Shown piece by piece: positions 1-64,000 of a DNA stretch of 64,000 nt; position 1 is the first letter of the stretch; every line of letters starts with the position of its first letter. Position numbers and translations under genes: made by a program. Origin of the DNA: Atopsyche davidsoni (Eukaryota > Arthropoda > Insecta > Trichoptera > Hydrobiosidae); contig JAILWY010000029.1 of assembly GCA_022113835.1 (NCBI GenBank), positions 4,246,001 through 4,310,000 on the forward strand. Reading direction: 5' to 3'. The notes under the pieces were generated by a model. That model was not told the DNA's origin. It was given only the letters and a program-made list of their open reading frames with translations, and did not search any database.

Positions 1-2530
1 GTAGTCTCCTAGCCGCTTGGCTGATGATTTTCATTGTTCTCTACAACATACCGGTTCGATTGATTAAAATATAAATGCCGGAATGGCTTGGTTTTTGCTT
101 GTCGGTGCTTATGCCCTGGAAGAGCGAATTTCACGATAAATATTCGTACTCATCTAGCCGATCGGGCTCGCAGTAAAATAATGCCTTCCTGCGGGGCACG
201 TTTCCCGCGCGGGTCCGGCAGCGCGTCCATTATCCACCTGAAAGACTCCACCGAGGCGAGTCCAATTCAACCGACGTCAATCACGCTAATAGACCGAACT
301 AAGTGCTCGGGGGCCTGAATACACAATGGGAATTAATAAATTACTTTTATAAGAAGCCCACCCGATCGGTGATTACTTATTTAACATCGAGGTAAACACA
401 AACTAAACCCGCCGAGCTACGAAAGATCATAAGGCTTCAAAAGCGTGTGGCAGTGCATGAAAGCATATCCTTTATCAGATGTTACGTACCGTTGTGTATA
501 TATTTTATTATCTCATATCACAAAAGGACGCGGATATTTGAATATGAAAGATTAGGCTTTATTGGCTGATTCCTGGGTAAAGAGTGAGAATACCTTTCTC
601 ATGTAAATGCCCCCGAAAATCGAGATTCCCGATGCAACACAAAGGAAAAAAAAAAAAACACATTTATAAATAAATAAATAAAAAAATTTAATAAATAAAA
701 TTTTCCACCCGCCGCCCCTGGGCCGCGTATCTCGCATCCGATTCTGTCTCCATTCCGCTCACCTGACAAATACTCTCCGCCAACCCGGAAAAAAATATCA
801 CGCCGACCCGACCGAAATTATGTACAAGGGGGGGGGGGGGGGGGGGGGTTCTCGGGCGGTTGCGGCGGTGCTCGCGAAGACGAAGATTTCTAGCTTTCAA
901 GCAACTTAAACGACATGTGTAAAACGAGTTATGTGTTCATGTATTTTAGTGAATTATCTTACGATACACCGTACGATGTTTTCCTGCTCTTCAAGAATCA
1001 TACAAGAATCATTCGACGGATTTGATGATTATTGCAAGCTGTGTGTTACTTTGATATAGAGCGGATCGAATAATTGGGCACGCGTGTTGACGGGCCGGAG
1101 GGCGCGGATTCGCCCTCCGGCTTCCGCCTCAGGAGTATTTCACGGTGAATGGCTGATGCGAAAGGGTTTATTGGGGACGTCTTTTGAAGTGGAAAATACC
1201 CGCGTGTGTGTCGGGAAATTTGCGATTATCGAAATGTACGCGTTTAAAGTTTGCACGGAACGCCACCATGCCGCGAATTTAAAGAAAACATCGCGGAAGG
1301 AAGTGACATTTTATTAAAATTTATTACTACAAGTGAATAGTAAATATTGTAGATGTTCCTAAAGTGATTAATATCCACCTTAAAGAGTTAATTTTGACCT
1401 GCAAGGGGTTGAAAAAAAAATTGGAAATTCGCGAAATTTAAGCCTTAGGCGTTTTGTAAATGACTTTCTTATAATTAACATACTTATTCATAAAATCATA
1501 AAATTATAGAAGCGGTAGCTATTTGCATGTTTTTTGGAAGCTAACAAAAAATACGTTTGAAGTTAGTGAAAACCCTCAAATAAATGTATATTCCATTAAT
1601 ACCCAGTACTGAATGAAATAAAAAAATAATTTATTAAACAGTCAAACAGTTAAAGTTTTCCCCAGATTTACCGTGAGTTTTGAGCCGGCGTGTATACCGT
1701 GGGCCATTAGAAAAAAGAATTGGATCATTATGTATATCAATATTGAATATTTTAAGTGCGTATAATTTTATTCATTAAAAATTTAGATTAGAGGGAGAAG
1801 GAATCCGCCGAGGCGTCTCAGTCTAAACATTACAGTCACATAAATTATAAAAATAAGAGAAAAATTGCGAAAGCTCTGAAAAAAAAAAAAAAAAAAGAAA
1901 TTTCGTTTTACACGAGTCAAAGGGAAGAAAAATATTTGTAAGATTACTTGGGATACTGTTCAAAAATAAAAGATTAATATTATTTTCGTATACAGTATTA
2001 TATATAATATACCTGTCAGGGTAAAAAAATGCTGCGGATTAATTAAAAATATTTAGTCAGCTTTGTGGCAGCCAATTTTTTTTTTTTTTTTTTTTAATAT
2101 ATTAAATCTGAAATCTAAAGCGCTCACATACTATTGTAGTCTCCTAATAGTTCGGCTAGTCAAACCAGCCTGTAGCGACACATAAACAGGTATCAGACTC
2201 AAGTCACAATAAGACCCTTGAGAGTGAGTTTTGGCCCACAGAGCGTTCGGCTCCAGGGGCGGGGGGTGGTATTTAATGCACCCGATGTAGGTCGCACCCA
2301 CTCAGACCTCCAAGGGGGTGGGAGGGTAATTAAATTCGGGAACAAACACCCCAGCCCCTGGCAACACCGTTTTGAACTCACCGGCCACCGGCGAAGCTGG
2401 CTTCGAATCGTATTCACTAGACTCATTGCGTGACGAGCTATTTGAAACTTTATACTGATAAACGTAGTTAGTTACATATAAGCAATATTGATTTATTTTC
2501 TACTGTATGTGTACGGTGTACTTCTTCTTC
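1..2530. other. Unrecognised intronic DNA
   Basis: AT-rich sequence with no gene or repeat family that I recognise. It holds a 21-base poly(G) run at 828-848, poly(A)/poly(T) tracts near 1880-1896 and 2078-2095, and a GC-rich patch at about 2225-2410. The 10-mer gtagtctcct occurs at 1-10 and again near 2135, which may mark edges of an old repeat. Confidence 0.6.
828..848. repeat. Poly(G) homopolymer
   Basis: Twenty-one consecutive G on the plus strand. It can fold as a G-quadruplex and is prone to length error in assemblies. Confidence 0.9.
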
Positions 2531-2604
2531 TAATGCTTCTCATAAAAGGTTGGTGACCTCTTTATCGAACATATCTCTATCCAATGCTTATGCTTCTGCG
2601 AGTT

Positions 2605-3050
2605 TCGAGTTTTTTGATCATTTTCTAGTCCGTTTTGCGAAAAATCGACTACACCAATCAAAAATATTTAAATGCAAAAAGTTTGATACATCCCTTCTTC
2701 CGAACTCAATATATTTTTATTTCTTATAAAATTACTATTAATATGATAAATGTGTTTTAAAGTCTTTTTTTCAATTGAAATTGAAAGATTAAATATATAC
2801 CATGTGCGTCTTATAAATTAAAAAAAAAAAAAAAAAATCTTTAAGAAACTATGGTTTTGAAAAGTCGTCATTTTATCCAATTTTTCAACATCTTCAAGAT
2901 TTTATTTTACCCTAAAAATGGACTTAAATTAAATAATAAAAAATTGGTAAATATAATTTATAGTTTTTTCAATACTCTGTAAAAAAATCAACTTTCGACA
3001 TAAAAAAGTAAAGTGACAATTAAATTAATTAAATGACACGATTTCGCCAG
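2605..3050 (-). repeat. TTAA-type dispersed repeat, copy A (truncated)
   Basis: Inverted relative to the full element at 21031-21576. Shared blocks include cgagttttttgatcatttt near 2605, aaatgcaaaaagtttgatac near 2672, a poly(A) tract, then gtcgtcattttatccaattt and ttttaccctaaaaatggac. The far end shares 'cctggcgaaatcgtgtcatt' with copy C at 34889. It lacks the clean terminal TTAA. Confidence 0.7.
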
Positions 3051-3185
3051 GAAATGGACTGCCTAAATGATTCTCCTGTACAGCCACATTTAAAACGTCG
3101 CATAGTAGTGTCCAAGCTTCGAATCCGTAAATAAGAAATGAGGCGGCATAACACTTGGTAAATCACTTTGGTACCTGTCAATGTA
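3051..3185 (-). pseudogene. LINE reverse-transcriptase C-terminal fragment
   Basis: Minus-strand reading gives FLIYGFEAWTL, then MRRF and, after a frame change, MWLYRRI. This is the order of the conserved post-RT segment of insect non-LTR retrotransposons (VLLYGxEAWTL ... MRRxE ... MWLYRRIL), also seen at 60793-60972 and 21590-21935. Frameshifts and a small deletion show it is dead. It abuts copy A of the TTAA repeat. Confidence 0.55.
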
Positions 3186-3408
3186 TGTGTGCGGGGGTGA
3201 ATTTCATCCATGGGGGTTCTATCTATTCTATGGGATCGACGCAGTACCGACTGGCAGTTGCGGACTTTTATAACTTCTATGATTGCACATTTCCGCTAAA
3301 TTCGCAGCACCCTGCGCAGGTTTCGCGAAAAGTTGGGAATTGGAGCAATAAGCATGGAAAGAGATGTATTTAATGAGATTTTTTTAAGCCGCAACCTTTA
3401 ATCCATGC

Positions 3409-3564
3409 CAGTGGTGGCGAACTTTTCAAGCATCTCTCTATTTTAGGCATTTTATTTTTACAAATAGCAGTTAGTAAACAGACAGCAAATAAAAATTATT
3501 ATTGGGATTATTTCACGGGAATAATTGTAAAATGATTTCACGTGTCAAAAATTCGCCGCCGCTG
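3409..3564. mobile_element. hAT-like MITE
   Basis: A 156-bp segment bounded by inverted ends CAGTGGTGGCGAACTTTT and, read from the other side, CAGCGGCGGCGAATTTTT (15 of 18 match, all differences C/T). CAGnGG-type ends are typical of hAT elements. The flanking 8-mers (atccatgc and gttttggt) do not match, so no target duplication supports it. Confidence 0.4.
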
Positions 3565-4153
3565 GTTTTGGTCGTACCGTGAAAGAAACGTAATTATGAA
3601 ATCAATTTATTATTTTGTATTAAAACAAGTGCCGGTTCTGTTTATTGTATTTGCGTGTGTATATTTTTCTATGTAAAAAATATTAAAACAGATAAACAAT
3701 TTTAACCTTTCAGTTTGATATTAAATATACTTCAAAGGTTATTTTTTTATTCCTTTGTTATTTTGAACATGAAGATTTTGTAAATAATTGATTACGATAT
3801 TTTTTCTTAAAATTTCGAGTTTCCGCTTACACAGGCTGGATTGATATATATATTTTTTGTAATTGATTCCGATCGCAAGAAAAAAATAAGCCCGGCTTGA
3901 AGGAGGAAGGGGGAGAATTTTACTTGTCAAAAACCAAGCAAGGGATTATTAACATTTCCGTCTTTTAATTACTTAAATTGATTACTGAAGAGATTAAAAA
4001 ATAATTCCGCTTTTAAAGCGATTTTTTCGGTCATAACACTTTTATATTATTAATTATCCGAAACGTGAACTGATAAAGTTATGCAAAAAAAATATTGGCG
4101 ATAAACGAACTGCAATTGTATAATATAAATATTGAATATAAATACAAACATAC

Positions 4154-4215
4154 CGTAAGAAATCAGGTGTTGCACAGAAAATTGATCCTTACCTGCAAAA
4201 AAAGAAAAAATGACA
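4154..4215 (-). other. Recursive splice site (ratchet point 1) with cryptic RP exon
   Basis: On the minus strand TTTTTTCTTTTTTTGCAG (complement of 4193-4210) is joined directly to GTAAGGATC; junction 4193/4192. TTAATTAAT about 20 nt upstream could serve as branch point. The second donor ACG|GTATGTTTG is at 4154/4153, giving a 39-nt potential RP exon. The acceptor is close to the ideal ratchet consensus of pyrimidines, NCAG, then GTAAG. It lies 19.1 kb beyond ratchet point 2 and is the last of the four in transcription order. Confidence 0.75.
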
Positions 4216-4402
4216 TTAATTAACTAAAATCAAACATATTTTATTTAGAAAAAAACCATACACAGTGTTTGATATTATTTCTCGTCTGTTCATGGGTTTC
4301 TTATGGAGAATAGTGTAGTGGATCATAACTTTAACATTGGCATTTAAATCTGATATTCCTCCCCCAATATTCGAGCCCCGATCTATCCCTTCACAATCAT
4401 TC

Positions 4403-4436
4403 CAAGTCCACTGCTCCGTTACCGATCCTTTACAAA
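4403..4436 (-). repeat. Dispersed repeat fragment
   Basis: The minus strand carries tgtaaaggatcggtaacgga followed by gcagtggactt. Close copies on the plus strand are at 30389-30418 and, more diverged, 14867-14900. At 30 kb the block is followed by the LINE 3'-terminal signature, so it probably belongs to the same LINE family. Confidence 0.5.
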
Positions 4437-4699
4437 CAGTAAAGCATATAACCAATATACACACTTAAAAAGCGTAATAACTCAAAATTACGAAATAAAC
4501 AATGTAGAGGTTCTTTTTCGAGTATGTCTCCTGCTGTATAAAGGCCCCCCCGGCACTCCAGACGCCGGCACTTGTGGCGTCTCGAGTGCCAGATATCGCG
4601 GGGCTTCGGCTTTCAATTCCACGCACGGCACTGTGTAATCCGTCCACCGCAAGCTTCGGCATTATATTTAATATTTGAGGGCGAATTGGAAGGAGAAAG

Positions 4700-4836
4700 T
4701 TAACATGGATGCGGAATATGCGCCAGCGGCTGGAAGTCCGAAGTACAGCCGAACCAATTAGACTGGCCTAGTATGAATATATTCAGTGAGATGGTCGCCG
4801 ACCACTTTTGAGAAGAAGCACCTGTAGAAAAGTAAA
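4700..4836 (+). repeat. LINE 3'-terminal fragment
   Basis: Contains tggatgcggaatatgcgcca and, 75 bp on, attcagtgagatggtcgccg followed by accacttttgagaagaagca. The second part translates as FSEMVA, the usual end of the ORF in this LINE group. Related 3' ends occur at 21590, 28008, 30450, 39480, 48605, 52634, 53522 and 60447. Confidence 0.5.
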
Positions 4837-4839
4837 GTT

Positions 4840-7800
4840 ATTTATTTTTAAATCAGTGGCGTGCAGTCAGTTTGATATTTGAATAAAAAGTTTATTTACA
4901 TTGTCAGTCATATTTGATATGAATTCATTAATAAAACAAGAGTGTGTTTCGCCTCTCCGTCAAAAGCTTTGTCAGCTATTAAAAGCGTGGGGAATTAAAA
5001 TTGCACAGCCGCGAATTCTTTTATAAAAATTAACAATAAACAGAATGGATAAATTAGCAGATGTGAATTCAAAATAACAACCATTATTAAAACCGTTTAT
5101 TTGTATCAAGTGGAATAATTAAGTAAAATTTAATAACGGCATCTGGGCCTAATGAAATCAAATTAGACGGGCGCTCGAAGGCGGCTCTCTAAATATTAAA
5201 ATCGAGTAGTCTCGAAAGCAATTAGCCTTATTATTTACTCGTGCTTTGAAATTAACCCTTAACATTAAATAATAAGGCTTTAATGTGACTCTCTGTGCGA
5301 GGGCAAATATTAAATTCAGAGACGAGCGGTTCGTCGAGTGTTAAATGTGGGAGGAATATATTTTAATTGTTTCTTAAAAGATGATAACAATTTGCTATAC
5401 TAAAAATAGCGTTTCTTAGTATGTGCGATATTGGAGTGAAACTTCTAAAATAGTTATACTAATTTAATTTATTATAATAAAAAGTACATGTTGTATAATA
5501 TAGGGAGAAAACAAAGTTTTTAATAATCGGTTTTAGCAATCTTTGCAAAGCAGAAATTTGGCTAAGCAGCGATCCTGAAGATGAGATGGACAGATGGTGT
5601 AAATATCGAGCGGAGAGGCAGAGAGGCCAGAGTCCAGCAGGCGACGCGTGATGGAGAGTCCTCTGATATTTTATAATAAAAAACGTGCCAGATTTGAGGC
5701 AATTAAGATTACAGCTGATCTTGTTGACGCATTTAGCCGAAAAACAGCTTGCCGACACAAAAATTAAAATAAACATAAAAACCGCGCTTTTTAAATTAAC
5801 TTTTTTAAAAAAAAATACGCTTAAATCAGTTTCTTCCCTGAAATAACAGCGCAGCGGCGTCGTTATGAATTTAACGTTTGAACTAAATTTATTCAAAATA
5901 ACGCAAAAAAAAAAAAAAAAATTTAAATAACCTCCGATATTAAAAGTATTGTAAACAGCGAGAAAATTTTCGCTCTAACTATGCTTTACACGGAGTCATG
6001 AATTTTCAAATATGTTTTAAACGCAATAAAAATTAAATTAAAAATTAATGCACTCGCGGTGGGGGGGGTTTAGGGGTGAGGGGGGGGGTTGTCTAAATTA
6101 AAACAAAGCTAATCTGAAACAACGTTTGGAGTGACAAGGGTTTAAAAAAGTTTGCCCACTGTGTCAACGGACTCCGTGTTCAGCACACACGAGGGGTTGG
6201 ATGACACGGAAATTATACACCTAATATTATACAACCCCATAGCGTTTGCCATAAAAAAAAAAACATGGAGCGAAAAATCCGCCGATTTCTGAAATATACC
6301 GAATGCACGACTCACTCTGGGAATACATAGTTTCGGTGAGGTAATTATTAATTTTTGCGCGCGGGCATTTCTTGATATTGTGGATGTTCAGAACCCCCCT
6401 TCCCCCCCACCCCTTCAAGTATCGGCCGAGTCAGCCTACTTCCGGGAACTCGCCGGATACTTGTTGGCCGAACATTTTCTTTTGAAAGTTAAAGATGAAA
6501 TGGATTCTATAATAATTTTTCACGGAATGCGGAATGAATTTAATTCTCTTCGTTTTGAATTGTTTTAAAGTTTTTTTGCAAGTGAAAGTATTAATGGAAT
6601 TTAGGAGACTTTTTTTTTATAAAATATTTTCATATTTACTTTTGCGTTTAATTTAATTAAGCGTATATTTTAAATGTATAAATAAGGTTGCTCGACAATG
6701 AGCGACAAAGTATAATCTCGGTGTTCTCACCAGGCAAGCGTATTAGACTTGGACGCCGGAGTAAGATTCGCAATTTCATATTCAGCCGGATGCGGAGAAT
6801 TTTATATTTAACGTGTAAATAAACTTCACTATTTTATGCGGCAATACGCCTAATTGGAGCAGCGAGAGAACACTCCGCGATATTATATCCCCGGAGGGGT
6901 GCGCGTCCCGTCGCGTCGGGATTTAGTCGCGAGGCGGCCGTTGCGCAATAGATTGAACAATAATTGCTATAATAAAATTTTAATATATAAAATAAATGTA
7001 CGTTTTGTATAAAAGCCAAAATTGACTGACTGCTCCACTACAAATTAATTTTACTGTGCACGCTTGTATTATGACTGCTTATTGTTGACAGAATTCTAAG
7101 TTTAGACATGTATGTCGAATACATGTGTCGTTAGCGCCATCTATGGGTGAAATACCGAAACTTAGTATTTATATATATTTTTAGTATGTCTACAAATAAC
7201 CTTCGCACGGTTCGCACCTTCGAATCCCTTCGGAGGGCTTTACGACCCGCGACTCTTGCCACTAACGCGGTTACGTGAGGATAAAATAATAATCCGAGGC
7301 ACTAAAAAAATATTTTACTATAGTGCCATTTGGGTAGTGACTTTAAAAGCTGATTCGGGTCAGAGAGTTGACCTTGAACATCCATGGCTTGTTAAGTGTG
7401 GCGAAACTAACAAAGAAACAATGTACTGTGTTTGGTCGTATTATTAAAAATTTTTTTTTAAAAAATGGAAAAAAAAATATTGCTGATATAGAAGAATCGC
7501 ACGCCACTGTGAAAATTGCTTTTGAAGTTAAAAAAAATGTTATAGCAAGTATTTTTTTTAGTAAACAAAATATACATATTAATAAAATAAAAATACATTT
7601 ATTTTAGAAAAAATATATGCTAAAACCAATTATCAGCCTCGTGCGTGTTATAATAGTTTTTTTTTTGTATTATAGGGAGACAATGGGTAAAAAAGATTAC
7701 AATATCTATTTGGGCCATCTGGGTAGGTTGAATTTTTTGCGTTTCCATATCCGCCCATGTAGTTGAAAGATATTCTGTGTTAATTTTTTTTTTTTTTTGG

Positions 7801-8470
7801 GAAACTCACAAAAAAGCAACCGTTTAGGTGAAAATTATTCTGCGTTAAATAAGTTAATTCAACATCAAATGTAATGGCCGCGTAGAAAAAAATTACTCGT
7901 TGCTATCCCCAACTTTATTTACACATTCGTGAAAAATAACCAAGAAAGTATCCTAGTCATTGCAATTAATCATTATTTTATATATATAATATAAATTAGT
8001 TAGTAATGAAATCAAACATCGACTTGGAAAATTCTCAACTTATTTTTGGAACCATAAAAAAAAAAAAAAACTATTGTATAAAAAATCCGCAAAATAAAAC
8101 ACTAAATTATAAGTGAGTTTTATTTTTATCTCGTATCGTTGTTTGATGGTATGTAAGGGAGTAACAGATTAGTAGCGGGTGCGGCGGAGCCTGCGTGGGG
8201 CTCCAGACGTCTTTTTCGGAGCTCGGCAGACAAATAAACGGCCCGGCGTGCCCTCGGGCCGCTCCTCGGAGTGTTAACCGGCTTTTTGTCGGGCTTTTTG
8301 CGCCCAAGGAGTCGGGAATTCGCGACACACCCGTCTGGGGTGGGATGACCTTGACGCGTCGCCGCTCCACCCCCGTTTTCAACCCTCTAGATACAATTTG
8401 GAAGCGGCGAAATTGTGAAGTCAAAAAAAAAAAAATTCTACCCACTGACTGACAACCGAATGGCAAAAAG
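4840..8470. other. Unrecognised intronic DNA
   Basis: AT-rich, with frequent poly(A) and poly(T) tracts and G-runs at 6060-6090. No gene. The only repeated signal is the 11-mer cagtggcgtgc at 4854-4864 and its complement at 7499-7509. Confidence 0.6.
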
Positions 8471-8552
8471 CCAATAGCGTCCTTTTTTGCGTTATTTATT
8501 TCGGCTCAACCGTTAAAAAAAAAAAAAAACACTCTTAAGGGACGCTATTGAC
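8471..8552. repeat. Short inverted repeat
   Basis: CCAATAGCGTCC at 8472 pairs with GGGACGCTATTGA near 8539; arms of about 14 bp surround a 50-bp spacer containing an A-tract. It could be a tiny MITE, but no further copy was seen. Confidence 0.35.
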
Positions 8553-8559
8553 TAATTCC

Positions 8560-10145
8560 AAATGTGGTGAGCCTTAAAATAAGGTTCACGCGGCGGTCAC
8601 CCCAGCGAGGCGGGCGTACTTTTTGCCCTTTCAGCCGGGCTGAGGGGGGAGGGCTTCACCACCCCAGCCACTCCGCCACCCCGCCACCCTGCCACCCCAG
8701 GCTCCCCGCCTTCAGGTCAGCCCAGATAATAAGAGGACACGTCGGCCGGGAGTGATATACTGCGAGAGAATTAACCGGCGATAATGCGCCAGATTACCAG
8801 TGATGAAAGGTTTCGCTTAGTAATAATTCAATGTTATTACGCTTTATCACCGAGGCGACCAATCAACGTGCGATATTAAAAAAAAAAAAAATTAAATAAC
8901 AATACAAGCCAAATACACACAAAGACCAGCAACTGATTAATGAAAAAAAAAAAAAAAAAAAAAAAAAAAACTGTATAATTAATTTCAAAATTAACTAGTA
9001 AATATGACGAACGAAACGAGATCGCATTATCTCTGAGAGCTTTTTAAAAATTCAAATTGCCTTCAAAGAAAAAGCCTGTTAATGCGGACTTGTTGCCGGC
9101 GATATGAACACCGCCGGGGGCGGGGGCTCGCGGGTCCGGACCCCCGCGGTGTAATCCTCAGACAACATTAAAGGGGGGGCGAAAAGTACCTGAAGATGCT
9201 TTAGGGCAGCTCATCAGATTTTCAAAGAATTTAAAAAGATTTATACACTCCATAAAATATTTAAAAAAAAAAAAAATACTTTTATGAAAATGCTTTTGAA
9301 CCACCCCATTCAATATACGTTCGATATCGAGTGTTGAAAACAATCGTTTCGAAATAGTTATAGTTAACAGCCGAAACGCCTTCGTTTGCCTTTCTGAGTG
9401 AAACGCGACACGAAACGAGATCGTAAGTGTTGAAAGCATAATTTTTTACAAAAAATAAATATAATAATAATAATAAAAGACGCGGTTCGATTCGAGAATT
9501 CCGCCGAGGTGAGTAAACAAGCACTCGGCTTTCAAAGAGGCCTCGCATCAAGGTTCTCAGAATGACTCGATCGTGTTTTTATTCTCTAATAAATACGGAC
9601 TTCGCCTATAAATCGCCCCCTCTTGCGGGTAAATGTGATTAATACGAGGGAATATTAAATAATTTAAAAGTATTGCTGAATTAAAAAAAAAAAAAAATGA
9701 CGGGAATTCCGGAAGCCGAACATAAAAGAAACACGAAAGCGAGTCTTTTTCGAAAATACATTTTTAAAAAATAAACATAAAAAAACATATGTTTTTTTAT
9801 AAAAACATAATCAACGCGCGAGATTGACAAAACTTTTGAAAGATCTATTTTTTTTTTTTTTTTTTTTTTTTTTCATCTACAACTATAACAATACCCATGC
9901 TGACTCATATAATAATCATTATGCTCCGTGAGTTTTTATGCAAATATAATTAAATTGGGGCGAGCAGTGCCGGACTGCACGCCACTGGTAATTAAATATG
10001 CCGAGTGCAGTTGACGCGCGGGACTCGACCGGGACCGGAGAGGCCCACATCACGGGGCGAGTGGCAGAGAGCATCCCCGTGAAGAGGCTGACAAAGTTGC
10101 CGGCAAACATCCCGGCCATCTCCAGCGGCTGCATAATGCCTCCCT
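8560..10145. other. Unrecognised intronic DNA with long A/T tracts
   Basis: A pyrimidine-rich patch with a cnccacccn pattern at 8650-8710, a long uninterrupted poly(A) run near 8942-8970 and poly(T) near 9850-9873. No gene or recognised element; gcacgccactg at 9977-9987 is one of the recurring 11-mers. Confidence 0.6.
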
Positions 10146-10152
10146 CCAGCTG

Positions 10153-11102
10153 CACCGAGCGAAAACTTTCCACAGGAGACTCCAGTGAAGGTGGAAAATC
10201 CTTGCAGTTTGATTTTCAGCACATTCAGCAATATGTATAATGAATATTTGATTCATAAGCGTATTGTTATATTTTGGCATTCCAATGTTTCGGTCTCGGT
10301 ACTATGTTCAGAAAATATGTGTGTGAAGAGAATATACCTCCAGCACCGTGACCGAAGCGAAACTTTCCACAAGAGACTCCAGTGAGGGTGTAAAATCCTT
10401 GCAGTTAGATTTTCAGCACATATTTTCTGTTTTCACCTATATGTATATTAAATATTTGATTTTTGGGCGTTTACGTTTCTATTTTGGCATTCCAACGTTT
10501 CGGTCTCGGTACCTGAATCAGGCAGTAGGAAGTACCGTGACCGAAGCAACTTCGCCACGCGAGTGAAAACTTTCCACAAGCGACAAGTAAGGGCTGAAAA
10601 TTCTTGGTGTTTGTTTTTCAGCAGTTTTTATAATACAAATTTGATTCGTAAGCGATATGTTATATTTTGGAATTTCAACGTTTCGGTCTCGGTACTGGGG
10701 TCAGAGAATATGTGTGTGAAGAGAATATGCCTCCAGCACTGTGACCGAATCAACTTCGCCACGCGAGCGAAACTTTCTACAAGCGACGACTAGTAAGGGT
10801 GGAAAATCCTTGCGGTTTGGTTTTCAGAACATATTTTGTTTTCAGCGATAATTATAATGAATATTTGATTCTTGGGTGTTATACAACGTTCTCATATATT
10901 TTGGCAATCCAACGTTTCGGTCTCGGTATGTGAAGAGAATACGCATCCAGTAACGTGACTCGCGAGCGAAAACATTCCACAAGCGAAGGTTATCACAATG
11001 AATATTTCATTTTAGGGTGTTAAACCGAATTTTTTTCAATGTCGGCATTCCAGTGTTTCGGTCTCGGCACCGAAGAAGAGAATATGGTCCCAGTATCGTG
11101 AC
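10153..11102. repeat. Complex tandem repeat, five units of about 140-240 bp
   Basis: Units start near 10153, 10345, 10532, 10738 and 10951. Each contains, in order, gaccgaagcgaaactttcca (variants), ggtggaaaatccttgcagtt, a tttgatt block, attttggcattccaacg and tttcggtctcggta. The last motif recurs near 10288, 10498, 10681, 10915 and 11056. Unit lengths differ through indels and the last unit is most eroded. In the better units the motif TTCGGTCTCGGTAC faces GTACCGTGACCGAA from the next junction, forming an imperfect hairpin. It resembles satellite DNA; I do not recognise the family. Confidence 0.8.
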
Positions 11103-11912
11103 AAATAGCCATCTGTTTTACTAATCTATTAAACATTGTTTATTATATTACCTCAAAATAACTACGCATATATTTTGTACGAATATTGAGTATTACAAAT
11201 CAAACCGGTCTGCTGTGAACAAATATAGATGTTAATATAATCTCTAGCGTATTGAACCATTCAGGCGCGTTGGATTTAAACCAAATTATTTGAAACACAA
11301 TAACAAACCGGGACAAAGCCATTCGCCGGACACTAATTTCCCTTCCGATAATTCAATATAGTCGAGAGCATTTCAGAGCGCACTACACACGCAGCAGCGC
11401 GACCGACGAATTGCACCAAGAAACTGTAAAAACCGACTAAAAATTAGCAACAATTGCTATAACGAATTGTTTTAAGAAATAATATTGAGTATATATAAAT
11501 ATATAAATAAAATAATAAAAAAAAAATTCAAATCATACTTGCATATGAAGATCAAAACGCGTTTGATAAAAAACATATTTATTAAGTAAAAAAATATTTT
11601 TATACCAAAAGCTTTTTAACTGTATGCGTTCATAACATAACCTAAAAATAAAATCAATTTTTTTTTATTATTAATAAAATTGTCATATAGCAGGGGGGCT
11701 AACGCGAAAAAAACGACCGCCCCGTGTGAACAATTCGAGGACGTGCCAAAGCCTCCGACATTGAAATCGCAGGGAGCGATAAAAAAAAAACCGTGTAACC
11801 TGATATTTTATCGAGATCGCGCAACGCGGAAAACGGAGCGGCGAATCGCGGTCGAAACGACATGAATATTTATATGGCCTGGTCTCAAGTTTCGATTTTC
11901 AGCAATGTGATA
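11103..11912. other. Unrecognised intronic DNA
   Basis: AT-rich sequence between the tandem repeat and a piggyBac-like element. No coding signal or repeat recognised. Confidence 0.6.
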
Positions 11913-12340
11913 TTAACACACTAAAGGCGGGGGGCGGGTACTAGTACCCGTTTCGCGGACTGCTGTCTTAATACCTTTTTGAATGTGTTTACTCTAAAAG
12001 CGGCAGTACGTCATTTTACTCGTAAGGTTTACAGCTCGTAATGTTTGTTTAGACTCGTCAACGTTACTTCTACCAATACTGAACAAAGTGACAATGAAGA
12101 AGTGGAGTGGTCAGAGAATGATAATCCTCTAAATTATTGAACAATTTTTAGGACAAAGTGGTGTTGTTGTGATGCCAAGTAATCCACAATGTGTGCATGA
12201 AGTGGTTGAACTTTTTATAGGAAACGATTTATTTGACTACATGCAAATCAAAGAGTGTATAGACTAGATTTCGCACGCGCAATTTTACGCGAATTTTGCC
12301 ACATCAGTTTAGTCAATTTGGTTACCCGCTTAAAATATAA
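11913..12340 (+). mobile_element. piggyBac-like element, decayed
   Basis: Starts with TTAA at 11913 followed by CACACTaAAGGCGGG, the same terminal sequence as the element at 55918-56268, then the perfect palindrome CGGGTACTAGTACCCG at 11935-11950. Inside are broken pieces of a transposase N-terminus, including acidic EEVEWSEND and, in another frame, VVELFIGNDLFDYMQ, a match to the (E/K)LFF(S/T)DEL region of piggyBac transposases. Frameshifts and stops show it is dead. The 3' end is degenerate (acccgcttaaa near 12323) and a hAT MITE sits just beyond it. Confidence 0.65.
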
Positions 12341-12353
12341 ATATAATATAAGC

Positions 12354-12558
12354 CAGGGGTCCCCAACATTTTTGGACCCAAGAGCACATTCTAGAATGCA
12401 GGTCGGGCGGCGGGCACCATTTATTTTTATAGTATAGTCAATAATACATATTTTATTATAAACTTAAATATTTTTTATCGTGGTCGCACAGCGGCGGGCA
12501 CACGTAAAACGGTCGGCGGGCGCCATGGTGCCCACGGGCATAGGGTTGGAGACCACTG
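12354..12558. mobile_element. hAT MITE with perfect target duplication
   Basis: A 205-bp non-autonomous element. Ends are CAGGGGTCCCCAACATTTTT and, read from the other side, CAGTGGTCTCCAACCCTATG. The 8-bp target duplication atataagc is perfect (12346-12353 and 12559-12566). It contains two G/C-rich blocks (cggcgggcac) around an AT-rich centre. No ORF. Confidence 0.88.
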
Positions 12559-12642
12559 ATATAAGCTATTGTGTAACAATAACATTTAATTTATTAACAA
12601 AAATCTCATAATTAACTCGGAGTTGCTAAACGGAAGAAAAAA

Positions 12643-12733
12643 AAATCAAAGAGTGTATAGACTATATTTCATACGAGAATTTTGCCCACTTCGCACACCA
12701 GTTTAGCCAATTTGGCTACCCGCTCAAAGTGTG
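12643..12733 (+). repeat. Second piggyBac-like 3'-end fragment
   Basis: Repeats the block aatcaaagagtgtatagact found at 12247 and continues to ggctacccgctcaaagtgtg, close to the terminus ACCCGCCTAAAGTGTG of the related element. No TTAA follows. It is either a partial duplication of the element end or a separate truncated copy. Confidence 0.55.
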
Positions 12734-12734
12734 G

Positions 12735-14265
12735 AGTGAGCCGCCCTTTAAGAAGTAGTATGGCTGCTGAGCACATACGAGCGCTGCGATTTGTTCGCCG
12801 GAGGGTTCTGCGCGTATCGATAGCCGATAATATGCAAATGTTAGGGGCGGCGTGACGCGCGGGGGTGGCTGGCCCGGCTGGCGGTGACTGAAGGCCGGGA
12901 TGGTCCATCATCTTTACGACGGCGAACTTTTACGGGAATATTGTATTTCCCGCAGATTTTCGGGGTGAGACAGAACGCCGCCTGCCCCTGATGTTGAGAT
13001 CTTCAAGGGGGCCGTTCGAAAAAAGTTATGCTTCAAATATTTATTTTTTGTTATTTTCACCTTTCTTTATGAGTGTAGTTAAACTTCAATGCGGCGCTCG
13101 ATTTTTCTCGTTTAATGAAGTATTGATTTACTCATGATTTACTGTACTCACACTCGTTGTTTAGCCCGAAGTCTGAGGGGTTGAATTGTGAAAAAAATAT
13201 ATATTTAAATAGATGTATGAGTTTACAAGGTTTTCCGGGTCCTTTGTAACACATATCGCTGTTATCTTATTGACACATATTGTTTTTACGGGGACAATGG
13301 GGGAGTTGACTCACGAGGGCCTTCGTCCTGGTTATGGACGAACCTTTCCGAGGGACACGACGGCGTGGCGTGGCAGTGATTTCAACGTTATCGCATCTGC
13401 CCTGCGTGGGATAAACACCAAACCTTCATAAATACCCTTAAAAACACACGGTTTATTTATTATTTTATACTGAACATTAATACCATGCACAAATACTGTA
13501 TATATATCGAATGGTGTATCAGTGATCATAAATGAAAATTGCCTTGATACTTGTAATAAACAGCTGGTAACTAACGTAGTTGCGAACCCTTTGAGGCATT
13601 GTAAGTTATTCCAGGTATTCCTTAAGAGCAATGAAAACTATATATATAAGACGTATTAATTGCTTGTAACACGACTGGAAGAGTAGCTTTACAGTGAAAA
13701 GGCTTCGTAGAAGAGAGATCGTTGCTATATTATCTATTTTGATATTTTTAGTATCCGCTACAATTTATCAGAGTTCCACTAATGAGGAAGGAAATTTCGT
13801 CCATTTTCTCTCGGGGAACACTCCACTTTGAGTGCAAACGCTGCATTATCGTGGAGTATCGCTCCTCCCATGGAAAAATACATTTTCATCGGTATTGCTT
13901 TGATTTGCTCGTTTATTCTGTATAAAAAAAATAAACCTCTTTGACGGAGCTTTCGTGGAAATTCTACATTCAATATCAATTTAAAGAAAAGAAAAACAAA
14001 TTAAGAAATAACGATTTGAAATCTCGTTACGGAATATTATTTTACGTTTTTATCAAAGAAATTCGCTCTGAATTAAAAATTGAAGAGCATTTCGACAAGA
14101 AGGCTAAGCCTGATTTGCAGAGCTGTAAAACCGATATTAAAATTAACGGCGAAATTACGAAAGCTTTTAAACCTACTCTTAAAAAATCCATTTGGTTTTT
14201 TTGAACTGAAGCCTCGCGCATACTGAAAATATAATTTTTAATCGTCTACTGCGCGATCAGGTATC
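12735..14265. other. Unrecognised intronic DNA
   Basis: No gene or known repeat. A GC-rich patch lies at about 12780-12900; the remainder is AT-rich. Confidence 0.6.
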
Positions 14266-14267
14266 TA

Positions 14268-14827
14268 TTAGATGTACCATAAAGTTTGGTCGTTTTTGTA
14301 TAGGCGGTGCAGTACGCACTCAGTTGGGACTCGTCCTTTGAGCTGTACAGTTTGTTTTTTGTGTTGTTTGTCAAAGCAGCCTAGCCTACCTATTAAATCA
14401 CATTTTTTATGGCCTTTTTGTAACAATGGCGGAAGAATTTTCGTTCAAACATTTTTTGCGTTGTTTGATGTTGTATGAGTTTCGTAAAAAAAAAAAAAAA
14501 CTCTGCAACTATTACAATTTTTATGGAGATATAGTGAGTGTTCACATATGCCAGCAATTGTTCAAAAAAATTAATTAAAAAAAAAAAAAAAACACAGTGA
14601 GAAAGCGGCCAAGTACAGCAAATAAAGATTTCCTGAGAAACAAGACCTTTAAAAACATGACCCATGTAAAAACGATCCTCGATGAGTTTTTTTCCACAAG
14701 GGATGAAGACTTCTACAAAAGAGGGGTATTTCGCTTTAGGTGGCAACAAGTCAAAAATAACGAGTAAATGTACGATATTTAATAAAAAAAAAAAAAAAAA
14801 AACGAACGAACTTTCTGGTACACTCAA
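14268..14827 (+). mobile_element. Internally deleted mariner element
   Basis: Inverted ends TTAGATGTACCATAAAGTTT and, from the right, TTGAGTGTACCAGAAAGTTC (about 25 of 31 bases match over the longer alignment). A TA precedes the left end but not the right. Inside, MAEEFSFKHFLRC then LMLYEFRK starts at 14426 and matches the N-terminus of mariner transposases. ILDEFFSTRDEDFYKRG with RWQQV, ending in a stop at 14765, matches the C-terminus. The catalytic core is missing; the element is about 560 bp where an intact mariner is about 1.3 kb. Two poly(A) tracts lie in the deleted middle. Confidence 0.8.
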
Positions 14828-14866
14828 AATCAGATTTAAAATGAATTGGCTGCCATTCATGGCTGC

Positions 14867-14900
14867 ATGTAAAGGATCAGTAATGGAGTAGTAGACTTGG
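14867..14900 (+). repeat. Dispersed repeat fragment
   Basis: tgtaaaggatcagtaatgga with gtagtagactt, a diverged copy of the block at 30389-30418 and 4403-4436. Confidence 0.4.
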
Positions 14901-14904
14901 GGTA

Positions 14905-16790
14905 TATTTTTGTGAGCAGTTTCACCTTTCAAGTGTGAAAGGCGAATTTATAATTGTAGCCGTGTCCAAGCCGAGGCATTGGAGGAGGCTCCGGCGGGAC
15001 ATCCATCACCGGCGATAAGACACCAGAACACGCGCCCCGGATGATTTATACCGCCGCGGTGTATTCCGCGATCCTCGGGGCTCTCGTCTGATTGTGTACT
15101 CCGGCACTCGCATTCGTCTTCGTTTTGTGAGCCCCCGTCTGGCCTCGATCCGCCGGTTCTCTTTGTGTGGTCTTGACGCCCCCGGTTATCTGATTGAGTT
15201 GCTAAACATGCGGGAAGTTTGAGATAACTCATTGAGATGATTTTTGATACCGAAGCACGCAGTGGTATCTCTGCAATGCTCAGTCAAACTTGCGAGCCGA
15301 GTATACCGTCTCGTTTCATACGAGATATGTACACACACTATAAACGTAACGTACCAAATCAACATATAGCAACGGCCGCCAAAATTTACGGACACACCCG
15401 CGAAGCCGTAAGTTATTCTTTTTAATAAAGAAGTTAAATTGCCACAATTAAAAGCCAACCTAATTCTTAGTGTATTTTTTAAGACACCAGAACGGGCCGG
15501 CCGCAAAGAAAAACATTTAAATAAAAGCGGACGAGCAACTTTGGGGAAACTCATTCTTTTCTGCTCCTAATTAGAATAATAATTAAAAGTGGTTTACGTT
15601 GTTAAAAAAATATAAAAAAATTTGCATAATTACCAAATCTACCAAAAAAAAAAAAAAAAAGCACAAAAATCCTTTTGAAAGCTTTTATTTTCGGAGTTCA
15701 AAACTTGGGACGATAAAAAGGGGAGAGCCGGGTTTGAAGCCTCGACGATGAGGTATCGGTGACTCGGGGGGAGGGGGGTGAAATCAAAGTACACAATTTA
15801 TATTTTAATAGATACGATAGATGACGATTTAAATTTTCGAAAGGATTGTATGGGTTTTTTGTGGTTTTAGCAACACGTATCTAAAAAAAAAATTGGTAAA
15901 AAAAAGTATGTATACAGAGAGAATCGCGTCGGCTTTATGCGAGGCTCTTGTGTTAAACACTATGGTACAAGGCGCGGGGGTGGATATGTGCGAACGCATG
16001 AAAGGCCGCCCTTAATCAAGATCCTGAAAGATCTTGTCTCGGGCCGTTTTCAGCCGCCGGAGATGGCACGTCGCCTAGGCGCTCCTTCGATTAAGAAAAC
16101 TTGGATTAACCCGGCGGGGGTGGGGGTTGGGGGGGGGGGAAGCCACCCCCTCCCATACTCCCATACCCCCCCCCCGCCCCTCCCGCTCTATCGCGCGGCG
16201 CACGGTAAGCCTTTTTTTTTTAAAAACACTTTTTGCTCGAATGGATTCATTGAAAAAAGTTAAAATAGTATTCTTCGGCAGAAAACCCAATCTCGGCGCT
16301 TTTCTTGCTCGGATTAATGCGATAATACTTAATAATAGAAAGGTTTTTTTTTTTTTTTATATATAAATTTGGATATGAAAATATGTGTACCTATATTTTC
16401 AATTTAATTTATGCTTCAGTTTCGGTGCTACCTATGTACAACGGAGCGTAATGACGTTTCATCGCAAAGTTACTTCTTCTCAGTGGGGTAAGTTCTCAAA
16501 AGTGCGCGGGTACAAAGGACAAGGAAATACGATTCTTTACAGCCAAAAAATGGCATTCTGGACGTCAAAACTCCTCGGCAGCCGCGTCACTGTCGCGGAC
16601 AATCGTCCACTTTTTAGTCGAGCCGGGGGGCTGCGCTTTGTTCTCATGGGTGGGGGGCGGCCGACGGGAGCGAGAACTCTTTATGAAATTACCCTAACTC
16701 GATAGTGGCGCACAATGCGTACATTTGCGGCGCAAAAAACCCCAGCCTCCCCAGGGGCGCGGGGGCGGCCAGATACGTACTCGCACGGGG
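14905..16790. other. Unrecognised DNA with GC-rich patches
   Basis: GC-rich stretches at about 14960-15190 and 16060-16200, the latter with long G and C runs. Overlapping open frames here are compositional. No conserved protein or repeat recognised. Confidence 0.55.
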
Positions 16791-16796
16791 CGGCGC

Positions 16797-16958
16797 CAGC
16801 GCTCCTCAAACTGCGGGCCGCGACTGAAAGCGGCCGCACCCCCCGCGGACCACGGAACGAGGGATGACATATTACTTCCTAGCATTTTAAACTTCCACAA
16901 TAATCATTAATATATTTATAAAAATAATTAATTAATTATGAATGTTTGACGACCGCTG
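16797..16958. mobile_element. hAT-like MITE
   Basis: 162 bp between CAGCGCTCCTCAAAC and, from the right, CAGCGGTCGTCAAAC (13 of 15 match). The left end continues TGCGGGCCGCG, common next to hAT ends. The 8-bp flanks do not match clearly, so insertion is not proven. Confidence 0.5.
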
Positions 16959-19009
16959 GCGCGTGCGGGGGTGGCTACAGTCACCGCGGGCGGGTTTAGT
17001 TTTAGGGGGAGACGGAATAATAGCGAAGGGGTTGATAATTATAAAACAAACCAGCCCATTAAATACAGGCTATATTTCTGTGTTATAAATTAAACGATAG
17101 GGTGATACAAAAGTCATCTATTTTTAGAACGAAGCGAGGCTACTTTTTATTGGCCTATACACATTCAGACACTGAAAATTTTAACACACAACTATAAATT
17201 TTTAATTGTGTACTCGAATTAGCATGTATACGACATATGCTGTGGAAGATGGACAGTGGCAGGGCAACGAAACGCACCGAGGATTCACACGGTAACAGTC
17301 GGTTAGCAGTCACCCTGTAGTGCGAATCGAAACGACTCGCTGTAAGGGATGTTTTCTGGCAAAGACGTTCCAGGGGATGAAGTCGCGGAATGATCGTGCC
17401 AGAGGCCGCCGGGGGGGCAGTTATAACTTGTAGTACAGTGGCGCGCGCGGGCCGGGGGGTGATAAATTATTCTAAATATTTTTATGGCTGGGAAAAACAC
17501 ATCTCCGGCGGGCGGGGGAGGGGGCGTTGGCTGCGTAGTAAACGTGTCAGTGTGCCTGCGAATGTCCTCGGGGTGCCTGATTCCGCGAGCTTCCACACCA
17601 AAAAAAGCAGGCAACGTTCGCACCTAATGATAATGTATTTCACTAAAGAATTTTTGATTGTGATTTTTTTCAGTGTATTTTACTCACACAAGCACATAAC
17701 GAAAATTTAAGGATGCACGCCACTGAATAAAAATATTTATTATTATTGAATAAAATAAAATTACTAAATAAATTCATTCATTGAGATTCTATACAAATCA
17801 TACGACGCAAAAGAGGATTTTATTAACCAGTATAGACAGCTTTAGAAGTTTTACTTTTTTTACGATATTGTACCTGATAAGTGCGTGAGACACTCGAGCT
17901 TCAATCTAAGAGTCCATTCTTAAGGCGTCGGGGACCGCAAGTGGGCAAACGGATCAAGGCAATCAGAGATAATTGCGACTGAGCGCAATTTGATACTTTG
18001 TCGAGATTTGCCTTGTTGTATAGTAAAAGACAATCGCAGAAAGACTAAATCCATAGGGTTTTTTTTTTAGGGATTCTTCGCAGACTCGGGTAATTGAGAA
18101 ATGAAATTGGTTGACCCAGATTTGGAGCCAGAATGGAACAGTTTATTATATATATATAAAAAAAAAACCCGGTTTGGAAACCGACGTATGGTTTCTCTGG
18201 CGTGGTATCACTCAGGGTGGTTTCTTTGGCGTCGGCCATGGTCACCCTGGGCGGGGAGTGACACCTGCTCTCATCGCCCCGCGAGGATGGATGGTCTGGT
18301 CTGCGGCCTTCTCTAGCCCCCACCCTCACGCGCCACCCCCGCAAACTTCAATCGCTCGCAAGCACTTGCCCCGGGAGTCGAAATTCAATCCACTGTAGTT
18401 TCGGAAAAGTTTGGACAGCTCGTGTATCGCTTTCTGTGTCTGTAGACGCCGCCACTGGAAACCATCGCCAATTAACAATCGCAGACTAAAACTATGTTCA
18501 AATGATTTTGAAATACAATACTAAACTATGCGATCTAGCGAAAAATAAATTATTTAATACTTACAAGAAATTACCTAATACTATATTATTATTACATAAA
18601 AAAAAAGTAATTAAAACAATCTGATTATTCGCGAAATGGCACGAGCGATCGAATAAAGAAAATGTACGCGAAAGAAAACAAACTCTACGTGTGTTTTTTT
18701 TTTTTTCTTTATTATAGCAAAACAATACATTGTAAGAAATCAGACGTATCTAATAGAGAAACAATGGGCCATTCGCGCGCCGGAGTGAAGTAATGCATTG
18801 CTTGCCTCGGTAATCTGTTTTTCTCTCGTCGCCTATTTATATATTATTATCTATTTTATTTCGGTAGGTGTTTTACGCAGTGCGCACGTGAAACGAAGAG
18901 AAAAAGCAGTAATACTAAAGACAGATTCAGCTTCAGCTTAGATCAACCGCACGAGGAAATAATTATTGCAATTTCTGACGTAAACGATTCATTAACTTGA
19001 TGAAGGCAT

Positions 19010-19038
19010 AAAACGAAATAAATTCCTTATTTCGTTTT
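19010..19038. repeat. Perfect hairpin, 12-bp arms, 5-nt loop
   Basis: AAAACGAAATAA, loop ATTCC, TTATTTCGTTTT. No T-run terminator context or other copy; function unknown. Confidence 0.8.
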
Positions 19039-19455
19039 TCAGTTACAATGTCAAAACATCGTAATACAATAAAATTAACACAGACATAAGATAAATTATT
19101 TTAACAACCACTGCAGGAATCACAATGGTTTTATAAATAATTGCTTTAATCGCATAACTGATCAATTGGTTAATTTTGATTAAAATGAGATTATAACGTG
19201 ATTAAATTATAAGTGCCGTTTAAGCTTTCTTCAGCGAGGTACTCAAATTGGAGACAAAATTGGAAACTCACTGGATGGTAAAATAGCGTACGATATCGTA
19301 TCAGCTGATTGTCCAGTCTGTGATTACAAAAGTGCGTAAAAAGCGGTAAAAAAAAAAAAAAAAAAAAACAGAACCCGACTGTATTTATTTAAAACATCTA
19401 TGCATACGAAAAGTTTTGAAAGTGATCCACCGCAGGTTTATTAAAGCTGAAATCG

Positions 19456-19477
19456 CTGAAAATTAATTAATTTTCAG
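19456..19477. repeat. Perfect 22-bp palindrome
   Basis: Half-site CTGAAAATTAA followed directly by its complement TTAATTTTCAG. It contains overlapping TAAT cores of the homeodomain-binding type, but this is not evidence of binding. Confidence 0.8.
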
Positions 19478-20007
19478 GGTGCGCCAATAATGTTTAAAGC
19501 GAAAATAAAACCCTCGTCATACGAAATAACCTGAAACTGTAACATATATATTTATATCACAAATGATAATTCCGCCGCGCTGGAAGTATCGTGTGTAATT
19601 AATTAGTGCGGAGACAGAAACTAAAGGTGCGGTGCGACCGCAGACGGCGGCGCCGACGACTGTCGCTAATAACTGTGCAACGCCGGCTCCATTAGCAGTT
19701 ACCGCGCTATTCCAATTCGGCTAGGCGACTGTCACGTCGTGTATTATGAGCAACCGAACACCGCGCAAAGCCATCAGAAAAATTTTGAAAGCTTTTAATT
19801 TATATTTTAGAGTACATAAGTAACATTGAAAGACAATTTCGCGCTTCGCCCGCGGCGCGGGTTTCATCAGTCACCCGCCGATGTAATAACGCTGTAATTC
19901 ATTTAATTATATTCTAAATCTGCGAATTTACGGTGCCTGCCTGTCGTGCATCACGCCCAAAGTACAATCGTTTATTTTAGTTAAGAATTATATTAAAATT
20001 TCTGCAG

Positions 20008-20067
20008 GTATAAAGTCCGCGCGTACAATCTTCCGCTTGTTCCGAAATGCGTTTAATATTTTTGACG
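20008..20067 (+). other. Candidate 60-nt plus-strand exon
   Basis: Bounded by an acceptor-like AAAATTTCTGCAG (ends 20007) and a consensus donor GACG|GTAAGTAC at 20068. The pyrimidine tract is weak and the 60 nt show no recognisable peptide. Chance pairing is quite possible. Confidence 0.2.
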
Positions 20068-20240
20068 GTAAGTACTCGGTGGAGTTTCATAATCTATCAT
20101 TATATATATTTTTATTTATAAAAAAAAACTTAGCGTTAAAACACTCAATTAATATTTTAAATCAGTAAAATAATAGGTTTACTTGGTTTTAATATTTTTG
20201 AGTAAAATACTTGAATGATTTTCCACATGTTCGTTTATAT

Positions 20241-20287
20241 TTGTGACCGGTTTCGCCAACCTTTCACGTTGGCATTATCAAACAGAG
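20241..20287 (-). ncRNA. Degenerate hammerhead ribozyme-like motif
   Basis: On the minus strand UUGAUAAU precedes stem II GCCAAC/GUUGGC, then the conserved GAAAC, the self-complementary ACCGGU and C at the cleavage position. The layout matches the motifs at 40.6 and 40.9 kb, but the core CUGAUGA has changed at two bases and stem I is only about 3 bp. Probably an inactive remnant of the same kind of retroelement. Confidence 0.45.
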
Positions 20288-20564
20288 TGAGATTTTATAT
20301 AATAATAAGCAATTAGGTAAACAATTGTTAGAGGGAGAGGTTGTTGGAAAGAGAGAGAGTGATTGTCAGGTGGTGAGAACTAATGTGATTTTAGTGTACC
20401 TGACAAGTGATAAGATAAGTGATTGATAATTTTACTTACTTTTTAGTACTCTCTGTCAAAAATATTGAATTTCATTACTTGGTTTGATGCTTATGTCGTT
20501 TTTAGAACATATCTAGTGTATTGTAATATTGTATCATATATAAAAAAATAATAAAAGAAATCAT

Positions 20565-20584
20565 GTTAGGTTAGGTTAGGTTAG
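20565..20584. repeat. Interstitial (TTAGG)n run
   Basis: About four tandem copies of the arthropod telomere repeat, inside AT-rich DNA. Too short to be a telomere. Confidence 0.9.
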
Positions 20585-20589
20585 TTATG

Positions 20590-21030
20590 TTATCTGTCAT
20601 TCTGAGCGGTTGAGTAAAGAAAAGTCTTTTCAAAGATTTTATCACGGGGCGGTCTCGCGTCCGCCGCGGGGAGAGCGCGCCGGGTAATTATGATCGGGGA
20701 GAGATAGAGGAGAGCGGCGGGGACAGGTACATAAATTACGCGCCGATCCCTCACAGTCCGGCTTTTTTCGCCGGTTAATTTCAAATTTAAATCCCACCCC
20801 CGGCGGCGGCGGCGGCGGGGGCGGGATTTGAATCTTCAAAGGGTGGGAAATTTTCGTTTGCGCGCGAAAAGTATGCGGACTATTTAAATTTTCCGGCCAA
20901 CTCCGGGGATCCTGCGATCGCAATGTTATTAATAATTTTGTGAGCTTTATTTGGACGGAGGAGGCGCTTATATCCTCCAGAGGCAAACTCGACTGCACGC
21001 CTCGGTCGCACAAGACTCTGGAGTGAGCTC
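20590..21030. other. GC-rich patch with (CGG)n
   Basis: A GC-rich segment with six tandem CGG at about 20801-20817. No coding sequence recognised. Confidence 0.5.
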
Positions 21031-21576
21031 TTAAGGGCCAAACTCTCATATTCGAGTTTTTTGACCATTTGCTTATACCTATTGAGAAAAATCGATCATT
21101 TAATTAATTTAACTGTTTCTTTATTTTGCTGTCAAAAGTTGATTTTTTTAGTATTGAAAACACTATAAATTATATTTATCTATTTTTTATTATTTAATTA
21201 ACGTCCATTTTCAGGGTGAAAAAAAGATGTTGAAAAATTGGATAAAATGACGACTTTCAAAACCAAAATTTTGTTAAAGATTTTTTTTTTTTTTTTTAAT
21301 TTTCAAACTAATCCCAACAGGAGGATTTATAATTAATCTTGTAATTCCAATTGAAAAAAAGAGTCATAAATGTTTAGGATTCTTAGAACAGGAACATCGC
21401 GAAACTCCAATCCCGAAACTTCAATCGGAAAAACACATATTTATCATATTAAAAGTAAATTATAAGGAAAAAAATGGCTGTAGAAGAAAGGATGTATCTA
21501 ACTTTCTGCATTTAATTTTTCGCAATAGGTACAAGCAAAAGGTCAAAAAACTCGAATATGAGAGTTTGGCCCTTAA
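21031..21576. mobile_element. Complete TTAA-type MITE with 58-bp inverted repeats
   Basis: Flanked by TTAA at 21031-21034 and 21573-21576. The 538-bp element has terminal inverted repeats of about 58 bp with only three mismatches, starting GGGCCAAACTCTCATATTCG from each side. TTAA duplication suggests mobilisation by a piggyBac-type transposase, but no transposase sequence is present. The interior carries ttgaaaaattggataaaatg, a poly(T) tract and cggaaaaacacatatttatc, all shared with truncated copies elsewhere in this window (2605, 29138, 34889, with weaker relatives at 27188, 56610, 58722 and 63151). The high inverted-repeat identity suggests it is the youngest copy here. Confidence 0.9.
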
Positions 21577-21589
21577 TCATCTGATGCGT

Positions 21590-21935
21590 CTCCTCATAGG
21601 AGGTTGGTGACGATTTCCTCGGATATATTCATATCCTGGGCTGCTCCGCACCCACGTGAACTTCCTTTATCCAATGCCCCTATTTCCTTAGATTTTTCCT
21701 TGGACAATCAGCTGGAGGATGCCATACTTATTGTTACGGAAAATAGGAGACCTTCCGCTTCTTTACGCATTCTGTGCAAGACTCTTTCAGCCACCTCAAT
21801 TTTTCGCATGGCAGCTGTCTTGAGTGTCCCAGCTTCAACTCCACAGAGGAGAACTGAGACGACATAACACATGGTGAATCTCTGTCTCATTATAATTCCT
21901 AATGGGCTAAACACGCCACAGACGATGAGCAGCAT
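21590..21935 (-). pseudogene. LINE reverse-transcriptase 3' fragment
   Basis: Minus-strand reading gives RFTMCYVVSVLLCGVEAGTL, then KTAAMRKIEVAE, then RVLHRM, and finally EEIVTNLL near 21600. These are, in order, the VLLYGxEAWTLK, MRRIE, VLxRM and EMVANL signatures at the C-terminus of an insect endonuclease/RT LINE. About 30 residues between KIEVAE and RVLHRM are missing and the frame breaks after them. It ends 14 bp from the right TTAA of the MITE. Confidence 0.75.
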
Positions 21936-23220
21936 TAATAAGGCCCCAGCGCCTAATCCGGCGCAAGTGATTGGAAAACGGCTCCGCGCAATTTTCGCCG
22001 GCGTCCAATTTGCTCCCTGAAATTGCCCGCCGGCCGCTATTGATCGGAGGCTGTTTAAACTTGCGAGTAATTTGTATCAGACCGCCATGAGCTCCGCCAT
22101 TATCGATATACCGTTGATCAATATTAAATATTTAATAAGCCCGGTATGCTACGATTTTCCTCGTCGTTTCGGATATTCAGATTTAAGGTGTTATGTATAC
22201 AGCTGAAACGTTTTCGATCTCAAAGGGCAAGCGGTTTTATCCACCGAATTTACGTAACCCCATAGTATATATCTGAGGAAGTGTGAGGCGAGGAGCAGCT
22301 CATGGTTTTAATTCACGTCGCTTCGGTGCAGTTTAAAGTGGCCTGTCGAGAGCCCGAGACGTGGAGTTTAAATTCCAAACAACGGAGACATATGGGGGAG
22401 CCGCGCGTTTATACAACTGCACTAGATTAAGACGTTGCGAGGGATGCAGGGCGGAGAGGCTGGGGCTCCTGTGCGCCACTATTGATATTGCAGTGGACCA
22501 GGGGAACCAAAGCTTCAGTAAAATGCATTCATATATAGATATATAAGCATATTTAACGTAAATCCGATATTCAATGGCATGTATGTATTACTACAAAATA
22601 GGGTACCCTTCGCTTTTTTTACCACCCCCAAAATTATACAGTGAGATTTAATGTACAAGATCGACGGGTTCTTAAGTTGCAAAAGTACAAAGCCCACTAA
22701 GTCGTCGGCAGTGGGAAGCGAATCACTACGGCGAAGTAAATAATTAATTAGAGACTTCCGGGCTGAAAACTCCGGGAAAAAGCTCTCGCCGAAGAAAAGC
22801 TGCGAAACAAAATACGCCTTTGTTACACTAGCTCACTAGTATCAGTTTATAACAGGTTAGACTTTGCGAAACTTTCTCAAAGTTTTTTTTTTTTTGAAAT
22901 GAAAAGATTTTCTCGTAAAAATGAGTTGGAAAGTTCGGTTTAATTAAAACGCTAAAAAATCTAGATGACTTTTTATAAAAAAAACAATGAATTAATTAAT
23001 TAATTTTAAGTGCGGTTGGGCGCCCCTGCAGGAGGAGGCCCCGTCACGGAGAGAGTGCCTTATAAAGGAAAAATGCATTCTTTCGCAAACTTTTCTAATA
23101 TACTATATCACATGATCGATCCGAACAGACGCCGCGCACGGAAATATACGTGTTTAATATCCCTAATGCATGCGGCACGAGACATAAAGGCACATGCATA
23201 CTGAAAATATATATTAAACA
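21936..23220. other. Unrecognised intronic DNA
   Basis: Mixed composition, no gene or known repeat seen. It precedes ratchet point 2 in window coordinates. Confidence 0.6.
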
Positions 23221-23223
23221 TAC

Positions 23224-23300
23224 CGACGGGAAACAGCGTCGATCTTTCGGCAAGTGAATACAAGGAAGCCTTACCTGTAACAACAAAAAAAAAATTAATA
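23224..23300 (-). other. Recursive splice site (ratchet point 2) with cryptic RP exon
   Basis: On the minus strand a run of ten T followed by GTTGTTACAG (complement of 23275-23294) abuts GTAAGGCTTC; junction 23275/23274. TTTATTAAT upstream could be the branch region. The downstream donor TCG|GTATGTTT is at 23224/23223, giving a 51-nt potential RP exon. The plus-strand bases around that second donor are nearly the same as those at ratchet point 4 (ACATACCgACGgGAAACAGC against ACATACCaACGcGAAACAGC). The site lies 19.2 kb downstream of ratchet point 3. Confidence 0.73.
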
Positions 23301-25415
23301 AATATTGAAAGTATGCCGTAATGCAATCGTTAGTATATACCGCAAATATATAAAGCAATCGAGCAGAGTTGCAATAGATCTTCCCGTCCGGTGTTTTCTA
23401 AGCAAAAGTAGGTTATTGTACTTGACAGTTTCCAAAGACGCGCTCTTGTGCGGGTGAATAATGCATACCTCCGTGCAGGCAGCTTTCGATCGCTCGAGTA
23501 TGGGAGAAGTACTCCAAAAGCGAGTCTCTTCCGTCGTCTCCGTCGCAGACTTTGATTTTAAAAGGGAATATCTTCAATGTATTTTTTTTTAAAAGAAATT
23601 TAAGAAAAAAAATATTTTCACTGGTGTATTAATTGAAATGTACGAATACGGCATAGGGGCGGTCGAATTCAAAGTGAAGACACAACCCGGCGGTAATGTA
23701 TTTACCGCTAGCACACAATTAAAAGTTCCCATCCCCCATCCCCCGATTAGCGGGCGATAGGCAAACCTGACGGGAGGATCCGGAGGAACTTTTATGTATA
23801 AGTTACATTCATTAGGGGCGGGGGGTTGCTCCGGGACGTGATCCGCTCGGTGGGGGCGAGCGCACTACACGCGGAGCAACGCGACCGACAAGCGAATAAC
23901 AAGAAGCATCAGAGCAGCTTATAATCGACGATAGATCGCTTTGTGTCGCAGCGTGTGTGGGCTGCTTTGCTCGTGGAGAGATTGAAAATATGGAGTCAGT
24001 TGAAGTACTCGGGGGCTGATATGCTAGCCGAGTTGATATTAATTGCGTTAAGATGAAAATGTTAGAATTTCACGATAATTTGCGTGGAAACGAAACCGCA
24101 GGAAAGTTTCGTTTGTTTGTTAAAATATGAAGCCGGTATTAATTACATTGCGATGAAACTTTCAAAATTCGGCTAGGGTGTATTGCAATATAGACTTTCA
24201 GATTTACACTCGTTTAAAATTAATATATTTATATAATCCAACACGAAGGTACACTAGAAGCAGAAAGGTGGTTACTTTTAACTGTATGCCAGTGCGTGTA
24301 GTGAGCCTGAAACCAAGACAAGATATGAATTGATAAAAAGTACTGCAGCAATATTTCAAGTAACATTTCCAGCGGAATTTCCAATGCTAACAATTTGAGT
24401 TTTTATTGGCCAGCGCTCTGAGACTGAGTTTTACAGGAAGCCGTCCTTAGACTTCGTTCACGGAGGCAATTTATATAAAGATATCGGAAGGCTCCGCACA
24501 TCGATCGATACACCCCACCCTGTATATGCACCATGGAGCACCCGGAGAACTGTCGGTTGCAACGGTTACAATAGTAAAACGCATGCTTTGCTGAGACATG
24601 AGGTATACCGATCGCAGGTAAGTGAGGTACTTTTATCCGAATTGCAGTTGGTGACGTCACCGGATTATATTAAAGCATGGCTGATGGGACGGTGGAGTTG
24701 GTGACGTCACCTGGATGACGCTTCTCGGGAATTTAATTGAAGAGCATGACGGGCAGGGATTCCTGCGCCACCGGACCCGGCAGATGCAATCTGGCAGATT
24801 AATGGAGATGTCGCGGAGTAAAATTCTATAAGGAGACTTCGCGCAAGCACGAGCCGCGGTCTATTTCAGACGGCGCCATGGCGTGCTTTTACTTCGTCAG
24901 AATATTCTCGGCGGAAAGTACGCGCCTTCTCAAAAAAATCGGCTCCACTAGATCGTCACTTTGCTTTGAATAATGTTTAAAATAGAAAATACCGCCTACC
25001 ATTCATCGCGGCCATTGTCGGGGACTCGTTGGATTTTATTTGTTTAATTTTCGGGGAAGGCGGACAATGGGCGTCTTTGTTCCGGGGAGCTGTTAAATTC
25101 GCCCCGGCAGGTGACATCGTTAATAAAAAAATATTATACAACGGCCTGTCTATATTTATACAAGAAATTATTCCACCATCGCGACGAGTCCATCACTCAC
25201 CATTACGCGACAATTTCGGAGATATTAAATAAAGTCATTTCGTCGGCGGGTTGAAATGGCAGCGAATAATTGTTTATTGTATTCATATTTTCTCAAATTT
25301 AAACACTGTCACATAAATGTATTATTGAGCTTATCTTACTGACTCGGCTGTGCACCGTAAAATATGCGGCTGACTATCCGGGAAATATATATATTTGAAG
25401 TACAGTAAAACTAGA
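23301..25415. other. Unrecognised intronic DNA with paired TGACGTCA sites
   Basis: No gene. The 16-mer AGTTGGTGACGTCACC occurs twice 50 bp apart, each around the CRE-type palindrome TGACGTCA (24652-24659 and 24702-24709). The donor-like caggtaagt at 24616 lacks a pyrimidine tract. Confidence 0.55.
24646..24714. promoter_or_regulatory. Duplicated CRE-like palindrome
   Basis: Two exact copies of TGACGTCA embedded in an identical 16-bp block. TGACGTCA is the full CREB/ATF site. Duplicated spacing suggests either a small tandem duplication or a composite site; no promoter is visible nearby. Confidence 0.35.
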
Positions 25416-25445
25416 ATCGTCACCAACCTCATCTGAGAAACACTT

Positions 25446-27185
25446 CTTTGCTACGCCACAGTTCGTATATGGGTTAATTAAAAAGTAACTCTGGTCAGGG
25501 ACTGAGTGTAAAACGTTTTCGAGTTGCAGCGTTATTTGCTGCCGACGTCCGTAGCTGGCCTGCTTCAGTTCCCAGGCAGACGAAGAAACCCAATCACGTA
25601 GCGACGGAATAACGGTCATTTTTACACTCGACCGGTGCGCGCCTCATCTCGGCTTGCAGTGATTGCTGTATTTATTACGAAAACGTTTCTCCGTCGTAAA
25701 TAATATTCACGGTTTAATTTGTGATACTCGAATCTCGAGTACTTTTAAATAATAACCGATTTTTTTAAATAATATTGAAAGCTCTCTTATTTCCTCAGTA
25801 CACCACATGACCGCTACTTTTATTGCTCGGTTTCCACTATAGACTAGAGGGCCGCAAATTTTTGATAAAACCTTGTCTGATCGACGAGTATTCTGAATTT
25901 TCCATGCAAGCTCGTTCGTTTCGTCAAATATGACGAAAATCAGATGTATTTTTATCAATACCAAAATATAATGCACGGCCGGGGTTCGGGTCAATTATTT
26001 ATCTGTCCCCGCCATGAGAGCGTTTCCATGTCCGCCCGCTTATTTCGAGCGACCGCCATGTCTGCTATGCGGGAAATTAATTCCGTTTTATTTCCCACCA
26101 CGACTGTTCGAGAGGGGCCGGAGTCGGACCGCGGGCCCGTCATTTTCGGGCCTGACGGGCGTGAAAACCGTACAACAGTCTCACGCGATGCAGCCTGACA
26201 AATGATCAAGCTTTAAATAGCGGATTGCCTTTTTTTTTTGGTCAGTGGAGAGGTTCGAAGAAAATTGAAGTGTTGTTCATTGAATATACGCAAGACCGGA
26301 TGAAAATATTGTTTTAGTCATAGAACAGGACCCTTAGCTCTTCATATCAAAACTAAACCCTATAAATATACAGATTCGATACAATGCATGCCTTCACTTG
26401 TATATCTTTTGATTTAAGTCTTCTGTGCCTTGTTTCAACAACAAAATGATCCAAGAGACGCAGCAAGTTTATAATAGCCGCACAGTGTTTTTTACTGGAC
26501 CTATTCTTATAGCAAGCAGTCAAGCCTTTGGGTTCGCTAAATCTAGCAAATAACAGATATTCGATTCTGACGATGACTCTTGTGGTGCGAAACTTGTCTG
26601 CAGGCCAACATGATGGCCAGAGAGGGTGATGACCTCCTTGGCTCGATGGCTCTGCAACTGCACTAGACTATAATATGAATTCTGCATGGTATTTCAGATT
26701 TTTTTTTGACCCAAAATCTCCCGTTCACGATGTTCACAACGCAAATAAAAATTTCGGTGCTTTCGTGATAATTTTAGAGATTTGACCGCCACTTTGAGAA
26801 GCACTGCTCGCCGACCGCAAAATCGTTGGAGTGACATTGTATTACTCACGACAGCGCGATTATTAATATATTCACCGCAAATTACTTAGCGGCACACATC
26901 ACCGAGCCGGTGGGTAGTGTTCAGCATTGCGATATTCAAAAAAAAAAAAGGTCGCAGACACGTGATTGTTATGCTTGGTTTTTATGTAAATTATTGATAT
27001 TCACATAATTGGTCTGCGCGAACGAAGAACTGGTGATTCATTGAGTAAGTCAGCGAAGAACAGACAAACCGTATCGTGTGTAATAGACTTCATATACAAA
27101 GCGGATCTGGAGATGTAATAACTATTTCGCCTTTCATGTAACAGATGGGATGAAAATAAATATATATTAATTAAAGCATAGCATG
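25446..27185. other. Unrecognised intronic DNA
   Basis: No coding signal or repeat recognised, except the LINE-end-like phrase gtcaccaacctcatctgaga just before it at 25418-25440. Confidence 0.55.
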
Positions 27186-27187
27186 TT

Positions 27188-27560
27188 ATGGTGCTTGAAG
27201 TTTTCAGCAGAATACGCAAACAAAAAGACTTCCTGGAAGAGGCAATTGGAGAAGAAGATGAAATTATATTTAAAATCACACCTACTGCGTCATCTGATTT
27301 TTACTTCAAATATTTCTTTATTAAATGTTACGAAAAATCTACTACCCCAATAAAAAAAAATATTAAATGCAAAAAGTTTGATACATTCCTTCTACTTGAC
27401 AAGAAATTATTTAAATCTTATAAATTGACTTTTAATATCAGAAATATGTTTTTCCGAGATGTTTTGGAGATCATAAAAAATTCACGGTCCAAGAACCCTA
27501 AGCATTGAGGAGTCCTTTTTTTTTTAATTGGAATAAAAATATTATATATAAACTTATCGC
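27188..27560. repeat. TTAA-repeat relative, copy F
   Basis: Shares with copy A the run cgaaaaatctactacc, aaatgcaaaaagtttgatac and attccttct, and with the segment at 56610-56960 the block agaaccctaag and tttttttttaattggaataa. The open frame of 106 codons across it is chance within the repeat. Confidence 0.55.
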
Positions 27561-27879
27561 ATAGGATGAGTTTGAAAACATGTTTAACCTAGGAGAGAAA
27601 TGAATTTAAAATGTACATTTGCATCAATTGGATTATCAGTATCAAATGCGTGCCAAATCAACGTAAGTATGTTTAATGTGGATTCATTGAATATCCAATT
27701 TTCACCGGAATCAATTAAGTGATTAATCCGTTTGTTGCTAATGGCAAACGACGTGTATATTTTTCGCGCTATGCATTTATTACTAAGCCGGGCTTACAAA
27801 AGCTTTCGCTTTTAATTTAATGACTTTACTCGATATACACAATATGATATTAATAATTTCACACAGTAAACGACTGGCA

Positions 27880-27925
27880 CTTCCGGGGCTATTGCCAATT
27901 GAGCTACACCGCTACTGTAACTGTG
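27880..27925 (-). repeat. tRNA-like 5' half, probable SINE head
   Basis: The minus strand reads gcggtgtagctcaattggca then atagccccggaa. TAGCTCAATTGG fits the polymerase III A box. No B box or 3' acceptor half follows, so it is not a functional tRNA gene. Confidence 0.4.
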
Positions 27926-28007
27926 AATTTTATGGTATCTGCGACTATCTAGTATTCTTGACTTTGGTGTAGTATGAATACAAGAAATTATTGGAACATA
28001 TCCCTCA

Positions 28008-28400
28008 TCAGAGGAGGTTGGCGATTTTTTCACTGAACATTTGTCTGTTCGTGGTATCTGAGGGAGAATTGTGTAGTGCAGGGGTGGCCAACCCAAATGA
28101 TCTTGCGGATCACTTTGGAAATGCGTCATAACTCTGCAGGCCACATATAAATAATATACTTAACATAATTTCGACAGTTAAATTTTAAATATATGGATGC
28201 ACCAATAATGTATTTTTTTAATACATTGGTTCAAGGCGGGTTGGCCACCCCTGGTGTATTGGGTATCTGGGACCGTCTACATCGCAGTTTTATATTCGAA
28301 GAAAAGGTCTGATTATTGCCGCTACTCAATAGTATTATTATCTGAACCTTTCCTAATGAAGCTCTGGCATTTAGAGCTTATATTCCTCTTGCAGCAGGCT
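28008..28400 (-). repeat. LINE 3'-end copy interrupted by a hAT MITE
   Basis: On the minus strand the order is atgccagagctt, tattattattg, aaaactgcgatgtaga, then the MITE, then cactacacaattctccctca and ttcagtgaaaaaatcgccaa. The same order without interruption occurs on the plus strand at 39400-39520. The MITE therefore landed inside an older copy, which dates the two insertions. Confidence 0.65.
28079..28253. mobile_element. hAT MITE
   Basis: 175 bp with inverted ends CAGGGGTGGCCAACCC (16 bp, one mismatch at most). Target duplication gtgtagtg/gtgtattg, 7 of 8. The interior ctctgcaggccac matches the sub-terminal motif often seen in this hAT group. No ORF. Confidence 0.88.
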
Positions 28401-28449
28401 GCAGAAACCTATACAAGTCTTAAAGTGTTTCGTGTGTATTGAACGTCAA

Positions 28450-29135
28450 TAAGCGATGGCGGTTTGCCTGTAGAGCGTCTTTCGACATATTCCAGTTGAT
28501 TCAATAAATTCCCATCGAAATGAAAATATTTCTGGATGCGCCGGGAGCGTCCGCGTTGATGGAATATCGGAGGCAATTGCCGTGGAAAGGCGAACGAATA
28601 GATTTTGATGATACTAGATGGTGAATCTCTAACCGATTAACGCTTGTTTTTTATGTCAACATAATTTAATATTTAAGTGTGCAATCGAAACACAAAATGA
28701 AGGTTTGAAATGTCGATACGCCAGCCGCGGATCATCAAGCAGCTTCGGGTATTTATTTTATACATAGCGTGGATGGCGGGAGCGTGACGCAGAGAAAATT
28801 TAATAAAACCGTGCAATACCGACCGGCTGAGAATATGGCAAAGCAAATATTATATATTTCGCGTCGCGCATATGAGGAACTGTGTTCAAATACACGTCGA
28901 ATATGCCGGCTGAGCAAACACGTAATAAAAAAAAATCTCCGCAGCCTCCGCTGGAAATGGAGAAAAGCGAAGGTGAGCACGTGGCGGGGAGGGGTGCTTC
29001 ACCTGCCCGAGAGCACTGCAACCGGTCGAGCGATCGGAGCAAGGTGTCTGAGTACAGTGGCGTGCGGTCCATATGACTGGCACCATGCCTGGCCGCAACC
29101 GGAAGCTCCCGTCGAGTGTAAAAATCACAGCTGCG
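28450..29135. other. Unrecognised intronic DNA
   Basis: Overlapping open frames in both strands from about 28769 to 29266 encode nothing recognisable. The motif cagtggcgtgc is at 29055-29065. Confidence 0.5.
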
Positions 29136-29137
29136 CC

Positions 29138-29458
29138 TTAAGGGGTCCGAGACCAGGGATGGGTCGATTCGCTTCGCTATTGATTTCCGAGTCATCTCCG
29201 TACTCACAACCTTCTTTTTCGAGGTCAAATAAAGTCTTCAAGGTGTTGAAAATTTTGATAAAATGACGACGTTATGATAATCTCCAAATACCTAAACTAC
29301 AATCGGGAAAACACATATTTATCACATTAAAAGTAAATATTATAAGAAATAAAAAAATTTCTCTGTAGAAGAAGGAATGTATCTAATTTTTTTCAATCAA
29401 ATTAATTTGATAGTAGATTTTTCGCAAAATATTTTCTAAAACTAGAAAAAATGCTATC
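29138..29458 (+). repeat. TTAA-type dispersed repeat, copy B
   Basis: Begins TTAAGGGGTCCGAGACCAGG at 29138 and carries attttgataaaatgacgac, cgggaaaacacatatttatc and gtagaagaaggaatgtatct, all found in the full element or its relatives. Middle portion deleted; right end eroded. Confidence 0.65.
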
Positions 29459-29474
29459 GAGGATTTGTCTAGTC

Positions 29475-29852
29475 CATAGGTTCCCAAAGTGGTCAATATA
29501 AGGGGTCGATGACAGCGAAAAATTTAATTGGGGGTCCACGAACTGTAAATGGGGGTCTACAAGAGTGGATCCCATTGGCCACGTTGGCCACGTTATTTTC
29601 GACGATATGCACGTTGAGTTAACACAACTGAACGACTATTTTCAATGTACAGCGTCACTATTTCAGTGTGAAGCATGGTTAAAATTGTACTGAATTAATG
29701 TTTCAAAACATGTTTACTTGAGTCAATCGGTTTATAAATGTCAAAGATATTCAATGTTTACATACCGACATAAAATATGGCGCACCCTGTATATCAGATG
29801 TCAAAAATATGTTTGAAGCTGATGAATTTTAAAAATAATTTGGGAACCTATG
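29475..29852. mobile_element. hAT element, non-autonomous, perfect ends
   Basis: 378 bp with 14-bp perfect inverted ends CATAGGTTCCCAAA and a perfect 8-bp target duplication gtctagtc (29467-29474 and 29853-29860). It shares gggggtccacgaactgtaaa and tgggggtctac with the element at 36040. A residual DVKNMFEADEF followed by a stop just inside the right end looks like the tail of a deleted ORF. Confidence 0.9.
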
Positions 29853-29860
29853 GTCTAGTC

Positions 29861-30385
29861 GTTTCTTTAATAAAAATATATTGTATGTATTGAAAAGAAC
29901 CTGTTGATGTCTCAAGCGTTTGAATTAATTGAAAATTTGTATGAAAGCCGTTTTTCCTCTCTGAACTAGAAGATACATTGAATACGTAAAAAAAACATAA
30001 ACAAAAAGGGGTTGGGTATCGCGGGGCGTGAGTAATATAAATATATATTGGCAAAGTAGTCAATTCGCACGGGGTGGAGGAGGAGGTGGAGGAGGGGGTC
30101 GCCACGCATTACGGGGGGTGAAACAAAGCCGCGAGCCGCCCCCGAGCCCCAGATTCCGGGCGACAGCCCCGCGCCCCCCGCGGGGGGCCCGTCTTGTATT
30201 ATTAACAAATTCCAGACGAATACCCGCGCGCCTGTGCGCCTAGGAGGGGGGGGATGGCCGCCGGGAAGATGCGCCCTGATGGCGAAAACCTACACCCCAG
30301 AGAACTGCATTCGACAGCATTTATTGTATAAAAAAAAAAAAAACATTTTGTTGCTTATGCATAGTTGCTATTCTGCACCCTGTGC
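29861..30385. other. Unrecognised DNA with GC-rich patch
   Basis: A (gga)n-like and CpG-rich stretch at 30075-30240. No gene. Confidence 0.5.
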
Positions 30386-30388
30386 GTG

Positions 30389-30505
30389 TGTAAAGGATCG
30401 GTAACGGAGCAGTGGACTACCCACTACCAGAAAAACATGTACACCAATGCTCAGTGAGATGGTTGCCTACCTCTTCTAAATAAAGTCACTTGATGAGTTT
30501 CTTCA
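30389..30505 (+). repeat. LINE 3'-terminal fragment
   Basis: tgtaaaggatcggtaacgga at 30389 followed by atgctcagtgagatggttgc near 30447 and tcacttgatgagtttcttca. The SVRWL/SEMVA-like phrase and the TGATGA tail match other 3' ends in the window. Confidence 0.5.
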
Positions 30506-31805
30506 CCGCGGTCTGTCTATTTTATTTTCAGTATGTATATAATCGCACCATATCCGCTTTAAACTGCGGCTGTCCCCTCAATATATATGTTTTGAAGATT
30601 TCCAAATACCGCACACAGTTCAATGGGTGAATAATGAAAACTCGACAGGCATGGCGTGCTTTTTTTTTATGGCGTCATATCTTTCACACCTGATGTGTTA
30701 TTTGCGTGTTATCTCGGACACGCCTGTACACTCATGCCAAGTCGCATCGGGCGTATCTCTATGCTTAGACTTTCCGGCTTTGTGAATATGCAGATGTGTG
30801 GGGAAATAAAAGAAATTCGGCTGGAATATACAAGCGGGGGAGTGATGAATGTGTGTCGCTCAAGTGTGCCGCGGCGTCCCAACGGTGTTCCGCCTCCGCC
30901 CGTAATCCAAAATACAACCCGCGTCTTGGTGTGTCTTTCAAAAAGCGCAACAGTGCCACGCTGTGATGGTCGCGCAACGAAGTTTAATGTTCGGCGAACT
31001 ATCCGGCACGCGGTCCGTGAGATGAAAATGTACGCGGGCTGATGTGTGCGTTAATCATAATGGGTATAAATAAAGCCGGATGGTTATGAGTTTTCAAGTT
31101 ATTTGCGAGAAAGCTCCGCCGGATTCGGGTTTCCTCGCGTAATAACAATACGCGTTAGCGATCGCTTAGGCGGCGCCTGCTCGCCCTGTTAATTATGCCG
31201 GGGACACGCTGTATATAATCGCGCTGGATACGGCGACTCCATGCTTTGAAGCTGATAATAACGCCTGGATAGCAGGTAAATACTAGGTGTAGTGTAGACT
31301 ATATCATATTAAAATACGCCGAACAATTTATAAAATAAAAGTAGGATTTGATCCTACGCAAGTATGTTGATTAAAAATTAGTAATATTCCAACGTTGTAT
31401 AAAATGCTACAACGCTTGGTAAGTAAGTTACAACATTGCCAGTTAACAACAACTTTATCAATAACATCTCAGTAAGTACCGGAAAACGCCTTATCCCACT
31501 ATATATTTCAAATACATAAGTAATTCAAAGTAATTTTCGTCCTTTATTAATCCAACACCCTCAAGTCTCAAAGCTATAAATTAATAATAAACAGCTACGC
31601 TAATAACCCCTTATATATTTTATGAAAATTTATTATGTAAGCGAAAGATTTGAATCATCCTGTATACGCTTTTTCCGTCAAACTAACTTTTGATCAGTCG
31701 AATATTTTCGGACGTCACTCGAGCGGCGTCGGCGAAAATTCCCAACGGCAATTTTCAAACGAGAAATTCAATCATCCATCGGTTGATAAGCGAATAAGTT
31801 CAAAG

Positions 31806-31808
<3 letters not shown>

Positions 31809-31840
<32 letters not shown>
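31809..31840. repeat. (AT)16 microsatellite
   Basis: Sixteen uninterrupted AT dinucleotides. Confidence 0.95.
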
Positions 31841-31843
<3 letters not shown>

Positions 31844-33950
31844 GCATTTTTTTTTATTCGTGCATACACACAGCACGTAAAATTTGTTTTAACTAGAAAT
31901 AAAAAAAAAGTCAATGCGATAGATACGAATCACCCGGTATACGCTTTTTCCATCAAGCTAACTTTCCAGCGGCGTCGGCGGACATTTCCGATGGCTATTT
32001 TTCGATGCCGAAGCGATTAATATCGTTCCCCGAGCGTCAGCATTGCCCGACTGGGGGTGTCCCCGGCGCACGAGCCGCCCCGTGACCATAAATCGGCCCC
32101 GGTCGCCATACTAGAACGGACATAAATATTACTTATCGTCTCACTGACGCGGCAAGGACGCCACTGCAAAAAGCGGAAGGGGCTACAGCCTAGAAGTTAT
32201 CATGAGTAAAAAAAAATTTCTTCTCATTCTTCGTGTGTCCCTCTTCAAAAAAGGTTGGCGACCAACATCCCCGTGGGACATTTGTAAAAAAAAAAAATAT
32301 ATATATATATATATAAGTGTATTTGCCTGAGAATGTCAACTGTGCAAGCCAGCGAAACTAGTAGCGTAAAATAAAAATATGCTAATGTATTAATGATTTC
32401 TTCACGCGGGTCGTTTCGGAAATCGGCAAAGTGACCGTTTTCACGGTAAAGCGCAGTTCCCACTGAACAAAGACAGGTTCGGTCCCCGACAACGGCTGAT
32501 GCAGAAGAGCGTCCCGGAGTCATTCCACCGGTAAATCGCCCATTGTGAGGCCACTCCGGGATTCGAGACGGAGTGAAATCGTGTGGACCTCAGCAGGCTT
32601 TGTGTCTCAATCGATTTTACATGCTACGTAAAAAAAAAAATTAAACTGTTCGCTAACGACAAATTACAATTCGTTTATTTTGTGTATACAAGCAATGAGC
32701 ACTTTGACTTTTAATTCGAATGCTAACTACCCGAATGACAATTTAAGCACTTTTGATTAATTTATTATATACAAATTTTACTAGGAAAAACGAGAGCAAA
32801 CAGAACCCTTGAAATAAAGTTAATATTGTATCATTTAAAATTAAGTGCTACTTACTATCTTCTCAGTAGTCAAAGGCAAAAAAAATAACGAGAAATAATG
32901 TAAGCAGCGGAATAATAAAAAACTGATAAATTAAAAGCCGAAAAGGTAGTATTCGAGTATTTTTTTTAGTTTAATTTCTTAATGGAAAATCTTTAATTAA
33001 TTACGAAAATGTTTTCCGAGGTATTATCGTCGTTACGAAGACTGTTTGTTTTCCCGGCTCGGTGTTTTCCGTTACAGCGGGGATTCTGAGAAATATACGA
33101 CGGGGGAAAGAGAAAACGAAAAAAAAAAAAAAAAAAAAACCTGTTCGCGGGGTGGGGGGGGGGGGGGACTTTCGACGGAAGTGAAATTAAAAATACGCCC
33201 GAGGATCGCGGAGATATCTGCCCAAAATGGCGGCCATTGGATGTCAAACTTATATAAAAATTATCATAATGTCGGCGAGCAGCCGTAAATCAGCTTTTAC
33301 GTATCAAACTTCGGCGATGATGTGTGACGTGCCCGCGAGCTCCGCGTGCGCGGGTGTCGCGCCGGTGTGACGCCGCAAATAAAAAATAAATAAAATACAC
33401 GAATTAATATTCGGTATGTGTATACACGATGCTGGGATGCCATCTTCGATGAGAAAACACCGCAAAAAGCATAGCAAGCCGTGTACATACAGGCATACCT
33501 GTTGCATATCTGACTGTTAGAGCTTCTATTGCGAATATAACTAATTTAAAAAATATATACGTGTGTTTAAGATTTTAATAGTTGACTTCTTCCAAATACA
33601 TTAAAAATAATTATGAGACAGATTCAAGACACATAATGAGATAAACATAACCGCAATCGCCTCTAATCTCGTTGATCCGCCCGCTAGCCACTTTGGTATC
33701 ATTCAGCTGCCACAGTGAGGTGGTTGTTAGATTACCAATTAGGGTTTTCATAATTTACAAAATTAACACATTTATAAATACAACAGCGTAATTGCAGCAC
33801 GCAGTTGGGTTTCGGTCCCAAAACTTCGCCCATCGCACACCTACAACGTTGTTTACAAACAAACAGCATATACAGTCTGATTAGTGTTTTGCCGGAAAAA
33901 AATACGGCTTTGTACCATGTACGATAAATATTTTTATAAATCAATAACCA

Positions 33951-33999
33951 TGTATGTGTGTGTGTGTGTATGTGTGTATGTGTGTGTGTGTGTGTGTGT
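33951..33999. repeat. (GT)n microsatellite
   Basis: About 24 GT/TG dinucleotides interrupted twice by TA. Confidence 0.95.
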
Positions 34000-34888
34000 T
34001 AGAATGGCCTAAAATCGTACACAACTCTCTCTAGCTCGCATCCATATACGAGCAGTAGTTAAAAATCATCGTGAATCACATAACCTTTAAATTTCGCCAA
34101 AAACAATAATGAATTGACAAATAACACTACAGCGGCAAACTTTCGCTAGAAAGCCGCTCAAATGTGCGCAAATCACGCGGCGCAAGATATCGCCGGTCCG
34201 TGGGCGGGACGGAGCGTTTCGGCGACCCGGTCAGCTGCCATCTTCATTGTCGTCGCGGGCCGCGGCTGATTTACGGCCGGGTGATTGATAAGCCGGCAAA
34301 CGCCGTGTCCGCCGGCTCGCTGATTTACGGCCGCGGCTGCAGCTGGCTCATTGGATAATTTATGTTTTAATTATTTGGACACCGCCGAGCGAGCGAAAGC
34401 GTAGGAATATCACGAATTATAAATCAAAGCTTGCGTAAGCGACGATCGTTGCGGAGAATATCGATGTCGACTCTTCGATGAAGGTAGCACTGTTGAAAAT
34501 CACGCGCCCCCGTGCTAACAAGCGAACTTGATCACTAACTCTTAGATATAAGCAGTGGTGACACAAAAGGGTTGTGGGGGGCCTTAATGGACTATTCGCC
34601 TTGGGGGGAGTACAGATATTCGGAGGGTTGCATTGAAATCAAATAATGGGGGGGAGGAGAGAGTCGGAAATCACAATCCAGAAAAAAAAATAAAGAGGCA
34701 GAAGAATGCGTATACATGGAGAGCACTTCAAAATTCATTATTGTAAAATCTATACAATCAAGGTGGGATTTAAAACTACGGCATATTTATTTTTGGATGC
34801 GCTTTGTATGCAGGAAGTTGCTTCCAGCCTTTTAATTACTTCTGGTGTCCAAGCGGACACCAGAGGCAGTCCATTACCTGGCGAAATC

Positions 34889-35399
34889 GTGTCATTCAAT
34901 TAATTTAATTGTCACTTTCGAAGGTTGATTTTTTTTACAGAATATTGAAAACACTATAAATTATATTTATTTATTTTTTATTGTTTAATTATCGTCCATT
35001 TTTAGGGTAAAATACAATGTTGAAAAATTTGATAAAATGACGATTTTTCAAAACCAAAGTTTGTTAAAGATTTTTTTTTTTTTAATTTTTAAAATAATAT
35101 ATCGCACAGGGTTTATATTTAATCTTTTAATTCCGATTGAAAAAAGACTTTTAAATGTTTAAGACTCTTGGAAAAGGGACATGACGAATCTCCAAATTCC
35201 TACACTTCAATCGGAAAAACACATATTTATCATATTAATAGTAATTTTATAAGAAATAAAAATATATTCTGTTCTGTAGAAGGGATGTATCAAACTTTTT
35301 GCACTTAATTTTTTTTTGATTAGTGCAGTAGATTTTTCACAAAACGGACTAGAAAATGATCAAAAAAAAAAAACTCGATCATGGGACCTAGACCCTTAA
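34889..35399 (+). repeat. TTAA-type dispersed repeat, copy C
   Basis: Same orientation as the full element at 21031. Shares attgaaaacactataaatta, gataaaatgacgatt, the poly(T) tract, cggaaaaacacatatttatc and gtagaagggatgtatc. It ends ctagacccTTAA with TTAA at 35396-35399. The left side shares 'cctggcgaaatcgtgtcatt' with copy A rather than the perfect inverted repeat. Confidence 0.8.
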
Positions 35400-36035
35400 A
35401 TACGCAAAATCTTAATACAAATATAATCAAAAGTTCCATGAGTGAACTGTGCGCACTGCACAAATCGTATGCAATACTTAATGCCGTAATCAATGACAGG
35501 TGTTTCGTTGGTTTTATTATATCGAAACTGAGGCCGGAGCGCGGCACAGGCAGGTGAAAAAAATCGGAGATGACTTTTTAATGAGATAAAAAAAAATTAA
35601 AGATAAAAGTTAATGAGCAACGAGGGGCACTCTCGTTATCTGATGGAATCTCTCCGGCACAATGAGGTCAGCGGCAATTACGCGTTTTTTCCGATCAAAA
35701 TTAGCCATTGTGCAACGCCAAAAACACTCGAATAATTCATTTTTTCAAGTCACAATCGATACGCCGCCGTGTGTTAAAAAAAAAAAAAAAAAAAAAACAG
35801 GTGTAACAAGTTACTAAACCGACCTGTGTAATGGAGATTGTGTACACGAACATATATTAGGAATTGTTAATAACGTATTGAATAACACACTTGTATTAAT
35901 GATTGATGCTTTCGACAAAATAACAAGGCAGGCGTCCGATTTTACATAATGTATGTATAAAGTCATCAAGAATTTAAACCACAGTTTTATAATACGTATA
36001 CTGGTTTATCACAGGACGATATATATATATAAGTT
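35400..36035. other. Unrecognised intronic DNA
   Basis: AT-rich, poly(A) run near 35776-35797. No gene or repeat recognised. Confidence 0.6.
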
Positions 36036-36039
36036 GAAA

Positions 36040-36504
36040 CATAGATTCCCAAAGTGGTCAATATCGACCCCCAAGGGTCGATTCTGCCCTGCAAGGGGTC
36101 GATGAAAAATTAAAATTAAATTGGGGGTCCACGAACTGTAAATGGGGGTCTACGAAAGTGGATCCCATTTAAGCAGGTCATCACCAAAATACTACAGTGG
36201 ACTATCAATCCATACGGTTACATTGAAGAATCGGAAGTCATACTACAAGTAGAACTGATCGAAATGAGCACTAATGAAGAACTGAAGGTGCAGTTTAGAA
36301 AGGGATATCAGCAATTTTGGCTTCAGAGAGACATACCTGCTATTTATCCTGCATTATGGACTATCGGTTGCCATTTTTCTTACAAAAAAAAAAATAAATA
36401 GATTGGAAATCACTGGGCGAGGATATTTAAAGTTAAATCTGACTTATATGAAGCCAAATATTGAAAAATTTCTATCAAAGCAACAGACCCATCCCTCCCA
36501 TTAA
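36040..36504 (+). mobile_element. hAT element relic with transposase C-terminus
   Basis: Left end CATAGATTCCCAAAGTGG matches the hAT end at 29475; the shared block gggggtccacgaactgtaaa follows. From about 36170 an open stretch encodes a hAT transposase tail of the ZBED5/SCAND3-like group: IEMSTNEELKVQFRKGYQQF with WLQRDIPAIYPALW, then after a deletion NRLEITGRGYLKLNLTY and IEKFLSKQQTHPSH with a stop at 36502. This is the C-terminal dimerisation region. The LVERGFS-type core between the two parts is missing. No right end or target duplication was found. Confidence 0.75.
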
Positions 36505-36549
36505 AAGTATTGATTTTTTTTTAGTGGGTGGTACTATATTTGAGTTTTA

Positions 36550-36606
36550 CAATAAAACCTCGATATAACGGACCCCTGTTTAACGGACAAAAAATCCGGT
36601 CAAATG
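36550..36606 (+). mobile_element. pogo/Tigger-like terminal fragment
   Basis: acctcgatataacggacccc followed by tgtttaacggacaaaaaatc resembles the inverted ends of pogo-family Tc1/mariner elements (AACCTCGnTATAACGGAC). The other end was not found; likely a solo end. Confidence 0.5.
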
Positions 36607-36619
36607 TAAAAATTCAATA

Positions 36620-36982
36620 TAAGCAAGGCTTAAAAGAAACAAGCCCCTCTCATGGGTATACGTAACAAAATATTGACAATGTATAAATAGGCAGGTAAAC
36701 TAGATTAGCGGGGACGAGCATCCCGGGCATAAATTGTATCAGAAACTAAAGCGGCATCCCCCCCGAGCAGGTGGGCTTCAACCCCGACCGGCCGGGAAAC
36801 TACCCCGAAGTTGCGCCGGGGACGTGAGCACTCCACCCCGCCGGTGTTTTATACGGAAATCACTATTTAATGCGCCGCCCCTGACCTGCGCCGCCCCTGC
36901 GCCACACGCGACGCTGACGTGTGCTATTGCCCATCTGATAAACGGCCGATTCGAATCTGCAGCATCTACTATAATAATAGCC

Positions 36983-37017
<35 letters not shown>

Positions 37018-37635
37018 CATTTTTTGCTTCTCTATAGAATATCTTAAAATATACAACGCTGATTTTTTGCACGTAAGTTTAGTGAGTTTTTCCACAGTTA
37101 TGTGCCGAATTTCAAGACAATAGGATAATATTTTCATTTATAAACTAATTAAATAAAACTATCAAATATGCTTTATGTACGAATTATTAAATTCTGTTGT
37201 TCACAGCGAGAATTTCAAATTTAGAATTTTTACAAAAAAACAAAATATGATGCTTCTAAGAAATTTCCAGTTTATGTCAGCTTGACACAAGTACCAATTT
37301 TATTTTTTAGTTGCATTAGAAATTATTAATCAGATCATTAATAACTTAAAATGCCTCCTAAAAAAATAACACCGTCTAAGCACAGCAAACGTAATTAAAA
37401 AAGAATAGCACAATTGAACGTGATAAAGACTTCATCTAATAAAGAACAGTGCAGTGAAAGTGATTCGTTGTTTGTGACACGAAATGTGATATTTCCTAGG
37501 AAGGGCTTAGCTTTCGAAATTAATATCTGGTTATTCAAAATAAAATCAAATATTCATCTAATTGTCAGCCAGACATATGTTCAAACGAATACGTCATTTT
37601 ATGACGGGCTACATTTCTAGTTGATTAATATTTCC
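36620..37635. other. Unrecognised DNA with (GT)15
   Basis: (TG)15 at about 36985-37014 inside otherwise unremarkable sequence. Open frames that cross it encode only TH/CV repeats. Confidence 0.6.
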
Positions 37636-37639
37636 CATA

Positions 37640-37730
37640 CTATTCACAGTTTTATTACTAATATGATAAGGCATATCAGTTCACACATAGAAGATGATTA
37701 AAGAAATTCACAGAAAAATATCATTGCGAT
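37640..37730 (-). repeat. SINE tail fragment
   Basis: Reverse copy of the SINE 3' half: attactaatatgataaggca, cacacatagaagatgattaa and aaaatatcattgcgatttg. It stops where the LINE fragment begins. Confidence 0.65.
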
Positions 37731-38178
37731 TTGTACCTACAGCTAATACCTGCGGAATTAGCTTTGAATCAACCCAGCTCTTAACGGGTCATGGAGCGAT
37801 GAGAAGTTATCGCCGCAGGTTCCACTTGACGAGCGACGACACATGCCCTTGTGATGATTTTACTCCACAAACAGTGATCCACCTTGTGGGTTCATGCCCC
37901 ATATTTGGTCTTCAGAGATACCAACTGGAGAGCCAATGCCAACAGGAAGGTCTGTGCATGGATGACCTGAAGTCAGTGGCGAGACACCCACAGTTGATGA
38001 AGTCACTGGATGGCTTCTTGAAGCATGTTATCGGAACCATAAAAAAGATAAACCAGGGGGTGTAGCTTCAGTCACTCCCATTTATAGATCAATTCGATCG
38101 ACTAGTTTGGAAAGTTTCCCCAAATTGTGACGAAATACCTTGTATATAACAAGCAAGGTACCAAAAAAAAAAAAAAAA
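37731..38178 (+). pseudogene. LINE C-terminal fragment with CCHC-like knuckle and poly(A)
   Basis: In-frame to the stop at 38063 it encodes STQLLTGHGAMRSYRRRFH, then CPCDDFTPQTVIHLVGSCPI and a helical tail. LTGHGxxxxYLxRF followed by C-x-C-x(9)-H-x(4)-C is the C-terminal region after RNase H in I/Jockey/R1-type LINEs. The frame continues upstream only into SINE sequence, so the 5' part was lost. About 95 bp of 3' untranslated sequence and a poly(A) tract at about 38163-38178 follow, the expected end of a retrotransposed copy. A clade different from the LINE at 60793. Confidence 0.8.
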
Positions 38179-38394
38179 GATTTGTAGAGTATGGTTGTTA
38201 AAAATTCTCAAAATGTGGTTCGTTAGTACAATGGTCAGTACACCGGCCATGTAAGCCTGGGGATGTGGGTTCAAATCACGATGATATTTTTCTGAGAATT
38301 TCTTTAATCATCTTCTATGTGTGAATTAATGTGCCTAATCATATTAGTAATAATAAAATAAAACCCGTAATGGGTAATAAATACGCACTTGATT
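38179..38394 (+). repeat. tRNA-derived SINE, unit 1
   Basis: Starts gatttgtagagtatggttg. It contains a tRNA-like head (38214-38280) with A-box-like TAGTACAATGG and B-box-like GGTTCAAATCA, then aatcatcttctatgtgtgaa and the tail aaaacccgtaatgggtaata. Non-coding and polymerase III-type by structure. It begins right after the LINE poly(A). Confidence 0.8.
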
Positions 38395-38592
38395 GATTTG
38401 TAGAGTATGATTGTTAAAAATTCTCAAAATGTGGTTCGTTAGTACAATGGTCAGTACACCGGCCATGCAAGCCTGGGGATGTGTGTTCAAATCCCACACA
38501 AATCGCGATGGTATTTTTCTATGTGTGAACTGATGTGCCTAATCATATTAATAAAAATAAAATAAAACCCGTAATGGGTAATAAATACGCAT
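38395..38592 (+). repeat. tRNA-derived SINE, unit 2 (tandem)
   Basis: Repeats unit 1 head to tail with the same start (gatttgtagagtatg) and the same tail. It keeps a better B box side (GTTCAAATCCCACAC) but lacks about 20 bp after it (ttctgagaatttctttaatc). Confidence 0.8.
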
Positions 38593-38599
38593 TTGAGTT

Positions 38600-39045
38600 T
38601 TCGCACATACATGTGTATTGTGTATACGACGCTCCTCGAAGAGAATGGATCTGACAGCGTGCGCGACGTTGACGTATGAAATTAACAGCTGTTACTATTT
38701 GAATTACCCAAGCTTATCATGCTTTCAAGATGCATCGATAGTGTATGCATATGCTTTATTGCTGAAAACTGAGTTGCCACGGAAGTTTCTGATCTATCCA
38801 AGATTTATACGACAAGTGGAACATTCTGAACGCATCGTTTTACTTTTGATCACAAGTTCTCGATGATACATCTTGATCAGAAGGCCGATCTAGCGAGTGT
38901 CGAATCGGCAGCTGGGGATATTAATATTCAATATTAAGGGCGGTGATCTCGGGGCGAGCGTGATTCATAAAACTCCGATCGTTGCTGATTTATTAGCGGG
39001 AGCTCCGGCGCGGCGGCTTAACATTGTGCGAGCGTCGCCGGCCGG
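38600..39045. other. Unrecognised intronic DNA
   Basis: No gene or repeat recognised. Confidence 0.55.
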
Positions 39046-39047
39046 GC

Positions 39048-39094
39048 GCCCCCATGTTGCCCCCATGTTGCCCCCATGCCGCCCCCATGGTGCC
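39048..39094. repeat. GC-rich minisatellite
   Basis: About four units of gcccccatgtt (11-12 bp) in tandem, with variants ccatgcc and ccatggt. Confidence 0.85.
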
Positions 39095-39273
39095 CCCCCC
39101 TCGGTGCACGCGTGGGCGGAATCTTTATCGGCGTATTTGCGAGACGCGAACACGTCAAAGATTGACGGCGCGATCCGACGGGCTCCTGTCGCATATTAAG
39201 AATTAACGCGCCCCGAGGGATTCGAAACCGAAATCAGCAGCAAGTCAGTATTTTTTTTTATTTAAAAAAAAAA

Positions 39274-39318
39274 GCCACTCCATGCTAATCATCTAAAAAG
39301 AAAATTAGCATGGAGTTG
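39274..39318. repeat. Perfect hairpin
   Basis: ACTCCATGCTAAT and its exact complement ATTAGCATGGAGT, separated by about 16 nt. It lies next to a LINE-like repeat and may be its edge. Confidence 0.7.
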
Positions 39319-39379
39319 CATTCCCGACCTACATAAGTGGACTTGGAGAGATGTGCTCTATGAGGGGGGACTTACTATT

Positions 39380-39570
39380 GTTTCCGTAACTTGCTGCAAA
39401 AGCAGCATCAGATCTAAACGCCAGAGCTTTATAATAAATAAACTGCGGTGTAGAAGGGCCCACTACACTATTTTCCCCTAAGAAAACAATGAACACAGTG
39501 AAATGCTCGCCAACCACCTCTGATGAAAGGTGGTGGCTCGCCAACCACCTCTCATATTCATCAATGAAAA
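39380..39570 (+). repeat. LINE 3'-terminal fragment
   Basis: Contains cagatctaaacgccagagct, ctgcggtgtagaagggccca, ctacactattttcccctaag and gctcgccaaccacctct. The last phrase is present twice, 33 bp apart. This is the clearest uninterrupted copy of the 3'-end block also found at 28008-28400, 48566-48660, 53474-53560 and 63049-63110. Confidence 0.55.
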
Positions 39571-39574
39571 ATTT

Positions 39575-40370
39575 TTAACCAACAATTACGGTCGGAATTT
39601 TCAATTTATCACCTGCACACGCGAACGCAATTCCCATGGCGCGGATTGATTAAAATAAACACTCAGTAAATTGATTTGAGTGATACGTTTTAATACGGCA
39701 CAGGCTTACATTGTATTCAGCACACAAATCAACCGTTACAATATTTTTTTTAATAACACGACAAAAATTACAGGTGCAATTATGTTTAAAAGTTATGATA
39801 TGTTTAAGTCACTGTACGGCAGTTGCGTGTGTGTAAATGCTTATGTATCGGTCTGATTATAGGGACACGGTGGGAGAATGCAGAATAAAGAGTTATATGC
39901 TATGTATTAAAAAAACTTTAAATATTAGTTTCCGAAAAATAATTATGATAGAAAATAAAAATATATGAATTGAAAATCTCAAAACAATATATACCTGAAC
40001 TATTGAGTATTTTTGAATATTATTTAAGTAAGACAATATTTAAGGGTTGTATCGAGATTTTTGCCATCGCGCGAGGGGGATGTTACTGGGTCGCTACTTA
40101 ATCGAAAAATCCGGGGCATCCCCTATTTCCCAACTTGCCGGCGGGTAATGCATATTTCACGGCCGGAGGTTCGCCTTATCCGAACGTACTATAAAATGCG
40201 TTGTCTATTCACACGGGAGCCTCGCGGAATTGAATTGAAATATTGTATAGACTATACCATCAAAAAAAAATAAAAATAACATCGTAATATTTATAGAATT
40301 TAGAAAGCAACAGATTTGATGTAAAGTAATCAATATTTTTGGTAGAGAGTACTTGATGGAATTCCTTTAA
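39575..40370. other. Unrecognised intronic DNA
   Basis: AT-rich; no gene or repeat recognised. Confidence 0.6.
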
Positions 40371-40618
40371 AATACAGGGTTAAGCAGGGAGGTAAGGATG
40401 CTTTGAAAGGGGCGCCACGCGGGGTGGGGATAACCTTGGTGAATAAAGAGTGGGGGTATCTGCTAGTCAAGAGATTTTTGTAATGGCAACATCCAAGTTA
40501 CACATTGAAAAAATAAATCTTGTTGATGGACAAGGCATTTGATTCGTGAAGATCCATTATTATAATGATAAGAGTAACTTTGTATTTTGTCTTCACGTTG
40601 AGTTTATTAAAATTATTT

Positions 40619-40662
40619 ACATTACTAGTTTCGACCCGATACACTGGGTCATCATCAGATGC
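40619..40662 (-). ncRNA. Hammerhead ribozyme motif, type I (left arm)
   Basis: Minus strand: stem I strand GCAU, core CUGAUGA, one U, stem II GACCC with GGGUC around a short loop, GAAAC, self-complementary ACUAGU as a minimal stem III, A at the cleavage position, then AUGU closing stem I with one G-U pair. All conserved core bases are present. The very short stem III implies that cleavage would need a dimer, as in known Penelope-like element ribozymes. Activity is inferred. Confidence 0.65.
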
Positions 40663-40878
40663 TTAACTAAACTAGCAAAATATAAAAATAACATATTCTT
40701 AAATACAACCAACAGGATACTGGCAACAATACAAAATTTGACAAAAATAGATGAGGGTTATACAATTAGTTAAGTTTATGGACTAAAATTTTTTTTGTGT
40801 TGATCGCAAAAAAAAATTTAGTATCCTGTTAGTTGTATTTAAACATAAGTTATTTCTATATTTTGCTAGTTTAGTTAA

Positions 40879-40922
40879 GCATCTGATGATGACTGAATGT
40901 ATCGGGTCGAAACTAGTAATGC
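40879..40922 (+). ncRNA. Hammerhead ribozyme motif, type I (right arm)
   Basis: Plus strand: GCAU, core CUGAUGA (40883-40889), stem II weakened to GAC/GGUC because of two changes, GAAAC (40909-40913), UAGU, A at the cleavage position, then AUGC, a perfect 4-bp partner for GCAU in stem I. Same plan as the left arm in inverse orientation. Stem I is better here and stem II worse. Confidence 0.6.
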
Positions 40923-41101
40923 AAATAATTTTAAAAAACTCAATGTGAATTCAAAATACAAAGTTACTTTTATCATTATAATATGAAAAAATATTTTTTT
41001 TAATTATTAAAAAATTTAGTGTGTTACTGTTATTTCAAATCATCCCTACCTCCCTGCCTAACCCTAACTTTGAGTGATTTTACCGCATGTTATTTTTATC
41101 G

Positions 41102-41143
41102 GTGACCGGTTTCGCCTAACTGAGTTTAGTACTGAACCGCGGT
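41102..41143 (-). ncRNA. Eroded hammerhead-like motif
   Basis: The minus strand has GGCGAAACCGGUCACC, the 3' half of the motif seen at 20241-20287, with a possible stem CUAA/UUAG, but the CUGAUGA core is not recognisable. Probably a dead remnant. Confidence 0.3.
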
Positions 41144-41144
41144 C

Positions 41145-42420
41145 TGGTCTTAGGCTTTAGTCGCCTGTTCTTGTGCACGTTGTATCAGGAGAGCGGAATG
41201 CCACAAATGACATTTTTGTAAATTAAGAAACCAAAGTATTGAATTTGATGAACAGTATCAGAATTGCAGAACGCAGACCAAATTAATTTTTTTTTTTTAA
41301 TATATGTATATTTATATATTTTTAAAGAAAATTGTAATTTTATTTGACTTTGATTACATTCCATGCATTACGCAGGTGATAATTCGTCCAGTGGCGGCCG
41401 GTGCGAGACCGCAATAATAACCTGCGTAACGCTAAAAAAAGAAGCATTTCAAGCAGTAAAGAAGAGACCCCGAGAGGCGAGCGGCCGCCATAAACTAAAC
41501 GACATCTCATTTGGGCGAGAACACCACGACACAACAAACGGTTAAAATTCAACAGCATATTTAAAACGGGCGGATGATTTAAATTTTTATTGTTGCGCCC
41601 GGGATAGCCGGATGTGCCCAGGGGGGGGGGGATGGTTAGTTTCGGCAACTAGGGGGACTAGGGGGGGGGGGGGTCCAGGGGTTCGGCGGGCAAAGTTGGA
41701 CCTCTAATTAGGAATAGGGTGAAATGACGAGCCCGGAGAGCTGCGGACTCGTATATATTATGTATTATATTGTGCTGTAAAATTTGGGTAGCGTCGAGTG
41801 GAGGTTTTTGACGGTTAGTTAAACCGCGGATGAGGGGCGTTAAACCGCGGTGTAAATATATTAATTAATGCGCACACTTGGCTTGTTGCTGTTACAGGTG
41901 AGGTTCGATTCAATTCGCGTAGAAAAATGATGTTGTAACGATGCGACTATGATGGTAGTTTAATATGCAAGGCATTGTGAGTGTATGTGTAATTGATGAT
42001 GAAACGAGGTAGTTGAGATTAGGGATGCTGGAGCAGGGGTGTAATCTGGTTAATTCCCCATCCAGGCTGGATACGTGTCGCGGAATCACCCCTGATGGGC
42101 TCCGAGAAGCTGACGGCGCATTAGCACGGTCGAGTAGCCCCGACGCCGCCTCGTATCGAGGCCCGAACAGAAAGCAATCAAAGGAAAATTCTCAGGGATG
42201 AGAGGCTAGAGAAGAGTTAGAGGAGAGCAGCCGTTATTTTTTGGTTGATAATGCGACCAGCGCGGGGGCCGAAACGTCGAAGTTCATATCTAGCGCGAAA
42301 GGGTGAGGTGCGATTTCATATTAGAGTCCACGCTTCCACGTTTTATATATTCAATAATATGCTAAGCATGACGTGATGATGATGATGATGATGACACATA
42401 CATATATTAATAAAAGTGAC
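41145..42420. other. Unrecognised DNA
   Basis: Contains G-runs at 41620-41670, a hAT-end-like cagtggcggccggtg at 41389 without a partner, and (GAT)n at 42375-42394. No gene. Confidence 0.5.
42375..42394. repeat. (GAT)n microsatellite
   Basis: About six GAT trinucleotides, 30 bp beyond the second donor of ratchet point 3. Confidence 0.9.
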
Positions 42421-42424
42421 GTAC

Positions 42425-42490
42425 CAATAAACAGGCGATCGTGATGAAGCACGTAGAAAAAGTGTCTTACCTGAAAAGAAAAAGAAATAT
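42425..42490 (-). other. Recursive splice site (ratchet point 3) with cryptic RP exon
   Basis: On the minus strand the acceptor tract TTTCTTTTTCTTTTCAG, complement of 42471-42487, runs straight into the donor GTAAGACAC; junction 42471/42470. A TATAATAAT stretch just upstream could supply the branch point. A second donor, TTG|GTACGTCA, lies at 42425/42424 and defines a 46-nt potential RP exon. The uninterrupted pyrimidine tract makes this one of the two strongest of the four sites. It lies 20.9 kb downstream of ratchet point 4 on the minus strand. Function is inferred from architecture and from the other three sites. Confidence 0.75.
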
Positions 42491-42494
42491 TATT

Positions 42495-43955
42495 ATAGGA
42501 AAACATTATTCAAGTGGAGTGCGGTGACACAATGAGTGTAATATATATAATTTTATGGCAGATTAGTATAAAACAGTTCAGGAACGCTTCAAGTATAACA
42601 AAGCTACGCCTTACAGGGCTAAGATCAACACGGCCAAGTCAAACACGGCCTTACAATATTCTCCCTTGCGATGTGCGACTGACAGGGTGCAGCGGGGGAG
42701 GGTCTCAGGGGCGGGGGGGTGCGACTCGCAGTAAAACTTTTATGAATCCTCGCCCAAGTGCGTATGGTGAATTTTCACGATTTGAATATTGACGTCCTCC
42801 TCCCACCTGCCCAAGTCGCGGGCCGAGATTTCGCCGCCTTTGTGAATATGCGCGAATTTCTCTGCAAATTGAATGTTGGAAATTGTTTCCGCGGGGCGAA
42901 AAGTTCGCACAAAGGGCGCGCGGGACGGGGGGGGGCCAAAATATACAAACATTATTCGCGGGCGGCGTTTTGGCCCCCCGCGGCCCGTGAACGATATCGA
43001 GACTGCGATTTGCTCGATTCGGGCGAATACAGCCCGTTGAGGCCCGCCACTATATAAACTATACTTTGAAAATATACAAAAACAGATATCGGAAGTCAGA
43101 ATAATTGCATACTAAATGAAAATAAAATAGCAACATACAAAAACTAACCGTTGTTTGACACTCAATAAAATACGTACAGCGTGAAAATATTCACCAAATT
43201 AATATTTACATTTGAAACTACAGAGAATACAATAATGGATTCGAGCAGCTGGAGGATAATTTCAGTGGATTTTAGTAGTAGTTTTTTTTTTTTTTTTTTT
43301 TTTAACAATGCACATTGTTTAATTTGAACGAAAAATCATAAAATACGTATTTAAAATTGGCGTAACAACTGGGGCACAGTGCACACACCAACGGACTGGC
43401 TAATGTGCATTTGATGCGAGTTGGATTGAATTGATATCGAGATATGGTATTGAATAATTTATTTTGTACGCGCGTGCACAGTGGCTCGGTAAATTTTTAA
43501 TAACACATATACGTTCAATTCATAACGGCCGTTGGTGGATAATTGGAAAAAGGCCCGTTGCGAGTTCGGATTTGCAAAATTATTAAAATCGAGAAAATTA
43601 TAATATTTTTACAGTAAGCACGGTAAAAAAAAAAAATTGTGCGGTGTGTGCTGACAATGGCGGAACGAAGAAGGGCCTATCTATATATTTCAGTGTATAA
43701 TCGGAAGTAATAAATTTATCAACCGAGGCAATATGTTCCCCCGCGCCTGTCGACTTCCTAATTCTGCAGGAGCGATAAATCTACCCCCTGCAACGGTGTT
43801 CCTGTCATCCCTTCATCTGGCGATCAATCCGGGGCTCCCCAGACTTCATCTCTCCATCATTCAATGGGATCCATTATCCAGCCTGCAGCGTGTGGGACGG
43901 GGGGGGCGAGCGAGCTGTCATCGCGGGAACCGGGTCAAACTCTACTTGTAGATTT
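42495..43955. other. Unrecognised DNA
   Basis: GC-rich patches at 42690-43040; poly(T) run near 43284-43303. Overlapping open frames here are compositional. No gene recognised. Confidence 0.55.
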
Positions 43956-43959
43956 GGAA

Positions 43960-44170
43960 GTAAAAATAAAAGGGTACGATAGTCAGAGAATATCGAAATG
44001 AATTTCTAGATACTAGAATACTTAAAATACCGTGAGATGATGCGTCACAAATGAGGGAGTATTGAACTCCTGGCGATGGTAAAAAAAAAAGTGTAGGGTA
44101 TCTTGTTTCGGCCATATTTTGAGAAACCCCAAACATGCAGCTACTGTTAAAAAAAGCCGTAATTAATAGC
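43960..44170 (+). pseudogene. LINE C-terminal fragment, decayed
   Basis: Scattered matches in several plus-strand frames: ILKIP (RRILKIPWVDR region), ASQMREY (TNEEVL region), YLVSAIF (YLGHIMRN region) and NPKHAATVKKA. The order is that of the post-RT segment of the same LINE group as 60793-60972. Many stops and frameshifts. Confidence 0.5.
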
Positions 44171-44199
44171 ACAAGATGAGCTTACGAAGAAACGACAGT

Positions 44200-45985
44200 T
44201 CAAAAGATTAACCAATTTAACCAAAACCATTGTGAACAGAAAATATTTTCAAGAAGTTTTCTCGTCGTTTCTTGCGGAGCTATTAAATATTTAATAATAA
44301 TAATCGATAACGGTTTTCAAGTCGAATTTATATTAATGCGATAAGGAAGAGCCACACAACACAGAGTCGTTTTTTTTTTTTTTTTAGTGCCGCGGTCATT
44401 ACCTGTCCACTCAATTTACGTATGTAGTGATTTAATAACAAGTAGAGTCACGTTCGCGATTACCACACCTCGGGTATAGTAACATCTCATATCCGGTTTC
44501 GGGCCGCCGAGTGTGTACTCTCTCGATTCGGAATCGACTGCTGGGCCGCTGCAGCACAGATATATTACATACTGGGAAGTAGACGTGAAGACGCGTCGGG
44601 AGAATACAAAGTAAATATATATATATATATAGTAATAATTTGTATACACAATTAAAACATAGGAATTTATTATTAATCATTATAGAAGGCGATTGCCGAT
44701 ATTTTTTTAACATCAAGAATGGCGTCACAGGGAAATAATCACCACACCTACTACATAAGAGCTCGGCTATCGGCCATATGGATTTTATTTCTCCGTTAGT
44801 ATCTCTTAGGCCGAGAGCACAAAGATTTTTTCCACTCTCCGTGGCGCAGCTCTCGAAGCCTTCTCCGGCACTGCTCTCGGGCGCACAATGTGGGTCAGCA
44901 CGACTTCTGAACCACTCCATGGGAGCTCAAACCATGGACCACGCCACGGAGTAAATATACACATACGATGTGATATTAATCAAGTATGTGTATTATACAT
45001 ATAAAGCAACAAAGACTGAAGCATGAGTATGAGAGTGTTTTATGTTCAAAATACGATTGATGAGCTGCTGCAAGTCAGACATAGCCGACACCGCTTACAA
45101 GTAGCGATGCATGTTTCCACGTTTGCTTGCTTGAATTTCTGATTTGCGGCCCTCGGTTCGCAGCCGCTGGCCGGGCGACCTTATCTGTGGGAAGGCACCG
45201 CGACCCGGCCGCGGAATTCATTTTCAGTCGAAACAACACGCGCATCGTGCGCCTCTGCTCGCACTCGCACGCGCCGCCCGCCGCCAGACAGGGACGGCCG
45301 ACGTCGGTGTTGAACATCACCCGGAGTGCAAAGCGGCCTGCTCGCGCTGCGGCACGACCGACCTGGCCCCACAGCTACACAGCACCGCGGGCCAGCCCAG
45401 CTGCAGCGTCTTTTGTTATGAACAAGCAGTACTACAAATTAAACCAGCATGTCGATCTAATAATAAAATATAGTATTTTGTACATACTGCGTGTATTTTG
45501 GTTGTAATCGCAAGATCAGTTCTCATTTCACATCTGGTTCTTACGGTTATCTATCGCCGCATCGATCCAGTTCGGCCTGTCAATGCGCGTATTGGAAAGG
45601 ATTGATTTATCCGTGCTGCGCAATCTGCATGACTGTTAACCAGGTACATGAATCTGTGTAAATTCCGTCCGCACCCAATGCAGGTTATTATTAATACATA
45701 TAAGATAATAATACAACGTGGGTGTAGTGTAAATTGAGGAGAGGCCTATCAGTTTTAAAGGCTGGTTATATAATGCTTTTTTTTTTTTTTAATATCCGTG
45801 TTGTGCCAGCTTTAAAAATCTTACCAACAAACTCTAGCTTGTGCTAGTGAATTAGATTATGACTGAACACGATGAAAGGACTTTTCATACCGTTCAAGGA
45901 AAAATAATAAAACGATTTTACGGCCCTATAAAACATGAATATATTTTTAGGGAAAAGGCGACGCCGTGACTTATATGACATATAC
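44200..45985. other. Unrecognised DNA with GC-rich patch
   Basis: GC-rich at 45130-45420, where several long frames overlap on both strands and none resembles a known protein. Also short (AT)n near 44615. No gene recognised. Confidence 0.5.
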
Positions 45986-46099
45986 CAACCAGTGGCGTGC
46001 AAGCATTGCTTGCTAAAACATATCTTTTAAGGAATTTTATAACGAATTGTACATTATTAAACGGCAGGATACGAGTAGCATATTATCTCTTTGAGGTCG

Positions 46100-46268
46100 T
46101 TTTACTAGTGCGCAGTCAAAGCCTGGTTGTACAAGTTTGCAGCGGTCCGGCCAATCACGCCGACATCCTCTACCACGAGTGCTATGAGCATATCTTCATC
46201 CTCTACACACTGTGCCCAAACAGACCTCCACAATGGCGGCGTGTCATCCGCACCGAAACGAAAGTGCC
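46100..46268 (-). pseudogene. Coding-like minus-strand segment of unknown origin
   Basis: The minus-strand frame reads RPWHFRFGADDTPPLWRSVW, continues AQCVEDEDMLIALVVEDVG and VIGRTAANLYNQALTAH, then a stop. Codons are strongly GNN-rich, as in real coding DNA, and the composition is sharper than the surroundings. No good acceptor or donor bounds it, so it is not a convincing host exon. The DDTP...C pattern weakly recalls the C-terminal knuckle of R1-type LINEs, which I cannot confirm. The opposite strand is also open over most of it. Confidence 0.3.
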
Positions 46269-46269
46269 A

Positions 46270-47030
46270 CGGCCTTCAACCCCGAAGGTCTCGCTCGCAG
46301 CGAGCGGCCCGGCAGAAAAAACCCATTATGCGGCGGAGTGTGTGCCGTGTTTATGATATGCTGTCTGTGATTAAATGTGAATTAATCTTCCGAGTGAGGA
46401 TGGGAGCAAATGCCTCGATATTAGTAGAACCGAGAAAACGACAAGTTATTTAATACGTTAAGGGGTCTTTATTTTAAAATCGTTGACCGCGTAGCTAGCA
46501 TGCGAAGCGAATGGGTTAACGGAGTGACCCCAGCCATGCGAGTCGCAAAGGTCAGGCAGGGCTGGAGGTTAGGATTAGTTGAACATTCTATCGACAGGTC
46601 TAAGTGTCTGGCAATGGCGTGAGGTATATATAAACAAAACGGCAGTAAATGCAGGATAACACAAACTTATAGGCAGACTCGTGGATAAATGAAGTTGTTC
46701 TTTTGCATCGCGCTAATCATCATTGAAGTCGTACTCGACAAAACGCCCCACACACGGACAAATGTAATATTTTTATATGCCAGTCCAAATTTAATTATAA
46801 AAAATTCTCTTTAAACAATGCGGCCGTGTAACACCCGCTTAAGCGAAACTAAAAACGAAGAAAAAAAAAAAAAAAAAAGCACACACGGGCGCGGCCGCTG
46901 GGAGGGACGGGGCCCGCGGGTGCGAGGGAGATGGCGATAGGCGCTCCGCCCCGCGCCCGAGCGAGAGGGGGCGCGGGTCGTGACCGTCCGGCGCGGCCAG
47001 GTGAGAGGGCCGGGGACGTGATTCACCGGC
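46270..47030. other. Unrecognised DNA
   Basis: No gene; GC-rich around 46880-47030 next to a poly(A) run at about 46860-46878. Confidence 0.5.
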
Positions 47031-47195
47031 GGGGCCTTCATCCAGCGGGCCGGTGGCACTCTCGCCAGCGAACGGCGACATGTCGTCTTGGGAGAAGACT
47101 TCGTTGCACTATCGTTTTTTAGAGAGGTATTATGGAGGCCTACATCCAGTGGTCGTCACATCGTTATGACTATTGTCTTGAGAGAGGCTTCAATC

Positions 47196-47822
47196 CGGTG
47201 TGTGCATTAATATTTACGGATTTTCTAAGAGATGACGTTACTTGCGTTACGTTGCGCTTTTGTTTTCAACATTTTTTTTTTTGAGCTCTCAACATGTCAA
47301 CTGTGGTACCAACAAAACGCAATTTGCGGGAAGCTTTACTTTTCTGTATCAATTGGAAGAAAAAACCAGCTGAAAGTCACCGATTGCTGTGTGATTGCTT
47401 ATGGTGAGCATGCTCCATAGGCCAGAATATGCGACCAGGCACGGAGTCTGTAATTTTCCATCATGACAATGCTCGGCCACATGTTGCTAAATCGGTTAAA
47501 ACCTATTTGGAAAACGGTGGATGGGAAGTTCTGCCTCACCCGCCTTATAGCCCAGACCTTGCCCCTTCCGACTACCACTTGTTTCAATCGATGCAGAATG
47601 CCCTTTCTGGAATACGCTTCACTTCTGAACGGGGTATCAAAAATTGGCTTCATTCTTTCTTGGCTTCAAAAGACGAACAGTTCTTTTGGGATGGAATCCA
47701 TAATTTGCCCGAAAGATGGGAAAAAGTAGTGGACAATACGTTGAATAGAATATATTGTACCAATTTTTTATAATTAAGCTCCAATTTCACGGAAAAATCC
47801 GAAAAAATTAATGCACACACCG
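47196..47822 (+). mobile_element. Mariner element, internally deleted
   Basis: Inverted ends CGGTGTGTGCATTAAT then a/t TTT a/t CGGATTTT, 27 of 29 identical (47196-47224 and about 47794-47822). A TA follows the right end, but the left flank reads TC, so the left edge or its TA has changed. About 627 bp, half of an intact mariner. It contains both ends of the transposase. Confidence 0.85.
47294..47773 (+). pseudogene. Mariner transposase, broken
   Basis: The N-terminus starts at 47294 (MSTVVPTKRNLREALLFC, then WKKKPAESHRLL), a helix-turn-helix segment like other mariners, and shifts frame near AYGEHAP at about 47398-47419. A deletion of roughly 150-200 residues removes the first catalytic Asp. 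From 47429 a frame of 114 codons holds the second and third catalytic Asp in HHDNARPH and SPDLAPSDYHLF, 34 residues apart, the DD34D signature of mariner. It then runs through a conserved C-terminus to a stop at 47771. Not functional. The intact C-terminal frame suggests fairly recent decay. Confidence 0.88.
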
Positions 47823-47884
47823 TATACTATGATATAATTCAAAATGAGGCTTTCATCCACATAATTGTCTTGAGAGATATCGTC

Positions 47885-49905
47885 ATCTAGCGTGTAGTGA
47901 TATTAGTACTTTAGTCTTACCACCTATGAGAATAATCTTTTTTTTGTATAGTCAACACACCAGTTTGGAATTCGCCTACAAGAAATATATCAAAAGCATT
48001 TACATCACGTGTATCTTGGGTGTAATACCACGTTCTCCGGCGTTTCGGTCGAAAATGCGGCACAACGCCCAAGAGAGCGGAGCAGTGAGAGCGAATATTT
48101 TAAAATAAAATTATCCAGCGAGACAATTACATTAATTCACAAACATCATTAAGAAGTTTCGGCCGAAGGAGACGCGTAAATCAACCCTCGGTCTACAAAT
48201 AAAAAGGGGAGGGAAAAAAAAATTGAATCAGTAAGCAAACACTACAGAGAATATTAAATTCTCGTTTCTCAAGAGCGCTAGTATTTTCGGAGTATATTCT
48301 ATATCGATAAATTATGTGGAAAAATTTACAGCGGCCCGTGCGGGGGAGACTTGTCATTTTTCCAATAAAACCTTCAGGAAGAAAATAATCGTCAGTAAAA
48401 ATAACACGGGGCGAACAGGCTCCCCGAGGTGTGCTCGTATGATGTGTCAACAAATTGCACTCACAGTTCGATCTCTTGCTATTTACCTGAGGGGTACTTT
48501 GAAAAGTGATTTTTTTTATGGTGATATATATATATATATATTATTATACCTCCCCGCTTTCCCCTATTACACTATTTTCCCCTTAGAAAACAAAAAACAG
48601 CATGATTATATGCTCAGTGAAATGGTCGCCAACCTCCTCTGAGTAGTCACTTGATGAAGAACTTAATAATGATTAAATTTGATACAAGCTTTAATTCGTT
48701 TGCGTATAAACAAAATCGCGTTTTTTTTCTCGTCGTTTCACTCAACGATCAATCATTGTTATCATTAAAAAGTACGCAACCAAAGCGGAGGTGATTCTTG
48801 GAATCGAGAAGAAAAATATGCGAAGCGTTTCGAAGACACGATTTTCACGGCCGCGAGAGAGACAATGAACCTGGGAATGTTTAATTGTAAGTAGCCCACT
48901 CAGCTGATTCACTAACGATAAAATAATTATGTTTCCACCTAGAGTGCATGAAAAAAAATAAGATAGGATTTATACGGAAAACGTTTAAATCGCCCGGGAG
49001 TAATCAATCAATGTTGCCATCCATCGCAGCGTTCTCGGGAAGTGATTCACGCGGCGACACACAAACACGCCAATATTTATTTTTTATATGTCTGAAAGAT
49101 ATTAAGTGTCAGATATTTGAAGCCTAAATTCGTGTTTACAGGTGATAATATAATCTTAATTATTTTTGTCTTGTCTCCCATTAAGGTCTACCGAAGATAT
49201 ATCGCATATTCATTGGATCACTATTGAAAGATAGTTAACAACGATAGGTCAGATCGTACATTTGCATACCGTGACATATCGGTAACAAACTATAAAACCT
49301 TTTTTTAAATTCCATAAAAGAAACTTATAGGATCAACCATTTTGTTTTGTGACAAGTCGAACTAATTTACCGCTAACTTTTGGAAATTGAGTGAAAACGT
49401 GATTTAGTATAAGCCAGTGGAACAAATTATATATAGATATTTTTTATGCACGAAAAATATATTTTAAATTTCAAAGAAAGCTATTTTCATAATCAGTTAA
49501 AATTATTTAGTTTTCTTTTTCACGAAAAACATACAAAGTATTTTTTTGAGTATTTTTCCTTAAATTAACACATAATTTCCTAACTCTTTTTTTCATGGAA
49601 AAAAAATCATGCAATTAAGGGTTTTAAACAGGTGTCGCGTTTATAAAAGGCATAAAATAAATCTCAACTAAGCATTTATTCGCCATACTCAATAGGCTTG
49701 ATTTTTTGTGAAAAGGATGGCACAAAAGGCTGTTTGTTGTCGCGAATTGCTGCTGCGCTTATCTAACGCATTTTTTTGACACACAACACAATGATCTGCC
49801 TGTCCACAATCCGAACAGGATGTGCTTTCCAATGCGAAGACAATGACGAATGCTAAGCGGCGGCGAATCACACAGCCATTAAGAAGAGTCTTGGGCGATC
49901 CATCG
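47885..49905. other. Unrecognised intronic DNA
   Basis: AT-rich; no gene. The one recognised item is the LINE 3'-end fragment at 48566-48660. Confidence 0.55.
48566..48660 (+). repeat. LINE 3'-terminal fragment
   Basis: attacactattttcccctta then tgctcagtgaaatggtcgcc, aacctcctctgag and tcacttgatgaaga. It translates as MLSEMVANLL, the end of the LINE ORF. Confidence 0.6.
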
Positions 49906-49911
49906 ACCACA

Positions 49912-50109
49912 CAGTGTTTCTCAACCTTCATTCATTAAAAAAATATTTATATTTGACGCCTTCGAGAATTCGATAAAAGCACATGTGTTAATTTGTAGTA
50001 GAAGATAAATTATTTTTTTAATTATTTGTAATGCAGTAAGTGTGAATAAGATTGGCGTCGCCCCTGTGGTTCCAGCGCCGTTCGCGTCCCACTGCTTTGA
50101 GAACCACTG
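49912..50109. mobile_element. hAT MITE
   Basis: 198 bp between CAGTGTTTCTCAA and, from the right, CAGTGGTTCTCAA (12 of 13). This is a common hAT end. The 8-bp flanks cgaccaca and gtccggag do not match, so the target duplication has decayed or an end is shifted. Confidence 0.6.
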
Positions 50110-50587
50110 GTCCGGAGCATACCACACCGCGGGTTCGAGCGTGTGTCATGGAACAAAGATGCTCCGATCCGGCGGCGCGTATCCTTCGTATTAATAACAG
50201 ATTATTAGCATATGATACGCCCGGAGCCGTGAGAGAACAGCCATTGTGGAGCCGTCTGCTTCATCATCAAGCATGAATAGCCAAAATACTAGAAGACTAC
50301 GTACTACCACAGAAAGCGATAATTTTTGCGATAATAGCTTTAAAAACAATTTATGATAAATGCGTTTTTTTTTTTATATTTTATGCATCGGATATTTTTT
50401 TTGACAACGGCGTCGGAAAAGCCAACACCGGAGCGACTCGACTCGACAATCTCAACACAAACTTTTCACCTAAACTCGTCAAAACAATGTCTTTATCAAA
50501 GTATGCAAATTCTATTTACACAAGCAAGTGCCAGTAACGAACTCCGCATTTAAATAATAAATTGACAACGGAATAATTACCAACAGA

Positions 50588-50648
50588 CAGCGCGAGTCCG
50601 ACTATCCGAACGGAAACTCTCCGGATATTCGATTATCCAAATCTCGCG
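50588..50648. mobile_element. pogo-like terminal fragment
   Basis: gcgagtccgactatccgaac, gaaactctccggat and cgattatccaaatctcgcg resemble the ATCCGAA-rich inverted ends of pogo-family elements. No second end found. Confidence 0.35.
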
Positions 50649-50699
50649 CAAATAATATGCATCGATTAACATTGTTAATAAATGTATTTATTATATTTA

Positions 50700-52600
50700 A
50701 CAGCCAACCAAATCAAATAAGGCATTGAACTGGTCCGGTGCTTTGACCAATTGAACCACTGTGGCATGTTTGCAATCTCAGAGGGTTTTCAAAACTAAGG
50801 ACAGCGTCTTGGGCAGAATGTCAACGGATATGGGACACCGCGCCTCGCGGGTTGGGGAGCGCTGGGCCGGAGTCCGATCCCGATTATTGGTCGTGTATAG
50901 CGAGTCATAAGTCTGGCTGCAGCGTCGGGATCGCTGCACCATCATTGGTGCTTGATAGCCGTCAATCAGGGGCAGCCGTCGGCCGGATAAATTAAAAGAA
51001 ATGGACGTTTTATTAACGGGACTGTCTTTAACTTGGTTTGGATCGAATACACGACTTGATCGTGGCTTTGGATGTTAAATAAGATTTAATGTATTATACA
51101 TAGATTTTTTTATTGCGTATGAAATTTAAAATCATTGAAACGTTGGAACAGGTGAATCAAAACATTATTTGTACAAATACCTAAAAAAAAAAAAAAAAAA
51201 AACGGGATTATTATAACAAGCCATCAGAATACAATAAGCAAAAAAAGAAAGCCTATTTGTTTGAACTATAATAATTCTTTTTGATGTAAAGTTGGAATAG
51301 TTCCGACAATGCTTTCGTAGACAATGCGCCGCTATTGTCGAATGTATTGACCTTTTATTGTTCGATATGTATTCGGCACAAAAACCCCCATTGTGCCCGA
51401 GCAACAGAGCGTTTTCAATATACAACACAAACGCACAAAAATGTCACAAAAAGATCGGTTTCGTTTGTGATACGTTTAAACAAAAAAAATGCCAAAGAGA
51501 TTGCGGTAGTTTTGTTATATTTAAGTTTATATTAGGTTATAGTGATGGTATCTTCGTGCTTGGTAGCGTAATTAGAGAGAGCCGTTATTTAGTAATTTGA
51601 CAATACCGAATAGTAGTCTCTACAGCGTGACCGCAGTGATGGGCACAACCGAATAAATATTATCGATTCGATCGATCAAACAAAATACTTTTTTCATATC
51701 TTATATCGAATTCGTATAATCATCTATTTGGCCCAGTGACAAAATATTTTTTTTAGATCAAAATTTATCTTTAATAAATCGAGTATTGTAAACTCGATTA
51801 ATATCTAATAGATCGATTGCGGACATCACTAGTAGCGCATCAAACAAGGTAATGCATCGGATACTGGTTTATATGGAGCAAACCGTCTCGAAGTCTCGGC
51901 CGGGTGCTTTTTTTTTTTTTTTGGTTCACCGTGTTTACAGGTCTGGTCGAATGAAATATTCCAGCGTATCAGGTTAAAATATTTTATCTTTTAATGAAAG
52001 ATATGGAGATATCGTAAGGCATGCAATGCTTGATGCTCCAACGAATCGCACGCCACTGGCAAAAATACGCAAAATGTGGATTTGTGAAAGTACCCTTCAT
52101 CCAGGAGCGTATATAGACATGATGTAATGATAAACGATAAATAACACTATAGTATCGTAATATTTATTTCCTGACCCCAAAACTCTATCAAGTATCAAAA
52201 AAAATTCTATAATATTTTTTTTTTTTATAAATCCGGGAGAAAATATTTCAAAATACATAATAACACAATTGTTTTGTATTTTTCAATAATGAATTTTTAA
52301 TTATAATTCAAAACTTTGACAGATGCATTTAAAATTGCACCGGACGCGAATAAAAACTGAACTCAATTAAAAAATATTTTATAGGCTCTGGAAGCACTTT
52401 TGAAAAGCTTTTAAGTAATTATGTGCCATTTTAATTCGTTAAAAAATAATTTATTTCAATGATAAACACAGCGCTGTGGAAATTTTATATAAATTATAAA
52501 ACACAACAATTAAAATATTTTATATATATATTGTATAAATAATCTATCATTGCTCTTGTTGAAAATTATTTTTGTAACAAATCGCATCGTAAATATTCCC
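50700..52600. other. Unrecognised intronic DNA
   Basis: No gene. Poly(A) run near 51183-51202 and poly(T) near 51909-51922; gcacgccactg at 52048-52058. Confidence 0.55.
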
Positions 52601-52633
52601 TGGGAAGTATAGGCATCGGAAGATGAAAGCTTA

Positions 52634-52860
52634 TGTGGATGCAGAATTTGAGCCAGTGGCTGAATATTATAAAAATATGTTCAATGATATGTACGGTCAC
52701 CATTCTGAGGAGAGGCACCCGAAGAAGAAATAATACGTCACATATAAATGTATTGTATAACAAGCCCGGCTTTGTGACGTCACACACGACAGCAAAGCTG
52801 TGTTCTGACAATGCTACAACGGATCTCCCAGATGCGGCTATAATTCAATGTTATGAATGA
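52634..52860 (+). repeat. LINE 3' end joined to local repeat R
   Basis: tggatgcagaatttgagcca and tcaatgatatgtacggtcac with ctgaggagaggcacccgaag match the LINE 3' end; the first phrase recurs at 4705 and, in reverse, at 60505. Next comes gtgacgtcacac and ctgacaatgctacaacggat, a diverged copy of the module repeated at 53340 and 53610. Confidence 0.5.
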
Positions 52861-53089
52861 AATTTATTAAAAAAATCATCGAATATGTGGTCACCTTAGT
52901 AAAAAAATATTTCAAGACTACGCATCAAATTTTGTTATCAAAAAATTGGCTGTTTAATGAAGACATGTTTTTTTTTCTTCACAAGAGTGACCACAAATTG
53001 ATTGGCGAATAGGTAAATATTCATTTTATTATAATTTTTTTTTAATAGTAACCATTACACCTTTGCTCAGGTATCATGTGAGGTATGAT

Positions 53090-53720
53090 ATACCAACAAT
53101 GCCGCAATTACAAACAGATCTAGTCGAGACGCCGTTGCGATTCGAGGAACACGAAGACCCGGCGTAGCAAATGTCTGTGAATAGCACAGCAATAAATCTT
53201 ATATTTTTCGAATTTATATATTTCCAGAGTGACGTCATAACCATATAAATGTAGGGTGAAGCGAGACTGTGGAGTGCGTAGCTACAAGTGTTTTATGTAT
53301 ATTACAAGCATTTATTATTTATTTCAAAGTATAACCAGTGCGGCCCTGCATCGGTGTTACGAGTGACGTCACAGCGTCTTCTAACAATATCGTATTTACA
53401 AACAGATCTTGCCTAGACTACTATATTATGCAATTGCACACGTGTAGATTGTGCATGGCTACCGTGAAGAATATCAGATCTAAACGCCAGGGCTTTGTAA
53501 GGAAAGGATTATACAATAATGTGCTCAGTGAAATGGTCGCTCGATGAAGATGAATCCGTGTAGAGTAAAGCAAAATCAACGGAACTAAAAAAAAAATTGT
53601 ATATAACGAATGCGGCCCTGCGTCGGTGTCGCAGGTACGGAGCGAGCTACGCGGGCGTCTTCCAACAATGCCACAATTACAGACACATCTGTCCGAGACG
53701 CCGTTACAATGGTCCACTTA
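53090..53720. repeat. Local repeat cluster R
   Basis: Three copies of a module: aacaatgccgcaattacaaa with cagatct and gagacgccgttg at 53095; gcggccctgcatcggtgtta with tctaacaatatcgtatttac at 53340; gcggccctgcgtcggtgtcg with tccaacaatgccacaattac at 53611. The first two lie near TGACGTCA palindromes (53230, 53364). The middle copy is followed by the LINE 3'-end block at 53474-53560. Either a SINE-like element or a local duplication; I do not recognise the family. Confidence 0.55.
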
Positions 53721-53724
53721 CACG

Positions 53725-55915
53725 CGGCCGTGTGTGGCGTGTGTGGCGTGTATGCCGTGCAACGCCGTGAATCGACGGCGAGACATCAATCAATATTTGT
53801 ACGCGGCGAGTGGTTTCTTGCTCCGCTCCGCTCCTTATCAGCCTCGTAGCGGTGCTCTTGACCGGCGGGTCTCGTGAGACTTGGAGACTGGCGGTGCAGT
53901 CTGATGAACTGCATGCAGAGCACACTCAATTTTAGGGGACCTATTTACCGGACAAGGTGTGTTAATCATGCCCTGTGCCGTGAGAGTATGTAAAGAAAAG
54001 CATACGCGTAGCACAAATGAAACACGGCTTCCAGAAAACCGCAGAGCATATAATAAATCAAATCAAACATTCCACACAAAAAGGCAAGAAATTTAAATAA
54101 TACCAACAAAAAAAAAAAAAACTAATACGAAATACCAACTACATCGATCGTAAATCAGCTCGGTCATAAAAATAAGCGAAACCTCAAACGATATGGCAAG
54201 GGAAGTAAAAAAAAAAAAAAATGTATAGAATATTCTCGATGAGCGAATCGCAAGACATTGTATTAGAGTCGAGCGAAACCGCGAAAACCAATCACGGGCA
54301 GTGCCTTCCAGGTAGCCGCCATTGTTGGGGCTTAATGAATTTCCTCACCTGTGATGAATCACGGCCGGAGAAAAGAACCCAAAGCCAGCGCCTGAATGGA
54401 CTGTCAGATCTGATATTGATTTCAGCGTTACATACGGGGAAGGCCTCGGCTACCTAGTAATTAGTTTTGATTCTATCAAGGGTCCCCCCTTCGGGGTGAG
54501 GAGATTCGGTTTTAAATCTAATCGGCCACTACTTGCTATTCATATTTCTACTAGAAGGGTTAAAGGCTCAACTAGGAAGGAATGTGATCACAAGATGGCC
54601 TCTGCCTTGTGATGCTTGAAGAGCAGACAACAGAATAGTCGATCGAAGCTAAAAAATAATTTGCAGCGTGATTGGCTTGACACGTTTATATGTGACGAGG
54701 AACTGTGGTGAAGGACCGCTTCTGGGAAGGCGGCTCCAGGTAAGCAAGTGACGCACTACCTGTGTACGGATTCATCTCAATTTTAGCGAGAAACCTTCTC
54801 AGCTGTAACAAATGCTTTAACCTAAAAAAAACTCAAAATAATTTTGCGTTTAAACAACTGTCTTATTTTATGGGTTCTTTGGGATACGTGGCCTATGTCG
54901 TCCCCAAAACAACTCAACCATATTCCATGGTATATAATTTTGACGCAGGGGCTGCGAACCACCGTTTTGGCGCCGCTAAGGCAAGGTAGGGCGAAACCGC
55001 GAACCATGAAATCCCGAATTAGTGTCCGCCCCGGGAGCCGGCGCACAGTGGGGACGAACACGCTGAATTTCGAGCCAAGTCTCTGTTTACATTTTTATGA
55101 TTTTTTTGTTTTTTTTATTTGCATTTCCGCGACCTGGAAGATTGTTGTTTGATGTGCGCTGTGTAATTTAATATTGAATGTTTTGTTATTACATTTTTTT
55201 TTTTTTTTTTTGAGAGCGTTCGTTCCATAAAACTGGAATAGAATTCCGTGTAATCACGTTTTGTAAGCATGGACTTTTAATACGGTATAAAATTCAATTT
55301 GCGTACAACTCATGTTACAAACAAAAGAATGATACATTAATAAACATTTTATAAATATATGCCTTAACATTGTATAAATAATAATGAGGGAAGTATGATG
55401 CACGATTTGAGATGCCAATGTGTAAATTTTGAATGTATAAAATATATATTTTAACACAAAACCAATGAAAAAAACATTAAAACACATTTTCGTATATCAA
55501 AATAATAATCAAAAATTTTAATTGCCTGTAATATCAAAGTTTTTAAGCTATTCGTATTTGTTAATTAAATATTAAATACTACAAAAAACTAGTCATTAAT
55601 AAATGAATTTCTGCTGTGTTCAAATATAAAATTATAAGATATTTGTTCACAAGAAACAATTTAACAATTAATGGTTTTATTTTCAACAAATTTAGAAATT
55701 CAATAAATAGGAAAACAAACGACTTGAAACCTCAATAATGAGAATTCGCTGAGATATTATTTATAGATATTTCCAAGAGCCTCAGATTCAATTTATTTCT
55801 AATAGATATTAAAAACACATCCAAGAATCGAAAATAAAAAAAATAATGGGGATGGGGGGACAAGTAAATGAAATTTTAATTAACAAAATCAATAAAATAT
55901 AGTATATTCAACGCT
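53725..55915. other. Unrecognised DNA
   Basis: No gene. The donor-like caggtaagc near 54737 has no pyrimidine tract before it. Strongly AT-rich from 55150 on. Confidence 0.55.
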
Positions 55916-55917
55916 TA

Positions 55918-56268
55918 TTAACACACTTTAGGCGGGTATTTGAGCGTGCGAAATCTAGTCAAAATAAAAAGTTGAACCACTTCATGCACACTTTACGGAT
56001 TACTTGGCATCACAACAACACCACCTTGTCCTAAAAGTTGTTCAATAATCGGAGGATTATCATTCTCTGACCACTCCACTTCTTCATTGTCACATTGCTC
56101 AGTATTGGTAGAAATAACGTTGACGAGTCCAAAACAAACATTTCGAGCTGTAAACCTAAAGAATAAAACCACCTTCTGCCGCTTTTAGAGTAAACACATT
56201 CAAAAAGGTATTAAGACAGCAGTCCGCGAAACGGGTACTAGTACCCGCCCCGCCTTTTAGTGTGTTAA
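55918..56268 (-). mobile_element. Non-autonomous piggyBac-like element with TTAA duplication
   Basis: TTAA at 55918-55921 and 56265-56268 flank 343 bp. Ends are CACACTTTAGGCGGGT on the left and CACACTAAAAGGCGGG from the right. The palindrome CGGGTACTAGTACCCG is at 56232-56247, near the transposase start side, exactly as in the decayed copy at 11935-11950. On the minus strand the interior encodes an acidic leader containing EEVEWSENDNPPIIEQLLG followed by VVMPSNP and a stop, then jumps to the element end; the catalytic domain is deleted. An internal-deletion derivative of an autonomous element. Confidence 0.85.
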
Positions 56269-56609
56269 TACTTCCACAGAATTCTTTATATATTTTTAAA
56301 TTTTGCTTACAATTATGATAGCTCGCGATTCATTCGTCTAAAATCGGCGCGTCGGGGCGATGGCAGAAACGACCGGTGATTTTGAATATCCCGCCGTGGG
56401 GGCAGGGGCGGCGAATTTATTCAAAGGGTCGTAAAAAAAGAGAGGCAGAGGTGGCGAGGCAAATCCACTCGGCGAAACGACGAAGACAATGCTCATCTGC
56501 ATGGTAAAGGCGGCTGGGGTGGGGGAGGGGGCGCGCCGGACGGCAACGGGGCGCGCGCCCCATTCACCCCCTCCCCCCTAATATACTTCCAAAATATATC
56601 AAATATATA

Positions 56610-57005
56610 TTGAAATTTTCAGGTATACATCGGATATTATTACTTCATAGAATTTTAAAAAAATATTTATTAAAATTCGCATTTTTGCCTATAATATCAT
56701 ACGCATACTCCGATGCTATCCCTAACACGGTTTTTAAAGGGGCCTCACTCCATAATCGATGTTTTTTCATAATATTTCTCGAAAATACTACTGCACCAAT
56801 AAAATTATATACATTCCTTCATCTACGGATATTTTTTTTTTTAATATTGAAGTATATCCATTTGGAGATTATTATGACTGACGGATCTAGAACCCTAAGA
56901 GCATTTACGTGTACTTTTTTTTAATTGGAATAAAAAGATTATATGTAAACCTATGGTAAGGAATTAGTTTCAGGACTTTATTTGACCTTGAAAAAGGACG
57001 TTAAT
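56610..57005. repeat. TTAA-repeat relative, copy G
   Basis: Shares agaaccctaagagc and tttttttaattggaataaaa with 27490-27540, and cgaaaatactactgcaccaa with the end of copies A and F. The 104-codon frame across it has no known match. Confidence 0.5.
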
Positions 57006-57007
57006 CA

Positions 57008-57175
57008 AATAATAAAAAATATTACTAATATGATTATGCACATACATAGAAGATGATTTAAAGAAACTCTCAGAAAAATATCATCGCGATTTGTGTGGGA
57101 TTTGAACCCACATCCCCTGGCTTACATTGCTGGTGTACTAACCCTTGTACTAACGAATCACTTTTACACTCACAC
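57008..57175 (-). repeat. tRNA-derived SINE, reverse copy
   Basis: Minus strand: tRNA-like head with a near-perfect B box GGTTCAAATCC, then cgcgatgatatttttctgag, aaatcatcttctatgtatg and catattagtaat. Same family as 38179-38592. A target gene product is not expected. Confidence 0.8.
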
Positions 57176-57194
57176 TGTACATATGAACCAATAT

Positions 57195-57285
57195 TGTATG
57201 TATGAACTAATGTACCTAAACATATTAGTAATAATATAATAAACCCGTAATGGGTAATAAATACGTATTTGATTGACGTCCAATC
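57195..57285 (+). repeat. SINE tail fragment, opposite orientation
   Basis: aaacatattagtaataatat with aaacccgtaatgggtaataa and atacgtatttgattg, the SINE 3' half on the plus strand. It faces away from the minus-strand copy just to its left, so the two heads meet. Confidence 0.75.
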
Positions 57286-57289
57286 CAAA

Positions 57290-58715
57290 AAATAGACATA
57301 CGTAATATACGACATAAAGAAGTAGACCCATTAGTGTCGTTAAAAAAAACAAATCCAAGTATTTTTCTCTTCGATACTCAAAAATGCTGCAAAACTCCTT
57401 GTAATATTTCTTGAAAATATTCATTTTAAAAAAATTGTTGGCTGGAGCGTTACAGCGGCGCGCGCCGCGGGGGGCGCGTCTGACTCCGGGCGTGTGCCAA
57501 ATCCGTGTTGTCTGTTCCGAGTTGGGATGAATCAGAAAAAATAAAAAAGGCTATTCTACAACTGTGAATGAGGAGCCCTGGCTCGTTAAACCTGAGCTAA
57601 TCAACGTAAAACTTTAGTGCGCGATATTTGAGGTTTATCGCTTTCTCGCAGGCCCGTCTTTAAATATAAACTTTATATCGAATGTACGAAGACGTTTAAT
57701 GCATTATTCAAGACACTCAACGATATTACAATCCAGAAACATATGCAATCACTTAAATGAATTCAACGCAAGCTAGTTATATCGGTTTTATATTAAAAAA
57801 AAAAAATACTAATTTAACGACGACCACGAAGAGACGTGAAGAATTCTTCGATTTATTTTTAACACAAGTGGAATTTTATTAGTAAATTCTAATACCATGA
57901 ATTGACCACGCCACAGATGATGACTATTAAAGTGTTTGAGTGCAGAAGATGAGAGCAGTTTAAAACTCTTTAAAAAAAAACTAAAAAAATGAAAAATGTC
58001 TTCACCACGATTGCGAATATCCGGTCGCAAATATATGACTGCGATGTGAAGAATTAAACGATCTATCAAAGTGTGTGCTAAATTTATGAAACGAATAATA
58101 TTATTGCGCAAAAATTGGGCGAATAAAAAAGGCCACGAGGGCGGCTCGTGTATTACACAAAAGTGGGAGAATTTCAAATCACGTACTTACATAAATAATG
58201 GCTGAGAATTTATTATCGCCATTTAAAATGTTATTAGAATTATCATCGCGACAATGTGAGAGACTCGGCGCGATTAAAATTATTTCACTCGGATGTCGGC
58301 AGGGCTGCCCCCTTAGAGAAGTGGGCTCCGTGGGGCTTGAGGAGCAGAAAATGTTTAGGAGAAGGAGCAGAGATAGCGGTGGATGGTGGATGCGACTTCT
58401 GTTCTGGGGGATGGTTGAAGAACGGGGCTGGTGGAAGGGTGGCAGCCCTGGCGCAGGGGCGGAAGGAATTCAAATGGCTGCCACCCCCGCCGCCCCTGGT
58501 TCGATTCTTCGCGAGGAGTGTCTCGGCGGCGATAAAACACGGAATTCTGGCTACGTGATTCGGGCGGGCGCCAAATGAGAGAAGTTCCCGGATTCCTGGC
58601 CGCGTGATGAAATGTCCCCGGCGCCCCCGGAGCCTCCGCCTCCGCCCTGGGCGGCTCGTTAAAAATATTATTATTTCAAACCGTACTACTATTAAAAAAA
58701 AAAAATTTTTTTAAA
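57290..58715. other. Unrecognised DNA with GC-rich patch
   Basis: GC-rich at about 58270-58660 with overlapping frames on both strands and no known protein. Short CpG-rich block near 57455-57490. Confidence 0.5.
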
Positions 58716-58721
58716 TTACAA

Positions 58722-58955
58722 TACTGAGACCAGGTATGGGACGATTCGCTTCGCTATCGATTTCCGAGTCAACTCCGTACTGATAAAAAATGTGGATTTA
58801 TCATATCAAAAATAAATTTATTACAGAAAAAAAAAATATTACCCATAGAAGAAGGAATGTATCTAACTTTTGGCATTTAAAATTTTTCTATTGGTGCAGA
58901 AGATTTTTCGCAAAAAATTATCAAAAATGGACCCACCCATTAGAGATCTCAGCCC
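58722..58955 (+). repeat. TTAA-repeat relative, copy D
   Basis: gagaccaggtatgggacgat and tcgcttcgctatcgatttcc match the start of copy B; agaagaaggaatgtatctaa and gatttttcgcaaaaaatta match its right part. Right edge gagatctcagcccc is weakly inverted to the left edge. The centre is deleted. Confidence 0.65.
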
Positions 58956-58959
58956 CGTG

Positions 58960-59695
58960 ACAAAATGTAAGTAATCTTGCTGCCATTTCAATATATACGA
59001 ATGAAATATTTATTTATTTATTTCAAGCATTTATTATCCGAAGGAGTGAGACCGTTTGCAAAAGTTTTCCAACTTCAAGGCGGAGGCTTCTATGGAGGCT
59101 GTGGAATTGGCGGTGTTCTCGATGGACTAGTTCTTTTATCATGCAAATGCCTGCGCCTGCTCATCCAGGTCGAGCAGCAAAATGGGACTAGCAGACTGAG
59201 CCAAGTGCACGATGGCTTTAACCATGGGCGAGTCTTAATGGGCCCTGTTCGATTTAGACGTTTGTAAATTCAGCTGTGAGATACATTGATTGGAGTCTTA
59301 ATAAAAATACGAAGCCGAAGTAGTGCTCGTAGGTAACGTGTATTGCTCACATCCGACATCTTGACATAATATTTTAAGTAAACATACAAATGGCGGTCAT
59401 ATTTTTGAATTAAATAATTTATTCATAATGAAGTTGTCACATGAAACAGGTAGCCCTTTTTAATTATTAATATATTTCGAACTTACAAATTAGTGTTACC
59501 CTAAAAGCGAACGTTGCTCCTTTCGTGGCACTCGACCCTGCATATTTTAGAAATATGCAAATGGCAGCCGTCTTTTTTACTTAAAACACGCAGCCATTAA
59601 TACAATTTTCGCATCCATTTCGACACACTGCATAAAAAAAAAAAACTAATGCGAATAGTAGCAGATAATTTTAAATGGGACAAAAATGAGCCCAT
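58960..59695. other. Unrecognised intronic DNA
   Basis: A 96-codon plus-strand frame at 58977-59267 (GGGFYGGCGIGG segment) shows no splice sites or known homology. No repeat recognised. Confidence 0.5.
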
Positions 59696-59699
59696 ATGG

Positions 59700-60070
59700 G
59701 TGAAAAAAGTTTGTTATGCGATTTGTTGGTCGGTTGTGTCGCAACGCGTGTAGGCGGCTTAAGCGACGAAGGGCTAAATCTACGACAAATCATGCATCTT
59801 AGGGGAAATATCATTGCTGAAAAAGCGGTAAAAAAAAAGGCCTTGGGCAGTGTGTTGGTGTGATTTGTCGGTCTGTTGTGTCGCGACGCGTGTAGGCGGC
59901 TTAAGCGACGAAGGACTAAATCTATGATAAATCATGCATCTAAGGCAAAATGATCATTGCGGAAAAAGCAGTAAAAAAGGCCATTGGCAATTTGTTGTAC
60001 GATTTATTGGTCGGTTGTGTCGCGACGCGTATAGGCGGCTTAAGCGACGATGGGTTAAATCTATAAGAGT
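59700..60070. repeat. Tandem repeat, three units of about 140 bp
   Basis: The block gtcggttgtgtcgcaacgcg with tgtaggcggcttaagcgacg occurs near 59729, 59871 and 60010. Between blocks are ctaaatctacgacaaatcat, gcatcttagg and aaaaagcggtaaaaa. GTCGC and GCGAC within each block can pair as a short hairpin. Identity is high between units and the third is truncated. Confidence 0.85.
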
Positions 60071-60074
60071 CAAA

Positions 60075-60440
60075 GGCGATATTTAATGAAGATATTCATC
60101 GTATAAGCGTATGTTTATCAAATTATGTGTTATGCGCGTTATTCTCACAATTCCAGCACACCTCGAATGCTTGCGGTAAAAACGCAGGGGAAATAAAAAA
60201 AAAATAAGGGACGGCTCGTGGCGCCTTCGCACCGTGCATGATGCTTTTATACGGGGATATTAAGAGAGCCACAAAAATGACAGTAAAAAGCGGACGTAAA
60301 GAAGGCCCGCTAACGGGCCGTAGGATTCAATAAACCGTTCGGGAATACATAAATAAACCAGCTGCGGAATACATCAGCCCTTCGTCCGCGATGCAAATGG
60401 CCGCCATCTAATATTCATGCGAGTAATGCGCCGCGCGCCT
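60075..60440. other. Unrecognised DNA
   Basis: No gene or repeat recognised. Confidence 0.55.
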
Positions 60441-60446
60441 TGCTCC

Positions 60447-60522
60447 TTCTTCATCGAGTGCCTCTCCTCAGGTGAGGCAAGTCGTACTCCAGACCTTCCG
60501 CGCAAATTCCGCATCCATGTTT
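60447..60522 (-). repeat. LINE 3'-terminal fragment
   Basis: The minus strand carries tggatgcggaatttgcgcgg and, 50 bp on, tgaggagaggcactcgatga with agaagg, matching 52634-52732 and 4705-4830. Confidence 0.5.
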
Positions 60523-60792
60523 CCACTTTTAATTTTGTCATTTTCACCGTCTGGAATATATTTCGTTAGTAAATATCGCTTCAATGGGGAAGCCCCGCTG
60601 CACGCGGCCCGCGCTCTAACGCGGGCGGATCGCACGAATTCAATTTCACGATAGGTAATCCAAAATCCAATATGCATTTTTCTAGCCGCTCTATGGAGTA
60701 ATATAAAACGTATTTGCGCAGACATAGACTATACGCGTACTATATATATATATACATATATACTACTTAAAAAATATTTACTAAGCTTAAAT

Positions 60793-60972
60793 GTCTCAGT
60801 TCTTCTTTATGGAGTCAAAGCTTTGACACTCAAGACAGCAGCTACTATGCGAAGAATAGAAACGGTTAAAATGTGGCTGTATAGAGGAATCCTTAAAGCA
60901 CCATGGGTTGACTGCGTCGTCACAAATGAGAGAGTCTTGCACATAATGCGCATATTAAAAGGTTACTCTTGA
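60793..60972 (+). pseudogene. LINE reverse-transcriptase C-terminal fragment
   Basis: Sixty codons open without interruption to a stop at 60970: VSVLLYGVKALTLKTAATMR, then RIETVKMWLYRGILKAPWVD, then CVVTNERVLHIMRILKG. This is the conserved stretch after the RT catalytic core in insect endonuclease/RT LINEs (VLLYGCEAWTL ... WxYRRxLKIxWxDxVTNEEVL). There is no catalytic motif in the piece and no 5' part. The best preserved copy of this family here; shorter relatives are at 3051, 21590 and 43960. Confidence 0.85.
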
Positions 60973-60974
60973 CG

Positions 60975-61730
60975 TTGGTAAAGAAACGTAATCGAGGAAG
61001 AATAAGAAACATTAAAAAAATATTACTAGAACTCTTTCTACTCCGTTGGCGACTAGAGGTCGCCATAGTGCAGCTTTTATTGTTTACCCTATAAGAAGTC
61101 TAGGTGAGTACTAGATCAGGCATAAACTATTTTTGTCAGTTTTGCAAAGTAATTGCTGCCATTCGGATGTATTCACATTGTTAAATTTAAAAAAAAAAGT
61201 CTGGAGTTCAAAGGGTTAAAATCTTCATAAGATTCATGTCGAGCACATACCAAGTCCGGATTGCCGACAATCATTCTCTTTTGAAGAAGCAAATAAATTG
61301 TTAACGATAAAATAATCGATACGGTTTAACCGGCAGGAAAATTAAAAAATCACCAACGATTTCCAGAAGATATCAAAAAGCGAAACTTAAGTAGCAAGAA
61401 AATTAAAAAATCACATCTAATAATAATGCTAAAAAAAAAAATAATAATTTCCAGAAGATATCAAGAAGCGAATTAGCGTGAGCAAGCCAAGGCAGGAAGT
61501 CGGGAATTAGGAGGGCGAAAAAAAATCCATGTCATCGGAAATTCGCGACATCCGTCCCCGGCGCGGGGTAATGGCGATTCTCCTCTCCCCGGCTCCTAAT
61601 CGATGTTAAATCTTTAAAACTACATCGAAAGTTTAATGCGAAATCGGTGTTTGACTGGGGGTAGCCACCCCCCGAGTAACACAGGAATAACACTGGGGCG
61701 TCTGATGAACCTCCAGCCGTTCAGGATGCT
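60975..61730. other. Unrecognised DNA
   Basis: Two similar lines, ccagaagatatcaaaaagcg at about 61361 and ccagaagatatcaagaagcg at about 61451, form a 90-bp direct repeat. No gene. Confidence 0.55.
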
Positions 61731-61737
61731 TGTATAC

Positions 61738-61941
61738 CATAGGTTCCCAACGGGGGCGGTGGCGGGTCCAAGGGAAAATTGGGGGCGTTATGAAACACCT
61801 AATAACTAATTTTTAATATGTGATTGTTAATAAATAATATACAGAAATAAAATTGGTATAAAGTGTTATGTCAAATGGGGGCGTTGGAATTTTTATTTCT
61901 TGTCAAGGAGGCGGTGGTCAATAAAAGGTTGGGAGCCTATG
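61738..61941. mobile_element. hAT MITE with perfect target duplication
   Basis: 204 bp, ends CATAGGTTCCCAAC and, from the right, CATAGGCTCCCAAC. The target duplication ttgtatac is perfect (61730-61737 and 61942-61949). The ends resemble those of the hAT elements at 29475 and 36040. gggggcgtt occurs twice inside. No ORF. Confidence 0.9.
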
Positions 61942-61949
61942 TTGTATAC

Positions 61950-63045
61950 GTTCGATTTCTTATATAATTGCTATGACTTCGTTTTACTAAGAATATTGTG
62001 ACTTGTATTGAATTTTACTTTAAGTAACATGTGACTAGAGCGTTTGGTGTATATTATCAATCTAAATTGTGTAGGCTGTGTGATCGTTTATATTTTGACA
62101 TTAGACAGCATGTATAACGGATATCCTCATTATGTTTAAAAAATACACACGCCTGGGTCGCGATGAAAATATTATTTTTATATTTATAGGGTTAAGTTTT
62201 GATATTAAGAGCCAGACGCTTTCTGCCCCCTTTGTTTCAGAAATTAACTATAAACAAATCAGCCTTGCATACATTGCATGCTATCACTAATATATATAAT
62301 TTGATTAAAATAATAATTGAATATTTTATTCATGTCCAATGTTGAAAACATAACGTTTTAATAGTAAATAAAAACACTATGAATATTTTTTTTAAGTTTA
62401 AAAATTTGTATAACTCACTAAGTACTAGAAGAAATTTTCCTCTCAAATATATGATAATACAGCAAAAAAAGCGAAAGGAATATTCGCGTAAATCATTGTT
62501 ATTGAAATATGAAAAGAAGCGACATTTTCTTTTCTTAATAACGATAATTAGCGTTAAATATTTCTCGTATATTTTTTCCTTTTTTTTTTCATTTTTATTG
62601 GAACCGTTCCAACTTATGACTATGCAAATCATAATAAAAATATACACTGTAGAATAATGCCATTATCTTAGGTGGGCATACTCCATATTAAAATAGCCCA
62701 GTGGCTACGAGATTACGACCTATATTGTATTATTTTTTGATTGTATATTTTTTTGGCACGCGCACCGGGCGTTGCGACCCCTGGAAGTTGTCTAATCACT
62801 GTTTGCAGTAAAATGTCGACAGTTAAACGTAGGACGGAAAGGGGTGGATTCGCAGGGGGTGAATTAACGTGAAGCGACGGTAGCGTATCTGACGAAGATC
62901 CACCGAAAGCGAGAAGTCATTCTGTAAATTCTAATGCAAAAAAAAAACGTGCAAGTTCACTACCATCCATTTTAGACTTTGTACTTGCTAAGGAATACAG
63001 TATAATAAAAAAAAAACAGCTGATTTGACACTCAGTACTTCTAAC
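61950..63045. other. Unrecognised DNA with hAT-end-like sequence
   Basis: At about 62766-62782 gggcgttgcgacccctg has the form of a right hAT end (CAGGGGTCGCAACGCCC in reverse) without a matching left end. A short plus-strand stretch from 62813 (MSTVKRRTERGGFAGG, then after a stop SDEDPPKARSHSV) is basic/acidic and could be a transposase leader; unproven. Confidence 0.4.
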
Positions 63046-63048
63046 CTA

Positions 63049-63110
63049 ACCCACTGCACTATTTTCACCGTAGAAAACCATGAACACTGGTTCATGATGA
63101 AGATAGTGTT
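63049..63110 (+). repeat. LINE 3'-terminal scrap
   Basis: cccactgcactattttcacc and gtagaaaaccatgaacac with tgatgaag match the 39440-39500 block in part. Confidence 0.35.
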
Positions 63111-63150
63111 TTTTATTTTTTAAATAATTAAAATAATGAAATAAATCCTA

Positions 63151-63255
63151 TAAGGGGGCTGGGACCAGGAATGTATCCATTTTCGAGGTTTTTTGATAAT
63201 ATAAGAAATAAAAAAATATCCGTAGACGAAGGAATGTATCTAACTTTTGCCATCA
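63151..63255 (+). repeat. TTAA-repeat relative, copy E
   Basis: taagggggctgggaccagga, tcgaggttttttgataat and gacgaaggaatgtatctaac match the outer parts of copies A-D with the interior deleted. It lies about 85 bp from ratchet point 4. Confidence 0.55.
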
Positions 63256-63304
63256 CTATCGCATACGTATTAAAAATAATAATACATAAAAAAAGTAAAC
63301 ATAC

Positions 63305-63370
63305 CAACGCGAAACAGCAAAAAAAAAAACCATGGTTCTTACCTGAAACAAGAGAAAATAAATTATTAAT
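63305..63370 (-). other. Recursive splice site (ratchet point 4) with cryptic RP exon
   Basis: On the minus strand a pyrimidine tract (complement of 63346-63362, reading TTTTCTCTTGTTTCAG) abuts the donor GTAAGAAC with no nucleotide between AG and GT; the junction is 63343/63342. TTAAT-type sequence suited to a branch point lies about 20-30 nt upstream. A second donor, G|GTATGTTT, follows at 63305/63304 and bounds a 38-nt potential RP exon (63342-63305). Juxtaposed acceptor and donor is the defining feature of a zero-length exon that is spliced to and then removed. First of the four in transcription order. The sequence match is direct; use in vivo is inferred. Confidence 0.72.
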
Positions 63371-63374
63371 TTAA

Positions 63375-64000
63375 AAATTATTTTTTTCACATTAGAATTA
63401 AGCGGACTGCACATGTTGCAACACAACCGACAACAGACGTGTATTGGTTAATTACAAAATATTTTTTTAGTTAATGTTTAGGATATATAATACTGCCCTG
63501 AATAAGAACTCGGAACAAAAAAAAAAATCATTATCTTCATCAAACACGGACCCAATCCCCAATTTCTACAAGTGTATGCATCCAATTCAAAATAAACAGC
63601 ATACAATAATAAAAAAATAATATCGTCTTCGATATTGTTGTAACATAAACAGAACGAGCTAATATCTTAAAAAAAGGTTAGACAAACATTTTTACATAGC
63701 CTATTCGATATACAATACGAAACAAATCTAAAAATACAACGCAGTACAAAAGATGCAAACGTTTACTATAATATTTTTTTAAAAATTATATAAAATAAAA
63801 ATAAGAAAAAAATAATCAAATAAGTGTAACCAACAAATATACTAACTGGCAGAATCGCTAGATTTCTTTATACTAGTATATATATATATATTTTGCTTGA
63901 GATTTATTTTTTCAATTGTGAATAAACCTTAGAGTTGATAAAAAAAAGTACAGCGATTAAAATTAAGCTCAACGAGTTTTTGCATGAGGTTTAATTTAAA
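63375..64000. other. Unrecognised intronic DNA
   Basis: Strongly AT-rich; no gene or repeat recognised. It would be the upstream end of the inferred intron on the minus strand. Confidence 0.6.

Follow-up and report, generated by a model that had tools for sequence, protein, structure and literature searches.

The window analysed here, a stretch of 64,000 nt from contig JAILWY010000029.1 of Atopsyche davidsoni (C29:4246001-4310000, C29 being the contig of the window), is enclosed entirely by a single intron of 183,618 nt on the minus strand. This intron extends from C29:4375051 down to 4191434 and has the ends GTGAGT...GCAG, and the whole of the window (1..64000, minus strand) is a part of it. 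The bounding exons were located by tblastn of three insect homologues; both lie outside the window and they are mutually phase-consistent. An exon flanking the intron matched caddisfly and moth proteins, which led to the rejection of the hymenopteran host that the CpG ratio had suggested. Based on its homologues, the host gene is a PRRT3/4-domain membrane-protein gene. The label PF25987 was taken from the homologues of the downstream exon, and PF25987 was not reported by the Pfam scan of that exon. The single very large intron supposed in the earlier note is thus borne out by homologous, phase-agreeing exons on both sides, and the bounding exons that the note proposed to look for were found beyond the window limits.

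The description of the window as DNA without exons also held as far as it was tested: the window is intronic by homology, and the sole coding homology found in it is a fragment of a mariner transposase. The Pfam scan, which took in 30 of the 317 window ORFs of at least 60 aa, gave one match, to a mariner-type transposase domain, with a score below the curated cut-off. The assignment of this fragment is backed by a match to the Mos1 transposase among PDB sequences, and no relative of it was found in viral contigs. For the fragment 37691-38062, the protein search gave no relative.

Four candidate ratchet points, each consisting of a polypyrimidine tract and CAG|GTAAG, are present on the minus strand of the window. 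They are points 3 (63338..63372, first base after AG 63342), 4 (42466..42500, first base after AG 42470), 5 (23270..23304, first base after AG 23274) and 6 (4188..4222, first base after AG 4192) of the seven detected in the intron. Their positions are exactly as claimed in the earlier note, with a pyrimidine-rich YAG abutting GTAAG, and the intervals of 20.9, 19.2 and 19.1 kb given there were measured as 20,872, 19,196 and 19,082 nt. The sequence YAGGTAAG occurs four times on the minus strand, in all cases (4/4) with 15-17 pyrimidines in the 20 nt upstream, and twice on the plus strand, where the preceding 20 nt contain just 8 and 10 pyrimidines. The joint acceptor and donor scores of the four minus-strand sites, obtained with splice score matrices that are untrained approximations, were 14.7, 13.1, 11.9 and 11.8. 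The maximum joint score on the plus strand was 7.6, which agrees with the claim that this strand carries no equally good site. A total of 2608 minus-strand AGs were scanned, of which four are followed by GTAAG, and all four rank among the 9 best acceptors (P 6.6e-11, with the threshold chosen afterwards; P 2.1e-8 for the top 33 acceptors). A branch-point-like YTAAY is present 24-31 nt upstream of three of the four window sites, which gives no real support because 24% of 40-nt stretches carry one by chance.

The search for further sites in the flanking DNA, also suggested previously, added three on the same strand, at window coordinates 103933, 83914 and -23121, that is, in both flanks. Within the whole intron, AG|GTAAG with an acceptor score of at least 7 occurs seven times in the sense and never in the antisense orientation. 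The seven sites divide the intron into eight segments of 25.1, 20.0, 20.6, 20.9, 19.2, 19.1, 27.3 and 31.4 kb, with five successive steps within 19.1-20.9 kb. The coefficient of variation of the eight segments is 0.185 (P 4.5e-5 under uniform placement), in a test that took AG|GTAAG sites only and left out AG|GTGAGT at C29:4321445. The near-equality of the three window intervals has P ~0.002 for four uniform points, in a test devised post hoc. The regular step called unusual in the earlier note has a counterpart in flies, whose recursive sites likewise split introns into similar-sized chunks, according to PMC6110457. No other combined motif in the intron scores as high for splicing as AG|GTGAGT at C29:4321445, which shows no RS-exon donor within 120 nt and, were it used, would spoil the even spacing. 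Whether or not the cell uses it would show if exon definition is needed, which makes it a convenient natural test.

A weaker splice donor, resembling the donor of Drosophila cryptic RS-exons, is located 38-55 nt downstream of the site in 7/7 cases. In the window, these donors would delimit, on the minus strand, cryptic RS-exons of 38 nt (63305-63342; donor ttg|GTATGT at 63299-63304; together 63299..63342; score 2.14 vs. 6.97 for the ratchet donor), 46 nt (42425-42470; ttg|GTACGT at 42419-42424; together 42419..42470; 2.16 vs. 6.97), 51 nt (23224-23274; tcg|GTATGT at 23218-23223; together 23218..23274; 2.39 vs. 7.59) and 39 nt (4154-4192; acg|GTATGT at 4148-4153; together 4148..4192; 3.99 vs. 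7.59). At the first site of the intron (C29:4349933), the donor at +55 is very weak, with a score of 0.96, and one that scores better (2.50) is located at +104. The RS-exon donors of the seven sites are of the types GTATGN (5/7), GTACGT (1/7) and GTAAGT (1/7). A donor score of at least 2 within 30-80 nt was recorded at six of the seven intron sites vs. 8.7% of control positions; elsewhere in the genome, RS-exon donors reach this score at 18 of 28 sites. According to the approximate matrix, the ratchet donor outscores the RS-exon donor at all seven intron sites and at 28/28 sites elsewhere. The presence of RS-exon donors at every site, a hallmark absent from the earlier note, strengthens the ratchet-point signature that it described.

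Some of the RS-exons might be expressed as alternative micro-exons, like m1 and m2 of the fly Ubx gene, and serve protein or isoform diversity besides or instead of intron removal, which we regard as rather unlikely. All seven are stop-free in the frame of the upstream host exon, and two of them (51 and 39 nt) are divisible by three. The Ubx micro-exons, which are 51 nt long and recursively spliced as stated in PMC8605326, are likewise short, start with a donor and are situated within a very long intron; they enter some mRNAs. However, five of the seven predicted RS-exons would shift the frame, and tblastn of three homologous proteins revealed no convincing extra segment here. Moreover, the ratchet donor scores above the exon donor at all seven sites, a relation that goes with skipping in flies according to PMC8605326.

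An origin of the motifs by chance or from repeats is very improbable. The T-rich minus strand favours polypyrimidine tracts, but composition-preserving simulations up to order 5 speak against this explanation: a site with at least the fourth joint score appeared in none of the 60 simulated windows at each of the Markov orders 1, 2 and 4 (0/180) and in one of 60 at order 5. Also, the sites have linked RS-exon donors and go on into both flanks, and no repeat is common to them. They do not derive from a single repeat: in blastn searches of the window and the larger region around it, the sites gave only short or low-complexity partial matches. The genome-wide motif frequency, proposed in the earlier note as a check, showed an overall excess, 307 motifs vs. 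93 for the reversed pattern, but no enrichment of the GTAAGG subtype (23 vs. 25 reversed), to which two of the seven intron sites belong. The result for this subtype is in favour of chance.

The sites could also be acceptors or decoys for another transcript, with an alternative first exon or in the form of an intronic non-coding RNA, instead of steps in the removal of the whole intron; we consider this improbable. In two of the five homologues listed (P0005 and P0007), a different N-terminus is joined at the same coding exon, and an internal first exon may therefore exist. The comparison of the lepidopteran alternative N-terminus with the 264-kb region gave a weak and unconvincing best match (E 0.022) at ~22620-22661 on the minus strand, inside the window. 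Against the use of the sites by another transcript is the fact that they span most of the intron in similar steps and are all in the sense orientation, the first of them being 25.1 kb from the upstream donor.

We conclude that the four window sites are very probably genuine recursive-splicing ratchet points, serving the stepwise removal of the 183.6-kb intron of the PRRT3/4-domain membrane-protein gene. By analogy with flies, after a site is transcribed, the short cryptic exon (38-55 nt) would be recognised between the strong acceptor and the weak downstream donor. Use of the site in RNA would join it to the upstream exon, which ends in ...GAGGATGGAG, the candidate junction partners at the seven sites being GTAAGAAATT, GTAAGAAATC, GTAAGAACCA, GTAAGACACT, GTAAGGCTTC, GTAAGGATCA and GTAAGCTTCA. 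This joining would recreate exon|GTAAG, a donor predicted to be stronger than that of the cryptic exon and to prevail in the competition between the two. The recreated donor would then be spliced to the next site ~20 kb further, and the cryptic exon would therefore depart with the next piece. In the proposed order of steps, seven such rounds and a last splice to the following coding exon would take the intron out in eight pieces.

Recursive splicing of giant introns has been documented mainly in flies. Likewise, in the Drosophila intronic ratchet points of kuz, Bx and Ten-m, as presented in PMC8605326 and PMC6110457, a strong acceptor abuts a strong donor, the sites are evenly placed on the sense strand of long introns, and a short RS-exon of ~50 nt has a weaker donor. 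Unlike these, the caddisfly sites are candidates known from sequence, and their steps measure 19-31 kb, while the typical fly step given in PMC6110457 is 9-15 kb. For mammalian RS-exons, PMC8605326 describes exon definition and a rebuilt donor that competes with that of the RS-exon, as proposed here; only nine fully suppressed long-intron sites are cited there for mammals, in contrast to the hundreds of motifs and same-strand runs in the present genome. A literature search covering few subscription journals gave no paper combining 'recursive splicing' with 'Trichoptera'.

The spacing of motifs in the genome was analysed with a strict pattern, which catches two of the seven sites of the giant intron. 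Neighbouring motif pairs at most 50 kb apart on contigs 1-22 were on the same strand in 31/31 cases, and three were closer than 17 kb. For same-strand neighbours within 34 kb on the same contigs, 3/24 were closer than 17 kb, both thresholds having been chosen after seeing the list. Possibly, and we hold this with less than even confidence, recursive splicing in this genome follows a ruler that spaces ratchet points of the same intron by at least ~17-20 kb, about double the step seen in flies. Such a ruler would suggest a selected step length, set by the speed of transcription and splicing or scaling with intron size.

The best reading of the locus is that of ratchet points, a known insect mechanism, with steps here about twice those of the fly. 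If confirmed, the same cryptic-exon anatomy would occur in a caddisfly, and this anatomy would therefore be old within insects. An intron with seven sites and near-equal steps of ~20 kb also makes the control of step length testable by comparing insects of differing intron size.

The four minus-strand junctions of the window in which a polypyrimidine tract and YAG acceptor are fused to a GTAAG donor (ratchet points, the signature of recursive splicing) have the positions and motif described in the earlier note, the base after AG being 63342, 42470, 23274 and 4192. A good pyrimidine tract precedes every minus-strand YAGGTAAG of the window (four) but neither of the two plus-strand copies. Scored with approximate, untrained splice matrices, the four sites reached 11.8–14.7 versus 7.6 for the best plus-strand site, in agreement with the claim that the plus strand holds no equal. 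Among 2608 minus-strand AGs scanned, GTAAG follows four, all within the top nine acceptors. No simulated window (60 each at Markov orders 1, 2 and 4) contained a site scoring at least as high as the fourth; at order 5, 1/60 did. CpG observed/expected is 1.33 across the window (1–64000). On the minus strand, T exceeds A in 28 and C exceeds G in 25 of 32 two-kb bins, which is in keeping with, though not proof of, its transcription.

The flanks, which had been proposed for scanning, were analysed over 100 kb either side of C29:4246001-4310000 (contig 29; 264 kb in total, assembly size 370.7 Mb) and added three sites of the same type and strand at 4349933, 4329914 and 4222879. The plus strand of this region yielded no AG/GTAAG above the same threshold; the three motifs that did reach it are AG/GTGAG with weak acceptors. 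Two identical AG/GTGAGT contexts with weak acceptors (minus strand, C29:4234838 and 4241746, 6.9 kb apart) are apparently a local duplication.

Both bounding exons were located on the minus strand by tblastn with three homologues, and they agree in phase. The upstream exon (...MSETLQRAYANSRGPSPGAKKLLNIPEDG) ends at C29:4375052 and the next begins at C29:4191433; the single very large intron postulated earlier is 183,618 nt long, extends from 4375051 (GTGAGT) to 4191434 (GCAG) and encloses the whole window. Between these exons, tblastn gave just three matches, all weak and on the plus strand (E 0.06, 0.57 and 0.97), which were attributed to chance. An open frame of 929 residues (C29:4182057-4184843) matches insect proteins; among 120 of 188 matches listed, several bear the name Proline-rich transmembrane protein 3/4 domain-containing and PF25987 is present in most, with identities of 81% to one source, 77% to the hydropsychid caddisfly Arctopsyche grandis and about 57–65% to most Lepidoptera. 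The similarity to Arctopsyche suggests that the sequenced insect, too, is probably a caddisfly. The Pfam scan of the frame itself did not report PF25987. Additional 5′ exons of this host gene may exist, because residues 1–168 of the Arctopsyche model found no location within the 264 kb. Upstream of the gene lie minus-strand open frames with many C2H2 zinc fingers (C29:4386630-4395544; one by Pfam, the rest by eye). The plus-strand open frame C29:4160943-4161200, in which Pfam found no family, presumably resembles a MITF/TFEB-type factor.

The seven sites divide the host intron into segments of 25.1, 20.0, 20.6, 20.9, 19.2, 19.1, 27.3 and 31.4 kb. If seven points are placed uniformly, the probability of so low a CV is 4.5e-5 and that of so long a shortest segment 2.5e-6; both tests were designed after the sites had been seen and omit an AG/GTGAGT at 4321445. 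The regular steps had been called unusual; even spacing of recursive sites is, however, already described for flies in PMC6110457, whereas the step here is about twice as long. The density is 3.8 per 100 kb (seven sites, 183.6 kb); the values in PMC2773006 for introns >50 kb, which use a different threshold, are 2.2 in fly, 1.0 in mosquito, 0.8 in beetle and 0.5 in bee, with 0 to 0.12 on the complementary strands.

Downstream of the window sites 63342, 42470, 23274 and 4192 lie weaker donors at +38 (GTATGT), +46 (GTACGT), +51 (GTATGT) and +39 (GTATGT), respectively. This is the arrangement that PMC8605326 describes for Drosophila, where a cryptic RS-exon of ~50 nt starts at the ratchet point and its donor loses the competition with the stronger donor of the ratchet point itself. 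All three minus-strand copies of the 9-mer GGTATGTTT in the window are putative RS-exon donors, and the plus strand has none; GGTAYGT has ten minus-strand copies and lies 30–80 nt downstream of 0.8% of positions. Throughout the host intron, a donor scoring at least 2 is present at 30–80 nt in six of seven sites and at 81–131 nt in one, and the ratchet donor outscores the RS-exon donor in all seven. Five of the seven putative RS-exons would shift the frame on inclusion; none has a stop in the host frame, which may be chance. The AG/GTGAGT at C29:4321445 (minus strand, window coordinate 75445, beyond the window; very strong acceptor, 11.94, and donor, 8.96) has the top combined splice score within the intron, and no plausible RS-exon donor was found within 120 nt downstream.

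Twenty-eight other sites were read, namely eight loci from the genome search and 20 picked among same-strand neighbours, a selection biased towards real sites. In 18, a donor scoring at least 2 is present at 30–80 nt versus 8.7% of control positions, six have one at 81–131 nt, and the ratchet donor scores higher in all 28. The joint pattern TTTNCAGGTAAG...GGTAYGT, designed to match the host-intron sites, has 12 genomic occurrences, of which three lie in the host intron, and its reverse has none.

The genome-wide scan named in the earlier note revealed an excess of YYYYYYYYNYAGGTAAG (307 versus 93 reversed). Divided by the next base, forward and reverse counts are 68/16 for A, 84/17 for C and 132/35 for T, with no enrichment for G (23 versus 25), the class of two host-intron sites. 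Neighbours were analysed in contigs 1–22, for which the list of sites is complete (230 sites; genome-wide, 100 of 132 of the T class are listed). All 31 pairs within 50 kb share a strand, and within 100 kb 46 are on the same strand and four on opposite strands. Three same-strand pairs are <17 kb apart and 21 are 17–34 kb apart; the pattern detects 2/7 host-intron sites, so that missed sites are bound to make the listed gaps longer. Among the 31 pairs are two identical motifs 204 bp apart (C11:6838011 and 6838215), probably a tandem repeat.

The window also contains a mariner-type transposase fragment (47408-47770, plus strand, antisense to the host intron), matching Mos1 transposase in PDB sequences (E 4.5e-35) and Pfam DDE_3 under the cut-off. 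ARAGORN and Rfam tRNA identified tRNA-like genes for Ala TGC (38433-38506, plus) and Thr TGT (57086-57159, minus); these are perhaps tRNA-derived short repeats, as the Ala TGC copy sits within a repeated unit. An inverted repeat (40558-40983) has 164-nt arms, 91% complementary, with a gap of 98 nt, and tandem repeats occupy 59710-60064 (2.5 copies of a 142-bp unit) and 10154-10832 (about four copies of a ~200-bp unit).

The earlier interpretation is thus supported and extended to seven sites in one intron with RS-exon donors, and the host intron is likely removed stepwise via its ratchet points. Motifs, strand, spacing, RS-exon donors and intron boundaries are established by the sequence analysis. 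By analogy with flies, from which use in RNA, step order and donor competition are inferred, the upstream exon would join each site in succession, the rebuilt exon/GTAAG would act as donor for the next step, and the short RS-exon would leave with the following intron piece. A more novel, less probable reading would be that the ~20 kb step acts as a ruler in this genome.
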